From: Cyclobacteriaceae bacterium | GTDB lineage: Bacteria; Bacteroidota; Bacteroidia; Cytophagales; Cyclobacteriaceae | NCBI GenBank assembly: GCA_016786495.1 | Contig: JAEUUJ010000086.1 | Span: 1 to 64,000, forward strand | Direction: 5' to 3' | DNA length: 64,000 nucleotides | Part shown: positions 1 to 64,000 of the stretch, piece by piece | Layout: each line of letters starts with the position of its first letter | Position numbering within the stretch: position 1 is the first letter of the stretch | Notes under the pieces: model-generated | What the model was told of the DNA's origin: nothing | The model's database searches: none | The model's input: only the letters and a program-made list of their open reading frames with translations | Program-made: the position numbers and the translations under genes

Positions 1-7
1 ATGTCGT

Positions 8-3000
8 TTAAGCATTTTGTGGGATCGGTGTATGATCGTCCAGCACGATTGTATTTCCGGTGATTTCGCGGCCGTTGACGTTGAACCTAAACCCGCCTTC
101 GTTTTGAATGACTTCGATCTGATAGCTATTTTGAAACAGCGTGTACGTTAACTTCACCGACCTCCATTCAACCGGAATGCGTGGCTGAAGGACAAGCGTA
201 TTGCCGATTCGTTTTATTCCTAAAAAGAATTCGGTGATCAACTGATACATCCAGCCTGCGGAACCCGTATACCACGTCCAGCCACCGCGACCGGTGTGCG
301 GAGATACGCCATACACATCCGCGGCCATTACGTAGGGCTCAACTTTGTACGTTGACACATCTTCCGGAGTCTTGCCATGGTTAATGGGATTGATCAGGCT
401 AAGCAATTCATACACCCGTTCGCGTTCGTCCAGATCGGCAAATGCCATCACCATCCAGATGGCTGCATGAGTGTACTGACCGCCATTTTCGCGAACGCCC
501 GGCACATATCCTTTGATGTATCCCGGATCCATGTCGGCTGTATCGAACGGTGGTTCCAGCAACTGAATCAACCCTTTCTCCCGGTTAATCAAATGCTGAC
601 TGGCTGACTGCATGGCAGTTCTTACCCGTTCAGGTTCTCCTGCACCGGAGATGACCGACCAGCTTTGCGCGATGGCATCGATCATGCATTCGCGGTTGAG
701 GTGTGAACCCAACGGTGAACCGTCATCGAAGTATGCGCGCATGTACCACTTTCCATCCCATGCATGGCGGTTGATGTTTTCTTTCAGCGCACCGGCTTCT
801 TTCCTGCACACTTGCGCAAATTCATGATCGTTCCGGATCACCGCAATTTTCTCAAAGCGATTTAAGATATCGTACAGGAAGAACGCGAGCCAAACGCTTT
901 CACCGCGCCCGTGAATGCCGACCAGATTCATACCGTCATTCCAGTCGCCCGAACCGATGAGGGGTAAACCATGTTCACCCATTTTTAATCCCATGCGGAT
1001 TGCGGTTTTGCAATGCTCGTACAGGGTGGCGTATTGATCCGATACTACCGGTAAATCATAATATGATTCTTCGCCAACGTTCAACAGTCGTCCTTGCAGG
1101 AAGGGAACAACCTCTTCGAGTACACCTGTATCCTGGGTGGTGTTCACGTACCGACTGGCTACATACGGCAACCACAGGTAGTCATCCGAACACATCGTTC
1201 GCACACCACGCCCGATTGGCGGATGCCACCAGTGCTGAACATCTCCTTCTTTAAATTGACGGGACGCACATAGCAAAAGTTGTTTTCGGGTAAGCCCGGG
1301 CTGCGAATGCATCAAGGCTAACACATCCTGTAACTGATCGCGGAACCCGAATGCTCCGCCCGATTGATATAACCCGGTTCGGCCCCATAACCGTGACGAC
1401 AAGATTTGGTATTCGAGCCAGCCATTGACCAAAATATTGATGGCCTGATCGGGCGTTTCAACTTCAATTGCGCGCAGACTTTTTCTCCAGAAGGTATTCA
1501 CCTTCTCCAATGCGGTCGTGGCAGCGAGCGGCCCTTCAAACTGCTTGATCAGCGCAATCGCTTCGCGCATATCTTTCGCAGCCCCGAGCCTGAACGTGAC
1601 GGTGTGCTCGCCCTCATTTTCCAGTTCGAATTCCACGCGTAACGCGGCACACGGGTCAAGGCATGCACCGGTTTTACCGGAAAGATGGATGCGCGTCATT
1701 GCATCCGGATTCTTCATCGTCCCGTGACGTCCCAGAAATTCTGTGCGGTCGGCTGTATATTCAAACTTCGTGTCGTCAACATCGAGGAATGTAACCCGGT
1801 TACTGAATTCACTATTGTATGGATTACGTGCCATCAATGCACCGGTGTTGCCTTCCAGTTCTGTGATCACGTGAAAGGAAGATTTTGGTCGCTGGCTGCC
1901 CAGTACCCATTCCACGTACCCGGTGGCGGAAAGCTTCCGCGGACGTCCTGAGGTATTGCGCAGTTTGATCGTGATGAATTTTATCGATGCTTCAACATCT
2001 ACGTACAAGGTTACCACCGAGTGAATCCCTTCTTCGTGATGTTCAATTGCGGTGTAGCCGAATCCGTGACGGGTGGTATAGGTTCCGTTATTAACCGGAT
2101 AGGGCATAGGTGACCAGAACGTTCCGGTTTCTTCATCGCGCAGGTAAAACGCTTCACCGGACCCATCAATCACCGGATCGTTGTGCCACGGAGATAATCG
2201 GAATTCATACGCGTTTTCAAACCAGGTATACGATGAGCCGCGTTCTGAAACGAGTGTTCCGAAGGTTGGATTCGCGATAATGTTAACCCATGGGAGCGGA
2301 GTCTGCTTTTTACCGCCCGAATGAATAACGTACTCGCGACCGTCTTTCGAAAAACCACCAATGCCGTTGAAGAAGTGCAGGCTTGTATCCGGCTCTGTGA
2401 TGGGTATAACTGATTCCGCTGATTGCAGCGCCTCAAATTTTGCAATTGCAGGTTTTGCTGTTTTCTTTTTTTGTACTTGTTCTGCCAGAGAACCGCGCGT
2501 GTCGGAGATGATAGCACGGGCAACGGTTTGAAGAAGGATCAGATCTTCTGCCGGAATTTGGTCAACCGGTCGCACAAAAATTCTCCCCGGCTTTTCCGAT
2601 GCGGTAATGGTTGTGCCTCCTGCAATCAATCCCTGAATTTGATCCTGCAACACCTGCCGGTATCCGCCGGGATCTTCGTTGATGATCACCAGGTCAACCG
2701 CCAAACCTTTTAGGTTCCAGTATGCCTGGGCTTTTACCATTTGTTTGGCCAATGCAATGTTTTCAGAATCTGATGTGCGTAACAACACGATCGGAAGGTC
2801 ACCGGAAATCGAATACGCCCACAGGGCTGATTGTCCACGTTGATTTTTAAGCACCACGTTGGCAGAAGCGCGCAGGGCCGGGTTGGCATATAATATAGAG
2901 CCGGCCAGTCGTCCGTAGAGTTCTGCATCCGATTCTGTTGCACCGATCTGCCGCAATACTACCTGGCTGTGCGTCCATGATAGTTCAAAGGCCCGGTCGC

Positions 3001-6000
3001 GGAGGTGTTTATCCTGGTATTTATCGACCAGCATGCGGTTCGTCTCACGGGTTGGAGCGATGCCGGTTACTACGTCTACGGTGATGGTAGCTCCCTGCTC
3101 TAAAATAAGCTGATGCTGAACAGCGGCAATCGGGTCAAGTACGGACCCATTGGAACCTGAAAGGGGCTGATCGTTCTGCAATGCTGCCGGATTAACTACG
3201 GATTGTCCGCGACCAATGAACAGACTGCGGTTGGTTTCGTATGAAACTGACACCGGTTCTGTTCCGCTTACCTTCACCAAATGAAACATCCAGGGTGGAC
3301 GCTCCTCTTTTGATCGTGCCCGTCTCGAGCACACAATAGCGTGCTGCGGTTCATGAATTTCAGTTTGAACGAACAAGTTACTGAAAGCCGGATGGGCGTT
3401 ATCGGATGCCGGCATGGCAATTACTACTTCACAATACGTGGTGACGGAAATTTTTCTTCTTCGCTTCGAATGATTGGTGAAATGGATGCGTCTTACTTCC
3501 ACATCATCTTCCGGTGATACAATGATTTCGGTATAGGTTTCAATCTCGCTGTCGCGCCTGCGGAACTCAACTTTCCCTTGCGAGAAGATAGCCTCATAAT
3601 GATCGGCTGGTTTGAGTGTTGGTTGAAAAGCGTTCGACCACAATTTTCCGCTTTCGAGGTCGCGAACATAACAGAATGTTCCCCAGTTGTCGGTGGTTGT
3701 GTCTTCGCGCCATCGCGTAAGCGCAAGGTCGTGCCAGCGGCTGTAGCCGCCACCGGCATTGGTTACCATTACATGATATTTGCCGTTCGACAGCAACTGA
3801 ACTTCCGGCACGGGTGTGTGTGGCGTAGTGATCACCCGGATGTTGGAAACACTTGATGCGGGCGATGGATTTTTTTCTTCGGATGACCCGGAATAAAAGC
3901 CAATTGTTTTAGGAACCTGTTCCTGCAACAATAACAATGCTGTTTGAAATTGAGGATCAGCTTCAAATCGTTTTTGCATCGGCTGATTGAGCAGGAGGTA
4001 GGCAAGGGATAGCAAACCCATGCCCTGGTGATGCGCCATGAAGGTTTGAATCACGGCATGCGATTGTCCGCGCGATAATCGCGTGGGTGTATAATCAACT
4101 GCTTCGAAAAAGCCGTATCGCCCTTCGAAACCTTTTGCTTTCATGGTTTGAAGATTGTCGTACGCAGCTTGCGGATCGACCATTAGCGCCATCACCGTGG
4201 CATACGGAGCGATAACCAAATCCTGACCCAGTCCGCGCTTGAAGCCCAGACCCGGAACACCGAATGCCCGGTATTGATACGTCAGGTTACTGTCGACCAC
4301 GTTGTAACACGATTCAGAAATTCCCCACGGCACATTGTGCTGTTGTCCGTATTCAATTTGCTTTTTAACCATGCCGACTGCCATCTCATCGAGCAGTGTG
4401 TTTTCGTAGTTCGGCATCACGAGCATCGGCATAAGGTATTCGAACATGGATCCACTCCAGGAAATCAGCACGGGAGTTTTTCCGGCAGCGGTAAGTCTGC
4501 GCCCGAGCGCGAACCAACTTTCCTGGGGCAGTTTGCCCTGGGCAATCGCTACGAACGAAGCGAGCCGTGCTTCGGAGGCAAGTAAGTCGTAAAAGCTTGG
4601 ATCAAGCCGGTTGTCGTCCGCATTGAATCCAATCGCCAACAGGCGTTGTACTTTGTCGTACAGGAAGTCATATCGGATATCAGCAAATTCGTAAGCAGAT
4701 TCCGCGAGTGTTTGTATGGTTTCGATAGCTTCCGCCGCGCGATCGCTTGCTTCGGAAACACCAGTCTCAATCTCCGTGAGCCACGCCTGAACCTCCGGTG
4801 AATAGGTTGTCGCGATACGATCCAGGTTAAGGGTGATCGGGAGTTGAACAAGTTCGGCCAGTGTTGGAATGCGCGTGAGGTACCCGATGTTTTGGATGTC
4901 CGCGGGCGCATTGTGCGAAGCCCAGGGAATAAAGGTTGACAGTTCCTGTTGTGCCTGATTCAACTGTTCGTTGCACGCATTAATCCACCAACCGGTTTCC
5001 GAGTTGACGTCAGCGTTAAAGGACGATTGAATTGCCTTGAAATGGGCCGCTGCGTGCTGAAGGTTATGATGGAAGTCAAACACGCTGGTACGTTCAGCAG
5101 CTGCTTCCAGAATTTTTTCAAGTTGTTCAAAGCCACCCTGATGCTCGCGCAATAATTTCTTTAAGATCGATAGGGTATCGAGAAGACCGGTAAAGAGTTT
5201 TGTGCTGATCACGGGTTCATTGGGCAGTGCCAGAAGTCCCTGGCGCAGGGTAAGTAAGTGCCCGGTCAGGTTTCCGCTGTCGACTGTTGAGATGTACCGC
5301 GGATGAAGTACGCGCAAACTTTGCGTATCGTACCAGTTAAAGAAGTGTCCGCCTTGCCGGTCAAGCTTACGGAGCGTATTGAATGTGTTCCGGGTTCGAT
5401 CGATCAGCGTTGACGCCGTGACGTAACCAAAATCGTACGCTGATAAATTTGCCAATAGAGCAAGCCCGATGTTCGTGGGCGATGTGCGATGGGCAATAAC
5501 CGGAATCGGGTATTGCTGCAGGTTATCGGGCGGAAGCCAATTATCAGTTTCGCTTACAAATACTTCGAAGAACGACCATGTTTTGCGCGACAATTCGCGC
5601 AGGTAGAGTTTTTGATTTTCGTTGAGCGCAGAACGTTTCGTGACAACCGGCCGGTTGATTATCCAAACAATGAAAGGGGATGCAATCCACAACACTAAGA
5701 ACGGCGCAGCGATGAGAAACCGCAGGGTGAGTCCGTAGGAATCGAACAGATAGATTCCTGCGCCAACAGCCAGCAACGGAGCAAACCACATGCTCGCATA
5801 AGCTGCGAGTGGAGATGTTTTCTTTCGCTGAACAAAATGGGATGGATTCCATTCGAGTAGTTTCTTTTTGCTGATATACATTCGCCAGAGTGTTCGGGCG
5901 ATTGCATCGGCACACATAAAGGCTTCGTAGGGCAGGCATAACAACGTGAACAACGCCTGCTGAAAACTTTTGTTGGCAGCACCGAGTGTGTTGTTTAAAT

Positions 6001-8662
6001 GTTGTTGAAAAGCAATCTCTTTAGGCTTTTGCGAAGCACTCCACAACGAACTGATCACAGGCGGTGCAAACAGGATCGCAAGAATGGCGAGTGTCCAGAA
6101 GATAGGATTCGGTAAAACGATCCATGCAGCCAGCAGAAGCAGCAACTGCGCAATGGGGATTACGCTTCGCCTCAGGTTATCAAAAATTTTCCAGCGCGAC
6201 AGGGCAGAGATTGAATTTTTCCGAAGCTTGCGGTTTGCATCCGGTGCCACCGGAAGAAACCAGCTTCCGATTTGCCAGTCGCCCCGGATCCACCGATGCC
6301 TGCGCATGATGTCGGCTTCATAACGGGACGGGTACTCCTCATAAAATTGCACATCACTTGCGAATGCACAGCGTGTGTATGAACCCTCCAGCAAATCGTG
6401 ACTTAAGATCCGGTTCTCCGGAAATCGGTTGTTCAATGCCTTCTCAAAGGTGTCGATCTCGTAAATGCCTTTGCCGATGAAGGAACCTTCACCAAACACG
6501 TCCTGATAAACATCAGAAACCACCCGGGTATACGGGTCAATTCCTGAATCATTTTCATGCAGGCGTGAATAGCCGGTTCGGGTTGTGCCGTGCAGGCTGA
6601 TGGCAATCCGGGGCTGGATAATTCCATATCCCTCAACCACCCGTTTTTTTCGCTCATTATATACCGGCTGGTTCATCGGGTGAGCCATGAGCCCAACCAG
6701 TTTCCAGGCCGCATCGCGGGGAAGTTGGGTGTCGGTATCCAGTGTGATAACGTATTTTATAGTGTCGAAGAGCCGCTGGTCGCCTATAATAATAGAGAAG
6801 CGGTCGCGCGACTGGCCCCGGAGCACGTGATTCAGTTCCGAAAGTTTGCCGCGTTTACGCTCATAGCCCATCCAGAGTTTATCAACCGGGTTCCATGTGC
6901 GGGGCCGGTGAAAGAGAAAAAATGTTTCATTATTCTCTTTGCCGTACCGGAGATTGAGGTTTTTTATTTTTTCAACGGCATGATTGATTAAGTGTTCGTC
7001 TTCTGGCAGCGTTTCAGTTGCGGCATCGCGAAAATCGGTAAGCAGTGTGAATACGAGATTCTGATCGCGGTTTGCTAAAAACCGGACTTCAAGATCATCC
7101 ACGAGTGTATCAATCTGACCTTCATCACCCAGGAGGGTTGGAACCACAACCATCGTCCGGTATTCTACCGGAATACCATGCGAGAAATTGAGTCGCGGAA
7201 GCAAACCGGGTTTTACCCAGAGTGTTGCCCACCAATTGGTGAGGGAGATCGCGAGCTGGCTTGCACCGATAAGCGAGAGTAGTCCGAGCCCGATCAACGC
7301 CAATGACCGGATATTGTCGCCATACGCATTCACGATGAATACAGACGCTAATGCCAGTGTTACAAAAATCGCAGAGAAGATATACAGTGCCGGAGCTGAT
7401 TGTTCAGCTCGTTTCATTATTGCCTGAAGGAACGAGCGCTTTAACCGCGACCGCTTTTCGGTGAGTTTACAACCTTTATCGATCAGGTAATACCCCACAT
7501 GTGACCTGCGTTTGTCGTCAGGGTTCTTTTCAAAGCTTTCGTGTGCGAGGTCTATCGCGTTCTGTGCGATTTCATGTTCCGACAGATAACTTTCTTTCGC
7601 AATCTTTTCCACAACATGCCGGTAGTGATCGCGTGTGTAAAAATCCATCTTCGCATAGATGCCGCCTATATCTTTTCTGAGCACATGTTCTACGGCACTC
7701 ATGGTTTCAACAAATTCACGCCACTCCATCTTGGCAATGAAGCGTAGACTATTTATGCTGTTGCTTACCGATAATTGGTTGGCGGCTTGCTTCTGATTCT
7801 CGGCAAGGATCATTGAGTTGAGCGTGTCGGACGATCCGGAAAGATGCTGTTCAAGCCAGCTGATGGGTAAGCTGAGTTCCGAACCCTTCCATTGAAGTTT
7901 CCGGGCAAACTCTCCCACAAATGCGCTGGTGATGGGAGGGTTGGAGCGTGCCATGTCTGCGATCACCAGCACCAGGTCTTTTGGACTTTTTTCGGTGACT
8001 TCAATAATCTTGTTGGCCCAGGTGTTGGCCAGTGCAGAGTCGTTTCGATCCAGCGCAATTTGAATGGCTACGCGACTCAGATTTTCCAACAGTGCCAGCC
8101 GGATCATAATCGGAATGGCCCACAGTTCGCCCAGGGTAAGAAACGCTACTTTTTGGTAAGCCGAAATAAACGTACTTAAACTGTTGATATCGACATGGCC
8201 ATCGCTGTGCGAAATGATCTCAATGGCAATTTCGTACACGCGCGGAAATCCCTTGTGTTTGCCATTGCTTAGCTTGGGTAATCCTTTGCTATATCCTTTG
8301 GGCAAATAACGTTTGCCGATCAGAATTTCTTCTTCAATCAGGTAGAAGTTATCGAGCAACCAGTCGGCCGCGGGGCTGATGGATTTTTTTTCGCGGATAT
8401 TCTCCTGAAGCAAGGCTACCGTATTGAAGAGAATGTCTTCATTATCAGACAACCGTTTTAGTAGTTGTTCCGGCAGCGACTCATGAGTTACGGCATGTGC
8501 GTTGGCGAGTTTACGCGCGTGGTGATCCAGTTGCTCAAGCGTGAAAAGCTCCGACCGTAACGGTGGCTTTTCGCGTGCCTCGGCATGCGAGAAATTTTCT
8601 TTTTGAAAAATAGGCTTGAGGGGCGATATTAAATCTTCAAACTTCCCGGCGCGAACGTTCAT
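8..8662 (-). CDS. Cyclic beta-1,2-glucan synthase-type protein (GT84 plus GH94), NdvB/ChvB-like
   Basis: Membrane enzyme predicted to polymerise glucose from UDP-glucose into beta-1,2-glucan and to trim or cyclise it through a phosphorylase domain. I start at the ATG at 8662 (MNVRAGKF, 2,884 residues); the frame is open to 8842, but that part overlaps the upstream receiver gene. Membrane segments are seen near residues 425-445 and 453-473 and again near 835-875. Between them lies the family 84 transferase with DTDTQLP at 642-648 (DxD) and RHRWIRGDWQ at 788-797. The C-terminal third is a family 94 phosphorylase with GSGDWNDGMN at 2570-2579, which contains the usual general-acid aspartate. Length fits the roughly 2,800-residue NdvB/ChvB proteins known from Rhizobiales. 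The start is 29 bases from the stop of the receiver gene, so co-transcription is likely. Chain length and cyclisation of the product cannot be read from sequence. Confidence 0.85.
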   Translation of the reverse strand: MNVRAGKFEDLISPLKPIFQKENFSHAEAREKPPLRSELFTLEQLDHHARKLANAHAVTHESLPEQLLKRLSDNEDILFNTVALLQENIREKKSISPAADWLLDNFYLIEEEILIGKRYLPKGYSKGLPKLSNGKHKGFPRVYEIAIEIISHSDGHVDINSLSTFISAYQKVAFLTLGELWAIPIMIRLALLENLSRVAIQIALDRNDSALANTWANKIIEVTEKSPKDLVLVIADMARSNPPITSAFVGEFARKLQWKGSELSLPISWLEQHLSGSSDTLNSMILAENQKQAANQLSVSNSINSLRFIAKMEWREFVETMSAVEHVLRKDIGGIYAKMDFYTRDHYRHVVEKIAKESYLSEHEIAQNAIDLAHESFEKNPDDKRRSHVGYYLIDKGCKLTEKRSRLKRSFLQAIMKRAEQSAPALYIFSAIFVTLALASVFIVNAYGDNIRSLALIGLGLLSLIGASQLAISLTNWWATLWVKPGLLPRLNFSHGIPVEYRTMVVVPTLLGDEGQIDTLVDDLEVRFLANRDQNLVFTLLTDFRDAATETLPEDEHLINHAVEKIKNLNLRYGKENNETFFLFHRPRTWNPVDKLWMGYERKRGKLSELNHVLRGQSRDRFSIIIGDQRLFDTIKYVITLDTDTQLPRDAAWKLVGLMAHPMNQPVYNERKKRVVEGYGIIQPRIAISLHGTTRTGYSRLHENDSGIDPYTRVVSDVYQDVFGEGSFIGKGIYEIDTFEKALNNRFPENRILSHDLLEGSYTRCAFASDVQFYEEYPSRYEADIMRRHRWIRGDWQIGSWFLPVAPDANRKLRKNSISALSRWKIFDNLRRSVIPIAQLLLLLAAWIVLPNPIFWTLAILAILFAPPVISSLWSASQKPKEIAFQQHLNNTLGAANKSFQQALFTLLCLPYEAFMCADAIARTLWRMYISKKKLLEWNPSHFVQRKKTSPLAAYASMWFAPLLAVGAGIYLFDSYGLTLRFLIAAPFLVLWIASPFIVWIINRPVVTKRSALNENQKLYLRELSRKTWSFFEVFVSETDNWLPPDNLQQYPIPVIAHRTSPTNIGLALLANLSAYDFGYVTASTLIDRTRNTFNTLRKLDRQGGHFFNWYDTQSLRVLHPRYISTVDSGNLTGHLLTLRQGLLALPNEPVISTKLFTGLLDTLSILKKLLREHQGGFEQLEKILEAAAERTSVFDFHHNLQHAAAHFKAIQSSFNADVNSETGWWINACNEQLNQAQQELSTFIPWASHNAPADIQNIGYLTRIPTLAELVQLPITLNLDRIATTYSPEVQAWLTEIETGVSEASDRAAEAIETIQTLAESAYEFADIRYDFLYDKVQRLLAIGFNADDNRLDPSFYDLLASEARLASFVAIAQGKLPQESWFALGRRLTAAGKTPVLISWSGSMFEYLMPMLVMPNYENTLLDEMAVGMVKKQIEYGQQHNVPWGISESCYNVVDSNLTYQYRAFGVPGLGFKRGLGQDLVIAPYATVMALMVDPQAAYDNLQTMKAKGFEGRYGFFEAVDYTPTRLSRGQSHAVIQTFMAHHQGMGLLSLAYLLLNQPMQKRFEADPQFQTALLLLQEQVPKTIGFYSGSSEEKNPSPASSVSNIRVITTPHTPVPEVQLLSNGKYHVMVTNAGGGYSRWHDLALTRWREDTTTDNWGTFCYVRDLESGKLWSNAFQPTLKPADHYEAIFSQGKVEFRRRDSEIETYTEIIVSPEDDVEVRRIHFTNHSKRRRKISVTTYCEVVIAMPASDNAHPAFSNLFVQTEIHEPQHAIVCSRRARSKEERPPWMFHLVKVSGTEPVSVSYETNRSLFIGRGQSVVNPAALQNDQPLSGSNGSVLDPIAAVQHQLILEQGATITVDVVTGIAPTRETNRMLVDKYQDKHLRDRAFELSWTHSQVVLRQIGATESDAELYGRLAGSILYANPALRASANVVLKNQRGQSALWAYSISGDLPIVLLRTSDSENIALAKQMVKAQAYWNLKGLAVDLVIINEDPGGYRQVLQDQIQGLIAGGTTITASEKPGRIFVRPVDQIPAEDLILLQTVARAIISDTRGSLAEQVQKKKTAKPAIAKFEALQSAESVIPITEPDTSLHFFNGIGGFSKDGREYVIHSGGKKQTPLPWVNIIANPTFGTLVSERGSSYTWFENAYEFRLSPWHNDPVIDGSGEAFYLRDEETGTFWSPMPYPVNNGTYTTRHGFGYTAIEHHEEGIHSVVTLYVDVEASIKFITIKLRNTSGRPRKLSATGYVEWVLGSQRPKSSFHVITELEGNTGALMARNPYNSEFSNRVTFLDVDDTKFEYTADRTEFLGRHGTMKNPDAMTRIHLSGKTGACLDPCAALRVEFELENEGEHTVTFRLGAAKDMREAIALIKQFEGPLAATTALEKVNTFWRKSLRAIEVETPDQAINILVNGWLEYQILSSRLWGRTGLYQSGGAFGFRDQLQDVLALMHSQPGLTRKQLLLCASRQFKEGDVQHWWHPPIGRGVRTMCSDDYLWLPYVASRYVNTTQDTGVLEEVVPFLQGRLLNVGEESYYDLPVVSDQYATLYEHCKTAIRMGLKMGEHGLPLIGSGDWNDGMNLVGIHGRGESVWLAFFLYDILNRFEKIAVIRNDHEFAQVCRKEAGALKENINRHAWDGKWYMRAYFDDGSPLGSHLNRECMIDAIAQSWSVISGAGEPERVRTAMQSASQHLINREKGLIQLLEPPFDTADMDPGYIKGYVPGVRENGGQYTHAAIWMVMAFADLDERERVYELLSLINPINHGKTPEDVSTYKVEPYVMAADVYGVSPHTGRGGWTWYTGSAGWMYQLITEFFLGIKRIGNTLVLQPRIPVEWRSVKLTYTLFQNSYQIEVIQNEGGFRFNVNGREITGNTIVLDDHTPIPQNA

Positions 8663-8691
8663 GGAGTGAGGGTTAGATGGCGTAATTGAGC

Positions 8692-9024
8692 TTAACCGAA
8701 TATCCGGGCGAGCTCTTCGCGCATGGCGGGTTTGTACAATATATGAAAATTTGAGGCGGAAGTCTTGGGAACATCCAGCGCACTGATCAGGTTGAGCCGG
8801 GTATTGGGATAGTTCAGCAGGATAAATTCCGTTTTCCCCCAACCGAGTCCATCCGGGAGGTTATTATCCAAAAAAACAAAGTCTGGTTTTTGAGCTTCCA
8901 GTACCTGAAGCCCGTCAGCAATCGTATGGGCAACAAAAACATCAAAGTCTTTCTGGTTGAAAAAGCTCATCATCAGCAGGCCGAAGTCTACCTCATCATC
9001 GATTATCAGTATCTTTTTCTTCAT
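8692..9024 (-). CDS. Stand-alone response regulator receiver protein
   Basis: A 110-residue single receiver domain with no output domain. ATG at 9024 gives MKKKILIIDDE. Acidic residues D9, D10 and E11, phosphoacceptor D53 in FLDNNLPDG and lysine K98 in YKP are all present, so phosphorylation should be possible. The longer frame to 9045 adds seven residues of unconvincing sequence. It reads divergently from the receiver-kinase pair at 9209 and just ahead of the glucan synthase gene. It may pass a signal by protein contact, perhaps from the kinase at 9655; that pairing is inference. Confidence 0.85.
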   Translation of the reverse strand: MKKKILIIDDEVDFGLLMMSFFNQKDFDVFVAHTIADGLQVLEAQKPDFVFLDNNLPDGLGWGKTEFILLNYPNTRLNLISALDVPKTSASNFHILYKPAMREELARIFG

Positions 9025-9060
9025 ACACGCGGGATTGATCAACAATAGCTAAAAACCTTA

Positions 9061-9076
9061 CCAATCTTTAGATTGG
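9061..9076. promoter_or_regulatory. Perfect inverted repeat, possible operator
   Basis: CCAATC-TTTA-GATTGG is a 6-bp perfect inverted repeat, with one further A-T pair at its outer edge. It lies 37 bases upstream of the receiver gene that starts at 9024. It could be an operator; no second copy was noticed in the window. Confidence 0.3.
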
Positions 9077-9133
9077 TTACGGCCCTGATTTTCAAATGTC
9101 ACTGATCCCATTTGCCGGCATGCCAACTTTTAG

Positions 9134-9151
9134 TGTGGAATATTTTCTACA
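9134..9151. promoter_or_regulatory. Stress-palindrome site 1 (TGTRGAA-N4-TTCTACA)
   Basis: TGTGGAATATTTTCTACA, an inverted repeat of two 7-base arms (six of seven paired) around 4 bases. It differs by one base from the site at 26099. It lies in the divergent spacer between the receiver genes at 9024 (minus) and 9209 (plus), directly next to a -24-like GTGGCATG. Confidence 0.6.
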
Positions 9152-9152
9152 G

Positions 9153-9168
9153 TGGCATGTGCTTGCTT
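9153..9168 (+). promoter_or_regulatory. -24/-12-like promoter element for the 9209 operon
   Basis: TGGCATG, three bases, then TTGC. The -12 box has the canonical TTGC, but the GG-to-GC spacing is one base shorter than the sigma-54 norm. A second candidate promoter is TTG at 9173-9175, 20 bases, then TACTTTTA at 9196-9203, close to the Bacteroidota -33/-7 pattern. Confidence 0.4.
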
Positions 9169-9208
9169 AGTATTGCGAGGCCACCGCTGAATCGCTACTT
9201 TTATACGT

Positions 9209-9658
9209 TTGAAACCCGAACGTTACATTCTTTTAGTAGACGATGATCCGGATGAGCACCTGTTGTTTCAGGATGCGTTGAAGGAATTGAAGCACGCGCC
9301 TGTGCTTTCGTATGCGCGTGACGGCCAGCAACTCATGCAACGTCTGAGTGCTGATGATGCGGAACTTCCGGCTATTATTTTTCTCGACCTGAATATGCCC
9401 CGTATGAACGGGTTTGAGTGTTTGCAGGAAATCCGGAAATCCGCGCGGCTCAACTCCATTCCCGTGGTGATCTTTTCTACCACTTCGCAGAATCAGGCGA
9501 TTGATAAAGTATATGAGCAGGGTGCGAATTATTACATTCGTAAACCCAATACATTCGCGATGTTGAAGGAAGTGATTGAGCGAATGCTCGAGATTGATTG
9601 GAGTACGCATCAACGTCAGACCCCGAAAGAGAACTTTGTGTTAAACAAGAACGGATGA
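9209..9658 (+). CDS. Response regulator receiver protein (Rcp1-like)
   Basis: A 149-residue single receiver domain with D11-D13, phosphoacceptor D60 in FLDLNMPRMNG and K112 in RKP; the last 20 or so residues are a polar tail. Short receivers of this type commonly sit beside phytochrome-like or PAS kinases. The start is TTG at 9209, because no ATG or GTG lies between the preceding sequence and the first beta strand. The stop overlaps the ATG of the kinase gene (ATGA at 9655), so the two proteins are translationally coupled and this receiver is the obvious partner of that kinase. Confidence 0.85.
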   Translation: MKPERYILLVDDDPDEHLLFQDALKELKHAPVLSYARDGQQLMQRLSADDAELPAIIFLDLNMPRMNGFECLQEIRKSARLNSIPVVIFSTTSQNQAIDKVYEQGANYYIRKPNTFAMLKEVIERMLEIDWSTHQRQTPKENFVLNKNG

Positions 9659-12600
9659 AGGCTGATTTTATTCCCAACAACGAGATGGGAAATCTTGTCC
9701 GTGAAAAAGATTGGAGCAAAACTCCGGTAGGTCCCATGGAGTCGTGGCCCCAAAGTTTGCGGACAACCTTAAGCATTATTTTAAATTCAAGATTCCCCAT
9801 GTTTTTGTGGTGGGGACCTGAACTGGTTTGTTTTTATAATGATGCCTATCGCCCGAGCCTGGGCGAAAATGGAAAGCACCCGCACATTCTCGGAATGCGT
9901 GCCCGGGAAGCGTGGCCGGAAATTTGGGACATTATCAAACCATTAATCGACAAGGTTCTTTCCGGTGAAGGAGCAACCTGGAGTGAAGATCAACTCATTC
10001 CCATTTTTCGAAACGGGAAAATTGAAGATGCCTACTGGACGTTCAGTTATAGTCCGGTGAACGATGAATCAGGCAAGGCTACTGCAGTACTCGTAACCTG
10101 TACAGAAACAACGCGCGAGGTGTTAAGCCGGAACTCCCTGTCGGAAAGCAACAGCCGTTTCATCAACGTTGTGCAGCAGGCCCCGGTAGGGATCGCCATC
10201 CTGCGCGGAAAAAACTTTACGTTCGAACTTACCAACAACGCCTACCTTCAATTCATCGATAAGCCCGCTACCGAAGTTGTGGGGCGGGATCTTTTTGATG
10301 TTTTGCCGGACGTAAAACCGGTAGTCGAACCGTTGCTCAACAATGTGATGACTTCCGGTAAACTCTATCACGCAAATGATCTGGAGGTTACGATCAGCCG
10401 GTATGGCAAGCGGGAAAAGGTTTATTTCAACTTTATTTATCAACCGCTTTTTGAGAACGGTACGGTTACCGGTGTTGTGGTTGTTGCGAACGAAGTAACT
10501 TCGATGGTTGAAGCGCGCCATGCGTTGGAGGAAAAACAACGGCAGTTCAGCAACTTCATCATGCAGTCGCCAATCGCGATGACGATCTGGCGCGGAAAAG
10601 ACTACGTGATTGAAATGGCCAATGAGACCATGTTTAAAACCATTTGGCGCAAAGAGCCAAAAGACGTGATTGGCCGGAAAGCGCTGGAAGTATTCCCGGA
10701 ATTAAACGATCAGAAGTACCCGGAATTACTGCGAAAAGTGCTGGTAACTGGTGGCATTCATCGCGAGAATGAATCGATGGCTTACGTGCGGGGAGATGAC
10801 GGGATGCGGAAGTTCTACCTCGACTTTGAATATGCTCCGCTTCTGGAGACTGATGGCAGCATTTCCGGAATCATGATCACGGTGTATGATGTAACTGAAA
10901 ATGTAGAATCGCGTCATAAACTCGAAGATGCAGAGTCGCGGATGCGCCTGGCGGTGGAAGCTACGGAATTGGCAACATGGGATCTCGACTTGAGAACGCG
11001 CGACATTATTCACTCTCCCCGGCTAGCGGTGATCTTCGGTCATCCCGAAACACGAGTCTTAACGCATTCCGAAATGCGCGAACAATTGCATCTGGACGAC
11101 CGGGTCGCGATTGTTGAAAAAGCAATGGAGCAGGCATTGAAGACCGGGAATTATAGCTACGAAGCACGTGTCATTCTTCCGGACCGTTCCGTGCGCTGGA
11201 TACGCACACGCGGCACGGTAGTGTTTGATCAAGACAAACAGCCCTTGCGCATGCTGGGTACGCTCATGGATGTGACAAGCATTCGGCTTGCAAGTGAGCA
11301 GAGTTCTAAACTGGCAGCCATTGTGGAATCTTCTGACGATGCGATTGTGAGTAAACAACTGGATGGAACCATTACAAGCTGGAACCGCGGGGCGGAAAGA
11401 CTTTTTGGCTATAAACCGGAAGAGATCGTTAGCCAGCCGATCACGCGACTTATCCCGCCGGACCGGCTGGGGGAAGAGCCTGCTATCATCGGCAGACTCA
11501 TGCGGGGCGAGCGCGTAGAACATATTGAGACGAAGCGGGTAACCAAAGATGGCCGGCTCATTGACGTTTCGTTAACGATATCACCGATTCGTGATCAATT
11601 TGGACGAATCATCGGAGCTTCGAAAATAGCGCGCGACATCAGCGTTCAGAAACGAGCGGAACGTGAAATGGAAGAAAGCCGGCTGCGTCTCGAAACGATT
11701 ATTGAAGCCAGCGCGCTTGGAACATGGGAACTTGATTTAGTTAGTGGTAAACCCCGTTATTCAGGCCGCTATCTTGAAATTCTTGGATTCAAACGAGACG
11801 AGACGCCAACTCATGCGGAGCTGTTGACGCGGCTTCATCCGGATGATTTTCCAATCCGTGATAAGGCATTCAAACAAGCTATGCAAACCGGTAAACTTTT
11901 TTACAGTGCAAGGCTCATTTGGCCCGACAAGAGCATTCGCTGGATGGAAGGCCGGGGCAACGTGTTTTTCGACAGCACTGGCAAGGCAGTTAAGATGACC
12001 GGAACCGTTCGCGACATCACGGAAGAGAAAGCATTCTCGCAGGCGTTGGAAACAATGGTTGATCAGCGTACGCGCGAACTTCAGCAAGTAAACACCGAAC
12101 TTGAGAAGATGAATCAGGAGCTCGCTTCGTTTGCCTACGTTTCCAGTCACGACTTACAGGAACCCTTGCGAAAGATTCAGGCTTTTGCATCCCGGATTCT
12201 CGAGAAAGAGCATCAGAACCTGTCGGCCGCAGGGCAGGATTATTTTTCCCGCATGCAGGAAGCAGCGCGCAGAATGCAGCTGCTCATCCAGGATTTGCTG
12301 GCGTACTCGCGCACCAATACAAAGGAGAAAGAACTTGTGCTTACCAACCTGAATGTGTTGGTAGCGGGTGTGATGGATGATTTGGAACAACAGATTCAGG
12401 AAACGGGAAGTACGATTAACATGGGAGATTTGCCCGAACTGGAAGTGATTCCTTTTCAATTCCGTCAGCTGTTCACAAACCTGATTGCTAATTCGCTGAA
12501 ATTCAGACGCACCGATGTCCCGTTGGTGATCGACATCCGGTCGGAAAAAGTGAAAGGATCCGAAATCGGTCAGGATTCCGCCACAGACGACTATTATTAT

Positions 12601-12819
12601 AGAGTGACCGTTGAGGACAATGGAATCGGGTTCGATAATACATACCACGAACGCATATTCGATGTGTTTCAGCGGTTGCATACGAAGCAGGAGTATGAAG
12701 GAACGGGTATCGGACTCGCGATCTGCAAAAAGATTGTTGAAAACCACCGCGGATTCATCACCGCGACAGGAGAGCCGGGAGCAGGAGCGAAGTTTATGAT
12801 TTATCTTCCTGTAAGCTGA
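9655..12819 (+). CDS. Soluble multi-PAS sensor histidine kinase
   Basis: A 1,054-residue kinase without membrane segments, so it should sense a cytoplasmic signal. The N-terminal module (WSKTPVGPMESWPQ) is the atypical PAS/GAF type common in large Bacteroidota kinases. Several PAS/PAC repeats follow, including SSDDAIVSKQLDG at about 560. A short coiled linker (TRELQQVNTELEKMNQEL) leads to a HisKA domain with YVSSHDLQEPLRK (H832) and an ATPase domain with N-box FTNLIANSLKF, DNGIGFD near 988 and GTGIGLA near 1016. The start at 9655 overlaps the receiver gene by four bases; an in-frame ATG at 9598 is rejected because it lies inside that gene. The stop TGA abuts the stop of the convergent tamL gene with no spacer. 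Confidence 0.88.
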   Translation: MKADFIPNNEMGNLVREKDWSKTPVGPMESWPQSLRTTLSIILNSRFPMFLWWGPELVCFYNDAYRPSLGENGKHPHILGMRAREAWPEIWDIIKPLIDKVLSGEGATWSEDQLIPIFRNGKIEDAYWTFSYSPVNDESGKATAVLVTCTETTREVLSRNSLSESNSRFINVVQQAPVGIAILRGKNFTFELTNNAYLQFIDKPATEVVGRDLFDVLPDVKPVVEPLLNNVMTSGKLYHANDLEVTISRYGKREKVYFNFIYQPLFENGTVTGVVVVANEVTSMVEARHALEEKQRQFSNFIMQSPIAMTIWRGKDYVIEMANETMFKTIWRKEPKDVIGRKALEVFPELNDQKYPELLRKVLVTGGIHRENESMAYVRGDDGMRKFYLDFEYAPLLETDGSISGIMITVYDVTENVESRHKLEDAESRMRLAVEATELATWDLDLRTRDIIHSPRLAVIFGHPETRVLTHSEMREQLHLDDRVAIVEKAMEQALKTGNYSYEARVILPDRSVRWIRTRGTVVFDQDKQPLRMLGTLMDVTSIRLASEQSSKLAAIVESSDDAIVSKQLDGTITSWNRGAERLFGYKPEEIVSQPITRLIPPDRLGEEPAIIGRLMRGERVEHIETKRVTKDGRLIDVSLTISPIRDQFGRIIGASKIARDISVQKRAEREMEESRLRLETIIEASALGTWELDLVSGKPRYSGRYLEILGFKRDETPTHAELLTRLHPDDFPIRDKAFKQAMQTGKLFYSARLIWPDKSIRWMEGRGNVFFDSTGKAVKMTGTVRDITEEKAFSQALETMVDQRTRELQQVNTELEKMNQELASFAYVSSHDLQEPLRKIQAFASRILEKEHQNLSAAGQDYFSRMQEAARRMQLLIQDLLAYSRTNTKEKELVLTNLNVLVAGVMDDLEQQIQETGSTINMGDLPELEVIPFQFRQLFTNLIANSLKFRRTDVPLVIDIRSEKVKGSEIGQDSATDDYYYRVTVEDNGIGFDNTYHERIFDVFQRLHTKQEYEGTGIGLAICKKIVENHRGFITATGEPGAGAKFMIYLPVS

Positions 12820-15192
12820 TCAGAATGGATAGCCGATCGCAATGTTAAACACCAGGTTGTTGCGTCTCCAAAACTTGCTTGTAAAGTCGATATCCCGGAA
12901 CGCCCAGCGGAACTCATTGTTCGCGCCATCTTCATTACCAACCGGATAGGCTTTCCGGATCGGGAACGCAAGATCAAACCGCAACACAAAAAAGCTGAAA
13001 TCAAACCGCAGACCAAACCCGGTACCCACTGCCAGTTGTTTATAGAACCGGTTGAAGGCAAATTTTCCGCCCGGTCTCAGCGTGTCTTCTTTGATTACCC
13101 AGATGTTTCCGGCATCCACAAACAATCCTCCTTTCACTGCTTTGTAGATATCAAACCGGTATTCCAGGTTTGCTTCCAGTTTGATGTCACCCCGCTGGTC
13201 GATAAAAAATGTGGTGTCGTTTATCGCCAAAAAATTATACGTGCCGGGTCCTACTGAGCGGGCAGGGAATGCGCGCAAGCTGTTTGATCCGCCAACGGAA
13301 AACTGTTTGATGTATGGCATAAACTTCGAGTTACCGTAGGCGTATCCCACACCCGTGGTGATGCGTGAAGCAATTTTACTTCGTTTGTTGAAGTCGTAGT
13401 AATACCGAAAGTCAACAACGGGCCGAACATATTGCGAATACGCCTGACCGAAAAAACTGTACGACCCTTCCGCGCCATCGAACCGAACCGATTGGATTGC
13501 CCGGGGAAGATTACCGGAAATGTCCAGGCTTCCGTTGAAGTAGATGTTCGATCCACGCACCTTTTTTCGTGCATACTTTGCTTCGATGGTTTCGCTCAGT
13601 TGCGTGTTAATGGTAAACGAATACCGCGCTCCGAGGATGAACTGGTTCTGAAAGGAATTCTTGAGCGCAGCATTGGTGGCGATAATGTTCCGGAAGACTT
13701 CCGACTGTTGGCTTGTTTTAATGTACGTGATGTCTAACGGGAACAGCTCATGGGTCTTGAGGGTGGTCTCGCGCCAGGTATACCCGGCAGCTATGTTAGA
13801 CGAGTTGAGTGTAAAATACTGAAGACGTTGTTGAAAACTGTACCCCAGTTTAAACTGCGTTTGCGGCAAGTATTTAGCTGACCGATACTGAATTTTAATG
13901 GGTGTGAGGAAACGCGGCACCGATAAACTCGCCTCACCGCTCAGTTCAATGGCGTTTAACGGATTGGTTTGTTTACTGCGCACCTGCAACTCATACGATC
14001 CGTTCAGTTTAAGTTGAAACATTTCTGCGCCCCTGAAAATGTTCCGGTTGGTAAACGTAAACTCCATTCCGGGACCTACAAAGTTATTTGATTTCGACAC
14101 TCCCTGGAGCTGCAGCCGAAGTGAGTTCTTCAGTGTGGGTGTAAGGAATACGGTCGCGCGTAACTGGGTTGAATCACTGTAAAGGTTACGGTATTTGATG
14201 TTTACAAACTTGAATGTATTTAGCCCCATGAGGTGACTAATGGAATAGGAATGATCTACGCGCTTGTAGATGCTGTCGGGTGTGATGTTAATTACATCGG
14301 TAATGATGTGGGGACGAAAATCATGAAGATTATCGATATACAGATATTTACCAACACGGGTTGTATCGCCCGTCCGCGACAAGCTGTCATTGGCTAACTC
14401 ATAGCTTGGGAAAACGACAACTTCTTTTACGGTATAAACCTGATAGGCCCGTGGCGGCATACCCGGCTCAATGGTGAGATCAAGCTCCACCATCCGTTCA
14501 CCGATGGTGGTATCGGCCCTGAACAACAAAAAACGATCATCGAAATAGTAGAAGCCTTCATTTTGTGCGATCTCTTCAATACGCTCCTGTTCGTTACGAA
14601 GCAATTCCAGACTGTACCGCTGATTTTCCCGGATCAGCGATTTTTCTTTTATCTCATCCAGCAAGCGCGCATGGACCGTGTCCAGGAAAACATAATTAAC
14701 GCTTTTAATCCGATAAGGCCGTTGTAGTGCTACATGATACACTACATGGCTCTTTTTACGTTTTGTTTTTACCTCAAACGTAACTTCCGATTTAAAGTAA
14801 CCTTCGTTTTGTAGCTGACCTTCCAATGCCTGGGCGGTTTGGTCGGGTGTCGCATCTTTTAACAGTACGGGCGGAGACCCCAGTTTTGTTTTAATGAAAT
14901 TCCGGAATCCTTTTTTCTTTCTGGGTTCACCCGCAATGAAATAAAACCATACGGCAGGCCTGGCTCCTAAAAATGTCGCGTTTGGTTCGGGCGTGATGTA
15001 CGTTTGAAGCTCTTCTTTCAGGTCGCGTTGTCCGCTGATTTTCCCGTTAGCCCGGATGTCGATCTTAGCCCCGGTGTAGAAGCTTTCTCCTTCCTTTAAG
15101 TATTTTGTTCCGGTACAGGCAGCGGCTGTCACGCTCACGACGAGCAACAGCAGCCAACGCTTTGCCGGATGTAATCCGGATCGGGACGACAT
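12820..15192 (-). CDS. tamL: TamL, outer-membrane lipoprotein of the TamA/BamA (Omp85) family
   Basis: Predicted Omp85-family outer-membrane lipoprotein of 790 residues that works with TamB in envelope biogenesis. A lipoprotein signal ends at VTAAAC (C26). POTRA-like periplasmic sequence fills the N-terminal part, for example the repeat with EGQLQNEGYFKSEVTFEVK. The C-terminal half is a 16-strand-type barrel ending in GYPF, a terminal aromatic typical of outer-membrane signals. I start at ATG 15192 (MSSRSGLH), one base after the tamB stop; a start at 15210 would overlap tamB by 17 bases. TamL is the Bacteroidota lipidated counterpart of TamA. The gene is last in a probable six-gene minus-strand operon. 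Its TGA abuts the kinase TGA at 12819 and no terminator hairpin is visible there. Confidence 0.85.
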   Translation of the reverse strand: MSSRSGLHPAKRWLLLLVVSVTAAACTGTKYLKEGESFYTGAKIDIRANGKISGQRDLKEELQTYITPEPNATFLGARPAVWFYFIAGEPRKKKGFRNFIKTKLGSPPVLLKDATPDQTAQALEGQLQNEGYFKSEVTFEVKTKRKKSHVVYHVALQRPYRIKSVNYVFLDTVHARLLDEIKEKSLIRENQRYSLELLRNEQERIEEIAQNEGFYYFDDRFLLFRADTTIGERMVELDLTIEPGMPPRAYQVYTVKEVVVFPSYELANDSLSRTGDTTRVGKYLYIDNLHDFRPHIITDVINITPDSIYKRVDHSYSISHLMGLNTFKFVNIKYRNLYSDSTQLRATVFLTPTLKNSLRLQLQGVSKSNNFVGPGMEFTFTNRNIFRGAEMFQLKLNGSYELQVRSKQTNPLNAIELSGEASLSVPRFLTPIKIQYRSAKYLPQTQFKLGYSFQQRLQYFTLNSSNIAAGYTWRETTLKTHELFPLDITYIKTSQQSEVFRNIIATNAALKNSFQNQFILGARYSFTINTQLSETIEAKYARKKVRGSNIYFNGSLDISGNLPRAIQSVRFDGAEGSYSFFGQAYSQYVRPVVDFRYYYDFNKRSKIASRITTGVGYAYGNSKFMPYIKQFSVGGSNSLRAFPARSVGPGTYNFLAINDTTFFIDQRGDIKLEANLEYRFDIYKAVKGGLFVDAGNIWVIKEDTLRPGGKFAFNRFYKQLAVGTGFGLRFDFSFFVLRFDLAFPIRKAYPVGNEDGANNEFRWAFRDIDFTSKFWRRNNLVFNIAIGYPF

Positions 15193-15193
15193 C

Positions 15194-18100
15194 TTACTCA
15201 GGAACAACATTGGATTTAAATAATTCTTTGAGGGTATTATAATCTTTTACATAAATCAGTCCAACACCGGTTTCGGTTAGTTCGCCATCAATCATATCGT
15301 AATTGCTCGTGCGGAAACCTGTAATGCGGAAGCGGCCATCGCGCGTTAGTTTGTATTCGAGCGCCAGGTCGCCAATGTAATCGGACGCATCTTTTTGCGT
15401 GGTGTTTTCGCCTTCCACCGAAACGTTTCCGGAAAGTTTAACAACAAGGCGGTCGTTCAGCAGCGATTTCGAGACACCCAGTTGAACCTGAGTATTTCCC
15501 TGAGCCTGGCCGGTTGAATAGTCTTCGTACGACTTGATGTCAAGACTCAGTTGTACACCTTTAACATTCTCGGACAGGCGGTTCAACTGATCGGACAATA
15601 AGCGGCTTACACTTGTGCGTGTGGTGTTAGCGATGTCCGATCCGCCCTGGTTGTCGAGCGGGTTTTCGGAAATGAATCTTCGCAGGATTAGCAACGCGAA
15701 TACTTGCTTGTTCACGTCCGATTCGCGAGAGTTAATGTCGAGTATTTTGGCATATACTGTTCCGCCAAATGCACTCTGTTTGTCAACGGGCATGTCAATC
15801 TTAAAAGCGATTAACGGAGCAAGTAACTGCCCTTTGATGTCGAGGTAAACGTAGAAGGGAAGGCGCTGGCGGTAGGTGTTTAATGCTGACGCATCATTGG
15901 TTTGGCTGGCTACAAGATCGATCGGGGAAGTCTCCACCAAATGACTGGCCCGGATATCAATTTGAGCGTTGAGCGGATCGCCCGACCAGGTTAGCGATCC
16001 ACCTTTCAGGATTTTGAACTCACGTTTCACCAGTTTGTAGAACGAGAAGTTGTATGTCCCCTCGGTGATTTCGTATCGGCCTGTTAAGCTCATATTCCCG
16101 GACGAACTCATGTCGAACGTGAGTGTGGAGTTGCCTTTTACCGTGAGTTTGTCGCCCGTAATCGGGTCGATGACAATGTTAAACGTTGCTTTATCATTGA
16201 GTTCGAGGTTGGCAGAGATGTTCATGCCCGCGAAGGTGTTTCGGATGGTATCAGACAATGTGAGATTTGCGAGAAACGGATCTTTGTACGCATCCTTGTC
16301 AACAAATTCGACAATCCCCTTTTGCTCCATGACGCTTTTCTGAGACTGTGGTACAACATAGGTAAGATTGGTGTCGTCACTGAAACCAACGGTTACATCC
16401 ACCCGTGGTCTTTTTGAATTTCCGGTAATGCGTGCTTTCGCGTTCAGTTTTACTTTGCCGTAGTACATCTTGTTGTCTTCCTCCGAAGTGTTCAGCACCT
16501 GAAAGTTCCGCGTGTTCAGCCCCAGGTTGAACCGAAAGTCACGGTATGCTTCGGTCAGAATAGCTCCTTCCAGCACCGCATCGTTCTTCTTGCTGTCGGT
16601 GATCGTAAAATTGTTCAACCGGATGCCTTGTTCATTGAACGTTATTGTTTCATTGTTTAACGTGAAGTTGCTGTTGAGATAGGTTGATTTGAATGATGCA
16701 TCGCGGAAGTTGATCGTGCCGCGGATCACCGGCTTATCGAATGTGCCTGAAAGTTTGAGTGTACCCGTTGCCCGACCCTCAACGTTTTGCAATTGACCGA
16801 ATGACAACGGCTCAAGGGCTTGAAGATTGAGTGGCGAAAGATCGGCCAATAATTCAAAAGACGAGGTAGTTGGGCTTGAAATGTAGTAACCATTGGCCGT
16901 TAGGTTTGAACCCTGGTTGGTCAATGCCAGGTCGATGGTATAGCGATCACCCGCATGCGCCAGACCGAGCTTCAAATCACCAAAAGGTTTTTCCAGAATT
17001 TCCAGCTCCGTGATTTTCAATTCGGAAGAGAATCGTCCGCGCGAAGCCGATGTAAATTTCAGATTTCCATTGAGCAATCCGCTGGCAGGCATCACACCCC
17101 GTACAATTCGCGTGAGGTTCGACAACTGCACCTGATTGAACTCCAGCGCAAGTGTGGAATCCTTTACCGTAGTGACAAGGGCAATCCGCTCGGCTGCCTT
17201 TGAGATGGCAAAGTTGTGCGCCACCAAACCCCGCTTACTGAATTCAAGGTAATTATCCTCAGGTACCGTCCACTCGCTGTAGTTGAGCATAACCTGATCC
17301 TGCAGGAAACGGAACCTGAAATTGTTTTCCTGACTTCGGAATACTCCGCCCAATATGTATTTGTTTTCATTTTTTGAGTTCAAAATCTGCAAGGCGCTAT
17401 ATATTGAGTCGTTTTCAATTTTACCCGTGAATTGAATCGCATCAACGGTGAGCGTGTCCAGCAGCACGTTCTTCAAACGAAGGCGGTAGGAGAGTTCGTC
17501 ACTGTCTGACTTCGCCTCAAAAGAGATTGAGTCGAATGCGGTTGTTCCGCATTTGACTTTTGAGATTCCGAGCTCAACATTGAGTTTATGCTCTTCACTG
17601 TCAAACTCGCCTTTCATAACGCCTGGAACAAACGGTTCTAACTCCGGCACCAGGATCTCGGTGATGAGGTCTGTATTGCGGATGGTTAGTTCAAATTTGA
17701 AATTCTGTGGCGTAGTAAATTGCTTGATTGATTTATCCTGAAGGGAAAAGTACCGGTTGATGTGTTGCTTCATGGCGGTACCGATCGTAAAGATGTTGAA
17801 CGTGCCCTCGAATTTTCCGGAGAGTATTTCAGAATCGATCGTGAAACTGCTCTTGCCATCCTGATCGATGCTGGCAAACAGCAATGAATCAACCATATAG
17901 AGTGATTCACCATTGTAGATGCCTACTTTATAGATTGCCAGGTCGCCATTAATAACCTGAAAATCCGCTGTCGCCAGGTCGACATTCATTCCACCCCGCG
18001 CTTTCAGCGGCCGTTCCGACAAATTCAATTTTTGAAAATCTGCATTCAGCAGGTTCAGCTTGAGTTTGTAGGTAGGAATAGGAGCGGTGTAATCGAGGTC

Positions 18101-20152
18101 ACCCGTAATGGTAAAGTCAAGGTTCTCATCGTGTAGTGATGCGTCTCCTGAGAAAAGATAGTTGGTTAAAGATCCGTTTACCTGAAAATCCTGGTATGCA
18201 TAGTTGTTGTATTCAAAGCGTGATACCAGCAGGTTCAATGATGCGCGGATGTCGTCAGCTTTTATACCGACTCCTTTAACCGATGCTTTCATATCCAGCA
18301 TGCCCATGCTTCCGGGTTGCTTTAAGATTTTTCCCAGGTGCAAACCCTTTGTTTCTATAGAAGCATGATATGCAGGAGTCGCCCGGAAATCGAATTTGCC
18401 TTCAGCATGTACATTGCCTGAACTGGTTAGCAGTTGGAGGTCGAGAGCAGGTGCTTTCAGCAGACCGGTATACCTTCCGCGGAGTTCGATGGAATCGGGA
18501 AGCTGAATCGATTCCGGCAGCAGCGAATCGCGTAACACCGTGCGAAGATCACGTGACGTGGTGAAGAACCGGTTCAAGTTCATACGCAACGTCATCCGAT
18601 TTGGGTCGGTTACATGTTTAACCGTTCCGTTTAGCGACAGCGATGTCTGTTCCAGTGTTTTTACCGTCAACTTCTCGATGGTTAAATCGGTTAGCGTGCC
18701 CCGGACGCGTACCGTAAACGTGGTTCGCGAATTCTTCGGCATGGTAACCGGAAGGCTGTCGAGGAGGTGCGGAGTCAGAAATAAAACATCCTGCGTGGCA
18801 ATAACCGATTTTGAAATATCAAGATTAACCCGCGCAGTTTTAAAATCGGCCAGCGAGTTGAAACTCGCATCAGCCTCGAATTCAATCCGTGAGTTACCGG
18901 ATTGAGCAAGGAAGTTTTTTATGACGAGTGTTTTTTCAGTCAGCTTGAGATTGGCCTGTAGCTGCGCAATCGCGAAATTGCTTTTCTCCTGAAATGCCAG
19001 GTTTTCAATCTCGGCTGAAAGTGTATTTCCGGAAACGGAAAGATCACTCACCTGACACTGTAATCCGAAAATCCACAGGTGGTTGTAGTCAAGTACGCCC
19101 TTCTGCACAGGTAATGCACTGTTATAATATTGCATCGAGTTGTCAGCTAAATCGATGTCCCGAATCCGGATATCCCACGGAATATTCAGGCCGGTAAAGG
19201 GTTTCGATGTTTCTCCGGTTTCCGGCCTGTCGGCCAAAGCCAGGTCATAAAAGTTGTATGTGATGAACGAGTGTTTCAACTCAATGTTATCGATGTCGAT
19301 CTGCTGTGCCGGTAAGTCCATGGCATTAATGTCGACATACACGTGCTGCAGGTCAGCGGTCAGGAATTTTCTAGCCGTGAGGTCGGAGTACCGGATAAGA
19401 ACATTTGTCAAATCGAGTTCTTCGAGCTGCAGTACAGGCAGGGCCAATGGCGTGTCTGGATCAGATGTTTGCGGAGCCTTGATGGTTCGCTGTTCAATAA
19501 CCGCCAAAATATTTTTAGCACTGATTTCTCCGGCTTTGTAAACGGAAGTGGTTGGGTTGAATTCTTCCACTGGTAAGAAAAGTTCACCGATGTTCACCTT
19601 TATATAATTTCCGGTATGGCGGTCGTCATATAACGCTGAAACGTTTTTAAGCTCAATGTCTTGAATATTGAAAGTCCAGGGTTTTGCTATCGTGTCGGCA
19701 GGCTGCTGCGCTGCCGTTGAATCTCCGGCAAAGGCATCGATGATATACGTGAAGTTAAAAACTGAATCTCCGGCCTTTCGCTTGATGTTACCTGAGACGT
19801 CGGTGAGCGTGATTTTATTTACGGATATCGTGTTATGAGTAAGCGCCCAGAGATCGGCATCCACCACCAATTCGCCCGCGTACAGTAATGTGTCGCGGCC
19901 TTGATCTTCGATATACAACCCTTCCAAAACAATTTGTTTGGGAAATGAAACGAAAGCTCGTTTCAGTCTGACTTCCGTTCCAATTTTGTTTTTCAGAAAG
20001 GTTACCGCACGTTGTGTGATTTTCTGTTGAACGCCCGGCAACCGGATTAACAGTACGGTAACAATCAAAAGGGCAAGAATGGAAAGAATAATCCATCCCA
20101 GCACCTTCATGCTTTTTATGAAGATTCTCCTGATTTTATTTTGGCTAGGCAC
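15194..20152 (-). CDS. tamB: TamB, translocation and assembly module inner-membrane protein
   Basis: A 1,652-residue AsmA-like protein with one N-terminal membrane helix (about residues 17-37), a long beta-rich periplasmic body and a C-terminal TamB/DUF490 domain (region around SGNMSLTGRYEITEGTYNF and the final 350 residues). TamB proteins span the periplasm and are linked to phospholipid transport and outer-membrane protein assembly. It is longer than E. coli TamB (about 1,260 residues), as is usual for Bacteroidota. The pairing with tamL one base downstream supports the call. The 21-base gap from the preceding gene suggests shared transcription with the small membrane-protein genes upstream. 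Confidence 0.88.
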   Translation of the reverse strand: MPSQNKIRRIFIKSMKVLGWIILSILALLIVTVLLIRLPGVQQKITQRAVTFLKNKIGTEVRLKRAFVSFPKQIVLEGLYIEDQGRDTLLYAGELVVDADLWALTHNTISVNKITLTDVSGNIKRKAGDSVFNFTYIIDAFAGDSTAAQQPADTIAKPWTFNIQDIELKNVSALYDDRHTGNYIKVNIGELFLPVEEFNPTTSVYKAGEISAKNILAVIEQRTIKAPQTSDPDTPLALPVLQLEELDLTNVLIRYSDLTARKFLTADLQHVYVDINAMDLPAQQIDIDNIELKHSFITYNFYDLALADRPETGETSKPFTGLNIPWDIRIRDIDLADNSMQYYNSALPVQKGVLDYNHLWIFGLQCQVSDLSVSGNTLSAEIENLAFQEKSNFAIAQLQANLKLTEKTLVIKNFLAQSGNSRIEFEADASFNSLADFKTARVNLDISKSVIATQDVLFLTPHLLDSLPVTMPKNSRTTFTVRVRGTLTDLTIEKLTVKTLEQTSLSLNGTVKHVTDPNRMTLRMNLNRFFTTSRDLRTVLRDSLLPESIQLPDSIELRGRYTGLLKAPALDLQLLTSSGNVHAEGKFDFRATPAYHASIETKGLHLGKILKQPGSMGMLDMKASVKGVGIKADDIRASLNLLVSRFEYNNYAYQDFQVNGSLTNYLFSGDASLHDENLDFTITGDLDYTAPIPTYKLKLNLLNADFQKLNLSERPLKARGGMNVDLATADFQVINGDLAIYKVGIYNGESLYMVDSLLFASIDQDGKSSFTIDSEILSGKFEGTFNIFTIGTAMKQHINRYFSLQDKSIKQFTTPQNFKFELTIRNTDLITEILVPELEPFVPGVMKGEFDSEEHKLNVELGISKVKCGTTAFDSISFEAKSDSDELSYRLRLKNVLLDTLTVDAIQFTGKIENDSIYSALQILNSKNENKYILGGVFRSQENNFRFRFLQDQVMLNYSEWTVPEDNYLEFSKRGLVAHNFAISKAAERIALVTTVKDSTLALEFNQVQLSNLTRIVRGVMPASGLLNGNLKFTSASRGRFSSELKITELEILEKPFGDLKLGLAHAGDRYTIDLALTNQGSNLTANGYYISSPTTSSFELLADLSPLNLQALEPLSFGQLQNVEGRATGTLKLSGTFDKPVIRGTINFRDASFKSTYLNSNFTLNNETITFNEQGIRLNNFTITDSKKNDAVLEGAILTEAYRDFRFNLGLNTRNFQVLNTSEEDNKMYYGKVKLNAKARITGNSKRPRVDVTVGFSDDTNLTYVVPQSQKSVMEQKGIVEFVDKDAYKDPFLANLTLSDTIRNTFAGMNISANLELNDKATFNIVIDPITGDKLTVKGNSTLTFDMSSSGNMSLTGRYEITEGTYNFSFYKLVKREFKILKGGSLTWSGDPLNAQIDIRASHLVETSPIDLVASQTNDASALNTYRQRLPFYVYLDIKGQLLAPLIAFKIDMPVDKQSAFGGTVYAKILDINSRESDVNKQVFALLILRRFISENPLDNQGGSDIANTTRTSVSRLLSDQLNRLSENVKGVQLSLDIKSYEDYSTGQAQGNTQVQLGVSKSLLNDRLVVKLSGNVSVEGENTTQKDASDYIGDLALEYKLTRDGRFRITGFRTSNYDMIDGELTETGVGLIYVKDYNTLKELFKSNVVPE

Positions 20153-20173
20153 TGCTGCTTGATCACATTCGGG

Positions 20174-20497
20174 TTAGTCCACCGTTTTCTCGATTACCTT
20201 TGCGGATAACTTCTTGGCAATGAACGGCACGATCAGGCGGGTGAGCCAGCCGGCCCGGCCGAGTACAGTGTTCCGGAGTAATACATCAATGCCAATGTTT
20301 GCGCCCACCTGCATGGCCGTTGATTTAAGTGATGGTTTCTTGTCGGAATTAAAAAACGACAGAAGTCCCGTCACGGGCTTTAGCTTCTCTTTGATTTCAC
20401 GGACTTCTTCCTCGATGCCGGCCTTGTTAAGGGCCAGTTCCTGTTGGACGCGTAAACGTTCCGCTACCAGTTCTTTATAGTTATTGATCTTCTTCAT
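20174..20497 (-). CDS. Hypothetical protein, 107 residues
   Basis: Not recognised. The N-terminal 45 residues are charged and helical (KELVAERLRVQQELALNKAGIEE), probably a coiled coil. The C-terminal half has two moderately hydrophobic stretches (GANIGIDVLLRNTVLG and LTRLIVPFIAKKL). It starts at ATG 20497, inside the last 17 bases of the holin-X-like gene, so the two are likely translated together. The order YtxH, holin-X-like, this protein recurs in Bacteroidota stress operons to my knowledge, so a membrane-associated stress role is plausible, but no function can be assigned. Confidence 0.7.
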   Translation of the reverse strand: MKKINNYKELVAERLRVQQELALNKAGIEEEVREIKEKLKPVTGLLSFFNSDKKPSLKSTAMQVGANIGIDVLLRNTVLGRAGWLTRLIVPFIAKKLSAKVIEKTVD

Positions 20498-20831
20498 AGA
20501 TCTTTTTGATTATCATGTCGCGAATAGCGGGCAACAGGGTTCTTTTTGAAATCAGTATTAATACAACCAGCAGCAGGGTATAGGCACCACATACGATGAA
20601 AAATCCGGCTTTCATGTTTCCGAGCACTTCGCCCAGCCACCAGCTTAAACCGAGTCCCGCGAACAACAGCACAAACACACCCACGATAAGTACGAGCAGG
20701 CCTACGATGCTGACCGACCCCACGCGTGATGACTGCTCGATTACCTTGAGCGTCACCAGATTTCGGTAGTTCTCTACCATATCACCCGCGAGGTCCAGGA
20801 TTTTTTCACCGGACTTTTTTTCTTCTTCCAT
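20481..20831 (-). CDS. Phage holin superfamily III / holin-X-like membrane protein
   Basis: A 116-residue membrane protein with a charged N-terminal helix (about 1-38) and two transmembrane hairpin segments (about 43-70 and 76-97), the pattern of the Actinobacterial Holin-X/YqjE-like family (DUF1469). Despite the name, these chromosomal proteins are not lysis proteins in most hosts; they accompany YtxH and stress genes. Its ATG overlaps the stop of the ytxH-like gene (TAATG), and its 3' end overlaps the next gene by 17 bases. Both overlaps point to one polycistronic message. Confidence 0.75.
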   Translation of the reverse strand: MEEEKKSGEKILDLAGDMVENYRNLVTLKVIEQSSRVGSVSIVGLLVLIVGVFVLLFAGLGLSWWLGEVLGNMKAGFFIVCGAYTLLLVVLILISKRTLLPAIRDMIIKKIYEEDQ

Positions 20832-21076
20832 TACAGTTGGTTTTTGATAGCCGTAGTAGTGCGGTCAATTTCTTCGGAAGCGGTTTCCGTAAGTTGCGAT
20901 GCCGCGCGTTTGCCGGTTTGCACAAGTGATCCGAACTGACTTAACAGATCTTCAGCTTCGTCTTTCAACTTCTTCTGTAAATCCTTTCCTTTTTCAGGAG
21001 CCAATAACATTCCGATGGCTGCGCCAGCAGCTGCTGCAATGGTTAATCCGATAATAAATTTTGCTGAAGTTTTCAT
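20831..21076 (-). CDS. YtxH domain-containing protein
   Basis: An 81-residue protein with the YtxH signature: a single membrane helix with small residues followed by LLAPEKGKDLQKKLKDEAEDLL, then an amphipathic helical tail. The frame is open upstream to 21238, but the ATG at 21076 (MKTSAKFI) gives the normal family start and removes overlap with the AI-2E gene. YtxH proteins are general-stress proteins in Bacillus. A second copy lies at 35613. The stop overlaps the start of the holin-X-like gene. Confidence 0.8.
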   Translation of the reverse strand: MKTSAKFIIGLTIAAAAGAAIGMLLAPEKGKDLQKKLKDEAEDLLSQFGSLVQTGKRAASQLTETASEEIDRTTTAIKNQL

Positions 21077-21087
21077 AGATATAATTG

Positions 21088-22173
21088 TTAGCTTTTTTTG
21101 GTTACACGTTTGGGTTTTGATACGTTTTCTTCGTCTGACAAGAGTATTGCCCAGGCTTTCAACTCGGGCACCCGTTCGCAAATCACTTTCATCACTGCAA
21201 GCGCGGGGATGGCCAGAAACATTCCCGGTATTCCGCATATGGCTCCGCCTATTAAAATTCCAAGGATGGTTACCAACGCGTTTATCTTGACACGGTTCCC
21301 TACAATCATCGGCATTCCGAAGTTATTGTCGAGAAACTGTACAACTGCAAGAATCACACCGACCCAGATTACATCCGTGGGCGTATCAGAACTCACCAGT
21401 GTGATGAACATACAGATAATGTTGGCGGAAAGAATACCCACATACGGGATCAGGTTGAGGATAGCTGCCAGCAATGCCAGAAATACGGCATACTTGATTC
21501 CGAGAATCAGAAATCCGGCAACATTGAGTGCGAAAACGAGCGCGGTTTCGATCGACAGGCCAACAATGTAATGCTGGGCAACGTTCGTTGACTCATTAAG
21601 CACATCTTCTACTTTCTTTTCGCTGCCATTTCGGAACACATTCATCAGGAAGCTTTTGATCGTGTCTTTATAAAACAAAATCAGAAACGTATAGATCGGA
21701 ATAAGCACCACATAGGTTAGAATGTCGGTAACGGTAAGGAACGTTGCTCCAACCATTTTGGGCGCGTTGCTTTTTAAATTCTTGACAGTTTGATCGAGGT
21801 ATTTTTCCTGTTCCCGAACAGTAACGTTGGTTTGGTCGTCAATCCAGCGTTCAGCGGAAAGCTTCAGTTCGTCCACGCGTTCCGTAAGCGTGGGCAGGTC
21901 GTCAAAAAATTTAACAATCTGCTTGGAAAGCATAAACACCACCGAAAACACCAGGATAAGTGAGACTGCCAGCGGGAGCAGGATGGCGATCGGTCGGGGA
22001 AATTTTTTACGCAATAAGAACTTGTAAACCGGCAGCAGCAGCGTAGCCAGCAGAATAGAGAACAATACCGGCAATACCACATCCTTTCCAAGATACACCG
22101 CGGTTATCAATAACGCGATCGAAAGAAGATTAAGGCTTAAGCGATGGTAGAAGGGATGTTTGGCAGACTCCAT
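21088..22173 (-). CDS. AI-2E family transporter (permease)
   Basis: A 361-residue inner-membrane protein with about eight hydrophobic helices and the conserved C-terminal region of the AI-2 exporter/PerM family (IPYVGI at about 243 and FGMPMIVGNRVKINALVTIL near 300). Members include autoinducer-2 and sodium/proton exporters, so the substrate is unknown here. It is the first gene of the minus-strand run that continues to tamL. A -24-like element at 22200-22215 and a palindrome at 22265-22282 lie in the divergent spacer toward yihY. Confidence 0.82.
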   Translation of the reverse strand: MESAKHPFYHRLSLNLLSIALLITAVYLGKDVVLPVLFSILLATLLLPVYKFLLRKKFPRPIAILLPLAVSLILVFSVVFMLSKQIVKFFDDLPTLTERVDELKLSAERWIDDQTNVTVREQEKYLDQTVKNLKSNAPKMVGATFLTVTDILTYVVLIPIYTFLILFYKDTIKSFLMNVFRNGSEKKVEDVLNESTNVAQHYIVGLSIETALVFALNVAGFLILGIKYAVFLALLAAILNLIPYVGILSANIICMFITLVSSDTPTDVIWVGVILAVVQFLDNNFGMPMIVGNRVKINALVTILGILIGGAICGIPGMFLAIPALAVMKVICERVPELKAWAILLSDEENVSKPKRVTKKS

Positions 22174-22199
22174 ACGGGGTTATTTACTTTTCCCACCTA

Positions 22200-22215
22200 A
22201 TTCAATAACGTGCCC
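22200..22215 (-). promoter_or_regulatory. -24/-12-like element for the AI-2E to tamL operon
   Basis: On the minus strand GGGCACG, then TTA, then TTGA. The -24 half is good except for the first base; the -12 half is imperfect and one base too close. Predicted transcription start near 22190 leaves about 17 bases before the ATG at 22173. Weak alone; its place beside the 22265 palindrome raises its weight. Confidence 0.35.
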
Positions 22216-22264
22216 AACCTGAAACGGGCAATTTCAGGCAATTAGACAGCCCGGTGCATTAAAC

Positions 22265-22282
22265 TGTAGATTCTTTTCTACA
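22265..22282. promoter_or_regulatory. Stress-palindrome site 2
   Basis: TGTAGATTCTTTTCTACA, an inverted repeat with TGTAGA opposite TCTACA, in the spacer between the AI-2E gene (minus) and yihY (plus). The right arm is identical to the sites at 9134 and 26099. Confidence 0.6.
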
Positions 22283-22380
22283 ACCCGACCAGGATGCGCT
22301 CTACATGAAGCGGTAGCAAATTCATCAACGCACTTTTTTATAAGGCTTAATCTTTGGAAGTGGGGGCGTATACTACCTGC

Positions 22381-23316
22381 ATGAAAAAATTCGCTAAATC
22401 TTCCTGGAGTGTTCTGAAACAAAGCCTGGTCAGTTTTGTTCAGGGTGATTCATTTACGCACGCCTCGTCCATTGCATTTTATACGATCTTCTCGCTACCC
22501 GCAATCTTATTGATTTCGCTATCGATTGGATCTACCTTGTTTGACAGGGCCGACGTCCAGCGGGAATTGGTTTCGCAGGTTGGCTTGTTGATCGGATCGG
22601 GCAGTGCGATGGAGATTGAGAACATTTTGATCAATGCCGCACGGCATACCGATACCTGGCTGGCACGCGTAATTGGAATCATTACCTTGGTCGTCAGCGC
22701 CACGTCTGTTTTCCTGTCGTTACAAATCAGCATTAACCAGATTTGGAAAATCAAACCTAAGCCGAAACGAGGGTTCATCAAATTTCTCGTCAACCGGCTG
22801 CTTTCCCTTACCATGGTGATCAGCATTGGTTTTGTGTTGATGGTGTCGTTGGTGATGGACACGCTGATCGTGATGTTTCAGGAACGACTTTCGGATAACC
22901 TGGGCGGGATCACGCTCGTCATTGTAACGGTTCTGAACGTGGTGATGTCATTTTTGTTCGTTGCCTTACTGTTTGGATTGATGTTCAAAATGCTGCCGGA
23001 TGCAAAAATCCGGTGGCGCGATGTATGGGTGGGATCGCTCGTGACAACCGCACTTTTTACCAGCGGAAAGTTCTTGATCGGCTTGTATCTCGGTAACAGT
23101 TCGCTGAATTCGGCCTATGGGGCGGCCGGTTCGCTGGTAATTATTCTGGTTTGGGTATACTATTCGGCCCTGATCTTCTTGTTTGGCGCTGAACTCACGT
23201 ATATCTACACCAAGGATATTGGCAGCGGCATTGAGCCTTACAGCAATGCGGTTCGGGTAGAAACCATTGAAATTGAGAAAAAGCAACCTGCACTTCCCAA
23301 TACGTCCCAACCCTAG
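22381..23316 (+). CDS. YihY/virulence factor BrkB family membrane protein
   Basis: A 311-residue integral membrane protein with six predicted helices and the family motifs (AFYTIFSLPAILL at about 37-49; SAYGAAGSLVIILVWVYYSALIFLFGAEL cut into two conserved stretches near 250 and 265). The family was once called ribonuclease BN, which is incorrect; its function is unknown. I start at ATG 22381 (MKKFAKSS); the frame also has a TTG at 22354. It is the first plus-strand gene after the divergent spacer carrying palindrome 2. YihY genes are often found with general-stress genes. Confidence 0.82.
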   Translation: MKKFAKSSWSVLKQSLVSFVQGDSFTHASSIAFYTIFSLPAILLISLSIGSTLFDRADVQRELVSQVGLLIGSGSAMEIENILINAARHTDTWLARVIGIITLVVSATSVFLSLQISINQIWKIKPKPKRGFIKFLVNRLLSLTMVISIGFVLMVSLVMDTLIVMFQERLSDNLGGITLVIVTVLNVVMSFLFVALLFGLMFKMLPDAKIRWRDVWVGSLVTTALFTSGKFLIGLYLGNSSLNSAYGAAGSLVIILVWVYYSALIFLFGAELTYIYTKDIGSGIEPYSNAVRVETIEIEKKQPALPNTSQP

Positions 23317-23329
23317 TTTGGGTGGTATA

Positions 23330-23336
23330 TTCTACA
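23330..23336 (+). promoter_or_regulatory. TTCTACA half-site upstream of the hydrophilic-protein gene
   Basis: A single TTCTACA arm, identical to the right arm of the palindromes at 9134, 22265, 26099 and 41994. The left arm is not recognisable. It is about 65 bases upstream of the -24-like box at 23400. Confidence 0.35.
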
Positions 23337-23399
23337 TTCTAAGGCTGCAGCAATCCGTGCAAGTCTCGATTTAAGGCTCATTTCCTGCATTATCTGCGC

Positions 23400-23415
23400 A
23401 GGCACATTTCTTTCT
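23400..23415 (+). promoter_or_regulatory. -24/-12-like promoter of the 23445 operon
   Basis: AGGCACA-N4-TTTC with normal sigma-54 spacing (GG at 23401-23402, C of the -12 box at 23414). The -12 box reads TTTC where the canonical form is TTGC. Predicted start near 23426 leaves about 19 bases before the ATG at 23445. Confidence 0.5.
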
Positions 23416-23444
23416 GTATTCCATCAAAAAAAAACAATTGCGCT

Positions 23445-23747
23445 ATGAAACGTGAAAATGGAAACCGGTCGGATGTGCCCGAGAGTACTTCGATCAAGAA
23501 CAAAAACAAGGAGCACAATGCTCAAAATAGCAAACGTCCTGAACCGTCTCAGAATACCACCAAACCCAATCGGGGGCTGAACGAAGATGAACAAAAGCGT
23601 AAAACCAATCAGGATGAGGAAGATGAAATCACCAATGTCAACGAGGAATCTGCCGGTGAAGGTGGGCGTACAGGCAATGAGTCGCTGAGCGAACAGGAAC
23701 AGATGCAGCGCGAGATGGAGAAAAAACGCAAAGACGATAAACGTTAA
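23445..23747 (+). CDS. Highly hydrophilic, probably disordered 100-residue protein
   Basis: No family recognised. The protein has almost no hydrophobic residues, is rich in Lys, Arg, Glu, Asp, Asn, Gln and Ser, and has no tryptophan or cysteine. Such composition predicts disorder and resembles hydrophilins, which protect against water loss or osmotic shock; that link is inference from composition only. A -24/-12-like element at 23400 gives a short leader, and the next gene begins 12 bases after the stop, so the two likely form an operon. The coding call rests on the clean start, lack of competing frames with better sequence, and operon position. Confidence 0.7.
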   Translation: MKRENGNRSDVPESTSIKNKNKEHNAQNSKRPEPSQNTTKPNRGLNEDEQKRKTNQDEEDEITNVNEESAGEGGRTGNESLSEQEQMQREMEKKRKDDKR

Positions 23748-23758
23748 TTCAGAAGACC

Positions 23759-24172
23759 ATGAAAATATCAACAATCTTATTGGGAGCATTTTTCATCGCA
23801 GCCACGCTGCTCAGCACACGGGTTGCGACCGCACAAGCAAGCTCCTGCTCGGAAGAGTGGCAACAGCTTGGAACACATGTCGTAGATTATACACTTGATT
23901 ACGATGTGATTCCGGTAACGTACAAGAAGGGTGCGTTCACAACGCTGAAGTTTAAAGTGGCGGACGGAAACATCAACATGCACCGGTGCATGGTCACGTT
24001 CGAGAATGGTGATAAACAGGAAATTGAAATCAAGCATCAGTTTACTGCCAATTCAGAGAAAACGGTCGATCTCAAAGGCAACGACCGGATAATTGAAAAA
24101 GTAACCTTTTGGTACGATACCAAAAATGCATCGTCTAAAAAGGCTGTCGTGGAAGTTTGGGGTCGGAAATAA
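23759..24172 (+). CDS. Secreted small protein, DUF2541-like
   Basis: A 137-residue protein with a Sec signal peptide (hydrophobic 5-22, AxA-like cleavage near VATAQA). The mature part is a compact all-beta sequence (QQLGTHVVDYTLDYDVIPV ... VEVWGRK) that resembles small periplasmic proteins of the DUF2541 type. Two cysteines (C30, C77) could form a disulfide. It follows the hydrophilic-protein gene by 11 bases. A rho-independent terminator at 24198-24226 ends this transcript inside the 3' end of the convergent gene. Confidence 0.72.
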   Translation: MKISTILLGAFFIAATLLSTRVATAQASSCSEEWQQLGTHVVDYTLDYDVIPVTYKKGAFTTLKFKVADGNINMHRCMVTFENGDKQEIEIKHQFTANSEKTVDLKGNDRIIEKVTFWYDTKNASSKKAVVEVWGRK

Positions 24173-24193
24173 CCTGCCAGCAAACCGAATGAA

Positions 24194-25792
24194 TCAGGAA
24201 GGCTTGTTACCAGCCTTCTTTTTTTTGCCACTGCTGAGAAATGTCGACTGCAATCCGTCCAGCAATGATCTCCACCAGTACTGAAACACAAACCGTTTCT
24301 TATCCCGTTCAATATCAATTTCACCGGTGCGTTTGGCCTGCTCCATCGATTTGTCTTTGTTTGATTTAACAATGGCATTGATCGCTGCGCTCAGAATTTT
24401 GTTGGGTTCGTGGGTCTTGTCTTTCTTCAGGGCTCCCAATCGCAGATCTTTGTAATTGATCAGTACTTCCCCGGTCGACCGGTCATCGTTGTAGGAGAAG
24501 TTGAAGAATAATTCATTAAGTGTCCCGTCTGCAATTTCAATCCGCGTCAAATTCCCGAGCGATGGATTGAGTGAATTCAACTGCATGTTGCGAACGCTGC
24601 CCGATGCCTGGTAATTGGTCTGACTGTTCAGCGGCATTTTGAACGTTGCCTGCAGCGAGCCGTTGTTCATCACTTTACACTCGGCCGCGAGTGTACAGAA
24701 ATCGAGAGCGGCCGGGTTCTTTAAGGCGGTATTCAGCCCTGCAAAGGAAGCATTTAGCTTGTTAAAGGTAATCGTTCCGGATTGAGGCAGGCCCTTGTCG
24801 GAAAATTCTTCGTACGCAATATCAGCCTGTTGAATCAGAATACTGTCGATATCTACTGTGAAAGGAAGTCGCCTGATCCCTTCGATGGGCAGCGGCATAA
24901 TCCAGTCACGAACAAATGGATACCGCTTGTCGCGATAGGCATGTATCACAGGCCCGGGGATCGTAACGCGCTTCACGCGCAACACGTTGTCGTGTAGCAG
25001 ACGATCAAGTTCGATGCCTTCAACAAGAACGTTTGGAATGTCTACGTCCAGGCGGGTTGTTTGAATTCGGGCGATGCGGGCAAAATCTGATTTAGTGTGT
25101 CGGGGTGTTACGCGGAACTGTTCCAGCGAAAGCACTTTCTCGCGACTGTTGTAGGTGATGCTTGAGATGGAGAAGGTGTGAAGTGATTCTTTCTGAGCCG
25201 ATATGAGATGATCCAGCGTGGCGGTCACTTCCCCAATGGAATATGATGTGTCGGGTTTAAAATACACGACGAGATCCCGGAGGTGAAGATCGTGAACCGT
25301 TGCAGAGTTTACTTTCACGGAATCGTCAAACATGCCGGCCTGAACGTTTTTAATCAGCAGGCTTTTGATTTGAAGCCGGTCGATGTTGATATCAGATTTT
25401 TTTTGCGTTGACGCGGAGTCCCGGGGTAACCGGAAATTCTTATTGTAGCCGAGAAGTCCTTCATCGAGTACGATCCGATCAATAATTAAATCATGTTTTC
25501 GGATAAGGCGAAGAACATGAACTCCTTCAATGCTGAAAAATTGTAACGAGAGCGTATGCGGATAGGCATCCGATGAATCGGGTGGAACGTATTCAATCAC
25601 CTGAAGTTCGATCGATCTTCTGAGCAGGCTGATGTTTGCCTGTTTTACCTGCAGGCCGGCTTCTTGAAGCGCAGCATTCAGTTTTTCTTCGATGCGAAGG
25701 GTTAGCCAGTAAGCACCAACGGAGATTATAACTCCGATGATCAGGATAATAATGCCGGTAATTTTCAGGAAGCGCGCGGGGGATACAGTCAT
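24194..25792 (-). CDS. AsmA/DUF748-like membrane-anchored periplasmic protein
   Basis: A 532-residue protein with one N-terminal membrane helix (about 10-30) followed by a beta-rich periplasmic domain with the pattern of AsmA-like proteins (repeated I-x-V-x-I strands, IDRIVLDEGLLGYNKNF, SIEGVHVLRL). AsmA relatives are tied to lipid traffic or outer-membrane assembly; a specific role cannot be named. The C-terminus SSGKKKKAGNKPS is encoded by the reverse complement of the terminator of the convergent 23759 gene. A terminator separates it from the upstream Lmo0937-type gene, so it probably has its own promoter. Confidence 0.7.
   Translation of the reverse strand: MTVSPARFLKITGIIILIIGVIISVGAYWLTLRIEEKLNAALQEAGLQVKQANISLLRRSIELQVIEYVPPDSSDAYPHTLSLQFFSIEGVHVLRLIRKHDLIIDRIVLDEGLLGYNKNFRLPRDSASTQKKSDINIDRLQIKSLLIKNVQAGMFDDSVKVNSATVHDLHLRDLVVYFKPDTSYSIGEVTATLDHLISAQKESLHTFSISSITYNSREKVLSLEQFRVTPRHTKSDFARIARIQTTRLDVDIPNVLVEGIELDRLLHDNVLRVKRVTIPGPVIHAYRDKRYPFVRDWIMPLPIEGIRRLPFTVDIDSILIQQADIAYEEFSDKGLPQSGTITFNKLNASFAGLNTALKNPAALDFCTLAAECKVMNNGSLQATFKMPLNSQTNYQASGSVRNMQLNSLNPSLGNLTRIEIADGTLNELFFNFSYNDDRSTGEVLINYKDLRLGALKKDKTHEPNKILSAAINAIVKSNKDKSMEQAKRTGEIDIERDKKRFVFQYWWRSLLDGLQSTFLSSGKKKKAGNKPS
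24198..24226 (+). terminator. Rho-independent terminator of the 23445-24172 operon
   Basis: Stem GAAGGCT / AGCCTTC with a 7-base loop followed by eight T. It lies within the last codons of the convergent AsmA-like gene. Confidence 0.85.
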
Positions 25793-25804
25793 ATAAGAAA
25801 AGAT

Positions 25805-25835
25805 GAGGCGCTTCCGGAAATGAAAACGCCTCTTC
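25805..25835 (-). terminator. Probable terminator after the Lmo0937-type gene
   Basis: GAGGCG and CGCCTC arms enclose a 16-base loop. On the minus strand the stem is followed by ATCTTTTCTT. It lies between the small membrane-protein gene ending at 25839 and the AsmA-like gene starting at 25792. Confidence 0.55.
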
Positions 25836-25838
25836 TTG

Positions 25839-25991
25839 TTAAACTCTGTCTCCGCGGATTAATCTTAACACGATAGCGATCACCGCGATCACCAAAAGGA
25901 TGTGGATCAGACCACCTGCGCTGTATACAAAGAAGCCAAAGATCCATCCGATGATCAGTATAACTGCAATGACATAAAGTAGATTGTTCAT
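25839..25991 (-). CDS. Lmo0937 family small membrane protein
   Basis: A 50-residue protein, MNNLLYVIAVILIIGWIFGF at the start and ending VLRLIRGDRV. Two hydrophobic helices with a short glycine-containing turn and a basic C-terminal RLIRG motif match the Lmo0937/DUF5670 family of tiny stress-linked membrane proteins. I found it by reading the minus strand of the spacer. The upstream spacer carries a perfect -24 box TGGCACG (26031-26037) that would place the transcript start about 20 bases before the ATG. Confidence 0.82.
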   Translation of the reverse strand: MNNLLYVIAVILIIGWIFGFFVYSAGGLIHILLVIAVIAIVLRLIRGDRV

Positions 25992-26021
25992 ATTGAGTGC
26001 GTTTAGTTTTTTTACCAAGGG

Positions 26022-26037
26022 GCTAAAAAGCGTGCCA
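26022..26037 (-). promoter_or_regulatory. -24/-12-like promoter of the Lmo0937-type gene
   Basis: On the minus strand TGGCACG (perfect -24 consensus) then CTTTTTAGC; the GC of the -12 box is one base further away than the sigma-54 norm. Predicted start near 26011, leader about 20 bases. Confidence 0.45.
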
Positions 26038-26098
26038 CGCCAATCAGATTACCAGCGTGGGATTTTTATTTCCGGTGGTTAGGTAATTCCCCACGTTT

Positions 26099-26116
26099 TG
26101 TGGAATTTTTTCTACA
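26099..26116. promoter_or_regulatory. Stress-palindrome site 3
   Basis: TGTGGAATTTTTTCTACA, 17 of 18 bases identical to the site at 9134. It lies between two divergent -24-like elements: 62 bases from the minus-strand one (26037) and 40 bases from the plus-strand one (26156). Confidence 0.65.
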
Positions 26117-26155
26117 TTTCCCTGGTATTCATCGGAGAGGCCCGATTTTTACCGG

Positions 26156-26171
26156 TGGCATGATTTTTCTT
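26156..26171 (+). promoter_or_regulatory. -24/-12-like promoter of the regulator operon at 26195
   Basis: TGGCATG, ATT, TTTC; the -12 C is one base early compared with canonical spacing, the same shift seen at 9153. Predicted start near 26182, about 13 bases before the ATG. If used, the NtrC-type regulator two genes downstream would control its own operon. A second TGGCACG at 26173 is too close to the start codon. Confidence 0.45.
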
Positions 26172-26194
26172 TTGGCACGAGGAAAATCATTGTT

Positions 26195-26380
26195 ATGGAA
26201 GATTTTCTAAAGGTTTTATTATCGATCGTCATTTTGTTCGCCAGCGGATGGAGTGTGGCCGCCCTGATGATTCGCATCTTCTTCCCGTTCAAAGTCACGA
26301 AGCATGGCTTGGGAAGCGGTCGCTACGAAGTAAGAAGTCTGAAAACAATCCGCCACAAGGGCGTGTTGAGTGTTCGATAG
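26195..26380 (+). CDS. Small single-pass membrane protein, first gene of regulator operon
   Basis: A 61-residue protein with one hydrophobic helix (about 6-30) and a basic C-terminal tail. No family recognised. It starts at an ATG 13 bases after the predicted transcript start and ends 16 bases before the receiver gene, so it is probably the first gene of an operon with both response regulators. A role in tethering or tuning the regulators is conceivable but has no sequence support beyond position. Confidence 0.65.
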   Translation: MEDFLKVLLSIVILFASGWSVAALMIRIFFPFKVTKHGLGSGRYEVRSLKTIRHKGVLSVR

Positions 26381-26396
26381 AACTTAACAACTGTAC

Positions 26397-26762
26397 ATGA
26401 AAACGGCTTTAGTCGTCGACGATGAGCTGGATATCTGCCGCCTGCTAACCTTGCATTTGAAATCCCTCGGCCTGAATGCCGAGTATGTTTCAACGATTCG
26501 GGAAGCAAAAGCAAAGATTTCTCCGGCTGGTTACGATGTCATTTTTGTTGATCTGAATTTACCGGACGGGTCGGGTTTCGACCTGCTTGAATCCCTGAAT
26601 ACGATCAACTCCACCTCACGCGTCGTGGTCATCAGCGCATATGATGTTGAACGCAGAAAGGCTCTCGAATGCGGAGCCGATGGCTTCATTCCGAAGCCCT
26701 TTTCGAAACGAACAATAGAACTTGTTTTAAATAACCTCCACGTAATAAACCAACAGCTATGA
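26397..26762 (+). CDS. Response regulator receiver protein
   Basis: A 121-residue single receiver domain: D8, D9 and E10, phosphoacceptor D52 in FVDLNLPDGSG, and K100 in IPKPF. It has no output domain. It resembles the lone receiver at 8692-9024 (both have a LPDG motif after the phosphoacceptor). The last four bases overlap the ATG of the NtrC-type regulator (ATGA), so the two are made together, perhaps as competing or relaying phosphoacceptors for the same kinase. Confidence 0.85.
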   Translation: MKTALVVDDELDICRLLTLHLKSLGLNAEYVSTIREAKAKISPAGYDVIFVDLNLPDGSGFDLLESLNTINSTSRVVVISAYDVERRKALECGADGFIPKPFSKRTIELVLNNLHVINQQL

Positions 26763-28159
26763 TCGGAAGAATCCTGGTAATAGACGATGATAAGGACATG
26801 TGCCTTGTGCTCTCGAAATTCCTGACCAAGAATGACTATGAAGTAGATGTTGCTCACACCGGTGAAGCTGGTTTGAAACTGCTTCGCGATACGGAATACA
26901 TCCTCGTATTGTGCGACTACCGTTTGCCTGACATTACCGGGGTGGAGGCGCTCCAGAAAATCAAAGTGCTCAGTCCGGGTGTACCCGTGATCATTATTAC
27001 CGGTTATTCGGATGTTCGCACCGCAGTAGAAACCTTTCGCTATGGCGCGAGCGACTACGTGACCAAGCCGTTGTATCCCGATGAGTTATTGGTTACAATC
27101 CGAGAAACGATCTCCAAAAACAGTTCAAAAAATCAAGGAGTTGATAAAACTCAAAACGGAAAAGGAGATACGTCTAAGCAAAGCCGGGGATCCGCTCCAA
27201 AAGGACAAGAGTTTATCGTAGGCAAAAGCGTTCAATCGCAAACTGTTCAACGCTACGTGGAATTGATTGCGCCTTCCGATATGTCGGTGATTATCACCGG
27301 GGAAACCGGAACGGGTAAAGAGTTTGTTGCGCAGGCCATTCACCGGTTCAGCAACCGCTCCGATAAGGCATTCATTGCCATCGACTGCGGAGCGCTTCCG
27401 AAAGAACTTGCCGGCAGCGAGCTTTTCGGCCACGTAAAAGGCGCTTTTACCGGAGCGATTAACGATAAGCAGGGGAGTTTTGAAGTTGCCAACAACGGAA
27501 CGATTTTCCTGGACGAGATTGGAAACCTGTCTTACGAGAACCAGGTGAAGCTGCTTCGCGTGCTGCAGGAACGCAGAATCAAACGCATTGGCGCGACCCG
27601 CGATATTGCCATTGATGTGCGCATTATTGCCGCTACCAACGAAGATTTGAACAAAGCGGTGAAGGAGGGGCGCTTCCGCGAAGACCTTTACCACCGCCTG
27701 AATGAATTTAAAATCGCGCTTTCACCGTTGCGTGAGCGGAAAGAGGATATCCTTGTGTTTGCGGAGTATTTTCTTCAAAAAGCCAACGTGGCCCTGAACA
27801 AGAATGCCCGCGCGTTTTCACCGGAAGTGACCGACCAACTGCGCAATTACTACTGGCATGGAAACCTCCGCGAACTTAACAATGTGGTGAAACGGGCTGT
27901 GCTGTTAACGCAGGGTGAAACCGTTGAGATCGAGAGTTTGCCCCAGGAAATCGTTCATTCCATGGAAATGGCCGGCATCAATCAACATCACAACGAGGAG
28001 GTGAGCTTGCTTAAAAACATTGCAGGTTCGGCCGAACGCCAGGCGATTATCGATGTGCTGGAAAAAGTCAATTACAACAAGTCACGTGCGGCAGAGTTGA
28101 TGAACATCGACCGAAAGACGCTCTACAACAAACTGAAACTGTATAACATCAAGGCGTAG
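26759..28159 (+). CDS. Sigma-54-dependent response regulator, NtrC/AtoC family
   Basis: A 466-residue enhancer-binding protein. The receiver domain has D10, D11, phosphoacceptor D53 and K103. A polar linker (about 120-150) leads to an AAA+ domain with Walker A GETGTGKE (181-188), the sigma-54 contact loop GAFTGA (228-233) and Walker B GTIFLDEIGN (247-256). The C-terminal Fis-type helix-turn-helix is at about 430-466 (NKSRAAELMNIDRKTLYNKL). All parts needed to bind an upstream site and open a sigma-54 promoter are intact. It lies in the middle of the genes that carry the palindromes and -24-like boxes described here, so it is the best candidate to bind the palindrome. Probable kinases are at 31123 (NtrB-like) and 29267. 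Confidence 0.92.
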   Translation: MIGRILVIDDDKDMCLVLSKFLTKNDYEVDVAHTGEAGLKLLRDTEYILVLCDYRLPDITGVEALQKIKVLSPGVPVIIITGYSDVRTAVETFRYGASDYVTKPLYPDELLVTIRETISKNSSKNQGVDKTQNGKGDTSKQSRGSAPKGQEFIVGKSVQSQTVQRYVELIAPSDMSVIITGETGTGKEFVAQAIHRFSNRSDKAFIAIDCGALPKELAGSELFGHVKGAFTGAINDKQGSFEVANNGTIFLDEIGNLSYENQVKLLRVLQERRIKRIGATRDIAIDVRIIAATNEDLNKAVKEGRFREDLYHRLNEFKIALSPLRERKEDILVFAEYFLQKANVALNKNARAFSPEVTDQLRNYYWHGNLRELNNVVKRAVLLTQGETVEIESLPQEIVHSMEMAGINQHHNEEVSLLKNIAGSAERQAIIDVLEKVNYNKSRAAELMNIDRKTLYNKLKLYNIKA

Positions 28160-28178
28160 CCAAATTGGAACGTCAGGT

Positions 28179-28205
28179 AAGCCGGAGCGATCCGGCTTTT
28201 CTTTT
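28179..28205 (+). terminator. Rho-independent terminator of the regulator operon
   Basis: Perfect 8-bp stem AAGCCGGA / TCCGGCTT with loop GCGA, followed by TTCTTTTT, 20 bases after the regulator stop codon. Confidence 0.85.
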
Positions 28206-28354
28206 TGCCGTCAGGCGGGAATAGATTCCGCAAGTTATGACCAGGCGTGCTGCGCTGCCCTCAGGCGCATATACAACGCTGTGGTGCGTGTTGAACATGG
28301 ATGGTAATGGAATCCCCGTGAGATACTCGGGTCTGTTAAAGGGTCAGTACACGC

Positions 28355-28387
28355 AAAAAAAGAAGGTTGCTCAATTGAGCAACCTTC
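28355..28387 (-). terminator. Rho-independent terminator of the outer-membrane barrel gene
   Basis: Perfect 13-bp palindrome GAAGGTTGCTCAA / TTGAGCAACCTTC. On the minus strand it is followed by seven T. It is 37 bases past the stop of the barrel gene. Confidence 0.85.
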
Positions 28388-28423
28388 ACAACATAACCCC
28401 CCACTTCAAACACCCGGATCGTA

Positions 28424-29119
28424 CTAGCGCATACTAAATGCGATGTACAATTGGGCGCATGAATTCTTTGCATCACCCACGAGGTCTTGCGCCTCATTTG
28501 AGTCTGCTAATTCTCTTAAGCCTTTTGAATACCGGACACCAATCTGTGTGGATCCGAAATTAAGCCCTACGCCACCGGCCAAACCGAAGTCCCACGAGCG
28601 GAAGCTGTCGCGGTCCAATTCATCGAAGGTGTCGGTATCCCCGTCAACGTCAATGTTAGCGCTCAATAAATAGCCCCAATATGGGCCAAAATGAAGTTCT
28701 GCAACCGATCCGAGTTTGAATACGGCCAATACAGGTACTTCCAGATAATTCAGGTTAAATTTAGCATCACCTTCACCCATCAACAGGTTGTCATATGTGG
28801 TGCGCGTGCCTTTTGTGGAATACAAAAGCTCTGGCTGAATGGCGAACACTTCAGACGAGAACAGCTGCGCATACAGACCCACGTTAAAGCCGAAGCGTGC
28901 GTTTTCATCGTCTACGTCATCTACATACAGGTTGCTGACGTTCAAGCCGCCTTTAATACCCGCCCGTGCGGTAGACGTTGTTGTTGTTTCGGTTGTAGTT
29001 GTTGTGGTGGTTGAATACGTGGTGCTGCTCGTATCCTGCGCCATGGCGAGGTTAGCGATAACACCCAAAAGGAAGATGAGTAAAAAACCCACTATGAGAA
29101 ATTTTGATTTTGAAAACAT
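28424..29119 (-). CDS. PorT-like outer-membrane beta-barrel protein
   Basis: A 231-residue protein with a Sec signal (cleavage near LAMAQ), a threonine-rich stretch of about 20 residues (TTTTTTTETTTTST), then an eight-strand-type barrel (GIKGGLNVSNLY, PELLYSTKGTR, YLEVPVLAVFKLG, AGGVGLNFG) ending in a strand. This fits the outer-membrane beta-barrel/PorT family common in Bacteroidota. Its promoter region carries a TGGCTC -24-like box and a palindrome at 29247-29264. A strong terminator follows. It sits between the regulator operon and the kinase genes and may be an envelope target or sensor, which is inference. Confidence 0.8.
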   Translation of the reverse strand: MFSKSKFLIVGFLLIFLLGVIANLAMAQDTSSTTYSTTTTTTTETTTTSTARAGIKGGLNVSNLYVDDVDDENARFGFNVGLYAQLFSSEVFAIQPELLYSTKGTRTTYDNLLMGEGDAKFNLNYLEVPVLAVFKLGSVAELHFGPYWGYLLSANIDVDGDTDTFDELDRDSFRSWDFGLAGGVGLNFGSTQIGVRYSKGLRELADSNEAQDLVGDAKNSCAQLYIAFSMR

Positions 29120-29148
29120 ATCCGTTTGTTTTGGTACACTTCTCTCGC

Positions 29149-29164
29149 TGTAAATCTTGAGCCA
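29149..29164 (-). promoter_or_regulatory. -24/-12-like promoter of the barrel gene
   Basis: On the minus strand TGGCTCA-N4-TTAC at normal spacing. Predicted start near 29138 leaves about 19 bases before the ATG at 29119. Confidence 0.4.
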
Positions 29165-29246
29165 AAAAACAAATGCAGAGATTTGCTGTTTTTGAGGGGT
29201 GGGATTTAAAAAGCTGTGTTTTTGGAAAGATTTTTGTCACACCCCA

Positions 29247-29264
29247 TGTAGAAACGTGTCCACA
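29247..29264. promoter_or_regulatory. Stress-palindrome site 4
   Basis: TGTAGAAACGTGTCCACA, an imperfect copy of TGTRGAA-N4-TTCYACA, in the divergent spacer. It ends two bases before the kinase start at 29267, so it more likely serves the barrel gene, whose -24-like box is 83 bases away. Confidence 0.5.
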
Positions 29265-29266
29265 GC

Positions 29267-31090
29267 ATGAAGAATATTTACATTAGGTTCATATTTTTAT
29301 CCACGCTGATCGTGCTGATATTCATCAGCCTGATGACGTACCGTAACCTCAACAATTATATCAACGAGGTTAAGCTCGTTCGCCACTCGAGCGTGGTGTT
29401 CAGGCTGGTCGAAAATGTGTTGTCTGCCGTGAAAGATGCGGAAACCGGTCATCGCGGTTTTCAACTAACCAAAGATTCCAGTTACCTCGAGCCCTATCAC
29501 GCGTCTATCCGCGAGCTGCCGGATATGTTGCGCGACCTTGATAGCCTCGTTCAGGACAATTTTTTGCAAAGCCGGCATGTGGATACGCTGCAGTTGCTCA
29601 TCAACGATCAGTATCTGCTCATCAGTCGCATTCTTTCCAATGCCGAGCGAAGTTCCTTGTACATGGACCGTTACGAAAGTAAACTGCTAAAGGATGGTAA
29701 GGAAAACATGACGCGCATCCGGAATGTCATTAGCAGAATCCGAAGCGTGGAAGAAGAGCTTTATACCAACCGAATCGCTACGGAGGAAGGCTACCGAAAC
29801 ATTGCACCGTTTTCACTCCTCGCATTCTCCATCATCTCGGTGTTCGGAGTAGCATTTTTGTTTTCGCGTGTGATGGGTGCGCTTGACCAGAAACGAATGG
29901 CTGAAATTGGCTTGAAAGAAAATTTAAAGACGCTGGAGCGGGAAGTATCCGAGAAACAATTCGCCCAGCGTACGATCCAGAATATTCTTGATCACTCGCT
30001 TGACGGAATCATGGCGTTTTCCTCCGTGCGTGACGAGCAGGGTGAGATTGTCGACTTTCAGTGGTTGTTAGCCAACTTCATCAGTGCGCAAACGCTCGGC
30101 CGCGGCAAAGGCGATCTTGCCGGTAAGCGACTGCTGGACGTGGTGCCGGATGCTAAAAAATCTGGATTGTTTCAGATTTATAAGGGTGTTGTGGATACCA
30201 GTGTCTCCCAGCAGTTCGAACGTGAGTTTGATTTTTCCGGCGAAGTAAGGTGGTTTTATATGGCTGCGGTGAAGCTCGATGATGGGCTCATCGTAACGTA
30301 TACCGATGTAACCGAGAAAAACGTAGCGGAATCCAGGCTTACACAATATGCGGAAGAACTGAAGCGCTCCAATCAGGACCTGGAGCAATTTGCGTATGTA
30401 GCGTCACACGACCTACAGGAACCGCTTCGGAAGATTCGCGCGTTTGGCGATCGGCTTGCCGCACGGTATGAAGATAAACTTGATGAAGTAGGCGTAGAGT
30501 ACATCAGCCGCATGCAGCAAGCGTCTGCCCGCATGCAAAAATTGATCGAGGATCTCTTGTCGTTCTCGCGCATCTCAAGCGGGCATGATCAATTCGCGCG
30601 GGTAGATCTTACCGCGGTTGTCAACGAAGTGGTGGATGATATCGAAGGTCAGATTCTCCGGGAGAAGGCAAAGGTGGGTGTACGGGAGATCGCAGAGATA
30701 ACGGGTGATCGGGGTCAGATCAGACGGTTGTTTCAAAACCTCATCAGCAATGCAATCAAATTTCATAAACCGGGAGCCTTGCCGGTGGTGGAAATTTTCG
30801 GAAGTGTTGTGACGGGCACTGAAGCTGAGAAAGAATTTGGATTTCCGCTTTCCGAAAGTTCATACGTTCGGATTGTTGTGAAAGACAACGGCATCGGCTT
30901 CGATGAGAAATACGCAGAAAAGATATTTAATATTTTCCAGCGCCTGCAGGGCAGGGCGGAATATGAAGGAACCGGTATCGGTCTTGCGATCTGCCGGAAA
31001 ATTATGTCGAACCACCGTGGATATATCCGGGCCCAAAGCGTGATCAACGAAGGTTCGGAATTTATCCTCATATTCCCATACGCCCGGTAA
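29267..31090 (+). CDS. CHASE3-PAS sensor histidine kinase
   Basis: A 607-residue membrane kinase. Helix 1 (about 8-24) and helix 2 (181-201) flank a CHASE3 extracytoplasmic domain with the typical AVKDAETGHRGFQLT segment near 54-68. A PAS domain (about 235-345) leads to HisKA with YVASHDLQEPLRK (H381) and an ATPase with DNGIGFD (near 540) and GTGIGLA (near 568). It senses an envelope or external signal. The catalytic half is very similar in layout to the kinase at 9655. The REC-kinase gene begins 32 bases downstream, so the pair is probably co-transcribed. Confidence 0.9.
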   Translation: MKNIYIRFIFLSTLIVLIFISLMTYRNLNNYINEVKLVRHSSVVFRLVENVLSAVKDAETGHRGFQLTKDSSYLEPYHASIRELPDMLRDLDSLVQDNFLQSRHVDTLQLLINDQYLLISRILSNAERSSLYMDRYESKLLKDGKENMTRIRNVISRIRSVEEELYTNRIATEEGYRNIAPFSLLAFSIISVFGVAFLFSRVMGALDQKRMAEIGLKENLKTLEREVSEKQFAQRTIQNILDHSLDGIMAFSSVRDEQGEIVDFQWLLANFISAQTLGRGKGDLAGKRLLDVVPDAKKSGLFQIYKGVVDTSVSQQFEREFDFSGEVRWFYMAAVKLDDGLIVTYTDVTEKNVAESRLTQYAEELKRSNQDLEQFAYVASHDLQEPLRKIRAFGDRLAARYEDKLDEVGVEYISRMQQASARMQKLIEDLLSFSRISSGHDQFARVDLTAVVNEVVDDIEGQILREKAKVGVREIAEITGDRGQIRRLFQNLISNAIKFHKPGALPVVEIFGSVVTGTEAEKEFGFPLSESSYVRIVVKDNGIGFDEKYAEKIFNIFQRLQGRAEYEGTGIGLAICRKIMSNHRGYIRAQSVINEGSEFILIFPYAR

Positions 31091-31122
31091 TCGAGTAAAC
31101 AGAACTAAAGAAGCTTTTAATT

Positions 31123-32568
31123 ATGAGACAACATATACGTGTTCTGCTGATTGAAGATGACGAAGATGATGTAATGCTGGCGAAGGAATACTTGTCAGAC
31201 AGTGAAAACTTTAAGTTTGAACTGGAGTGGATTGCCGAAACCGACAAGGCGCGCGAAAAAATGACTGAAAACGCGCACGATGTGATTCTGGTAGATTACC
31301 GGTTGGGCAGTGAAACCGGGCTTGATCTCATCAAATATGCGCAGGAAAAAGGAGTGTTAACACCGTGTATCTTGCTGACGGGACAGGGCGATTTAAAAGT
31401 TGACATTGACGCAAGCCGGTTTGGTGCAGCAGATTATCTGGTGAAAACTGATCTTGATGCATCCATGCTTGAGCGAAGTATTCGGTACGCGCTTTCGCAG
31501 TCGCACGTAATCCGCGAGCTGGATGAAAAGGAGAAGAAATACCGGTCGCTGTTCGAACGATCAATTGACCCGATCTTCCTGGCGAACATCAACTTTAAGC
31601 TGCTGGATGTAAACGAGTCGTTCCTGAATTTTTTTGGTTACTCGGATGAGGAGTCGCGTGCGCTGGGGTTATCACAAATTTTCGCTGACGGGAATGATTA
31701 CGAATATTTACTGTCGGAACTTAAGCAAGAAGAACAGGTCAAAGATTTTGAAGTCGTGCTGGTGAACAGCAGGGGTGAGAAAAGAATCTGCATGATCAAC
31801 TGTGTGTTTATCCCCGATCAGAGTTCCGATTTTTGCTGCTACCAGGGAATTATCTATGACCTGACGTTACGCAAGAAAGCAGAGAAAGACATGCTGGTGG
31901 CCGAACGTTTGTCCATGACGGGTAAACTCGCCAGAACCATTGCGCACGAAGTGCGAAATCCGCTAACCAACCTGAACCTCGCGCTGGAACACCTGCGCGA
32001 TGAAATGCCGAAGGATAACGAGTCTGTAAAGCTTTACAGCGAGATCATTGAGCGAAATGCAAAGCGCATCGATACGCTGATCACGGAGATGTTAAATTCT
32101 TCCAAACCGAAAGATTTGAATCTGGAGCTGGCGGATGTAACCGACATTCTGAACGAAACGATCGCGCTGGCTACCGATAGTATCAACCTGAATCAGATTA
32201 AGCTGAAGAAAACGTTTCAAGAGAATCTTCCGCGCATATTGGTAGATCGGGAGAAGCTGAAGATTGCTTTCCTGAACATCATCGTGAATGCCATCGAAGC
32301 CATGGAGCGCGGTACAGGCGAACTCTCGGTGGATGTGAAGCGCGTGGAGCACACCATCGTTGTCACGATTTCGGATAACGGAAAGGGAATTCCTGCTGAG
32401 GATATTGAGAAACTGTTCGATCCCTTCTTCACCGAAAAGCCCGGTGGCATGGGCCTTGGGTTGACGTCAACCAAAAATATCATCAGCAGCCATAACGCTG
32501 CCATTGAAGTGGAAAGCAAGGTACAGAAGGGCACCTCGTTTATTATCTATTTTAAGCTGGCAGAGTAA
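31123..32568 (+). CDS. REC-PAS-histidine kinase (NtrB-like transmitter)
   Basis: A 481-residue soluble protein. The N-terminal receiver has D11-D13, phosphoacceptor D58 and K108. A PAS domain (about 135-255) with an atypical cysteine pair (FCCYQG) follows, then a HisKA domain with TIAHEVRNPL (H275) and an ATPase with N-box FLNIIVNAIEAME and DNGKGIP. The HEVRNPLTNL box is of the NtrB type, unlike the SHDLQEPLRK boxes of the other two kinases, so it is the likeliest partner of the NtrC-type regulator at 26759. The receiver may accept phosphate from the kinase at 29267, giving a relay. The stop TAA abuts the stop of the convergent DUF4142 gene without spacer. Confidence 0.9.
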   Translation: MRQHIRVLLIEDDEDDVMLAKEYLSDSENFKFELEWIAETDKAREKMTENAHDVILVDYRLGSETGLDLIKYAQEKGVLTPCILLTGQGDLKVDIDASRFGAADYLVKTDLDASMLERSIRYALSQSHVIRELDEKEKKYRSLFERSIDPIFLANINFKLLDVNESFLNFFGYSDEESRALGLSQIFADGNDYEYLLSELKQEEQVKDFEVVLVNSRGEKRICMINCVFIPDQSSDFCCYQGIIYDLTLRKKAEKDMLVAERLSMTGKLARTIAHEVRNPLTNLNLALEHLRDEMPKDNESVKLYSEIIERNAKRIDTLITEMLNSSKPKDLNLELADVTDILNETIALATDSINLNQIKLKKTFQENLPRILVDREKLKIAFLNIIVNAIEAMERGTGELSVDVKRVEHTIVVTISDNGKGIPAEDIEKLFDPFFTEKPGGMGLGLTSTKNIISSHNAAIEVESKVQKGTSFIIYFKLAE

Positions 32569-33147
32569 TTAGTTCAAGCGGTTATAGCAGGCCGATACGA
32601 GATCGAGATTCCTGCGGAGGCGTGGCAGCGTTGTGCCCGACCACTCGCGTAAGTCGGCATCATGGGCTTCAGTCGCTGCTGTTTCGAGGTTTTTGATCGA
32701 ATCTTTGTAACGGGTTAACACTTCATCACACCACTTTTTGTTGAATTCGGCAGATTCGTTTTTAAGCTCGTCAATTTTCATTCGGGCACTGCGTTCTTCC
32801 GTAGACGGTATCGTGATCACCCGTTTTGCAGCATACGCAGTTAAATCGGCCAGTAACATGGCGTGTTCGTTCTTAATGTGCAAGGCGATATTCTTTACTT
32901 CCTGATCGCGGGTTTTTTCGATGGCCAGATCCGCCAGCCTGATTTGTGCCAAGCTTGACGCAACGGATGCGGTTACAATTTTTGCGTCCTTACGGGCAGT
33001 GTTTGATGTAAACTTTTCAAGATTTTTCTCATCGGCCATTTTTTTACTGTCTACCTGCGACTCGCGCGGAGTACAAGACGAAGCGAGTAACGCAATCAGG
33101 ATGATGATTGAGAACGTGTTGAGTGTATCGCGCCTGGCCGGCTTCAT
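32569..33147 (-). CDS. DUF4142 lipoprotein
   Basis: A 192-residue lipoprotein: signal ending in LLASSC (C25), then a four-helix ferritin-like fold typical of DUF4142 (ASSLAQIRLADLAIEKTRDQEVKNIALHIKNEHAMLLADL in pieces at 64-104). Family members are found with stress genes; no enzymatic activity is known. The ATG overlaps the stop of the DUF2383 gene by four bases (33144-33147), so the two are coupled. Its TAA directly abuts the TAA of the plus-strand kinase. Confidence 0.8.
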   Translation of the reverse strand: MKPARRDTLNTFSIIILIALLASSCTPRESQVDSKKMADEKNLEKFTSNTARKDAKIVTASVASSLAQIRLADLAIEKTRDQEVKNIALHIKNEHAMLLADLTAYAAKRVITIPSTEERSARMKIDELKNESAEFNKKWCDEVLTRYKDSIKNLETAATEAHDADLREWSGTTLPRLRRNLDLVSACYNRLN

Positions 33148-33641
33148 TTAAATGACCCGGCTTCAAATTCTGCCTGCCGGAGTTTCAGGTTTGCATCGCG
33201 GTAAGCCCGGATTACATCATGCGAGGCTCGCTGCAATTGGGCCTGGCGATAAATCATATCAAATGCTTCCACGACCAGGTCTTGTTCCCGGATGGCGCTT
33301 TTATAGGCTTTCACGGCAGCGTCTTCCCCAAATTCACAAGAATTAAGAATGGATTGACGGTCTTTGCCGGTAAAGGATGTGCGGAGTTCCATCCAGACGT
33401 GATAGATTTTTCCGGCCATCGTATTCTCACCGAATTTCGGATCACCTCCAAGTTGCAGGATGATCCGGCTCAGATCTACAATATTCTTTTTACTTTCTTC
33501 AGCCATATTCCTGAACATAATCTTCAGGTCGGCATCTTTACTTTCCTGAATCGCCAGGGTGTAGCCATCAGCCCGGTCTGTGTTGATTTTCAACAGGTCG
33601 TTCAGTACTTCAATCGTTTTATCGCGCTGCCTCGTTTTCAT
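33144..33641 (-). CDS. DUF2383 (PA2169) family four-helix-bundle protein
   Basis: A 165-residue protein made of amphipathic helices, with ADGYTLAIQESKDADLK and a final helix rich in charged residues, matching the ferritin-like DUF2383/PA2169 family. ATG at 33641 (MKTRQRDK) is chosen; the frame is open to 33806, but the extra residues look non-coding. A divergent copy lies at 33763-34251. Conserved Glu residues such as E84 and E142 could bind metal, but this is not proved. Confidence 0.8.
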   Translation of the reverse strand: MKTRQRDKTIEVLNDLLKINTDRADGYTLAIQESKDADLKIMFRNMAEESKKNIVDLSRIILQLGGDPKFGENTMAGKIYHVWMELRTSFTGKDRQSILNSCEFGEDAAVKAYKSAIREQDLVVEAFDMIYRQAQLQRASHDVIRAYRDANLKLRQAEFEAGSFK

Positions 33642-33762
33642 ACTCCTCACGTTTGAATCTTCCTCGCTAAAAAAATTATACCAATTGAAAAATGTTAAGA
33701 ATTGCATGATGATACGTGTAGTTCCTGTAGAGTAAATGACATGATGGTATAGAAAATCGCAC

Positions 33763-34251
33763 TCAAATAATCTGATTGTTCTTGACAAGCTCGTGGTATT
33801 GGTCACGCTTGGCTTTAATCATGTCGTGTGTTTTAGTTACGATCTCCTGCTGGGATTCCAGGAGTCGGATATCATCCGGCGTGAGGGTGCCGGGATGCGT
33901 GAGGGCTTCGCGGTAGCACGTTACCATTGCGTCTTCCCCTTTTTCACAAATGTCGAGCAACGAGTAGTTTGGATGGGCTGACAACGTAAGCTTCAGGTCA
34001 ATCCAGATCTTATAGAGCGTCCCCTCAAATGACGTGCGATCGGCCGGAACTTCACCCTCGGGAGTAATTTGTGCTGTCAGATCAGCGATACACTGTTCAC
34101 TTTCGCGGATAATTTCGGAGAAAGTAGAAGATAGTCCCGATTCCTGCGGCCGAAGCCGCAGCGTGGCGTTTTGATATTCTGAAATTCTGTCGCGGTGTGC
34201 GCGAATCAGATCATTGAACGTTTCAATATTTCCCGGCTGTCCCATACCCAT
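33763..34251 (-). CDS. DUF2383-like four-helix-bundle protein, paralogue
   Basis: A 162-residue helical protein sharing the layout of the neighbour at 33144: an N-terminal IETFNDLIRAHRDRISEYQNA helix, a KIWIDLKLTL segment matching VWMELRTSF, and CEKGEDAMVTCYREAL matching CEFGEDAAVKAYKSAI. It is clearly a diverged duplicate. It is followed 121 bases later by the other copy, so it may have its own transcript. Function unknown; the family is linked with stress genes. Confidence 0.75.
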   Translation of the reverse strand: MGMGQPGNIETFNDLIRAHRDRISEYQNATLRLRPQESGLSSTFSEIIRESEQCIADLTAQITPEGEVPADRTSFEGTLYKIWIDLKLTLSAHPNYSLLDICEKGEDAMVTCYREALTHPGTLTPDDIRLLESQQEIVTKTHDMIKAKRDQYHELVKNNQII

Positions 34252-34286
34252 CTATCTTTGTTGAAACGAGAAAAAATTATTTAAAG

Positions 34287-34314
34287 AAAAGGGCACTAGC
34301 GCCAGTGCCCTTTT
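34287..34314 (-). terminator. Bidirectional-type terminator at the end of the YXWGXW gene
   Basis: Stem GGGCACT / AGTGCCC with loop AGCGCC, flanked by AAAA and TTTT. The stop codon of the YXWGXW gene (34296-34298) is inside the hairpin. Confidence 0.8.
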
Positions 34315-34595
34315 ACATATCGCCAGCCTCTGCTGGTTTGAATCCAGTGTCCGTCAACCCAAGTTCTTCCGGGCCGTGCCGGAACCACCCAGTATCCTTC
34401 ACGGTATACATACGCCCGTTTCGGCCGGTTGTAGTGCCATGCCCCGTTTACCCAAACATAGTTGGGGCCGGGTGACGCAGGAACAACTACCACCGGTTCG
34501 GCCGGACGTGTAGCAACCGTGTCAGACACGCACGAGCTTAGTGTGACTGTCGCCACAAACGCGCTTGCGGATAGAATTCTGATGATTGTTTTCAT
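34296..34595 (-). CDS. YXWGXW repeat lipoprotein
   Basis: A 99-residue lipoprotein with signal ending TLSSC (C22). The mature part carries tandem aromatic repeats of the YXWGXW type: YVWVNGAWHYN, YREGYWVVP, TWVDGHWIQ and RYVKGHWR. Such repeats are found in small Bacteroidota and proteobacterial envelope lipoproteins of unknown role. It is the last gene of a probable three-gene operon (DUF2267, DUF1328, this gene); its stop codon lies inside the terminator hairpin. Confidence 0.8.
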   Translation of the reverse strand: MKTIIRILSASAFVATVTLSSCVSDTVATRPAEPVVVVPASPGPNYVWVNGAWHYNRPKRAYVYREGYWVVPARPGRTWVDGHWIQTSRGWRYVKGHWR

Positions 34596-34621
34596 TTGTT
34601 CGTGATGTTAATGCTTCGTGA

Positions 34622-34792
34622 TTATCGCTTCCGGAAAATGGTCGCGCCAAAAATCAACGCAAGAAGAAACAACACGATGAAGATGAAGAACAGAACTTGT
34701 GCGATTGATGCCGCACCTTCTGCAATTCCGCCAAATCCAAAAAGAGCCGCTACAATAGCGATAATAAAAAAGATAACTGCCCAGCGTAACAT
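34622..34792 (-). CDS. DUF1328 (YtjA family) small membrane protein
   Basis: A 56-residue protein starting [20 protein letters not shown] and ending in IFRKR. Two hydrophobic helices with the [15 protein letters not shown] linker are diagnostic of the DUF1328/YtjA family, which is stress-induced in many bacteria. Found by reading the minus strand of the spacer between two annotated genes; it lies 53 bases after the DUF2267 gene and 26 bases before the YXWGXW gene. Confidence 0.88.
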
Positions 34793-34845
34793 AAATTATT
34801 GAGTTTAGTTGATGAATGTGATTTTAATATGTCTGGAAGATTTAT

Positions 34846-35295
34846 TTAGGCAGCATCTTCCATGGCAGCTGCTTGCTTGATTTCTTCGGCTATCGTATAG
34901 CGTAACAGGTTTAGACCCAACAGTCCGAAGAACTTATCTAATTTTTTAACGACCCGCAGGACGGTGTTTAATGCGTCAATTTCACTCGAAAACAGCCTTT
35001 TTTCCCTTAGCGTTTGTTTGTAGACCTGATCCGCCAACTCATCCAGGTGGTTGATTGATGCCTCTTTCTCATCGTAGCGCCATCCGCTGACCAGCAACAA
35101 CTGGAATACATCGGGCAATTTTCGAATGAGCTGTGAGGCTTGCTCGTGCGTTAAGGTTTTCCGCAATTGCGAAAGCACGCACCGAACAATGGTCACAACC
35201 TGTTGAGTGGAGTCAGCGCCAAGCTCATTTTTTACTTCCTTGAAAAAACGCACAGCCTGCTCTTCCGGTGTTACAAGTTTAGCAAAGGTTGTCAT
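34846..35295 (-). CDS. DUF2267 domain-containing protein
   Basis: A 149-residue helical protein. The segment from residue 13 to 95 (VRFFKEVKNELGADSTQQ, CVLSQLRKTLTHEQASQLI, LPDVFQLLLVSGW) matches DUF2267, a family seen beside CsbD, YtxH and other stress genes. ATG 35295 (MTTFAKLV) is preferred over the open frame to 35328. No good -24 element is seen for it on the minus strand. First gene of the operon that continues with DUF1328 and YXWGXW. Confidence 0.75.
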   Translation of the reverse strand: MTTFAKLVTPEEQAVRFFKEVKNELGADSTQQVVTIVRCVLSQLRKTLTHEQASQLIRKLPDVFQLLLVSGWRYDEKEASINHLDELADQVYKQTLREKRLFSSEIDALNTVLRVVKKLDKFFGLLGLNLLRYTIAEEIKQAAAMEDAA

Positions 35296-35388
35296 CGTAT
35301 TTTGGTTGTTTCCTAACCACCTATACATCTTCGTACCATTCAGGGATGTAGCTTTTATTCGTTTTTTAATGGCCGGAAGCCAGTTTCA

Positions 35389-35406
35389 TGTAGAATGTTC
35401 TCCCCG
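35389..35406. promoter_or_regulatory. Stress-palindrome site 5 (variant)
   Basis: TGTAGAATGTTCTCCCCG. It matches 15 of 18 bases of the reverse complement of the 41994 site (TGTAGAAAGTTCTCCACC), so these two form a subclass in which GAA and TTC are two bases apart. Confidence 0.45.
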
Positions 35407-35533
35407 GATACTGGCACAATTCTACAAGAAGCAGATTCGTCATATCGAGCGGCCGTTCGCTGAAACGTTTTTAAAGAATTGTTTTAGGCAATAAACGGTT
35501 GCAAAGACAGATCACCTCCCGGCATTACGCAAC

Positions 35534-35549
35534 TGGCACATGCTTTTCT
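35534..35549 (+). promoter_or_regulatory. -24/-12-like promoter of the ytxH-csbD-ompA operon
   Basis: TGGCACA-N4-TTTC with normal sigma-54 spacing. Predicted start near 35560 gives a leader of about 53 bases, longer than for the other sites. Confidence 0.5.
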
Positions 35550-35612
35550 TCTACCGGCTTCAGGAATCCGTCTGAAAGGCGGAGTTAACTCAATCACTTA
35601 AAAACAAAAATT

Positions 35613-35873
35613 ATGAACGCAAAAAGTCTAATCGGAGGATTACTCGCAGGGGCAGCACTCGGTGTTGCCGCAGGCATTCTTCTCGCACCCGCAAGCGGTG
35701 CACAAACCCGTAAAAGCCTGGTGAAAGGTTCTGCTAAGTTGAAAGACGAACTATTGAGTTCTGTAGAAGAGTCGCTTGATGCGCTCCGCGAACAGTTCAA
35801 TTCAAAAATCGATCGCCTCGCAAAGCAGGGAAAGGAAACCATCAACCACACCAGTGAACGCGTAAAAGTTTAA
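35613..35873 (+). CDS. YtxH domain-containing protein
   Basis: An 86-residue protein with an N-terminal glycine/alanine-rich membrane helix followed by [14 protein letters not shown], the YtxH signature, and an amphipathic tail ([21 protein letters not shown]). Paralogue of the gene at 20831. It is the first gene of a probable operon with csbD (19 bases downstream), the coiled-coil lipoprotein and the OmpA-family gene. A -24/-12-like element precedes it. Confidence 0.85.
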
Positions 35874-35892
35874 CACTAAAACAATCATCACC

Positions 35893-36078
35893 ATGAACAA
35901 ACTTGAATTGAAGGGAACCTGGAACGAAGCTAAAGGCAAACTGAAGCAGAAATACGGTGAGCTCACCGATGATGATTTGACGTTTGCGGAAGGCAAGGAA
36001 GATGAATTGCTCGGCCGTTTGCAGAAACGCCTGGGTAAGACAAAGGAAGATATCAGAAAAGAACTGGCCGATTTATAG
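35893..36078 (+). CDS. CsbD family stress protein
   Basis: A 61-residue protein with the CsbD signature: [22 protein letters not shown] followed by [19 protein letters not shown] (read from residues 8-29 and 33-51). CsbD is a sigma-B-dependent general-stress protein in Bacillus with no known activity. Here it lies behind ytxH and ahead of two envelope genes. An imperfect hairpin (36093-36117) follows the stop. Confidence 0.92.
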
Positions 36079-36092
36079 TCAGTGTACAGGAT

Positions 36093-36117
36093 GCAGCCCG
36101 GAATTGTTCCGGACTGC
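36093..36117 (+). terminator. Intercistronic hairpin after csbD, possible attenuator
   Basis: Eleven-base arms GCAGCCCGGAA / TTCCGGACTGC with one mismatch and a TTG loop. No T tract follows, so it may stabilise the csbD message 3' end or reduce read-through. Confidence 0.45.
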
Positions 36118-36153
36118 AACACCCTGTCAGTAAAACAACCAAAACAACCGAAT

Positions 36154-36576
36154 ATGAAAAAAATACTCATAGTGTCAGCGTTAACACTTGCGTCGATCAG
36201 TTTTTATCAATGCACACAAACCGCTGAAAAGAAAGCTGAAAAGGCCCAGGAAGATGTTCAACGCGACATTCGAAAGGAAAAAGAAGATGTTGCGCGCCAA
36301 TTGCGAACTCTTCGCGATGACATTAACGATGACCTCGATAAACTTTCTAAAAAACTGGAAACCGCTGCGGAAAAAAGCAGGGGAGATGTCGAAGAATTAC
36401 GGGATAACCTCACCGATCAACGCATGAAGGTGGAACGCGCACTCGATCAGATTGAGTCATCGTCTGACAACACCTGGGATGATATTCAGCAAAACGCAAA
36501 AAATACAGCCAGTGACGTAAAAGTTGAGATGGAACGACTGGGTGAACGTTTGAAGGCTGTTTTTGACAACGACTAA
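36154..36576 (+). CDS. Coiled-coil lipoprotein
   Basis: A 140-residue lipoprotein: signal ending in ISFYQC (C20), then an almost entirely charged helical region (EKKAEKAQEDVQRDIRKEK onward) with heptad spacing, predicted as one long coiled coil. No named family. The frame is open from 36082, but the ATG at 36154 gives the signal peptide directly and leaves the hairpin outside the gene. Its TAA overlaps the ATG of the OmpA-family gene (TAATG). It may bridge outer membrane and peptidoglycan in the manner of Lpp-type proteins; this is inference. Confidence 0.75.
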   Translation: MKKILIVSALTLASISFYQCTQTAEKKAEKAQEDVQRDIRKEKEDVARQLRTLRDDINDDLDKLSKKLETAAEKSRGDVEELRDNLTDQRMKVERALDQIESSSDNTWDDIQQNAKNTASDVKVEMERLGERLKAVFDND

Positions 36577-37277
36577 TGATGATGCGTATGAGAAACAAGA
36601 TTGTATCGCTGATGACAGCCTGCTTGATGTTGATAACTGTGCTGGTCTTCCAACTCCTGTTCAGTTGTAAAGCGTCTAACACTACGAAAGGCGGAGCCAT
36701 TGGTGCAGGGGCTGGTGCCGCCATTGGCGGACTCATCGGCCACAAGTCCGACAATACCGTTGTGGGTGCCATCATCGGTGCCACCGTGGGTGGTGCGGCC
36801 GGAGCCGTTATTGGCCGCCAGATGGATAAACAGGCAGAAGAGCTTCAGCGCGACCTCAAAGGGGCAACCGTTGAACGCGTGGGTGAAGGAATTCTAATCA
36901 CATTTAATTCCGGTCTGCAGTTCAACCTCAATTCGTTTGAACTTCAGCCTACCACAAAATCAAATCTGGATGATTTGGCCAAGACGCTGAAAAAGTATGA
37001 TGATACCAATATTCTGATTGAAGGTCATACGGATAGCTCCGGAGAGGATGCTTATAACTTGCGCCTGTCGGATAATCGTGCGGATGCGGTGAAAGACTAT
37101 CTGAAGGAAAAAGGAATTAAGGCTGGCCGTATCGAAACAAAAGGTTATGGTGAAACACAACCGCTTGACTCGAATGATACGGATGCCGGACGGGCAAAGA
37201 ACAGAAGGGTGGAAGTTGCGATCTACGCTAACAAGAAAATGCAGAAGATGGCCGAGAAGGGTCAGTTAGGGGAATAA
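36576..37277 (+). CDS. OmpA-family lipoprotein with glycine-zipper region
   Basis: A 233-residue protein. A signal peptide ends near LLFSC (C31), followed by a glycine-zipper segment (GGAIGAGAGAAIGGLIGH at about 39-56 and a second repeat to about 80) and a C-terminal OmpA domain with the peptidoglycan-binding motif IEGHTDSSGEDAYN, NLRLSDNRADAV and NRRVEV. The layout matches YiaD-like envelope proteins. Start at 36576 overlaps the preceding stop; an internal ATG at 36588 is an alternative. A terminator follows. Confidence 0.87.
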   Translation: MMMRMRNKIVSLMTACLMLITVLVFQLLFSCKASNTTKGGAIGAGAGAAIGGLIGHKSDNTVVGAIIGATVGGAAGAVIGRQMDKQAEELQRDLKGATVERVGEGILITFNSGLQFNLNSFELQPTTKSNLDDLAKTLKKYDDTNILIEGHTDSSGEDAYNLRLSDNRADAVKDYLKEKGIKAGRIETKGYGETQPLDSNDTDAGRAKNRRVEVAIYANKKMQKMAEKGQLGE

Positions 37278-37314
37278 CATCCGGCATAACATTACACATT
37301 TAACAATCCATACA

Positions 37315-37342
37315 GGCTGCCCGATTCGGACGGCCTTTTTTT
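37315..37342 (+). terminator. Rho-independent terminator of the ytxH-ompA operon
   Basis: GGCTGCCCGA / TCGGACGGCC arms, with two imperfect pairs, followed by seven T, just ahead of the oxidoreductase gene. Confidence 0.75.
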
Positions 37343-37352
37343 ATCCTTTCAT

Positions 37353-38555
37353 ATGAAGCTTCGCTCGAAAGAACCCTATTGGTTATTGAAAAACGGTTTA
37401 ATTGGTACCTATCCATCGCTGCAGAAAGATATTGCATGCGATGTACTGATTGTGGGTGGAGGTATTACCGGTGCGTTAATTGCGTACCAGTTTTCCAGTG
37501 AAGGCTATCGCACCATCCTCATTGACAAACGCGACATTTCGCTTGGAAGTACCAGTGCAAGCACTTCGCTGCTGCAATATGAAATTGACGAACCACTGTA
37601 CGCACTGATCAAAAAAGTTGGACCGAATGCAGCTATTGACACATACCTCGAAGGCGTAAATGCAATTGAAAAATTGACCGCGCTCATCAAGTCGCTGAAA
37701 GCAGATTGCGGTTTCCAGCTCAAGCAGAGCGCGTACATTGCTCATTCCGAGCGTGACGTGGAATGGCTGGCAACCGAATTCGAAGCGCGGAAGCGGATCG
37801 GCTTAACGGTTAAATGGCTTTCCAAGACGAAATTAAAACAAGCGTTTGGCGTAATGGGGGAAGGCGCAATCCTCTCGGATGTTGGTGCTTCTACCGATGT
37901 GTATCAACTTGTGCGGTGCCTCATCGAACAATCGGTTAAGCGTTACGGACTGAAAGTTTTTGATCATACCGAATTGATTCATGTGGATTACCTGAAAACC
38001 AAATGCGAAGTTACCGTGACTGGCGGTCACCAGATTGCCGCGAAGAAAATCGTGTACGCAACGGGGTATGAAAGCCAGGCCATGCTGAAGGACAAGGTGG
38101 TGGACCTGATCAGTACGTTCGCCTTTATCAGCGAACCACTTAAAATTCCAGCGTATCTAAAACGTACCCTTTTTTGGGATACCGAAGATCCGTATCTCTA
38201 CATGCGGACAACCGATGATGACCGGATCCTGGTGGGCGGGGAAGACGAGCAATTCAAAAACCCGGAGAGACGCGACAGGCTAATCGATAAAAAGCAGGAT
38301 GTATTACTGGAGAAAGTTTCAAGCAAATTTGAAGGCTTGAAACTGATTCCGGATTATGCCTGGGCCGGCACCTTTGGGGTAACGAAAGATGCGTTGCCCT
38401 ACATCGGTGAACATCCCGATTATCCCAACGCTTATTTTGTACTTGCATTTGGCGGCAATGGGATCACATTCAGTGTTATGGGGATGCAAATACTTTCCGA
38501 TGCCATGGCCGGCAGACCAAACAAGTTTTTGGAGTATTTTCGTTTCGGACGCTAG
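37353..38555 (+). CDS. FAD-dependent oxidoreductase, DAO/glycine oxidase type
   Basis: A 400-residue flavoprotein. The dinucleotide fold is at the N-terminus: VLIVGGGITG at 31-40, with the acidic end of strand 2 at IDK near 60. The DAO-type C-terminus has GGNGITFSVMGMQILSDAM. No Rieske domain is present, unlike some homologues. The substrate cannot be told; these enzymes oxidise amines or amino acids and are often found among stress genes of Bacteroidota. It begins 10 bases after the upstream terminator. Confidence 0.82.
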   Translation: MKLRSKEPYWLLKNGLIGTYPSLQKDIACDVLIVGGGITGALIAYQFSSEGYRTILIDKRDISLGSTSASTSLLQYEIDEPLYALIKKVGPNAAIDTYLEGVNAIEKLTALIKSLKADCGFQLKQSAYIAHSERDVEWLATEFEARKRIGLTVKWLSKTKLKQAFGVMGEGAILSDVGASTDVYQLVRCLIEQSVKRYGLKVFDHTELIHVDYLKTKCEVTVTGGHQIAAKKIVYATGYESQAMLKDKVVDLISTFAFISEPLKIPAYLKRTLFWDTEDPYLYMRTTDDDRILVGGEDEQFKNPERRDRLIDKKQDVLLEKVSSKFEGLKLIPDYAWAGTFGVTKDALPYIGEHPDYPNAYFVLAFGGNGITFSVMGMQILSDAMAGRPNKFLEYFRFGR

Positions 38556-38661
38556 CGGGGAACCGGGGATTTTCCTACACAACCTTGCGTTTGATTGGCG
38601 CTAAAACAAAGGTTTGCGTTCGGTATTCATTTTGATCGATAGATCAAAAAACAACACACCT

Positions 38662-39246
38662 ATGAAAACCAATACCCGGACGGCAGCGAAGAAGACCGCT
38701 GTCAAGCGCGATGTAAAAGCAAGCAAGTCCACCAAGAGTGCTAAGTCTTCGAAGGAATCACTCGAAGATATTTTTGAAGATATGCTGAAAGATATCTATT
38801 GGGCCGAAAACCATTTGGCGAAAGCCTTACCGAAACTTGCCAAAGCTTCGTATAACGAAGAGTTGAAAGACGCGTTTGAAGCGCATCATAAAGAGACGCT
38901 TGCGCAGATTTCACGACTTGAGCAGTGTTTTTCATTGCTGGAGATAAAACCTCAGGGAAAGAAGTGTCCTGCTATGCAAGGCCTTGTTGAGGAAGGACAA
39001 GAGGCAATCGGTGATCACAGTTCCGGTAACGCACGCGATGTGGCATTGATCGCGGCTGCTCAGAAAGCCGAGCACTACGAAATTTCTTCATACGGAACGT
39101 TGCGGACAATCGCTACCGTGCTGGGCCGCGTGCAATGCGCGGAACTGCTCGAAGCGAACAAAGATGAAGAAGCCGAAACAGATGAAAAATTAACGCGTCT
39201 GGCAGAAAAGATTAACAAACTGGCGGGCCGGAGCGACAAGGAGTAA
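38662..39246 (+). CDS. DUF892 (YciE/YciF) ferritin-like stress protein
   Basis: A 194-residue protein. A basic, alanine-rich N-terminal extension (about 1-35, KKTAVKRDVKASKSTKS) precedes the ferritin-like DUF892 domain with LEDIFEDMLKDIYWAENHLAKALPK and AQKAEHYEISSYGTL, containing the Glu and His residues that bind a di-iron centre in YciF. The start at 38662 is preferred to the frame start at 38614. The lysine-rich tail could bind DNA, as in Dps-like proteins; this is inference. No good -24 box was found upstream. Confidence 0.85.
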   Translation: MKTNTRTAAKKTAVKRDVKASKSTKSAKSSKESLEDIFEDMLKDIYWAENHLAKALPKLAKASYNEELKDAFEAHHKETLAQISRLEQCFSLLEIKPQGKKCPAMQGLVEEGQEAIGDHSSGNARDVALIAAAQKAEHYEISSYGTLRTIATVLGRVQCAELLEANKDEEAETDEKLTRLAEKINKLAGRSDKE

Positions 39247-39267
39247 GGTCGCGAATCGAATCCAGTA

Positions 39268-39297
39268 AAAGCTATCGGAACCGGTAGCTTTTTTTTA
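39268..39297 (+). terminator. Rho-independent terminator of the DUF892 gene
   Basis: AAAGCTATCGG / CCGGTAGCTTT arms followed by eight T. Confidence 0.85.
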
Positions 39298-39315
39298 TTG
39301 GATCTATCTACAGCT

Positions 39316-39335
39316 TTGGGAATATTATTCCCCAA
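39316..39335. promoter_or_regulatory. Imperfect inverted repeat upstream of the 39413 gene
   Basis: TTGGG and CCCAA arms around an A/T-rich centre containing GGAATATT, the left part of the 9134 palindrome. A half-site ATCTACA lies at 39306-39312 and a second bulged repeat (GTAAA...TTTAC) at 39343-39360. Spacing to the -24-like box is about 38 bases. Confidence 0.35.
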
Positions 39336-39372
39336 TAAACATGTAAAACAGTCTGTTTACGCTGTTTTTTTG

Positions 39373-39388
39373 TGGCAGTGAATTTTCT
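39373..39388 (+). promoter_or_regulatory. -24/-12-like promoter of the 39413 gene
   Basis: TGGCAGT-N4-TTTC with normal sigma-54 spacing; TTTC replaces TTGC. Predicted start near 39399, about 14 bases before the ATG at 39413. Confidence 0.5.
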
Positions 39389-39412
39389 ATACATACTGCA
39401 AAAACGAAGGCT

Positions 39413-39763
39413 ATGAAAACGATAACAAATACCCCCGAAACCATGACAACCTTAACGTCTTGCATGAACACGGCCGTGCTTGACGGATATACGGAAAGTT
39501 TTAAGGTGGAAGGTAAGGGCCTTACGGGAGCCTCGACCTCCGATCAGAAGTTCTATGGACCTTCCGAGGTGAAAATTGATAACTTCTATCGGTTCGAAGG
39601 ATATTCCGATCCGAACGACAATTCAATTTTGTATCTCTTGCAAACCTCCGATGGTCGCAAAGGAACATTGGTGGATTCTTATGGAATGTATTCAGACAAT
39701 AAGATATCCGAATTCATTAAGTCGGTTGAAGAGATTCAAAAGAAAGACAAGACACACAATTAA
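39413..39763 (+). CDS. Conserved Bacteroidota short protein
   Basis: A 116-residue cytoplasmic protein with the pattern DGYTESF ... YGPSEVKIDNFYRFEGYSDP ... ILYLLQTSDGRKGTLVDSYG. This resembles a short Bacteroidota family that is often mislabelled phosphoribosylpyrophosphate synthetase; it has none of that enzyme's PRPP-binding motif. Real function unknown. Start could be the first ATG or MTTLTSCM nine codons later. A -24/-12-like element 14 bases before the first ATG favours the first. Confidence 0.72.
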   Translation: MKTITNTPETMTTLTSCMNTAVLDGYTESFKVEGKGLTGASTSDQKFYGPSEVKIDNFYRFEGYSDPNDNSILYLLQTSDGRKGTLVDSYGMYSDNKISEFIKSVEEIQKKDKTHN

Positions 39764-39774
39764 GTTGTAATGTT

Positions 39775-39963
39775 ATGAGCCGGTTTTTGAGGAGCAGGAT
39801 GTCGGAGTTGAGAAAGGTTAAAACGGAACCGATTTGGTTAAGTTTTACCAATATGGGGTACGGATATGTGAATAACGACTGGCTCCTCATTATCCGCTCA
39901 TTTTTCATGATACTGCTGGCTATCGGTATGGTGGGCTTTCAATCGTCCGGCATCAACTCCTAA
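39775..39963 (+). CDS. Small membrane-anchored protein, 62 residues
   Basis: A basic N-terminal region (MSRFLRSRMSELRKVK) is followed by a soluble middle and one C-terminal hydrophobic helix (about 40-57). No family recognised. It lies 11 bases after the 39413 gene and six before topoisomerase IB, which favours a real gene in the same operon. Confidence 0.55.
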   Translation: MSRFLRSRMSELRKVKTEPIWLSFTNMGYGYVNNDWLLIIRSFFMILLAIGMVGFQSSGINS

Positions 39964-39969
39964 ACAACC

Positions 39970-41055
39970 ATGGTAGCCGCAGCTAACGTATCGCGGGTAG
40001 CATCAAGCCGCCTGCACCGCGATTATAAATTTACGGCCAAGGTTGCCAGCCTTCAATACGTTTCCGATTCTGCGCCCGGTATTCTGCGGATAAAAAAAGG
40101 AACCGGCTTTTCATATCGCTTTAGCAGCGGAGAACTCGTCAAAAGCAAAGACATTCTTATCCGGATAAAAAAGCTGGTAATTCCGCCCGCCTGGACAAAC
40201 GTTTGGATTTCCGACAAAGCGGACGGTCATATCCAGGCAACAGGTTTTGATGTTCGTAACCGCAAACAATACAAGTATCACCCTCAATGGAGCGAGGTGC
40301 GAAATCAAACCAAGTTTCATCGGCTGCTGGAATTCGGAAAACACCTTCCTGCACTCCGGAAAAAGATTGAGGCTGACCTGGGTTCGTCCAGCTTGTCGAA
40401 GGATAAAGTGCTGGCTACCATTGTGAGTCTCATGGAGAAAACATTTATCCGTGTGGGTAACAGCGAATATGAAAAATTGTACGGCTCGTATGGCCTTACT
40501 ACGCTGAAAGACGGTCATGTAAAAATTAACGGTGGCACAATTGCCTTTTCGTTCAAGGGAAAGAAGGGGATACACCACGCCATTAGCTTAAAAAATAAAA
40601 GGCTCGCCAAAATTGTAAAAGCTTGTCGGGACATACCCGGAAAGGAGCTCTTCCAATACATCAATGAACAGGGTGAACGGTGTACAGTCGATTCCGGTAT
40701 GGTGAACAACTACATCCGGGAGGCTACCGGCAATGATTTCACGGCGAAAGATTTCCGAACCTGGGCCGGGTCACTTACCGTACTTTCGTGCTTTAAAAAT
40801 CTCGGTCCGTGCGAGAGCGAGCCGCAGGTAAAAAAGAACGTTGTTGCGGCACTTGATGAGGTAAGCATGAAACTGGGTAACACGCGAACAGTTTGCCGGA
40901 AATATTATGTGCACCCTGGAATCGTGAAACTGTATGAGGAGCAAAGCCTGACGCGATATTTAAAAGAGCTGGAAGAAACCACGGAAGCTGAAGATTCAAT
41001 CGAGCTAACGTGTGAGGAAAAAGTGTTGATGCGAATTCTTAAAAAACTTGGATAG
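39970..41055 (+). CDS. DNA topoisomerase IB, poxvirus type
   Basis: A 361-residue type IB topoisomerase that relaxes supercoils through a 3'-phosphotyrosyl intermediate. The catalytic domain shows VGNSEYEKLYGSYGLTTL, FKGKKGIHHAI, the FRTWAGS helix and VCRKYYVHP, where the second tyrosine (Y313) is the likely nucleophile. Size matches bacterial poxvirus-like enzymes (about 340-380). Bacterial copies are sporadic and often sit with stress genes. It seems to be the third gene of the operon starting at 39413 and is followed six bases later by the iron-permease-like gene. Confidence 0.88.
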   Translation: MVAAANVSRVASSRLHRDYKFTAKVASLQYVSDSAPGILRIKKGTGFSYRFSSGELVKSKDILIRIKKLVIPPAWTNVWISDKADGHIQATGFDVRNRKQYKYHPQWSEVRNQTKFHRLLEFGKHLPALRKKIEADLGSSSLSKDKVLATIVSLMEKTFIRVGNSEYEKLYGSYGLTTLKDGHVKINGGTIAFSFKGKKGIHHAISLKNKRLAKIVKACRDIPGKELFQYINEQGERCTVDSGMVNNYIREATGNDFTAKDFRTWAGSLTVLSCFKNLGPCESEPQVKKNVVAALDEVSMKLGNTRTVCRKYYVHPGIVKLYEEQSLTRYLKELEETTEAEDSIELTCEEKVLMRILKKLG

Positions 41056-41061
41056 CGGGTT

Positions 41062-41523
41062 ATGGCAGTGAAAACAGTTGAGTGCTCTCCGTTGGGACGA
41101 GTCTTTAATAAGATCTCAAACGCGGCAACAAAAGCTGCAGGACGGCCGGTTGCGTCCATTATCGCTATGAGTATCGTTATCATTTGGGCTCTGGTCGGAC
41201 CAATATTCGATTATTCCAATACATGGCAGCTTGTTATCAATACCGGAACAACGATTATTACGTTCCTGATGGTGTTTGTGATCCAGCAATCGCAGAATAA
41301 AGATACGGTGGCAATTCACCTGAAGTTAAATGAACTGATTGCTTCACAGAAAAACGCCAGCAATCGCCTGATTGATATTGAAGATTTGACGGAAGAGGAG
41401 TTGGAGGTGTTGAAGAAGTTTTATGTGAAGCTTTCGAAGATCGCACTAAAGCAGAATGACCTCTACAGCTCGCATTCGATCGATGAAGCAGAAGAAATTG
41501 GCAAAAAAAAGAAGGCTGGTTAG
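41062..41523 (+). CDS. Low-affinity iron permease family protein
   Basis: A 153-residue protein with two helices (about 31-48 and 58-76), the segment FDYSNTWQLVINTGTTIITFLMVFVIQQSQNKDT (conserved in the Fet4-like family) and a charged cytoplasmic tail (LKLNELIASQKNASNRLIDIE). Bacterial members are not proved iron transporters. It follows topoisomerase IB closely. Its last codons (KKKKAG) are read from the reverse complement of the terminator of the convergent gene. Confidence 0.78.
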   Translation: MAVKTVECSPLGRVFNKISNAATKAAGRPVASIIAMSIVIIWALVGPIFDYSNTWQLVINTGTTIITFLMVFVIQQSQNKDTVAIHLKLNELIASQKNASNRLIDIEDLTEEELEVLKKFYVKLSKIALKQNDLYSSHSIDEAEEIGKKKKAG

Positions 41524-41528
41524 CCTTC
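41503..41528 (-). terminator. Rho-independent terminator of the lipocalin-like gene
   Basis: On the minus strand GAAGGCT / AGCCTTC with a 4-base loop followed by eight T. It has nearly the same stem as the terminator at 24198 and lies in the 3' end of the iron-permease-like gene. Confidence 0.85.
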
Positions 41529-41545
41529 TTCGTGTTAACATCAAT

Positions 41546-41917
41546 TTACTGTCGTTGTCGAACAGCGGTAATAGCCACCCCGGACTCACGCTTCTTTTTG
41601 GGATTGGTACGCGTGAGTGTTAGCACACCTTTTTTCACAACCGCTTTCCATTCCGCCAGCGACTTTTCACCATCCTCAATAACCACGGTTGATGTTGTTT
41701 CGTTTGTTCTGTACAATGCATGCACCGAACCCATTGGCTGGCCCGAACTTACAAACTTGCCGTCATCGCTGAAGTGCAGTGTTCCGGGCGTGACGCTTTT
41801 TGCATTCGGGGTAATTTTAGTGATGGTCCAATGACCTTTTAAAGAGTCAAGCAGGTTTTGTGCAAAAGCAGTTTGCAGGCTTGCCAGCAATACTGCGGTT
41901 ATCAGAAGTCGTTTCAT
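41546..41917 (-). CDS. Secreted lipocalin-like protein
   Basis: A 123-residue protein with a Sec signal (cleavage after TAFAQ) and a lipocalin-like start of the barrel (LLDSLKGHWTITKI, LHFSDDGKFVSSG). ATG 41917 (MKRLLITA) gives the signal peptide; the frame start at 41935 adds six odd residues. A very good -24 box with TTTC -12 box lies 23 bases upstream of the start codon. Function unknown; probably a small periplasmic or surface lipocalin. Confidence 0.75.
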   Translation of the reverse strand: MKRLLITAVLLASLQTAFAQNLLDSLKGHWTITKITPNAKSVTPGTLHFSDDGKFVSSGQPMGSVHALYRTNETTSTVVIEDGEKSLAEWKAVVKKGVLTLTRTNPKKKRESGVAITAVRQRQ

Positions 41918-41938
41918 AGTATGTTTTTCCGACACAGG

Positions 41939-41954
41939 TGAAAACTCCGTGCCA
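41939..41954 (-). promoter_or_regulatory. -24/-12-like promoter of the lipocalin-like gene
   Basis: On the minus strand TGGCACG-N4-TTTC with exact sigma-54 spacing. Predicted start near 41929, leader about 12 bases. Palindrome 6 is 40 bases upstream. It is the best -24/-12 match in the window. Confidence 0.6.
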
Positions 41955-41993
41955 TGCCGGAAAGCCGTTTTTTACTAACCTTGGCAAAGAACG

Positions 41994-42011
41994 GGTGGAG
42001 AACTTTCTACA
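41994..42011. promoter_or_regulatory. Stress-palindrome site 6
   Basis: GGTGGAGAACTTTCTACA on the plus strand, TGTAGAAAGTTCTCCACC on the minus strand. It lies 40 bases upstream of the lipocalin-like -24 box, a typical enhancer distance, between this gene and the phospholipase D gene. Confidence 0.55.
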
Positions 42012-42083
42012 AACACCGTGTTGGTCAGACTTGTTGGACATCCGGACGTAGCCGGGAATCATTACTTTCTTCTATCTTTTCGC

Positions 42084-43235
42084 ATGCTTAGCGTACAACG
42101 CAATCGTACACAGAACACCTCCAGCAACCAGGCAGCCCTCATCCGAGGCGGAGCGGAATATTTCGCGTTGCTTCAAAAACTGATTGACGGGGCCGAAGAG
42201 CGGATTCATCTGCAGTTCTATATTTTCGATCCCGATGCAACCGGCAAATCGGTCAGCAGAGCCTTGATCGCGGCTGCGCAACGCGGAGTAAAAATTTATA
42301 TTTTACTCGATGCGTACGGATCGCAGAAATTGTCGCGGAACTTCATCGATGTTTGGAAAGAAGCCGGTATTTATTTTCGCTGGTTTCAACCCTTCTTCAA
42401 AAGCAATAAATTTTATCTCGGCCGCAGGTTGCATCATAAAATTGTGGTTGTCGACAGTTATCACAGTTTGGTGAGCGGGTTAAATATCAGCGACCGCTAC
42501 AATGACACGCCCGAAGCAACCGCATGGCTCGACTGGGGCCTGTATTGTAAAGGATCAGTGTCGTGGCAATTGGAAGAAGTTTGCCGCAAGCGGATGAAGT
42601 TGCGGCCTCCGAAGGATCGACCCGCTAACCCGATAAAGGCCGGTCAGTGTGAAATCGGTGTCCGCGTGAACGACTGGGTCGGCAGACGCCAGGAGATCAC
42701 CCGGATGTATTTAAAAATGCTGCGAGAGGCGCGTGAGTCGGTTGTGGTTATGACACCGTACTTCATGCCGGGCTATGAGTTTAAGCGCAGCCTGAAAGCT
42801 GCCGCAAGGAGGGGAGCGAAAGTTCAAATGATCCTGACCGAAAATTCCGACATACCCATCGCCAAGTATGCCGAGCGATACATGTATCAATGGCTGCTCG
42901 AAAATAGAATTGAGATCTGGGAGTATAAAAAAAATGTACTGCACGGGAAGATTGCTTCGGTTGACGGGAAAATGGCAACCGTGGGATCTTATAATGTGAA
43001 CAACTTAAGTGCGTACGCGAGCATTGAACTCAACCTCGAAGTGATTGACCCGGAACTGGCCGGTGAAATTGAATCGCGCCTCAGGAAGATCATTCAAAAC
43101 GACTGCGTGCAGATAACTCCGGAGGCATTCAAGAAACGTGCAAATCTTTTTAATACGATCGGAGAAGCCCTCGCGTATAATTTCTTCCGGTTTATGTTAT
43201 TCCTGTTCACGCTTCGCATCCGTCATCCGGAATAA
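42084..43235 (+). CDS. Cardiolipin synthase-type phospholipase D
   Basis: A 383-residue phospholipase D-superfamily protein with two HKD motifs: HHKIVVVD (H117, K119, D124) followed by SGLN, and HGKIASVD (H287, K289, D294) followed by GSYN. Both catalytic sites are complete. Size and absence of N-terminal membrane helices match ClsB-like synthases, which join phosphatidyl groups to make cardiolipin. The start at 42084 (MLSVQRNR) is preferred to the GTG at 42018, which lies too close to the palindrome. Membrane lipid change fits the envelope-stress neighbourhood. Confidence 0.83.
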   Translation: MLSVQRNRTQNTSSNQAALIRGGAEYFALLQKLIDGAEERIHLQFYIFDPDATGKSVSRALIAAAQRGVKIYILLDAYGSQKLSRNFIDVWKEAGIYFRWFQPFFKSNKFYLGRRLHHKIVVVDSYHSLVSGLNISDRYNDTPEATAWLDWGLYCKGSVSWQLEEVCRKRMKLRPPKDRPANPIKAGQCEIGVRVNDWVGRRQEITRMYLKMLREARESVVVMTPYFMPGYEFKRSLKAAARRGAKVQMILTENSDIPIAKYAERYMYQWLLENRIEIWEYKKNVLHGKIASVDGKMATVGSYNVNNLSAYASIELNLEVIDPELAGEIESRLRKIIQNDCVQITPEAFKKRANLFNTIGEALAYNFFRFMLFLFTLRIRHPE

Positions 43236-43274
43236 CGTCTGAACGTGCAGATCTGATTCGCAATCCCGGTTCGA

Positions 43275-44288
43275 CTAGTTTCCTTTAATCCTTAACCAGA
43301 ACGACCGTAACGTTTTCTTGTTCCATCCGGTGAATCGTCCACGCTGAACCGCCAGCGAATTCATATCCGGTTTTTCCAGAAAGAAATAAAAAACAAATCT
43401 CGCGCGTGGCGTGTCCCAGCCGGCAATTTGTCCGAAACGCAAGTCATTCAGCACCACGGTCTCTTCAACTTTCTCGATGGTGTAATATCCCTCTGAGAAT
43501 CTCTTGAGCAGGGCTACTTCGTCAGGATTTGGAACTCCGGTTAACAGATAATTATTCTGCGGATAGAATTCCAAACGAATATTCGGATCACTATCAAACA
43601 CCGAGCTGTAACCGATGTAAAAACCTGAGTCCGCTTCTGCGACAATGTACCAAAGCATATTGTTGAGCGGAGTGGGGGATGTAAAATACTGTTTGGGACT
43701 CAAGTCTTTTTTCGCAAACGCCTCACGTGCACGACTGTCAATAATCGATTTGTTAACAAGGCAGATAATCATGTACGCTGCGCTAACGACCAGCGTGCTA
43801 ATCGCCAGCCGCATGCGGACCGGTTCTTTTAACCGCTTAAAGAACAACGCTACCATGGCGATCAGCGACCAGATCGTGAAAAGCGGATCGGCTACAAAAA
43901 TTACATTAAATGAAATTCGCGTGTTGCTGAACGGTTCAAACAAACCCGTACCATAGGAATTCATGGAGTCAAGGGTGAGATGCATGAGCAGTTCAATTCC
44001 CAGGAAGATCATCCAATGCCGGAGCGTCAACGGATTCTCGCTGCGCAGCCATCGCTTCATCGCGTACGCCAGCCCGATTGTCAACAGAATGTTAAATAAA
44101 AAGGAGTGTGTTATCCCCCGATGAACCAGTAAATCCTCTACCGGGGTATGAAAAAACCCGAGCAGAAAATCCAGGTCGGGGAGGCTTTGGGCGGCTGCGC
44201 CAATCAGGAGGGCTTTCCGGCCGAGTTTCTTGCCTGCCACCACTTCCCCGATAACTGCGCCCAGCGCAATGTGTGTGATTGAATCCAT
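43275..44288 (-). CDS. YdjM-type membrane-bound metal-dependent hydrolase
   Basis: A 337-residue protein of the DUF457/YdjM family. The N-terminus MDSITHIALGAVIGE carries the family histidine, SLPDLDFLL and VHRGITHSFLF bring in Asp and His residues likely to bind metal, and LLMHLTLDSMNSYGTG gives another pair. About four membrane helices (to about 180) precede a C-terminal soluble domain of about 150 residues. Substrate unknown. Reads divergently from mlaE. Confidence 0.8.
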   Translation of the reverse strand: MDSITHIALGAVIGEVVAGKKLGRKALLIGAAAQSLPDLDFLLGFFHTPVEDLLVHRGITHSFLFNILLTIGLAYAMKRWLRSENPLTLRHWMIFLGIELLMHLTLDSMNSYGTGLFEPFSNTRISFNVIFVADPLFTIWSLIAMVALFFKRLKEPVRMRLAISTLVVSAAYMIICLVNKSIIDSRAREAFAKKDLSPKQYFTSPTPLNNMLWYIVAEADSGFYIGYSSVFDSDPNIRLEFYPQNNYLLTGVPNPDEVALLKRFSEGYYTIEKVEETVVLNDLRFGQIAGWDTPRARFVFYFFLEKPDMNSLAVQRGRFTGWNKKTLRSFWLRIKGN

Positions 44289-44346
44289 CTGTCCTGAAAA
44301 GTAGTCACGGAAAGATTCCCTTCAAAAAACGAAAAAATCGAATTTT

Positions 44347-44366
44347 TGTGAGGATAAAATTCCCCA
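44347..44366. promoter_or_regulatory. Weak palindrome resembling the stress site
   Basis: TGTGAGGA and TTCCCCA arms around TAAAA in the divergent spacer before the mla operon. A TGGCAC at 44438 is followed by TATC at one-base-long spacing. Both are degenerate, so membership of the same regulon is doubtful. Confidence 0.2.
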
Positions 44367-44475
44367 CGCCACTCATAATTAAATTACTTTTACCGGCTTT
44401 TTACCCGATCCTGCGTCACTGGCTGCGAATGGGTTTTTGGCACAATTTCTATCATGCTCCTTGCACGACAGATCC

Positions 44476-45231
44476 ATGAAGATTAGGAACATTTTACTTC
44501 GTACCGCAGACATTTTTAAGTTCATCCGGAATTTCTTCAAGGAAGCACTGTTTCCCCCGTACGAAACCAAGGAGATTCTTAACCAGTGCTACATTGTCGG
44601 CTACCGGTCGCTTTTTTTGATCTCGTTTACCGCTTTCCTTGCGGGGATTGTATTCACCAAGCAGTCACGCCCATCCCTTTCGTCATTTGGCGCTGAGTCG
44701 TGGTTGCCCTCGCTTGTGTCGCAAGCGGTGGTGCGCTCGCTCGGTCCGCTGATTACCGGACTCATCTGTGCAGGTAAGCTGGGTTCAAACATTGGAGCCG
44801 AACTTGCCAGCATGCAGGTAACGGAACAGATCGATGCCATGGAAGTGTCCGGCACACGGCCATTTTCATACCTGGTGGTGACACGGGTAGTGGCTACAAC
44901 ACTGATGCTTCCGCTTCTTGTGGTATTTGCCGATGTTGTTGCGCTGCTTGGCTCATTCATGATGGTGAACTCCATCAACAGTACAAGTTTTGCATTATAT
45001 TTTAATGAGGCTGCTGCGTCTATCAGTTATACCGACATCTGGTCATCCGTAACCAAATCTGCCTTGTTTGGATTTGCTATCGGAATCATCAGCTCGTATG
45101 CCGGGTATCATTCCGACAAGGGTACAACCGGTGTGGGAAAAGCAGCTAACATTGCCGTGGTCATCTCGATGATGTTTATCTTCATCATAGATCTTATCGT
45201 TCTTCAAATCGTTAACCTGTTTTTCAGATGA
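44476..45231 (+). CDS. mlaE: MlaE, permease of a phospholipid ABC transporter
   Basis: A 251-residue inner-membrane permease with about five helices and the MlaE/YrbE signature (GPLITGLICAGKLGSNIGAELASMQVTEQIDAMEV in two overlapping stretches near 100-135). With MlaF and MlaD it forms the complex that moves phospholipid between inner membrane and periplasm to keep outer-membrane asymmetry. I start at ATG 44476 (MKIRNILL). The stop overlaps the start of mlaF by four bases (ATGA). Confidence 0.9.
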   Translation: MKIRNILLRTADIFKFIRNFFKEALFPPYETKEILNQCYIVGYRSLFLISFTAFLAGIVFTKQSRPSLSSFGAESWLPSLVSQAVVRSLGPLITGLICAGKLGSNIGAELASMQVTEQIDAMEVSGTRPFSYLVVTRVVATTLMLPLLVVFADVVALLGSFMMVNSINSTSFALYFNEAAASISYTDIWSSVTKSALFGFAIGIISSYAGYHSDKGTTGVGKAANIAVVISMMFIFIIDLIVLQIVNLFFR

Positions 45232-45998
45232 GCAAGGCAGCAGATCATAAAACACAGGTCAACAGAGCAAATCGCGTAGCGGAAGTCCGCAACCTGAACA
45301 AAAGTTTTGGCGACCGCGTGGTGCTCAAGAATGTTAACCTGGAGCTCTTTGAAAACGAGAACCTCGTCATTCTTGGAAAGTCAGGCGCTGGGAAATCCGT
45401 GTTAATTAAATGCATGATCGGGTTAATTAAGCCCGACTCAGGCTTTATCAATATCCTGGGCTACGATGTAAACACACTAACGCCCGCGGAACTGAATGAA
45501 CTGCGCATCAAGGTGGGATTCTCATTCCAGCTAAGCGCACTGTACGATTCCATGACCGTTCGGGAAAATCTTGAATTTCCGCTGAAGCGAAATCTTAAGA
45601 TTTATGACCGCAAAATCCTGAACGAAAAAGTGATGAAGGCATTGGAAGACGTGGGTTTGGCGCACGCAGCCGACCAGTTGCCAGCTGAATTATCGGGCGG
45701 GATGAAAAAGCGTATTGGCATTGCGCGTACATTGATTTTGAATCCTGAAATCATGTTGTATGATGAGCCGACTGCGGGACTTGATCCGATTACGGCCGGG
45801 GAGATCAACGAACTTATTCTTGAAGTTCGCGACAAATACAAAACAGCCTCAATTATCATCACGCACGACTTAAGTTGTGCGCGAACGACCTCCGACCGGA
45901 TTATCGGATTGTTTGACGGGTACAACAAAGTGGAAGGCACCTACGATGAACTGAAAGCCTCACCAAAAGAAGAACTTGAATTATTTTTCAATTATTAA
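45228..45998 (+). CDS. mlaF: MlaF, ATPase of the phospholipid ABC transporter
   Basis: A 256-residue ABC ATPase: Walker A GKSGAGKS near 50, signature LSGGMKKRIGIARTL, Walker B IMLYDEPTAGLDP and switch His in IITHDLS. MlaF-type proteins power phospholipid transport with MlaE. The gene is coupled to mlaE upstream and is followed 14 bases later by mlaD. Confidence 0.92.
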   Translation: MSKAADHKTQVNRANRVAEVRNLNKSFGDRVVLKNVNLELFENENLVILGKSGAGKSVLIKCMIGLIKPDSGFINILGYDVNTLTPAELNELRIKVGFSFQLSALYDSMTVRENLEFPLKRNLKIYDRKILNEKVMKALEDVGLAHAADQLPAELSGGMKKRIGIARTLILNPEIMLYDEPTAGLDPITAGEINELILEVRDKYKTASIIITHDLSCARTTSDRIIGLFDGYNKVEGTYDELKASPKEELELFFNY

Positions 45999-46012
45999 TT
46001 ATTGCAATATTT

Positions 46013-46975
46013 ATGGAAAGCCAGGAAATCAAGCGGAACATCAAACTAGGGGCATTCGTGCTGGGCGGAGTTGCCTTATTCCTGATTTCTGTATTCTACC
46101 TCGGACGGGAGAATAACATCTTCAGTAAAACCTTTACCGTTTCCGCCATTTTCAAAAACGTGGAAGGCTTGAAAGACGGAGATAACGTTTGGCTGTCGGG
46201 CGTTAAAATCGGCACGGTAAAAAAAGTGAGCATTATCTCTGAAGGGCAGGTTATCGTAACCATGGCGCTGAAAGAGAAGCAGAACGACTTCATCAAGAAA
46301 GACGCAACAGCCAACATCGGTTCCGATGGGTTGGTGGGAAACAAGATTGTGGTGATTCGCCCGGGCTCCGCGAATGAAACGATTCATGATAACGACACCA
46401 TTAACTCATTTTCACCCACCGATACCCAGGAACTCTTTAACCTGGCGAAAGAAGTAGGTACCGACATCAAGGCCATTACTTCGGATCTAAAAGTAACCAC
46501 TGCAAAAATCAATGCCGGACAGGGTGTTATCGGTGAACTGTTGAACGAAGGCGAGATGGCGAAAGAGTTGCGCGCATCGATGTCTGCGATTCGCAGGGCA
46601 AGCGAAAATGCAACCCGCGCTACCAACGAAATCAATAAGATACTTACGGAGATCAATCAGGGTGATGGTCTGATGACGAAACTGATTCGCGATACTACCT
46701 ATGCGGCGCAATTCAGCCGCACGATGGAGAATGTTGAACAGGTGGGGGAGAATGCCAAAAAAATGGCGGCCGACCTGAAGGAAGTTACCGATAAAATGAA
46801 CGACAAGAATAATGCGATGGGTGTTCTGCTTACCGACACCACGTTTGCCACGAAACTCAAGACTACCATGACGAACGCGGAAAAGGCTTCGGCTAAACTG
46901 GATGAAAACCTGAAAGCGATTCGCTCGAGCTGGCCATTCAAGAAGTACTTCCGAAAAAATAAAGCGAAGAACTAA
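46013..46975 (+). CDS. mlaD: MlaD-type MCE domain protein
   Basis: A 320-residue protein with one N-terminal membrane helix (about 13-30), an MCE domain (about 38-115: FKNVEGLKDGDNVWLSGVKIGTVKKV is split between 43 and 70) and a long helical tail (about 150-300) with repeated Asn/Glu-rich coiled segments. It forms the hexameric lipid-binding ring on the MlaFE core. The tail is longer than in E. coli MlaD. Its stop overlaps the terC start (TAATG). No mlaB or mlaC is present next to it, as is common in Bacteroidota. Confidence 0.88.
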   Translation: MESQEIKRNIKLGAFVLGGVALFLISVFYLGRENNIFSKTFTVSAIFKNVEGLKDGDNVWLSGVKIGTVKKVSIISEGQVIVTMALKEKQNDFIKKDATANIGSDGLVGNKIVVIRPGSANETIHDNDTINSFSPTDTQELFNLAKEVGTDIKAITSDLKVTTAKINAGQGVIGELLNEGEMAKELRASMSAIRRASENATRATNEINKILTEINQGDGLMTKLIRDTTYAAQFSRTMENVEQVGENAKKMAADLKEVTDKMNDKNNAMGVLLTDTTFATKLKTTMTNAEKASAKLDENLKAIRSSWPFKKYFRKNKAKN

Positions 46976-47688
46976 TGGAATTTTCAACGGAGATACTGAT
47001 CAGTTTAGTAACCCTTACCTTCCTCGAGATTGTATTGGGGATTGATAACATTGTTTTTATCTCCATTGTCGGAAGCCGGCTGCCGGTCAGCCAGCAGAAG
47101 AAGGTTCGTATCCTCGGATTAGCCCTTGCGCTTGTCGGACGTATCCTGTTGCTGCTCGCCATCGAATGGATCATCGGGCTCACCAAACCAATTTTCACGA
47201 TCAATGATTTTGCATTCAGCTTCCGCGATTTGATTTTGATCGTGGGCGGTCTCTTCCTGATTGCCAAGAGCACGTCTGAAATGCACAAAAAACTGGAAAC
47301 CTCGAAAGAAGAGGAAACAAAAAAGCTTCGGAAGTATACCATGCGTTCGGCTATTGTGCAGATTTTGCTATTGGACCTTGTATTCTCGCTCGATTCGATC
47401 ATTACCGCGGTCGGCTTGGTCGATCAGGTGTACATCATCGTGATTGCCATCGTGATTTCGATGGGCGTGATGCTCATATTCTCAAAAGCCATCAGCGACT
47501 TCATCAACAACCACCCAACCATGAAACTGCTCGCCATTGCGTTCCTGCTGATGATTGGAACGTTGCTGGTAATCGAGGGATTGCATGTTCACGTGCCGAA
47601 GGGCTATATCTATTTCTCGATGGCGTTTGCGCTGGCAATCGAAGTGCTCAACATGCGCATCAGAAAAAATCAAAAGCCGAAAGCGTAA
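46975..47688 (+). CDS. TerC family membrane protein
   Basis: A 237-residue protein with seven helices and the two TerC signatures EIVLGIDNIVFISIV and LDLVFSLDSIITAVGL, whose Asp residues likely bind or move metal. Members act in manganese export or metal loading of secreted enzymes. It overlaps mlaD by one base, so it is transcribed with the mla genes; why a metal exporter is tied to lipid transport is unclear. Confidence 0.88.
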   Translation: MEFSTEILISLVTLTFLEIVLGIDNIVFISIVGSRLPVSQQKKVRILGLALALVGRILLLLAIEWIIGLTKPIFTINDFAFSFRDLILIVGGLFLIAKSTSEMHKKLETSKEEETKKLRKYTMRSAIVQILLLDLVFSLDSIITAVGLVDQVYIIVIAIVISMGVMLIFSKAISDFINNHPTMKLLAIAFLLMIGTLLVIEGLHVHVPKGYIYFSMAFALAIEVLNMRIRKNQKPKA

Positions 47689-47730
47689 GTCTGCGCGTTT
47701 TAGTACCTTGTTCGGGTTAATCCGAATGGT

Positions 47731-50142
47731 ATGAAACGCTTACTTGTTGTTGCCCTGACGCTCCTTTTTATTTCCGGTTATTCACAGTCGCGGAAGAAAA
47801 CCGATTTCGATGCCGACTGGAAGTTTTCATTCGGACACGCGGCAGATGCCTCGAAAGATTTTAATTATTCTATTGCGAACAGTTTTGCCAAATCGGGCAA
47901 GTCGGAAAAAACTGCCATCGACCCAAAATTTGACGACCAGCTATGGTCATCCGTCACGTTGCCGCACGATTGGGCGGTAGCACTGCCCTTTGAAAAATCA
48001 CCCAACTTCGATGTCATGTCTCACGGCTACAAGCCCGTGGGTGGTTTATTCCCGCAGAACAGTGTGGGTTGGTACCGCAAACATTTTTCCATTAATCCTG
48101 CAGACTCCGGACAACGTTTTACGATCCAGTTTGATGGAATTTTCCGGGACGCAAAAATCTGGTGCAACGGTTTTTACCTCGGCAACAATGAAAGTGGTTA
48201 CGTAGGTGTCACGTACGACATCACCGATTACATCAGTTACAAAAAAGAAAATGTACTGGTTGTTCGTGTCGATGCGTCTCAATACGAAGGTTGGTTTTAT
48301 GAAGGCGCTGGAATTTATCGCCATGTTTGGCTGAACCAGTTTCCGAATGTGCACATCGAAGAACATGGAATCTTTGCCAGCAGTTTTGTTCGTGACGATC
48401 AAGGCTTCATCACCGTTTCCACCACGCTTGCCAACAAGAATTTAGGAGAAGAACCCGCAGAAATTCTGGTCTTCTGTTACGTAACGGATCGCAACGGAAA
48501 GAAAATAGCAGAAAGTGCTCAAAACAAAATTGAAATCAGCCCGCAGCAAAGCCGCACCGAAACGCAACTGCTGCCCATATCCAACCCGCACCTGTGGTCG
48601 CTTGAAGATCCGTACCTGTACAAAGTTGTGGCGGTGATCAAATCGGGCGGCCAGATCATTGACATGCAAAAGATCCGGTTTGGAATCCGAACCATTACGA
48701 TTGACGCTGCCCAGGGATTATTTCTCAACGACAAACATGTAAAACTGCAGGGTGTGAACTGCCATCAGGACCATGCCGGGGTGGGAAGTGCCATCCCTGA
48801 CCGGCTGCAATATTACCGGGTAGCACTCCTGAAAGAGATGGGGGTCAATTCATATCGCGCCAGTCACAATGCTCCGACACCTGAGTTACTTGACGCGTGC
48901 GACAGTCTGGGTTTGCTGGTGATTGATGAACAGCGACTGTTGAACAGCAGTCCGGAATATCTCGACCAGTTTGAACGTTTAATTAAACGCGACAGGAATC
49001 ACCCTTCCGTATTTCTGTGGTCGATCGGAAACGAAGAGCAGGGCATTCAGTACAACAGTTTTGGGAAGCGCATTGCACAAACGCTGTTGGCCAAGCAACT
49101 GGAACTTGATCCGGGTCGCACGAGTACGTACGCGGCCGACCTGGGCAATGTATTTAACGGAGTGAATGAAGTTATTCCGGTGCGTGGATTCAATTACCGC
49201 ATTAACAGCATCGATGACTACCATCGCGATCATCCCGGCCAACCAACCGTGGGAACCGAGATGGGTAGCACCGTAACCACGCGCAGTATTTATAAAGTCG
49301 ATTCGGTAAACGCGTATGTTCCCGATCAGGACATTACTTATCCCTGGTAGGCAAGTTCAGCCGAGCAATGGTGGACCATTGCAGCCGACCGCCCGTGGTT
49401 TATGGGTGGATTTGTCTGGACCGGCTTCGATTATCGGGGTGAACCAACTCCGTTCGAATGGCCCAACATCAATTCGCATTTTGGAATTATGGATATGTGC
49501 GGGTTTCCAAAAAACATCTATTACTACTATCAATCGTGGTGGAGGAGCGATAAAGATGTGATTCATATTTCTCCGCACTGGAACTGGAAAGGAAATGAGG
49601 GAAAAAACATCAAGGTTTGGGTGAACAGCAACGCAGAAACGGTTGAGCTTTTTCTGAATAAAAAGAGCCTCGGCAAGAAAACAATGCCGCGTAATCGTCA
49701 CCTCGAGTGGGAGGTAGCGTATGCACCCGGAACGCTGGAGGCGATTGGTTACCGCAATGGAAAAAAGATCACGACAAAACAGGTAACAAGCGATGAGGCG
49801 TACAGCATTCAACTCGTGGCCGATCGCACGGCCATCGCAGCGGACGGAAAAGATATCTCGGTGGTGAACGTGATTGTAAAAGACAAAAAAGGCCGTGAAG
49901 TTCCGGACGCAGGTAATCTGATTGAGTTTGCAATTAAAGGCAACGGTAAAATATTGGGTGTAGGCAATGGTGATCCGAGCAGTCATGAGCCCGATCAATA
50001 TCCGGATGGTAAATGGAAGCGGAAATTATTTGGTGGTAAATGCCAGTTGATTGTTCAGTCGACAACTTCTTCGGGCACACTTGAAATTGAAGCAACGAGC
50101 AGTGGATTGCTTGCAGCGAAGCAGGTTATTGAAGTGAAGTGA
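47731..50142 (+). pseudogene. Glycoside hydrolase family 2 (beta-galactosidase-like) gene with in-frame TAG
   Basis: One continuous reading frame of 803 codons is broken only by TAG at 49348-49350 (codon 540). The first part has a signal peptide (MKRLLVVALTLLFISGYSQ), the GH2 sugar-binding and immunoglobulin-like domains, and a TIM barrel with acid/base E435 in SIGNEE and nucleophile E510 in GTEMG. After the stop the frame continues without shift with AEQWWTIAADRPWFMGGFVW, the last barrel strands and a C-terminal beta domain ending in IEVK. Homologues usually have Trp-Trp here (YPWW), so a TGG to TAG change of a Trp codon is the simplest cause. A truncated 539-residue product would keep both catalytic Glu but lack part of the barrel. 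Readthrough or a sequencing error cannot be excluded. Target glycan unknown. Confidence 0.8.
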
Positions 50143-50188
50143 TCAGGTCGAAACCGGAAGCGTATTTGACCGGGTCGAACCTTACCAG

Positions 50189-50839
50189 TTACTTCTTCCA
50201 GTTACTCGGATCAACGCGCCACGACTTCAGCGACACTAAATCGCTTTCACTCACGTAGTTGTTCTCCACCGCGAACGTCAACAAATGGCTAAAATCGCTC
50301 AGGCTTACCAGCGAAACATCTGCATCGTGAAAATTGCGGGTAGCGATATCGAAACCATAGTTGAAGATCGACACCATGCCGAGAACCTGGGCACCTTCCT
50401 TCCGTAACGCTTCAACAGCTTTTAGCGAACTTCCGCCTGTGGAAACGAGATCTTCAACCACCACTACTTTCTGGCCTTTCGTTACCCGGCCTTCGATCAG
50501 GTTTTCCATGCCGTGATCTTTCGGTTTGGGCCGCACATATGCAAAAGGCAGGTTAAGCGCCTCTGCTACCAACGCGCCTTGAGGGATGCCCGCAGTGGCA
50601 ACTCCGGCAATAGCTTCCGCTGCAGCGAAGTTCCCGCGTATCGCCTCAACCAGTCCGTCTTTAATAGCCTTACGGATGTCAGGATACGAAAGCGAAAGGC
50701 GGTTGTCGCAGTAGATGGGCGACTTCCAGCCCGAACTCCATGTAAAGGGGTGATCTGCGCGCAGTTTAATGGCTTCGATCTGCAACAACATCTGGGCTAC
50801 TTTGCCCGCGGTCTTTTCGTCAGTTTTAATGATTGGCAT
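50189..50839 (-). CDS. pyrE: Orotate phosphoribosyltransferase
   Basis: A 216-residue enzyme that joins orotate to PRPP, giving orotidine 5'-phosphate in pyrimidine synthesis. PRPP motif VVVVEDLVSTGGSS is complete, and YVRPKPKDHG carries the substrate loop. ATG 50839 (MPIIKTDE) gives the family length; the open frame to 50914 is not needed. Convergent with the GH2 gene and divergent from the NUDIX gene at 51004. Confidence 0.95.
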   Translation of the reverse strand: MPIIKTDEKTAGKVAQMLLQIEAIKLRADHPFTWSSGWKSPIYCDNRLSLSYPDIRKAIKDGLVEAIRGNFAAAEAIAGVATAGIPQGALVAEALNLPFAYVRPKPKDHGMENLIEGRVTKGQKVVVVEDLVSTGGSSLKAVEALRKEGAQVLGMVSIFNYGFDIATRNFHDADVSLVSLSDFSHLLTFAVENNYVSESDLVSLKSWRVDPSNWKK

Positions 50840-51003
50840 GGCGCAAATTACGAACGCCATGGCATACTTCGTTATTTGGCAAAAACCATTTTTACTGCAG
50901 TAAGATTTATTCAAAAATTGCCGGTAAAAAATCGCCCTACCGCTTGTCTGCTGCCGAATTATTTATTCTTTTGCTGATTGGATGCAGTGCTAATTCCTTT
51001 TTC

Positions 51004-51672
51004 ATGATCATTTTTATTAATGATGTACCCGTGCGGATGTACCGCGCAGACGAGAATCCTTCCGATGGCCAGTTTAACCTGGTAATCGATGCATCCGTAG
51101 AGACGATCACCACCTCGAAGCTGATTCATCATGTTTGGGTGCAAAACGCCCACGAACAGGACCTGGACGTTTTATTAAACTTCCTCAATTCGCCGGTGCC
51201 AACGTCACTCTTGTCGCTGCATATTACCCCGGCCGACTATGAAGCGCTGAAAGCTTATCTTCAAAGCAAATTCAAGGTAATCAAGGCTGCCGGTGGCCTC
51301 GTGAGAAAGAAAGACAAGTTTCTTATGATCTACCGGATGAAAAAGTGGGATCTGCCGAAAGGCAAAAAGGAGAAAAAAGAGAAATACAAAGACACTGCGG
51401 TTCGTGAGGTTTCCGAAGAGTGCAACATTTCTGTTAAGCTTGGCAAGAAAATCTGCACCACGTGGCATACCTACACCATGAATAAGCGTGCCATGCTGAA
51501 GAAAACCCGCTGGTACGTGATGGATGCCATTGACGACTCGAAAATGCGCCCTGCTGTGGAAGAAGATATTGAGGAGTTGCGCTGGATGAATCCCAAAGAA
51601 GTGTACCATGCCCTGCAATTGTCATATAAATCAATCGCTTACGTGTTCGAGCGCTACCACGACATGAGGTAA
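51004..51672 (+). CDS. NUDIX hydrolase
   Basis: A 222-residue protein. An N-terminal domain of about 90 residues (MIIFINDVPVRMYRAD) precedes a NUDIX domain with AAGGLVRKK and the box GKKEKKEKYKDTAVREVSEE plus CNI. The REVSEE core is intact, but the conserved glycine after EE is replaced by Cys-Asn, a mild deviation. The family cleaves nucleoside diphosphate derivatives; substrate unknown. It lies divergent from pyrE. Confidence 0.82.
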   Translation: MIIFINDVPVRMYRADENPSDGQFNLVIDASVETITTSKLIHHVWVQNAHEQDLDVLLNFLNSPVPTSLLSLHITPADYEALKAYLQSKFKVIKAAGGLVRKKDKFLMIYRMKKWDLPKGKKEKKEKYKDTAVREVSEECNISVKLGKKICTTWHTYTMNKRAMLKKTRWYVMDAIDDSKMRPAVEEDIEELRWMNPKEVYHALQLSYKSIAYVFERYHDMR

Positions 51673-51892
51673 TTGTATCCCGGAGCCTCAATCGCTATCT
51701 TGCCTAAGTTATTTCAGGTGTTCACTAAGCCGGGTTGCACATTCACCCGTTCGGCTTAAAAAGTACGGCAAAACACGCCTTTTTTGACCTGCTAAGCCTT
51801 TTGCATTTTGTGGAATAAAAGTCGCTGTAACATCTATGCAGTGACTTAATTTACGTTACCGTATTCTGATAGTATCCTTAATTTTGAGTAAG

Positions 51893-54800
51893 ATGAAAAA
51901 TCAACTTTTTTTACTGGCATTGCTCTTTTTGATCCAATGCACCTCAACCCAGAATAATTCTACCCAAACCGACCCAAAACCCACTGACACGATGAGCCCA
52001 TTTGATTTCGACAAAGCCTGGCAACAAGTAGCTGAATTTGAAGGTAAAGGCTTACCCGAATCGGCTCTTAAAGTAGTGATCGAAATCGAGCGTGAGGCGA
52101 AAGCCCGCGACAACTCGGGCCAACTGGTCAAGGCGTACATTCATCAGCTCAAATTCACAGATGCCAAAGAGGAAGATGCTTTCATAAAAAATCTCACCCG
52201 GCTCCGGCACGAGGCCGATCAGGCAAAATTTCCCGCGAAACCCTTATTGCATTCGATGCTCGGCGAAATGTACTGGCAGTACTACCAGCAGAACCGCTAC
52301 GAGTTCATGAACCGGAGCGAAACGGTCGACTTTGATGTGAATGACATCGAAACCTGGAGTCTGGCAAGAATTGTTGCGGAGACAACCGCGCAATACAAGC
52401 TTAGCCTGCAGGATGCTGAAAAAAGCAAAGCCGAAAAAATTGATGTTTACGGACCGGTTATCTATCGCGGTAATGGCCTTGGTCGTCAGCTTCGGCCCAC
52501 CTTGTACGACTTTCTTGCGCACCGCGCGATTGATTTCTTTTCTTCTTCGGAGCCGGACTTAAATAAACCGGCATACGCATTCGAAATCGACAAGGCCGAA
52601 TACCTGTCGGATGCAAAAACATTTGTAACGCTGAAGATTGAATCGAAGGATACTACCTCCATGAAATTCTATGCGCTGCAGATTCTGCAAGACCTTGAAC
52701 GTTTCCACCTCAACGACACCGACCCTGCGGCTTGGGTGGAAGTAGATTTGAAAAGGCTTTCATTCGTGAAGAGTCACCTGGTTCTTCCGGATAAAAACGA
52801 ACGCTATCAGAAGGCGATTGAAAGTCTGGAGAAGCAAGTATCGGATAATCCCGTTGTCGGAAAGGTTACTGTTGAGAAAGCAAGAATCTATGTTGAATCG
52901 GCTTCACAGTATAAACCGTTGCAAAGTGATGAACACAAATGGGATCTGAAGAAAGCTTTTGACCTCTGCGAAGCAGCGAAAAAGCGTTTCCCCGATTCGG
53001 ATGGCGCGATTCTATGCGAGAACCTGCAGGAAGATATTCTCAATAAATCCGTTCGTGCGGAGATCGAAGAAATCAACGTTCCCAACCTTCCGTTTCGCAG
53101 CCGGGTAAGCTACCGCAACTTCACCGGGTTGCACTATCGCATCATCAAGGTTACGCGCGAAGAAGTAGCCAGGCTGCGCAGAAAACTTGACAAGGATTAT
53201 AACATTGACCGGGAAGAAGAATTCCTGAAATATTTCATCGCGAAAAGTCCGGTGAAAACCGGCAACTACAAATTGCCCGATGATGGCGACTACCAGGAGC
53301 ACAGCCTGGAAGTAAAGCTTGACGCCATTCCGGAAGGAGAGTACATGGTTCTGTTCAGTCATCAGGCTGATTTTAAAACCGGCGGTAACGGACTCGCGTA
53401 CGGATTCACCGTGGTGTCAAACATCGGTTACATTCATCGCCTCGCACCCGATGGCGGGACGGAGTTCTTTGTATTGAATCGGCAAAGCGGAGAACCGATG
53501 GCAGGTGTGGAGGCAACGATCTACACACAGCGCTACAACAGCTCGAAGGGTGAGTATGAACTGATAAAGGGCACCAGCTATAAGTCCGATGCAAAAGGAT
53601 ATTTCAAGGTTCCGTTGTTCAAAAACGAGGAGCGAAGAAGTTTCTCCGTAACCTTCCGTAAAGGTGAAGACTTCAACAGTACGGAATCCATTGACAGGCG
53701 TTATTATTACTCCGAATCGATTTACCAGTATGAGCGCGACAGACGCTATTCGAGTACACAGACATTTTTCTTTTTAGACCGTGCGATTTACCGGCCCGGA
53801 CAAACGGTATACTTCAAAGGGCTTGTAATTGAAACCGATGGCAAGAATCCGAAAATTCGCGCGAAGTTTCCGGTCAATGTAACGCTGTACGATGTGAATC
53901 ATCAGGAAGTTGCTACCCTGAACCTGATAACCAACGAATACGGAACATTCAACGGGGTTTTCACAGCACCTTCTTCAGGCCTTACCGGCAACATGAGCAT
54001 TGTCAATACCGATGGAAGCGGTGAAGCCTATTTCTCTGTGGAAGAATACAAGCGTCCGAAGTTTGAAGTGGGATTCAATCCTGTCACGGCCTCATTCCGC
54101 TTAAACGATCAGATCAAAGCCGAAGGCTTCGCAAAAGCGTACTCAGGCGCTAACATTGACGGAGCAGCTGTAAAATACCGTGTGGTACGCACGGCTAACT
54201 TTCCGTTCTGGTGGTGGTATCGCTGGGGCTGGTACCCAACTTCACCTCAAATGGAGATTGTGAATGGCACCACCACAACCGATGAGAATGGCAAGTTTAC
54301 GATCGACTTCAAAGCGATTCCTGACTTGTCTGTTGATCGCGCGTCTGATCCGACATTCAACTATACCCTGTATGCCGATGTAACCGATATCAACGGGGAA
54401 ACGCACAGTTCCTCAACAACTATTTCGGTCGCCTACAAGTCACTTATCGTAGGTATTTCGATGAGTGACATCGATAAAGCAAAGCCTGCAAAAACAAAAT
54501 TTGACATCGTTACCAATAATCTGGCAGGGCAATTTCAGGCCGCTACCGGGCAGATCAGGATTTATGCATTGAAGTCGCCCGAAAAAGCATTTCGTGCGCG
54601 AATGTGGGAACAGCCGGATCGCAGCCTGTATACGCGCGAAGAATACTATACACTCTTTCCGCACGATTTGTTTGCCGATGAAACTAACAAATTTAAATGG
54701 CCACGTCAGAAAGAAGTCCTTTCCGTGAGTTTCGATAGTGAGAAAAGTAAAGTTCTGGAGATCGCAGATTTCTCTAAATGGACTGAAAGCGAATATGTGG

Positions 54801-57800
54801 CCGAAATTATCTCCCGTGATAAAGACGGCAATGAGGTGAAGGAAGTAAGTTACTTCAGCGTCTTCAATACTGCCGCCAAAACATTGGCCGTTCCTGCGGT
54901 TCATGAATACAAGCCTCTCACCATGTCGGCCGAGCCGGGCGGGAAGGCTTCGTTTGTAACCGGTACGTCCGAGCCTGCGGTGCGTGTCCTCTATGAACTG
55001 GAGCTTGACGGAACACTGGTGTCAAGCCAGTGGATCACGCTGAACAAAGAACAGCGATTGTTTGAAGTTCCCATTAAGGAAGAATACCGTGGCAACCTGG
55101 CGGTACATTATACCTTCATTAAGGATAATCGGCTGTATGCCGAGAATTACATGATCTCTGTTCCGTATACCAATAAAGAACTGGACATCTCCTTTGCAAC
55201 CTTCCGGGATAAACTTCAGCCGGGTGCAAATGAAGAATGGAAGATTGTTGTAAAAGGGAGGAAGGCCGACAAAGTAGCGGCTGAAATGGTGGCAACGCTG
55301 TACGATGCTTCACTCGATGAGTTTAGAATGAATCAATGGTATGCATCGTTCTATAATTACAATTCGAGCGTACTGGGGTGGACCAGCGTGAACGGGTTCA
55401 ATAATCATACTATGAACTTGTTTACTTCGGGTTGGAATACAGGTCATTCCCGCAGCGCAAATTATCCAGCATTCGACTACCTGAACTGGTTTGGTTACAG
55501 CTTTTATTACTACTCACGTGATTACAGGCGCTATCGTTCCGCTTCGGGTATTGTCATGGAAATGGCTGCAGCTCCGGCTAAATCCAAAAAAGAAGCGGCA
55601 GAAGATGATAAAGCAGATTTTGGATACGTAGCAGATTCCACAGCAGCAGCTGGCGATTCAGCAGAACAGCCATCCCTCGGTGGACAGACAAAGGATAGCG
55701 TGCCTAAGAAGTTGGATATGTCGGACGTGAAGGTTAGAACCAACTTTAACGAAACCGCTTTCTTCTATCCAACCCTAATGACCAACGAGAAAGGTGAAAT
55801 CATCGTGAAGTTCACCGTGCCGGAAGCATTAACCCGCTGGAAGATGCTCGGCTTCGCGCACACGAAAGACTTGAAGTCGGGTTTAACCACCAACGCGCTC
55901 GTTACCCAAAAGGACATTATGGTGGTTCCGAACCAGCCGCGTTTCTTCCGCGAGAACGATAAAATGAAGTTTTCCGCCAAGATCAGCAGTCTGGTCGACA
56001 AAGACCTCACCGGCCAGGCGCGCCTGGAGTTTTTCGATGCGCTTACCATGAAGCCGGTTGACGGCCTGATGAAGAACAAAACTTCGTTACAGAACTTCTC
56101 GCTGAAACCAAAACAAAGCGCCAACCTGGAGTGGAGTATCGAAATTCCGGAGGGCTTACAGGCAATCACGTACCGCATTGTAGCCAAATCGGGAGACTTC
56201 TCAGACGGTGAAGAAATGGTGCTGCCGGTAGTGACCAATCGGATGCTGGTAACGGAGACCATGCCGTTGCCGATCCGCGGCAAGCAAACAAAAACGTTTA
56301 AGCTCGATAAACTGGTAAATAATACGTCAACGACGTTGCGTCATCAGCGGTACACACTCGAGTTTACATCCAATCCGGCCTGGTATGCGATTCAATCATT
56401 GCCTTACCTGATGGAATATCCATACGATTGTGTGGAGCAAACGTTCAGCAAATATTACGCGAACAGCATTGCATCGCATATCGCAAACTCGAACCCTAAA
56501 ATCAAATCGGTGTTCGACACATGGAAAAACATCCAGCCGGACGCGTTGTTGTCGAACCTGGAAAAGAATCAGGAGTTGAAGTCGGCTCTGTTGGAAGAAA
56601 CTCCCTGGGTGCTGCAGGCGAAAGATGAAAGTCAGCGCAAGCGCATGGTCGGAGTGCTGTTTGATCTCAACCGAATGGCGAACGAGCAGTCACGTGCCCT
56701 GGATAAGATTCTTAAGGCACAGGCTGCAAATGGCGGATTCAGCTGGTTCCCCGGTTTTCCCGAAGACCGTTACATGACGCAACACATCATTGCCGGCATG
56801 GGCCATCTGGATGTGATGGGCGTGAAGTCGGTACGGGAAGATGACAGAACGTGGCGAATGGTTCAGAATGCATTGGGATTCCTCGACAGTAAAATCAAAC
56901 GCGATTATGATGAACTGAAAGATCTGGCGCGTCAGAAGAAGATTGACCTGGAGGATAACCATATCGACTATATTCAATACCATTATCTGTATATCCGCAG
57001 CTATTTTAAAGATGTAGAGATTCCAGCCAATACGAAGGAAGCGTTCAATTACTTCCTGGGTCAGGCGAAGAAGTATTGGTTGAGCACAAACATGTACATG
57101 CAGGGAATGACATGTCTCGCGTTGCATCGTTTCGATGACAAGACCACCACGGCTGCCATGATCAAGTCGTTCTCCGAAAAAGCCTTGCATTCCGAAGAAA
57201 TGGGTATGTACTGGAAAAGCGATTACGGTTACTACTGGTACCAGGCTCCGATCGAAACGCAGGCGCTGATGATCGAAGTGTACGATGAAGTGGCTAATGA
57301 TCAAAAATCGGTGGAAGACATGAAAGCCTGGTTGCTGAAGCAAAAGCAAACGCAGGATTGGAGAACCACGAAAGCTACGGTGGAGGCGTGTTATGCGTTG
57401 CTGCGCAGAGGATCTGATGCGCTGGCAAGCAGCAAACTGGTTGAAATAAAAGTTGGGAACGAGACGATCGATCCAACCAAACGTCCGGATTCAAAAGTTG
57501 AAGCGGGCACGGGCTATTTCAAAACAGCCTGGCAGGCAGGGGAGATCAAACCGGAAATGGGTAATGTAACCGTTACCAAAACGGATGAAGGCGTTGCGTG
57601 GGGTGCCGTGTACTGGCAGTATTTCGAACAGCTGGATAAAATCACACCGGCCGAAACTCCATTGAAACTGAAAAAAGATCTGTTCCTGCAACAGAACACC
57701 GACAGAGGTCCGGTGATTACACCGATTGCGGGTAAAGAACTGCACGTAGGCGATTTAATCAAGGTTCGCATCGAACTGCGTGTCGATCGTAACCTGGAGT

Positions 57801-58075
57801 ACGTTCACCTGAAAGACATGCGCGCGGCAGGTTTCGAACCGGTGTCAACCTTGTCCACTCACAAGTACCAGGATGGATTGTACTACTACGAAAGCCCGCG
57901 TGACCTCGCCACCAACTTCTTCATTGGCTACATGCCAAAAGGAACGTATGTGTTTGAATATGCGCTACGGGTTTCTCAGAAGGGTGACTTCTCAAATGGT
58001 ATTACCACGATCCAGTGCATGTATGCTCCGGAGTTCACCAGTCATTCACAAGGTGTCAGGGTGGAAGTGAAGTAA
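51893..58075 (+). CDS. Alpha-2-macroglobulin family lipoprotein with thioester motif
   Basis: A 2,060-residue bacterial alpha-2-macroglobulin. A lipoprotein signal ends at LFLIQC (C16). The N-terminal third has helical and MG domains; FFFLDRAIYRPGQTVYFKG near 620-640 is the conserved MG3-type segment; a low-complexity Ala/Asp/Lys insert lies near 1225-1265; LTRWKMLGFAHTKDLKSG starts the conserved C-terminal half. The thioester motif CVEQ is at 1513-1516 (C1513, Q1516), followed by an alpha-helical toroid. Such proteins trap proteases attacking the cell envelope. No neighbouring penicillin-binding protein PbpC is present, unlike the well-known pairing. ATG 51893 is preferred to the TTG at 51884. 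A long-stem terminator follows. Confidence 0.92.
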   Translation: MKNQLFLLALLFLIQCTSTQNNSTQTDPKPTDTMSPFDFDKAWQQVAEFEGKGLPESALKVVIEIEREAKARDNSGQLVKAYIHQLKFTDAKEEDAFIKNLTRLRHEADQAKFPAKPLLHSMLGEMYWQYYQQNRYEFMNRSETVDFDVNDIETWSLARIVAETTAQYKLSLQDAEKSKAEKIDVYGPVIYRGNGLGRQLRPTLYDFLAHRAIDFFSSSEPDLNKPAYAFEIDKAEYLSDAKTFVTLKIESKDTTSMKFYALQILQDLERFHLNDTDPAAWVEVDLKRLSFVKSHLVLPDKNERYQKAIESLEKQVSDNPVVGKVTVEKARIYVESASQYKPLQSDEHKWDLKKAFDLCEAAKKRFPDSDGAILCENLQEDILNKSVRAEIEEINVPNLPFRSRVSYRNFTGLHYRIIKVTREEVARLRRKLDKDYNIDREEEFLKYFIAKSPVKTGNYKLPDDGDYQEHSLEVKLDAIPEGEYMVLFSHQADFKTGGNGLAYGFTVVSNIGYIHRLAPDGGTEFFVLNRQSGEPMAGVEATIYTQRYNSSKGEYELIKGTSYKSDAKGYFKVPLFKNEERRSFSVTFRKGEDFNSTESIDRRYYYSESIYQYERDRRYSSTQTFFFLDRAIYRPGQTVYFKGLVIETDGKNPKIRAKFPVNVTLYDVNHQEVATLNLITNEYGTFNGVFTAPSSGLTGNMSIVNTDGSGEAYFSVEEYKRPKFEVGFNPVTASFRLNDQIKAEGFAKAYSGANIDGAAVKYRVVRTANFPFWWWYRWGWYPTSPQMEIVNGTTTTDENGKFTIDFKAIPDLSVDRASDPTFNYTLYADVTDINGETHSSSTTISVAYKSLIVGISMSDIDKAKPAKTKFDIVTNNLAGQFQAATGQIRIYALKSPEKAFRARMWEQPDRSLYTREEYYTLFPHDLFADETNKFKWPRQKEVLSVSFDSEKSKVLEIADFSKWTESEYVAEIISRDKDGNEVKEVSYFSVFNTAAKTLAVPAVHEYKPLTMSAEPGGKASFVTGTSEPAVRVLYELELDGTLVSSQWITLNKEQRLFEVPIKEEYRGNLAVHYTFIKDNRLYAENYMISVPYTNKELDISFATFRDKLQPGANEEWKIVVKGRKADKVAAEMVATLYDASLDEFRMNQWYASFYNYNSSVLGWTSVNGFNNHTMNLFTSGWNTGHSRSANYPAFDYLNWFGYSFYYYSRDYRRYRSASGIVMEMAAAPAKSKKEAAEDDKADFGYVADSTAAAGDSAEQPSLGGQTKDSVPKKLDMSDVKVRTNFNETAFFYPTLMTNEKGEIIVKFTVPEALTRWKMLGFAHTKDLKSGLTTNALVTQKDIMVVPNQPRFFRENDKMKFSAKISSLVDKDLTGQARLEFFDALTMKPVDGLMKNKTSLQNFSLKPKQSANLEWSIEIPEGLQAITYRIVAKSGDFSDGEEMVLPVVTNRMLVTETMPLPIRGKQTKTFKLDKLVNNTSTTLRHQRYTLEFTSNPAWYAIQSLPYLMEYPYDCVEQTFSKYYANSIASHIANSNPKIKSVFDTWKNIQPDALLSNLEKNQELKSALLEETPWVLQAKDESQRKRMVGVLFDLNRMANEQSRALDKILKAQAANGGFSWFPGFPEDRYMTQHIIAGMGHLDVMGVKSVREDDRTWRMVQNALGFLDSKIKRDYDELKDLARQKKIDLEDNHIDYIQYHYLYIRSYFKDVEIPANTKEAFNYFLGQAKKYWLSTNMYMQGMTCLALHRFDDKTTTAAMIKSFSEKALHSEEMGMYWKSDYGYYWYQAPIETQALMIEVYDEVANDQKSVEDMKAWLLKQKQTQDWRTTKATVEACYALLRRGSDALASSKLVEIKVGNETIDPTKRPDSKVEAGTGYFKTAWQAGEIKPEMGNVTVTKTDEGVAWGAVYWQYFEQLDKITPAETPLKLKKDLFLQQNTDRGPVITPIAGKELHVGDLIKVRIELRVDRNLEYVHLKDMRAAGFEPVSTLSTHKYQDGLYYYESPRDLATNFFIGYMPKGTYVFEYALRVSQKGDFSNGITTIQCMYAPEFTSHSQGVRVEVK

Positions 58076-58085
58076 TGTGATTTTG

Positions 58086-58145
58086 TTGTTGGTTAAAGGT
58101 TTGTTGTTCAAGTATGAGCTCAGGTCTTTAACCAACAATTTTTTT
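58086..58145 (+). terminator. Long-stem terminator after the macroglobulin gene
   Basis: Perfect 13-bp arms TTGTTGGTTAAAG / CTTTAACCAACAA separated by 27 bases and followed by seven T. Confidence 0.75.
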
Positions 58146-58155
58146 AGCCCTCCCC

Positions 58156-58175
58156 AAGTCTAATGTCTTAGGTTT
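58156..58175 (+). repeat. RAYT-flanking direct repeat, left copy
   Basis: AAGTCTAATGTCTTAGGTTT. It matches 17 of 20 bases of the right copy at 58952. Together they enclose the transposase gene and two REP-like hairpins. Confidence 0.55.
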
Positions 58176-58193
58176 TGCGCCTAACTACTCTGG

Positions 58194-58220
58194 CCCCTGT
58201 TGGTGTTTTCACCAACGGGG
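58194..58220. repeat. REP-like hairpin, left of RAYT
   Basis: CCCC-T-GTTGGTG, loop TTTT, CACCAAC-GGGG. Eleven paired bases with one bulged T. The core GTTGGTG/CACCAAC resembles the core of the hairpin at 58892. Confidence 0.6.
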
Positions 58221-58263
58221 CGTTTGTACGGTGTAAATTATCTAATGCAGTGAAGTTTTTTTG

Positions 58264-58785
58264 TCAGCCATTATAGTGGGTTAAAAATCCCCAATGATTG
58301 TCATTGAACTGATAAAACCGGGCGCTCGAATAATGGTAGTCTTCGGGATAAATACATAATCTGGCTTTAACCGGATTGTTATGGATATAGTCAAGTTTTT
58401 GGTTGAACACCCGGTCCGACCAAAGCGGGATGCTGAGTGAGTTCCGTTTCCAAACCTGATGCTTACGGTCCTTAGCATCAACTACCAGACGTTTTTGTAG
58501 CATTGCATGCTCGTTGCGTAAGTGCTTTAGAATTTGCTGGCTCGTGAATTTCAGGAAATCTCTTTGAACGTCTTCGCGTTTATGCTCACCCAGCATTTGC
58601 CAGATCATATGTAGGTGGTTTGGCATAATGACGAATCCATACACAGCAATTCGATTGTCATGTGTCAAAAATTTTAGACTCTCAATTATGATTTCTTTAA
58701 ACCGATCTTCCATGATAACAGGAATCCAATCCAGACAAGTAACAGTAATAAAGTCGGGATATTCTCGTGCAATTGGAGTTTGCAT
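58264..58785 (-). CDS. REP-associated tyrosine transposase (RAYT), IS200-like Y1 family
   Basis: A 173-residue single-strand transposase. HUH motif in MPNHLHMIW (H57, H59) and catalytic tyrosine Y133 in KLDYIHNNPVKARLC are intact. N-terminal VTCLDWIPV and C-terminal EDYHYSSARFY agree with the Bacteroidota RAYT clade. RAYTs are domesticated relatives of IS200/IS605 transposases that move or shape REP sequences. It is flanked by a hairpin on each side and by direct repeats at 58156 and 58952, with no left or right end of a complete IS element seen. Confidence 0.88.
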   Translation of the reverse strand: MQTPIAREYPDFITVTCLDWIPVIMEDRFKEIIIESLKFLTHDNRIAVYGFVIMPNHLHMIWQMLGEHKREDVQRDFLKFTSQQILKHLRNEHAMLQKRLVVDAKDRKHQVWKRNSLSIPLWSDRVFNQKLDYIHNNPVKARLCIYPEDYHYSSARFYQFNDNHWGFLTHYNG

Positions 58786-58891
58786 GCATGTTAAAATACG
58801 ACATGGTATTACAAAAAGCTATTGTCGTGAGTGAATAGGTGTGACTTTGGAAAACCAATAAAGACTTGCAAAGAGATTGATAGTCAGACGA

Positions 58892-58922
58892 GCCTTTGTC
58901 GGTGAAGAACACCGACAAAGGC
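58892..58922. repeat. REP-like hairpin, right of RAYT
   Basis: Perfect 13-bp arms GCCTTTGTCGGTG / CACCGACAAAGGC with loop AAGAA. It shares the GTYGGTG-loop-CACCRAC core with the left hairpin. Confidence 0.65.
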
Positions 58923-58951
58923 CTTAGTTAATGTCTTAGCTCTAACGTCTT

Positions 58952-58971
58952 AAATCTAATATCTTAGGTCT
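58952..58971 (+). repeat. RAYT-flanking direct repeat, right copy
   Basis: AAATCTAATATCTTAGGTCT, preceded by related TAATGTCTTAG and TCTAACGTCTTA units at 58929-58952. It ends two bases before the stop of coaD. Confidence 0.55.
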
Positions 58972-58973
58972 AC

Positions 58974-59438
58974 CTACTGATCCAACGTGTAGGGCAAAAA
59001 TTCCGACACGTCACCTTTGTAGCGGTGAACTTCGCGAATGATGGAAGAACTGATCCAGGCAAACTGCGGAGAGGTGATCAGGAAAACCGACTCAAGTTCC
59101 TGGTACAAATTGCGGTTTACCTGGGCGATGCTGTTTTCGTATTCAAAGTCGGTCGTATTCCGGAGCCCGCGCAATAAAAACTCAGCGCCATTCTGGCGCG
59201 CAAACTCGGCTGTGAGCAGACTGAAATGCTCTACGCGGATGTTGGGGTAATTCTTAAAGGTCTCACGGATCTTGCCCATCATCAGGTTGATCTCAAAATA
59301 ACGTTGGCTCTTTTGGGAGTTATAACCAATCGCGATTACGATCTCGTCAAACAATTGAAGGCCGCGCAGCACGATATCTTCGTGACCTTTGGTGAACGGA
59401 TCGAACGAACCAGGAAAAAGGGCGATGCGTTTCTTCAT
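58974..59438 (-). CDS. coaD: Pantetheine-phosphate adenylyltransferase
   Basis: A 154-residue enzyme that adds AMP to 4'-phosphopantetheine in coenzyme A synthesis. The nucleotidyltransferase motif GSFDPFTKGH is at 10-19 and ISSSIIR at about 129-135. Complete and of normal length. Lies downstream of DUF3822, the usual neighbour in Bacteroidota; the rsmD gene that often lies between them is missing here. Confidence 0.95.
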   Translation of the reverse strand: MKKRIALFPGSFDPFTKGHEDIVLRGLQLFDEIVIAIGYNSQKSQRYFEINLMMGKIRETFKNYPNIRVEHFSLLTAEFARQNGAEFLLRGLRNTTDFEYENSIAQVNRNLYQELESVFLITSPQFAWISSSIIREVHRYKGDVSEFLPYTLDQ

Positions 59439-59490
59439 GAAGAATGAATTAAAGCTTCCTAAAGGTCGTTAAATACGGTAAATATCCCAA

Positions 59491-60444
59491 TCAGAGCAGG
59501 TGAATACTGTACAGGTCAAAGAAATGATGATCCTGTGCCTCATCGAAGAAATAACTGAATTCAATGCCGGCCGGCCGCTCACCGAAAGCAACGTTGTTGA
59601 TGTATTTGTAAAACTCGTGATAATGCGGTGAGTTTTTTCCGATGTAACCCCAAAGAATCACCTGACTGGTTTGCTGGTTCATGTTCAGCGACTTCATCAC
59701 CAGCATGATGTACTTGATGTAGTCAGCAAATTGTTTGATGATAAACTGGTTGTAGAAAATCAGGTTGCCGTTGTGGACTGATAGTACGTGCAGTTTGAAC
59801 CGGTCAATGTAGATGTAAAGGGGATTACCCGGTTTGTTTTTCGCGGCTTCCATCACTCCGTCAATCAACACGGCTGATTGATGAACAAATTTCGGGTCGT
59901 TGTTCGGATAAATGTTCCGGAACCAATCTCTCACGTCTTTATGGATCGCAAAAACGGTTACTGCCTGAGTATTTTTCAGGAACACCGGAAGGAAGTCTTC
60001 CTCTTCGGTGTTGATGTGTGCGTTGAATTTCAAATAGTCAACCAGCGCATCTTCCGAAAACAGGGCTTGCGGCACCTGAACAAAATTCTGATTCTTGAGC
60101 GATACTTTGATGACTTTCCAGTAGTTGGCTTTCAGAAAAGCATGTGCTTCGAATAAAACATCGAGCGCTCCAATGAGTTCATCCTGTGACGAAACGTTTG
60201 GAAAAACGTAATCTTCCAGCAACAAGAAGCGATTGTCGTTTGTGTCAACAATTCCCACCTGAAAATCGCGGGTTCCCAAATTCAAAAGCAACTCGTACTG
60301 CGGAATCTTGTCCTCATCGAAACGGTCGTCTTTAATTTTCTTGATGAGCTTATACGTAGTTTCTGTCGCCTGCAAGGTCGTTCCGGTTTTAAGCGGTTGA
60401 TGATTGAAATACCCGACCCCTGTGGGATCGCGGAAAGCGTACAA
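59491..60444 (-). CDS. DUF3822 family protein
   Basis: A protein of up to 317 residues with the DUF3822 pattern (LLLNLGTRDFQVGIVD, FVFPNVSSQDELIGALDVLF-like segment, NPLYIYIDRFKLHV, YIKYIMLVMKSL, GYIGKNSPHY). The fold resembles actin-like/type II secretion ATPase-like domains, and function is unknown. There is no ATG at the start: TTG at 60444 gives the whole frame and TTG at 60375 (LQATETTY) a 294-residue form that I consider equally possible. Gene order with coaD is conserved in Bacteroidota. Confidence 0.75.
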   Translation of the reverse strand: MYAFRDPTGVGYFNHQPLKTGTTLQATETTYKLIKKIKDDRFDEDKIPQYELLLNLGTRDFQVGIVDTNDNRFLLLEDYVFPNVSSQDELIGALDVLFEAHAFLKANYWKVIKVSLKNQNFVQVPQALFSEDALVDYLKFNAHINTEEEDFLPVFLKNTQAVTVFAIHKDVRDWFRNIYPNNDPKFVHQSAVLIDGVMEAAKNKPGNPLYIYIDRFKLHVLSVHNGNLIFYNQFIIKQFADYIKYIMLVMKSLNMNQQTSQVILWGYIGKNSPHYHEFYKYINNVAFGERPAGIEFSYFFDEAQDHHFFDLYSIHLL

Positions 60445-60484
60445 TAATAAATATTTTAGGCCGTAAAAACGCAGAATTCGGCCA

Positions 60485-60961
60485 CTATATTCTGTGGAAT
60501 CCCGCCAGACTCTTTAGGTCAGCTTCGGTTTGAACCTTTCTGAAAATACCGTGGCGTTCGTGTTCCGGAAGGGCGAGGATTTCTTCTATCCCCATGAATC
60601 TCACGTCCGTGATGAGCTGGTTGCCGCTGCTGCTTTCCGGATCGTACCCGGTACGCGGATCGCCTCCGAGATTCACAACCTCAAAGAACAGTTCAACTGC
60701 ATGGAGCGGAGGCTGAATGTACTCGCATACAAATCGCAGGGCTCCCGCGCTAACCGGAAGATTGGTTTCCTCCTGAAACTCACGCACCAGCGTGTCTGCT
60801 GCGGCTTCCCCGAACTCGATTCCGCCACCGGGAGGAGCCCAGAAATTTCCGGAATTCAGGCCCCGGTGATTCACCATGAGTAATTTACCGTCCTGCCAGC
60901 ACAGCCCACAGGCCCGCACCCGCGTCCTGTTCTTGTAGATTTCTGGCAATTCCGGGCTCAT
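60485..60961 (-). CDS. NUDIX hydrolase
   Basis: A 158-residue NUDIX protein with a complete box: GGGIEFGEAAADTLVREFQE followed by ETNL (about 46-69). The upstream WAPPGGG and the C-terminal half are typical of small MutT-like hydrolases. Substrate unknown. Ends 40 bases upstream of the DUF3822 frame, so co-transcription is possible. Confidence 0.87.
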   Translation of the reverse strand: MSPELPEIYKNRTRVRACGLCWQDGKLLMVNHRGLNSGNFWAPPGGGIEFGEAAADTLVREFQEETNLPVSAGALRFVCEYIQPPLHAVELFFEVVNLGGDPRTGYDPESSSGNQLITDVRFMGIEEILALPEHERHGIFRKVQTEADLKSLAGFHRI

Positions 60962-61045
60962 GGAGTGGTTACTACTGTTAAAGTTTTGTTATGCAGGTTG
61001 ATTCGTTGTTTCAGCGCGAAATAAACGCGTAAATTTCGAATGTTA

Positions 61046-61080
61046 TTGGCAACATTGTTGTTAGAGTCTTATTAACTTTG
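61046..61080 (+). promoter_or_regulatory. Bacteroidota-type promoter of the DUF1573 gene
   Basis: TTG at 61046-61048 and TAACTTTG at 61073-61080, an exact TAnnTTTG -7 box, with 24 bases between (the usual range is about 19-23). The ATG at 61095 would follow a leader of about 9 bases. Confidence 0.5.
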
Positions 61081-61094
61081 AAAAAAATTAAGAT

Positions 61095-61511
61095 ATGAAG
61101 AAGTACGCGATTTTAGCATTTCTGGTACTGTTTGTTTCAGCAGCCTTCGCGCAGGAAGCAAAGCCTCAGGCACCCGTTATCAAAGCTGACGGTCCGGTGA
61201 TCACGTTAGAAAAAAACACCCACGACTTTGGCGATATCTACCAGGGTGATGTGGTTGAGCACACGTTCAAGTTTACCAACACCGGTAATCAACCGCTGTT
61301 GATCACAAACATTCAAACTTCTTGCGGCTGTACAACACCGCAGTGGCCACGTGATCCGATCATGCCCGGCGGAAAAGGCGAACTGAAAGTTGGTTTCAAC
61401 AGCGCAGGTAAAATGGGCAAGAACACCAAGGTGCTTCCGATTATTTCAAACTCGGTAACCGATGCATCAATCACGTTCACGACAAACGTACTCGACAAGA
61501 AGCCTCAGTAA
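61095..61511 (+). CDS. DUF1573 secreted protein
   Basis: A 138-residue protein: Sec signal (cleavage near AAFAQ) and a DUF1573 domain, an immunoglobulin-like ASPM-SPD-2-Hydin fold with THDFGDIYQGDVVEHTFKFTN and the SCGCTTPQWP motif. Very common and abundant in Bacteroidota, role unknown, probably periplasmic. Own promoter and terminator suggest a single-gene transcript. Confidence 0.88.
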   Translation: MKKYAILAFLVLFVSAAFAQEAKPQAPVIKADGPVITLEKNTHDFGDIYQGDVVEHTFKFTNTGNQPLLITNIQTSCGCTTPQWPRDPIMPGGKGELKVGFNSAGKMGKNTKVLPIISNSVTDASITFTTNVLDKKPQ

Positions 61512-61534
61512 GATTTTATTTACAGATCGTATAT

Positions 61535-61568
61535 AAAGCCGTTTCGAAAGAGACGGCTTTTATTTTTT
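61535..61568 (+). terminator. Rho-independent terminator of the DUF1573 gene
   Basis: AAAGCCGTTTC / GAGACGGCTTT arms with a GAAA loop, followed by TATTTTTT. It overlaps the stop end of the convergent DUF423 gene. Confidence 0.85.
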
Positions 61569-61940
61569 GCTGCTAACTACGGCTATCGCAAGAAACAACC
61601 ATCCGAAAATCAGCAGCACTCCGCCAAAGGGTGTAACCATCGCAATACCTGTCCAGCCGCTCAGGCAAAGCACGTAAAGGCTTCCGCTGAAAAGAAGTGT
61701 TCCTCCCAGAAAAAGCAGTGCAGAAGTTTTCAAATATTTCGAGGGGAGATAGTGTTGCAGTATCCCCACGGCAAGCAATGCGAAAGCGTGATAGAACTCG
61801 TACCGAACGGCAAGTTCGTACGTATCCAGCCTTCCGGAAGCTGTTAGCATGCCTTTAAGGGCATGCGCCCCGAACGCTCCGAGAGCAACACCTACCAATC
61901 CCAATAACGATCCTGCGAGTAAACTTGCGCGTTGATTCAT
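61560..61940 (-). CDS. DUF423 (YgdD) family membrane protein
   Basis: A 126-residue protein with four helices and the family pattern GAFGAHALKG near 22-31 and VRYEFYHAFALL near 45-56. ATG 61940 (MNQRASLL) is chosen over the frame start at 62006. Function unknown. The last residues (SSKK) are encoded by the T tract of the convergent terminator. It follows yggS closely. Confidence 0.87.
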   Translation of the reverse strand: MNQRASLLAGSLLGLVGVALGAFGAHALKGMLTASGRLDTYELAVRYEFYHAFALLAVGILQHYLPSKYLKTSALLFLGGTLLFSGSLYVLCLSGWTGIAMVTPFGGVLLIFGWLFLAIAVVSSKK

Positions 61941-61968
61941 ATGATATGTATAAAATGATGGTTCGGGT

Positions 61969-62637
61969 TCAATGCTGGTGCCGCTCACCAAAGATAGCTG
62001 TGCCAACCCGAATATACGTGCTTCCTTCTTCTACGGCCAGGGCATAGTCACTGCTCATGCCCATGGAAAGTTCGGCCATGGTAACATTCTCTAACCGGAT
62101 CGTTTTTAACGTATCAAACAGCGCTTTCAGATGCCTGAACTCGTTTCGGATTTGGGTAGTATCGTTTGTGAGGGTTGCCATTCCCATCAGTCCGAGTATG
62201 CGAACATTTTGAAAAGTTTTGAATTGAGCAGATTCCATCATCTGCATAACCTCAGGTTCTGAAAAGCCGAATTTTGTTTCTTCGGCTGCTATGTGAATTT
62301 GCAACAGACAGTTGATGGTGCGGTTGAACTTCTTGCCCTGCTTGTCAATTTCTGCCAGCAGTTTCGCACTGTCCACGGAATGAATTAAATGAATGAACGG
62401 TGCAATGTACTTCACCTTATTCGATTGCAAATGCCCGATCATGTGCCATTCGATGTCGTGCGGCAAGGCTTCATACTTGGCCATAAGTTCCTGAACTTTG
62501 TTTTCTCCAAACAGTCTTTGTCCGGCATCGTACGCTTCCCGGATTTTGTCAACCGGCTGCGTTTTGCTAACGGCAATCAACCGGCAGGTTTCAGGTAAGG
62601 TTTGCGTAAACTTCTCTATATTATTTTTAATGCTCAT
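61969..62637 (-). CDS. YggS family PLP homeostasis protein
   Basis: A 222-residue pyridoxal 5'-phosphate-binding protein of the YggS/PLPBP family. The cofactor lysine is K25 in IAVSKTQP; FGENKVQEL, WHMIGHLQSNKVK and SMGMSSDYALA are the family motifs. It regulates free PLP and amino-acid metabolism without a known catalytic activity. Ends 28 bases before the DUF423 gene. Confidence 0.92.
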   Translation of the reverse strand: MSIKNNIEKFTQTLPETCRLIAVSKTQPVDKIREAYDAGQRLFGENKVQELMAKYEALPHDIEWHMIGHLQSNKVKYIAPFIHLIHSVDSAKLLAEIDKQGKKFNRTINCLLQIHIAAEETKFGFSEPEVMQMMESAQFKTFQNVRILGLMGMATLTNDTTQIRNEFRHLKALFDTLKTIRLENVTMAELSMGMSSDYALAVEEGSTYIRVGTAIFGERHQH

Positions 62638-62677
62638 TCCGTATTTTTATCCGCCCGCTTAACACGGGTACAAACTT

Positions 62678-64000
62678 ATGGCGATTTTAGGAACCTTGCT
62701 CAAAAAAGGCGTGCATTTGCGTGAAATGATGGAGCAGGAGTACACCTCCCCGTTCGATCTCCAGAAAAAGGAGTTGAAAGAACTCCTGATGGAAGCCAGC
62801 AACACGGAGTTCGGTAAATACTACAATTTCAAAGACATTCTGAAAGCATTCCGGAAAGGGGAGAAGGAGTTTCATAAAGTCTTCCGGCAAAACATCCCCA
62901 TTCACACGTATAATAAGATGTATGCCGACTGGTGGAAGCTTTCGCTGAAAGGAGTTAAAAATGTAACCTGGCCGGGCCGCACCAAGTATTTTGCCCTGAG
63001 TTCCGGAACGTCCGAGTCGGCCTCCAAGCACATTCCGGTAACAAAAGGAATGACGAAAGCGATTCAGCGCACCAGCCTGCGGCAAATTCTTACGTTATCA
63101 AAATATGATTTGCCGGGCGACTTTTTTACGGCCGGGATTTTAATGCTTGGCGGAAGTACCCACCTCAACAGAAAGGGAAGCTATTTCGATGGCGACCTGA
63201 GCGGTATTCAAGCCGCACGGCTGCCGTTCTGGTTTCAGCATTTTTATAAGCCCGGGAAGAAGATCGCCAAAACCCGCAACTGGGATAACAAACTGAATGA
63301 GATTACGCGTAAGGCAAAGGATTGGGATATCGGAATCATCGTAGGCGTGCCCGCGTGGATTCAAATTCTGATGGAGAAAATCATTGCGCACTATAAGGTT
63401 GACAACATTCATGAGGTTTGGCAGAACCTGCAGGTATATGTACATGGCGGAGTTTCATTTGATCCCTACCGGAAAGGCTTTGAAAAACTGTTGGGTCGCC
63501 CGATTCATTATATCGAGACGTATCTGGCGTCAGAAGGATTTATTGGTTTTCAGGCATATCCAAACAGGCGATCCATGCGCATCGTGCTGAACAATGGAAT
63601 CTTCTACGAGTTCGTGCCGTTTGAAGACAAGAATTTCGATGCCAATGGCGATATCAGACCCGATGCCGAAGCGTTAACGATTGGTGAGGTGGAAGAGGGG
63701 AAAGAGTATGCGTTGCTGCTGTCTACCTGTGCGGGGGCCTGGCGTTACCTGATTGGCGATGTGATCAAGTTCACCTCGCTGGAGGAATCGGAGATCGTGA
63801 TTACCGGACGAACGAAGCACTTCCTGAGTTTGTGTGGTGAACACCTTTCGGTGGAAAACATGAACAAAGCGCTGGAACTTAGTTGTGAAGAACTCAACAT
63901 CGCAGCACCTGAATTTACCGTTGCCGGGATTCCGCACGGAACGTTGTTCGCCCATCATTGGTACATCGGATCGGACGACAAGGTTGACGCAAAAGTGTTG
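62678..64000 (+). CDS. GH3 auxin-responsive promoter family protein, 3' end outside window
   Basis: The frame runs 441 codons to the window edge without a stop. The sequence MAILGTLLKKGVHLREMM ... YFALSSGTSESASKHIPVTK ... YIETYLASEGFIGFQ ... YRLIGDVIKFTSL-like AWRYLIGDVIKF and VITGRTKHFLSLCGEHLSVENM is the GH3 family of adenylating amide synthetases. SSGTSES is the phosphate-binding loop. Plant members join amino acids to auxin or jasmonate; the role in bacteria is unknown. The remaining part should be about 65 residues. Starts at ATG 62678, divergent from yggS. Confidence 0.9.
   Translation, partial: MAILGTLLKKGVHLREMMEQEYTSPFDLQKKELKELLMEASNTEFGKYYNFKDILKAFRKGEKEFHKVFRQNIPIHTYNKMYADWWKLSLKGVKNVTWPGRTKYFALSSGTSESASKHIPVTKGMTKAIQRTSLRQILTLSKYDLPGDFFTAGILMLGGSTHLNRKGSYFDGDLSGIQAARLPFWFQHFYKPGKKIAKTRNWDNKLNEITRKAKDWDIGIIVGVPAWIQILMEKIIAHYKVDNIHEVWQNLQVYVHGGVSFDPYRKGFEKLLGRPIHYIETYLASEGFIGFQAYPNRRSMRIVLNNGIFYEFVPFEDKNFDANGDIRPDAEALTIGEVEEGKEYALLLSTCAGAWRYLIGDVIKFTSLEESEIVITGRTKHFLSLCGEHLSVENMNKALELSCEELNIAAPEFTVAGIPHGTLFAHHWYIGSDDKVDAKVL

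What the first reader, a model, noticed from the sequence alone, without database searches (positions are those of the whole stretch)
9134..42011. Recurrent 18-bp palindrome ahead of stress and signalling genes
Six intergenic sites share an inverted repeat of the form TGTRGAA-N4-TTCTACA: 9134, 22265, 26099, 29247, 35389 (variant) and 41994. The 9134 and 26099 sites are identical at 17 of 18 bases. All six lie in divergent spacers, and none was noticed inside a gene. Isolated TTCTACA half-sites occur at 23330 and 35420. Genes beside them encode receivers, an NtrC-type regulator, envelope proteins and stress proteins. This looks like the binding site of one regulator, best candidate the NtrC-type protein at 26759.
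Basis: partly seen in the sequence, partly recalled or inferred. Interest (0 to 1): 0.8.

Follow-up and report, generated by a model that had tools for sequence, protein, structure and literature searches.

The report
Enhancer sites of a stress regulator
A short mirror-image DNA sequence repeated between genes here is most likely the docking site of one activator protein that switches on a set of membrane and stress genes, and the same arrangement recurs in related bacteria.

Summary
The palindromes are real. Four sites (9134, 22265, 26099, 29247) match TGTRGAA-N4-TTCYACA with at most one mismatch, against 0.03 expected. 41994 is weaker; 35389 is a poor match.

The motif travels with the NtrC-type regulator at 26759. 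Around 22 orthologues there are 31 strong sites against none in reversed sequence; 24 outgroup loci have one. A site lies within 600 bp upstream of the regulator operon in 16 of 23 regions. Of 49 strong sites, 30 have a sigma-54-like promoter pointing away at 20-140 bp, against 12 of 585 random intergenic points. Elsewhere in relatives' genomes, 13 of 31 sites flank homologues of this window's genes.

Best reading: the enhancer of a self-regulated, sigma-54-dependent envelope and stress regulon driven by the 26759 response regulator. Binding is not shown. Loose genome-wide counts in the own genome show no excess over control (8 vs 6; 31 vs 63). New member of a known kind.

The parts
9134..9151 (.). 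Palindrome TGTGGAATATTTTCTACA, strongest site of the window (matrix score 25.9); divergent spacer between receiver genes 8692-9045 (-) and 9209-9658 (+)
   Evidence: On the 8692 side a sigma-54-like TGGTAAGGTTTTTAGCTA lies 70 bp away (7 of 12 consensus positions); the G024 homologue of the 8692 gene (66% identical) has a palindrome and TGGTAAGGTTTTTATC also 70 bp away (counted by eye).
22265..22282 (.). Palindrome TGTAGATTCTTTTCTACA between AI-2E transporter (21088-22173, -) and BrkB (22354/22384-23316, +)
   Evidence: Score 17.2, third in the window. 5 of 6 AI-2E copies of at least 59% identity have a site >=15 within 200 bp upstream; the own genome's second copy (61%) has none; 1 of 24 more distant copies has one.
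26099..26116 (.). Palindrome TGTGGAATTTTTTCTACA upstream of the regulator operon, and upstream of DUF5670/lmo0937 gene 25839-26018 (-)
   Evidence: Score 25.4, second in the window. Sigma-54-like TGGCACGCTTTTTAGCCC 61 bp away on the DUF5670 side (9 of 12) and TGGCATGATTTTTCTTTT 39 bp away on the regulator side (8 of 12).
29247..29264 (.). Palindrome TGTAGAAACGTGTCCACA; likely acts on the outer-membrane barrel gene 28424-29119 (-), since it ends two bases before the ATG of the kinase at 29267
   Evidence: Matrix score only 8.5, tenth, but TGGCTCAAGATTTACAGC (9 of 12) lies 82 bp away on the barrel side, and a relative's barrel gene (55% identical) has a site upstream (L308).
35389..35406 (.). 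Weak variant TGTAGAATGTTCTCCCCG ahead of YtxH-CsbD (35613-36078, +)
   Evidence: Score 6.5, rank 15. TGGCACATGCTTTTCTTC (9 of 12) 127 bp away. G093 has a similarly degenerate site 50 bp before its YtxH/CsbD promoter.
41994..42011 (.). Palindrome GGTGGAGAACTTTCTACA between 41546-41935 (-) and the phospholipase-D-like gene 42018-43235 (+)
   Evidence: Score 11.3, rank 7. TGGCACGGAGTTTTCACC, 11 of 12 positions, 39 bp away toward 41546-41935.
39317..39334 (.).
   Evidence: Score 14.5, rank 5; TGGCAGTGAATTTTCTAT 38 bp away (8 of 12); a homologue of 39413 in G076 (33% identical) also has a site upstream (L317). One reversed-window control position scores 17.4, so the score alone does not prove it.
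44349..44366 (.).
   Evidence: Score 16.8, rank 4. TGGCACAATTTCTATCAT 71 bp away (7 of 12). MlaE homologues in three other genomes carry the motif upstream (L299, L316, L324), in L324 also 71 bp from a TGGCACG element.
26397..26762 (+). Receiver-only response regulator, first gene of the regulator operon
   Evidence: Pfam Response_reg; a homologue precedes the NtrC-type gene in 21 of 22 related regions.
26759..28159 (+). NtrC-type response regulator: receiver, sigma-54-interaction AAA+ domain, Fis-type HTH; proposed binder of the palindromes
   Evidence: Pfam Response_reg, Sigma54_activat, HTH_8; 24-row alignment A1; tree.
29267..31090 (+). CHASE3-PAS histidine kinase, probable input
   Evidence: Pfam; conservation in neighbourhoods. 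Partnership is inferred.
31123..32568 (+). Receiver-PAS histidine kinase, probable partner kinase
   Evidence: Pfam; homologue of at least 41% identity in 19 of 22 related regions. Partnership is inferred.

Best explanation
The palindrome TGTRGAA-WWWW-TTCYACA is the upstream activating sequence (enhancer) bound by dimers of the NtrC-type response regulator encoded at 26759-28159. When phosphorylated through the neighbouring kinases (29267, 31123), the regulator contacts sigma-54 RNA polymerase waiting at a TGGCAYR-N4-TTTTCA-type promoter about 40-130 bp away, sometimes on both sides of a divergent spacer. It thereby turns on its own operon and a set of envelope and stress genes (AI-2E/BrkB, DUF5670, outer-membrane barrel, YtxH-CsbD, MlaE operon and others). 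Shown here by computation: the motif's non-random occurrence, its tie to this regulator's clade, the promoter geometry and the shared targets. Inferred: physical binding, activation rather than repression, the kinase partners and the inducing signal (envelope or osmotic stress).
For: Window counts far above simulation. In 23 orthologue regions the motif (<=2 mismatches) lies between genes 33 times, against 1 each for a reversed and a permuted control. Sites >=17: 31 vs 0 reversed in 22 related regions (mostly the sites the matrix was trained on), 1 in 24 outgroup loci, 1 in 44 loci of other phyla. Upstream of the regulator operon in 16 of 23 regions, reversed 0. Outward sigma-54-like promoters at 30 of 49 sites vs 0 of 49 inward and 12 of 585 random intergenic points; spacings phased at about 11.0 bp; one RpoN gene in the genome. 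Away from the regulator, 51 vs 14 reversed in 25 genomes, 32 of 40 fetched places intergenic, 13 of 31 sites beside homologues of window genes. Palindrome-to-promoter spacing equal in the window and G024 for the 8692 receiver (70 bp) and MlaE (71 bp). The regulator has receiver, sigma-54 AAA+ and Fis-type HTH domains.
Against: No binding or expression data. Own-genome loose counts do not exceed the reversed control (8 vs 6; 12 vs 11; 31 vs 63 for the 16-base core). Exact N4 matches over 98 genomes: 14 vs 15 reversed; 9 vs 5 in the 25 genomes with the orthologue and 5 vs 10 in the other 73 (my sums). At one mismatch the 25 orthologue genomes sum to 145 vs 148 reversed (my sums). The reversed window has one position scoring 17.4. 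The 7 regions without a site >=15 upstream of the operon include four with nothing above 5 (L056, L068, L071, L072) and L073 with none above 0. Upstream of CsbD, sites >=15 occur in 8 of 30 loci with the orthologue and 3 of 30 without. Several window promoters match the consensus poorly. The genomes are related, so sites are not independent.
Confidence: 0.8

Rival explanations
1. The palindrome is the enhancer of a sigma-54 activator, but of a different one of the many NtrC-type proteins in the genome; the 26759 operon is only one of its targets.
For: At least 16 NtrC-like matches were scored in the own genome, and three CsbD loci in genomes without a close orthologue also carry sites; each lies within 10 kb of a paralogue of about 50% identity. 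The sister clade also has some sites (4 vs 1 reversed at >=17 in 7 loci).
Against: Sites cluster around 26759 orthologues and not around outgroup paralogues, and 16 of 23 regulator operons have one upstream.
Confidence: 0.12
2. The palindrome is the operator of an unrelated dimeric repressor or activator working with the primary sigma factor; the sigma-54-like elements nearby are coincidental.
For: An 18-bp two-fold site is typical of many dimeric regulators (general knowledge); some window sites have only mediocre sigma-54-like partners.
Against: Outward sigma-54-like elements at 30 of 49 sites against 12 of 585 random intergenic points. In the window proteins run against Pfam, the only DNA-binding transcription-factor domain found was HTH_8 of 26759 (not every ORF was scanned).
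Confidence: 0.06
3. A chance or composition effect in AT-rich spacers.
For: Own-genome counts at loose thresholds do not exceed the reversed control.
Against: Markov simulation, reversed and permuted controls and conservation at the same genes in relatives.
Confidence: 0.01

Closest known systems
NtrC/NtrB-type sigma-54 enhancer systems (NtrC, AtoC, ZraR)
   Same: Same domain order (receiver, AAA+, Fis-type HTH) and predicted enhancer-to-promoter layout. Best NCBIfam hits of the regulator are AtoC, NtrC, LuxO and ZraR models, and of kinase 31123 AtoS and ZraS models. The best PDB match by sequence is an NtrC-family regulator, 4l4u.
   Different: No named equivalog cut-off is reached. The site TGTRGAA-N4-TTCYACA differs from the NtrC and ZraR sites that I recall (recalled, not from a call), and the target genes are different.
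Sigma-54 regulon of Flavobacterium psychrophilum (PMC9723704; passages and section 15 part 1 read)
   Same: Bacteroidota; -24/-12 promoters; chaperone, protease, envelope and outer-membrane genes, induced partly by high osmotic pressure; the authors expect distinct activators.
   Different: In the parts read, no enhancer site is reported and no activator is assigned; 'CsbD' and 'palindrom' do not occur in the main text. The gene set shown overlaps only in kind (AsmA-family and OmpA-like proteins).
Multi-phylum sigma-54 promoter survey (PMC12316311; passages seen)
   Same: Predicts sigma-54 control of stress and chaperone functions in Bacteroidota by promoter matrices.
   Different: The passages seen concern promoters, not activator sites; 'CsbD' has 0 occurrences.

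Membership tests
NtrC-family bacterial enhancer-binding proteins | Receiver domain, sigma-54-interaction AAA+ domain and Fis-type HTH | tested here: met
   Response_reg 96.1 bits, Sigma54_activat 231.4 bits, HTH_8 42.8 bits, all above cut-off.
NtrC-family bacterial enhancer-binding proteins | GAFTGA loop that contacts sigma-54 | tested here: met
   GAFTGA reads directly in the 26759 protein and most of the 24 aligned rows (GSFTGA or GAYTGA in some).
NtrC-family bacterial enhancer-binding proteins | Binds a two-fold site upstream of a sigma-54 promoter | not testable with these tools
   Indirect only: site clustering and promoter geometry.
Sigma-54-dependent promoters | -24/-12 elements with the standard spacing, with sigma-54 in the genome | tested here: met
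   30 of 49 sites vs 12 of 585 random points; RpoN DNA-binding domain found once, 192.6 bits. In the window itself the matches are mixed, 7 to 11 of 12 positions, and the -12 element reads mostly TTTCA rather than TTGCA.
NtrC, AtoC or ZraR as named equivalogs | Score above the curated NCBIfam cut-off | tested here: not met
   NtrC 384.7 of 558.6, AtoC 407.5 of 714, ZraR 374.9 of 760.

The most novel reading that the evidence does not exclude
Cytophagales and some other Bacteroidota run a dedicated envelope and general-stress regulon through sigma-54 and one autoregulated response regulator, in the role played elsewhere by sigma-B, sigma-S or EcfG. Its enhancer sits on a preferred face of the helix (about 11-bp phasing) only 40-130 bp from the promoter, and it can serve two divergent promoters at once.
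Probability: 0.4. Interest if true: 0.65.

Novelty: new member of a known kind. Interest (0 to 1): 0.52.

Why it matters
Sigma-54 strictly needs activators, and in the Bacteroidota papers seen here the activators' sites were not assigned. This gives one activator, its likely site, its promoter geometry and a list of likely targets conserved across genera, so an experiment in one tractable strain could test it. It also groups several genes of unknown function (DUF5670, DUF1328, DUF2383, YtxH, CsbD, the 39413 family) as likely parts of one response, and it shows how a regulon too small to stand out in one genome appears once relatives are compared.

Tried and rejected
De novo counting of exact 6-bp dyads in the 23 regions put AT-rich dyads first, with TGTGGA-N6-TCCACA and TGTAGA-N6-TCTACA found in only two regions each. 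No Rfam match at gathering score and no tRNA in the window. The repeat finder on seven spacers found nothing. The TGGCATG copies that directly abut the 9134 palindrome were first taken as its promoters and then set aside: too close, and the candidate shared with G024 is TGGTAAGGTTTTTA at 70 bp. A pattern TGGYAYRN4TTTCA in the own genome gave 5 matches against 4 for the control over both strands, so the promoter element alone is not usable genome-wide. CsbD loci were a weak discriminator. The first phasing test used a hand-copied, incomplete list of distances and is replaced. Literature: of eight searches, searches found no paper, searches listed 1, 2 and 1, one search listed 15 of 100 and one search listed 10 of 239; only two papers were opened (PMC9723704, PMC12316311). 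No title in these listings names this motif or regulon; that is not proof of absence elsewhere.
Full report
What was checked. The six reported sites were re-read from the sequence. Two match the pattern exactly, two have one mismatch on at least one strand, 41994 has two and 35389 three. With the symmetric form TGTRGAAN4TTCYACA the window holds 2, 4 and 6 places at <=0, <=1 and <=2 mismatches, against simulated means of 0.003, 0.03 and 0.75 (300 simulations, none reaching the observed counts). All six lie in divergent spacers. In the own genome, 4 of the 8 places with at most one mismatch are in this window. Of the other four, C1:72018 and C56:178213 are inside kinase-like genes beside response-regulator genes (the first by BLAST; the second by eye), and C83:57461 and C58:16174 fall in short, doubtful reading frames. 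C58:16174 lies upstream of a gene that by eye resembles the window's barrel gene 28424.

Setting. Pfam shows a cluster of envelope and stress genes: AI-2E transporter, BrkB, YtxH (two), a holin-X-like protein (below its cut-off), DUF748 (below its cut-off), DUF5670, outer-membrane barrel, DUF4142, DUF2383 (two), DUF1328, DUF2267, CsbD, glycine-zipper OmpA, DUF892, topoisomerase IB, a phospholipase-D-like protein and MlaE/MlaD genes. Among them stand a receiver-only protein (26397), an NtrC-type response regulator (26759), a CHASE3 kinase (29267) and a receiver-PAS kinase (31123). The nearest named relative of the regulator is from Chryseolinea serpens, 76% identical.

Relatives. The regulator was searched in 98 genomes of the same family. 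I took 24 other genomes as having the orthologue, by a gap I judged in the hit list at about 52% identity. The window protein and 23 of these were aligned (24 rows, 52-76% identity), and regions of 14-20 kb were fetched around 20 of the 24 (G046, G063, G086 and G087 not fetched). Chryseolinea serpens (L074) and Algoriphagus (L079) were added from a scan of named genomes, which kept only the best 80 loci, making 22 related regions plus the window. A tree of 54 proteins puts these in one clade (98/93) that also holds three distant Flavobacteriales rows, one on a long branch; a seven-row sister clade follows.

The motif follows the regulator. In the 23 regions (first 45 kb of the window used), the motif with at most two mismatches occurs 33 times between genes and 7 times inside them; the reversed pattern occurs 1 and 5 times, a permuted dyad 1 and 7 times. 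In 34 other Bacteroidota loci, which include the three distant rows and the sister clade, the motif occurs 7 and 10 times, the reversed pattern 0 and 15, the permuted dyad 4 and 16. A matrix from 27 intergenic sites of relatives, window excluded, ranks the window's positions 9134, 26099, 22265, 44349, 39317, 27760 (inside the regulator gene), 41994, 26194, 23319, 29247; 35389 is fifteenth. One reversed-window position scores 17.4 and one 11.9, so single scores in the range 11-17 need other support. Counts of sites >=17, forward against reversed: 31 vs 0 in the 22 related regions (largely the training sites), 1 vs 0 in 3 distant orthologue loci, 4 vs 1 in 7 sister-clade loci, 1 vs 0 in 24 outgroup loci, 1 vs 0 in 44 loci of other phyla.

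Autoregulation. Within 600 bp upstream of the regulator operon a site >=15 is present in 16 of 23 regions and >=11 in 18; reversed sequence gives 0 and 1. Five regions (L056, L068, L071, L072, L073) have nothing above 5 there.

Promoter geometry. For 49 distinct intergenic sites with score >=15 (from the 23 regions plus 16 further loci that I picked because they carried, or lay by, such sites), the best match to the textbook sigma-54 element TGGCACGN4TTGCA (recalled) was sought 20-140 bp away. At least 9 of 12 positions are matched pointing away from the site in 30 of 49, pointing toward it in 0 of 49, and in 12 of 585 random intergenic points. The commonest letters at the 29 elements found in the strictest setting read TGGCA(T/C)G-N4-TTTCA. 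Distances cluster with a period of about 11.0 bp; jittered distances reach this clustering with frequency 0.0043 or less in four threshold settings of 3000 trials each. Relatedness among genomes makes this nominal. The genome has one RpoN match.

Shared targets away from the regulator. In 25 genomes (own included), the A/T-centred pattern with at most one mismatch has 51 places against 14 reversed (sums mine). The A/T centre was chosen after seeing the relatives' matrix, and the 73 genomes without the orthologue were not searched with it. Forty of the 51 were fetched; the other 11 lie in the window or in regions already held. By a simple ORF rule 32 of 40 are intergenic, and 13 of those 32 have a promoter match of >=9, against 0 of 8 genic ones. 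Forty-one neighbouring proteins at 31 sites were compared with 41 window proteins: 15 match, at 13 sites. They include MlaE three times, the outer-membrane barrel, both YtxH types, AI-2E, TamB-like, DAO, DUF2383, OmpA, the 39413 family and the 8692 receiver (66% identical). Leaving out two-component proteins it is 12 of 41, against 6 of 93 in a rough background from which the 20 AI-2E queries were removed. The MlaE and 39413 homologues support the two new window sites 44349 and 39317. For the receiver 8692 and for MlaE, the palindrome-to-promoter spacing is the same in the window and in G024: 70 bp (the latter counted by eye) and 71 bp. Five of six AI-2E copies of at least 59% identity have a site >=15 within 200 bp upstream (two of them training sites); of 24 more distant copies one has.

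Results against. The own genome alone shows no excess: 8 vs 6, 12 vs 11, and for the 16-base core 31 vs 63 reversed. Exact N4 matches over 98 genomes sum to 14 vs 15 reversed, of which the 25 orthologue genomes have 9 vs 5 and the other 73 have 5 vs 10 (sums mine). With one mismatch the 25 orthologue genomes sum to 145 vs 148 (sums mine). CsbD loci carry upstream sites >=15 in 8 of 30 (one a training site) in genomes with the orthologue and 3 of 30 without; each of the three lies within 10 kb of a ~50% paralogue, so recognition may extend beyond the close orthologues. The own genome's second AI-2E copy has none. Several window promoters are mediocre.

Mechanism. The anatomy fits a standard enhancer system: two-fold sites for a Fis-type helix-turn-helix dimer, a GAFTGA AAA+ domain to open sigma-54 complexes, and divergent spacers with a promoter on one or both sides. 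The kinases 29267 and 31123 are the likely inputs: a homologue of 31123 at >=41% identity lies beside the regulator in 19 of 22 related regions and a homologue of 26397 in 21 of 22. The stimulus is not known; envelope or osmotic stress is inferred from the gene set and from the Flavobacterium psychrophilum sigma-54 regulon (PMC9723704, section 15 part 1 read).

Known or new. The regulator has the domains of the NtrC family but reaches none of the cut-offs of the 25 NCBIfam models shown of 115 hit. Eight library searches listed no paper whose title names this motif or regulon; two papers were opened. It is a new member of a known kind.

Noticed in passing
47731-50142: A glycoside hydrolase family 2 enzyme appears split over two consecutive ORFs (47731-49350 and 49402-50142), which carry the N-terminal/catalytic and the C-terminal GH2 domains; possibly a broken or frameshifted gene.
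   Followed up: no
8692-9045: This receiver protein matches only 81 of 111 receiver positions and its ORF overlaps the end of a 2944-aa ORF.
   Followed up: no
G065 (same genus as the window's genome): The one other genome of the same genus searched has only a 50% regulator relative and no CsbD match, so the module seems lost or never gained there.
   Followed up: partly
L079:9864-9905: Algoriphagus carries two tandem palindromes 24 bp apart ahead of the regulator operon.
   Followed up: partly
L263 and L264 (own genome C60:62007 and C60:76977): Two strong intergenic sites outside the window (scores 24.0 and 22.0): one before a receiver-like protein (by eye), one beside a putative secreted or outer-membrane protein with TGGCATGAATATTAGTGC 41 bp away; likely further regulon members.
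   Followed up: partly
L088:9493: A Fluviicola contig (Crocinitomicaceae, another order) has TGTAGAAAATATTCTACA between genes about 500 bp before its distant relative of the regulator.
   Followed up: no
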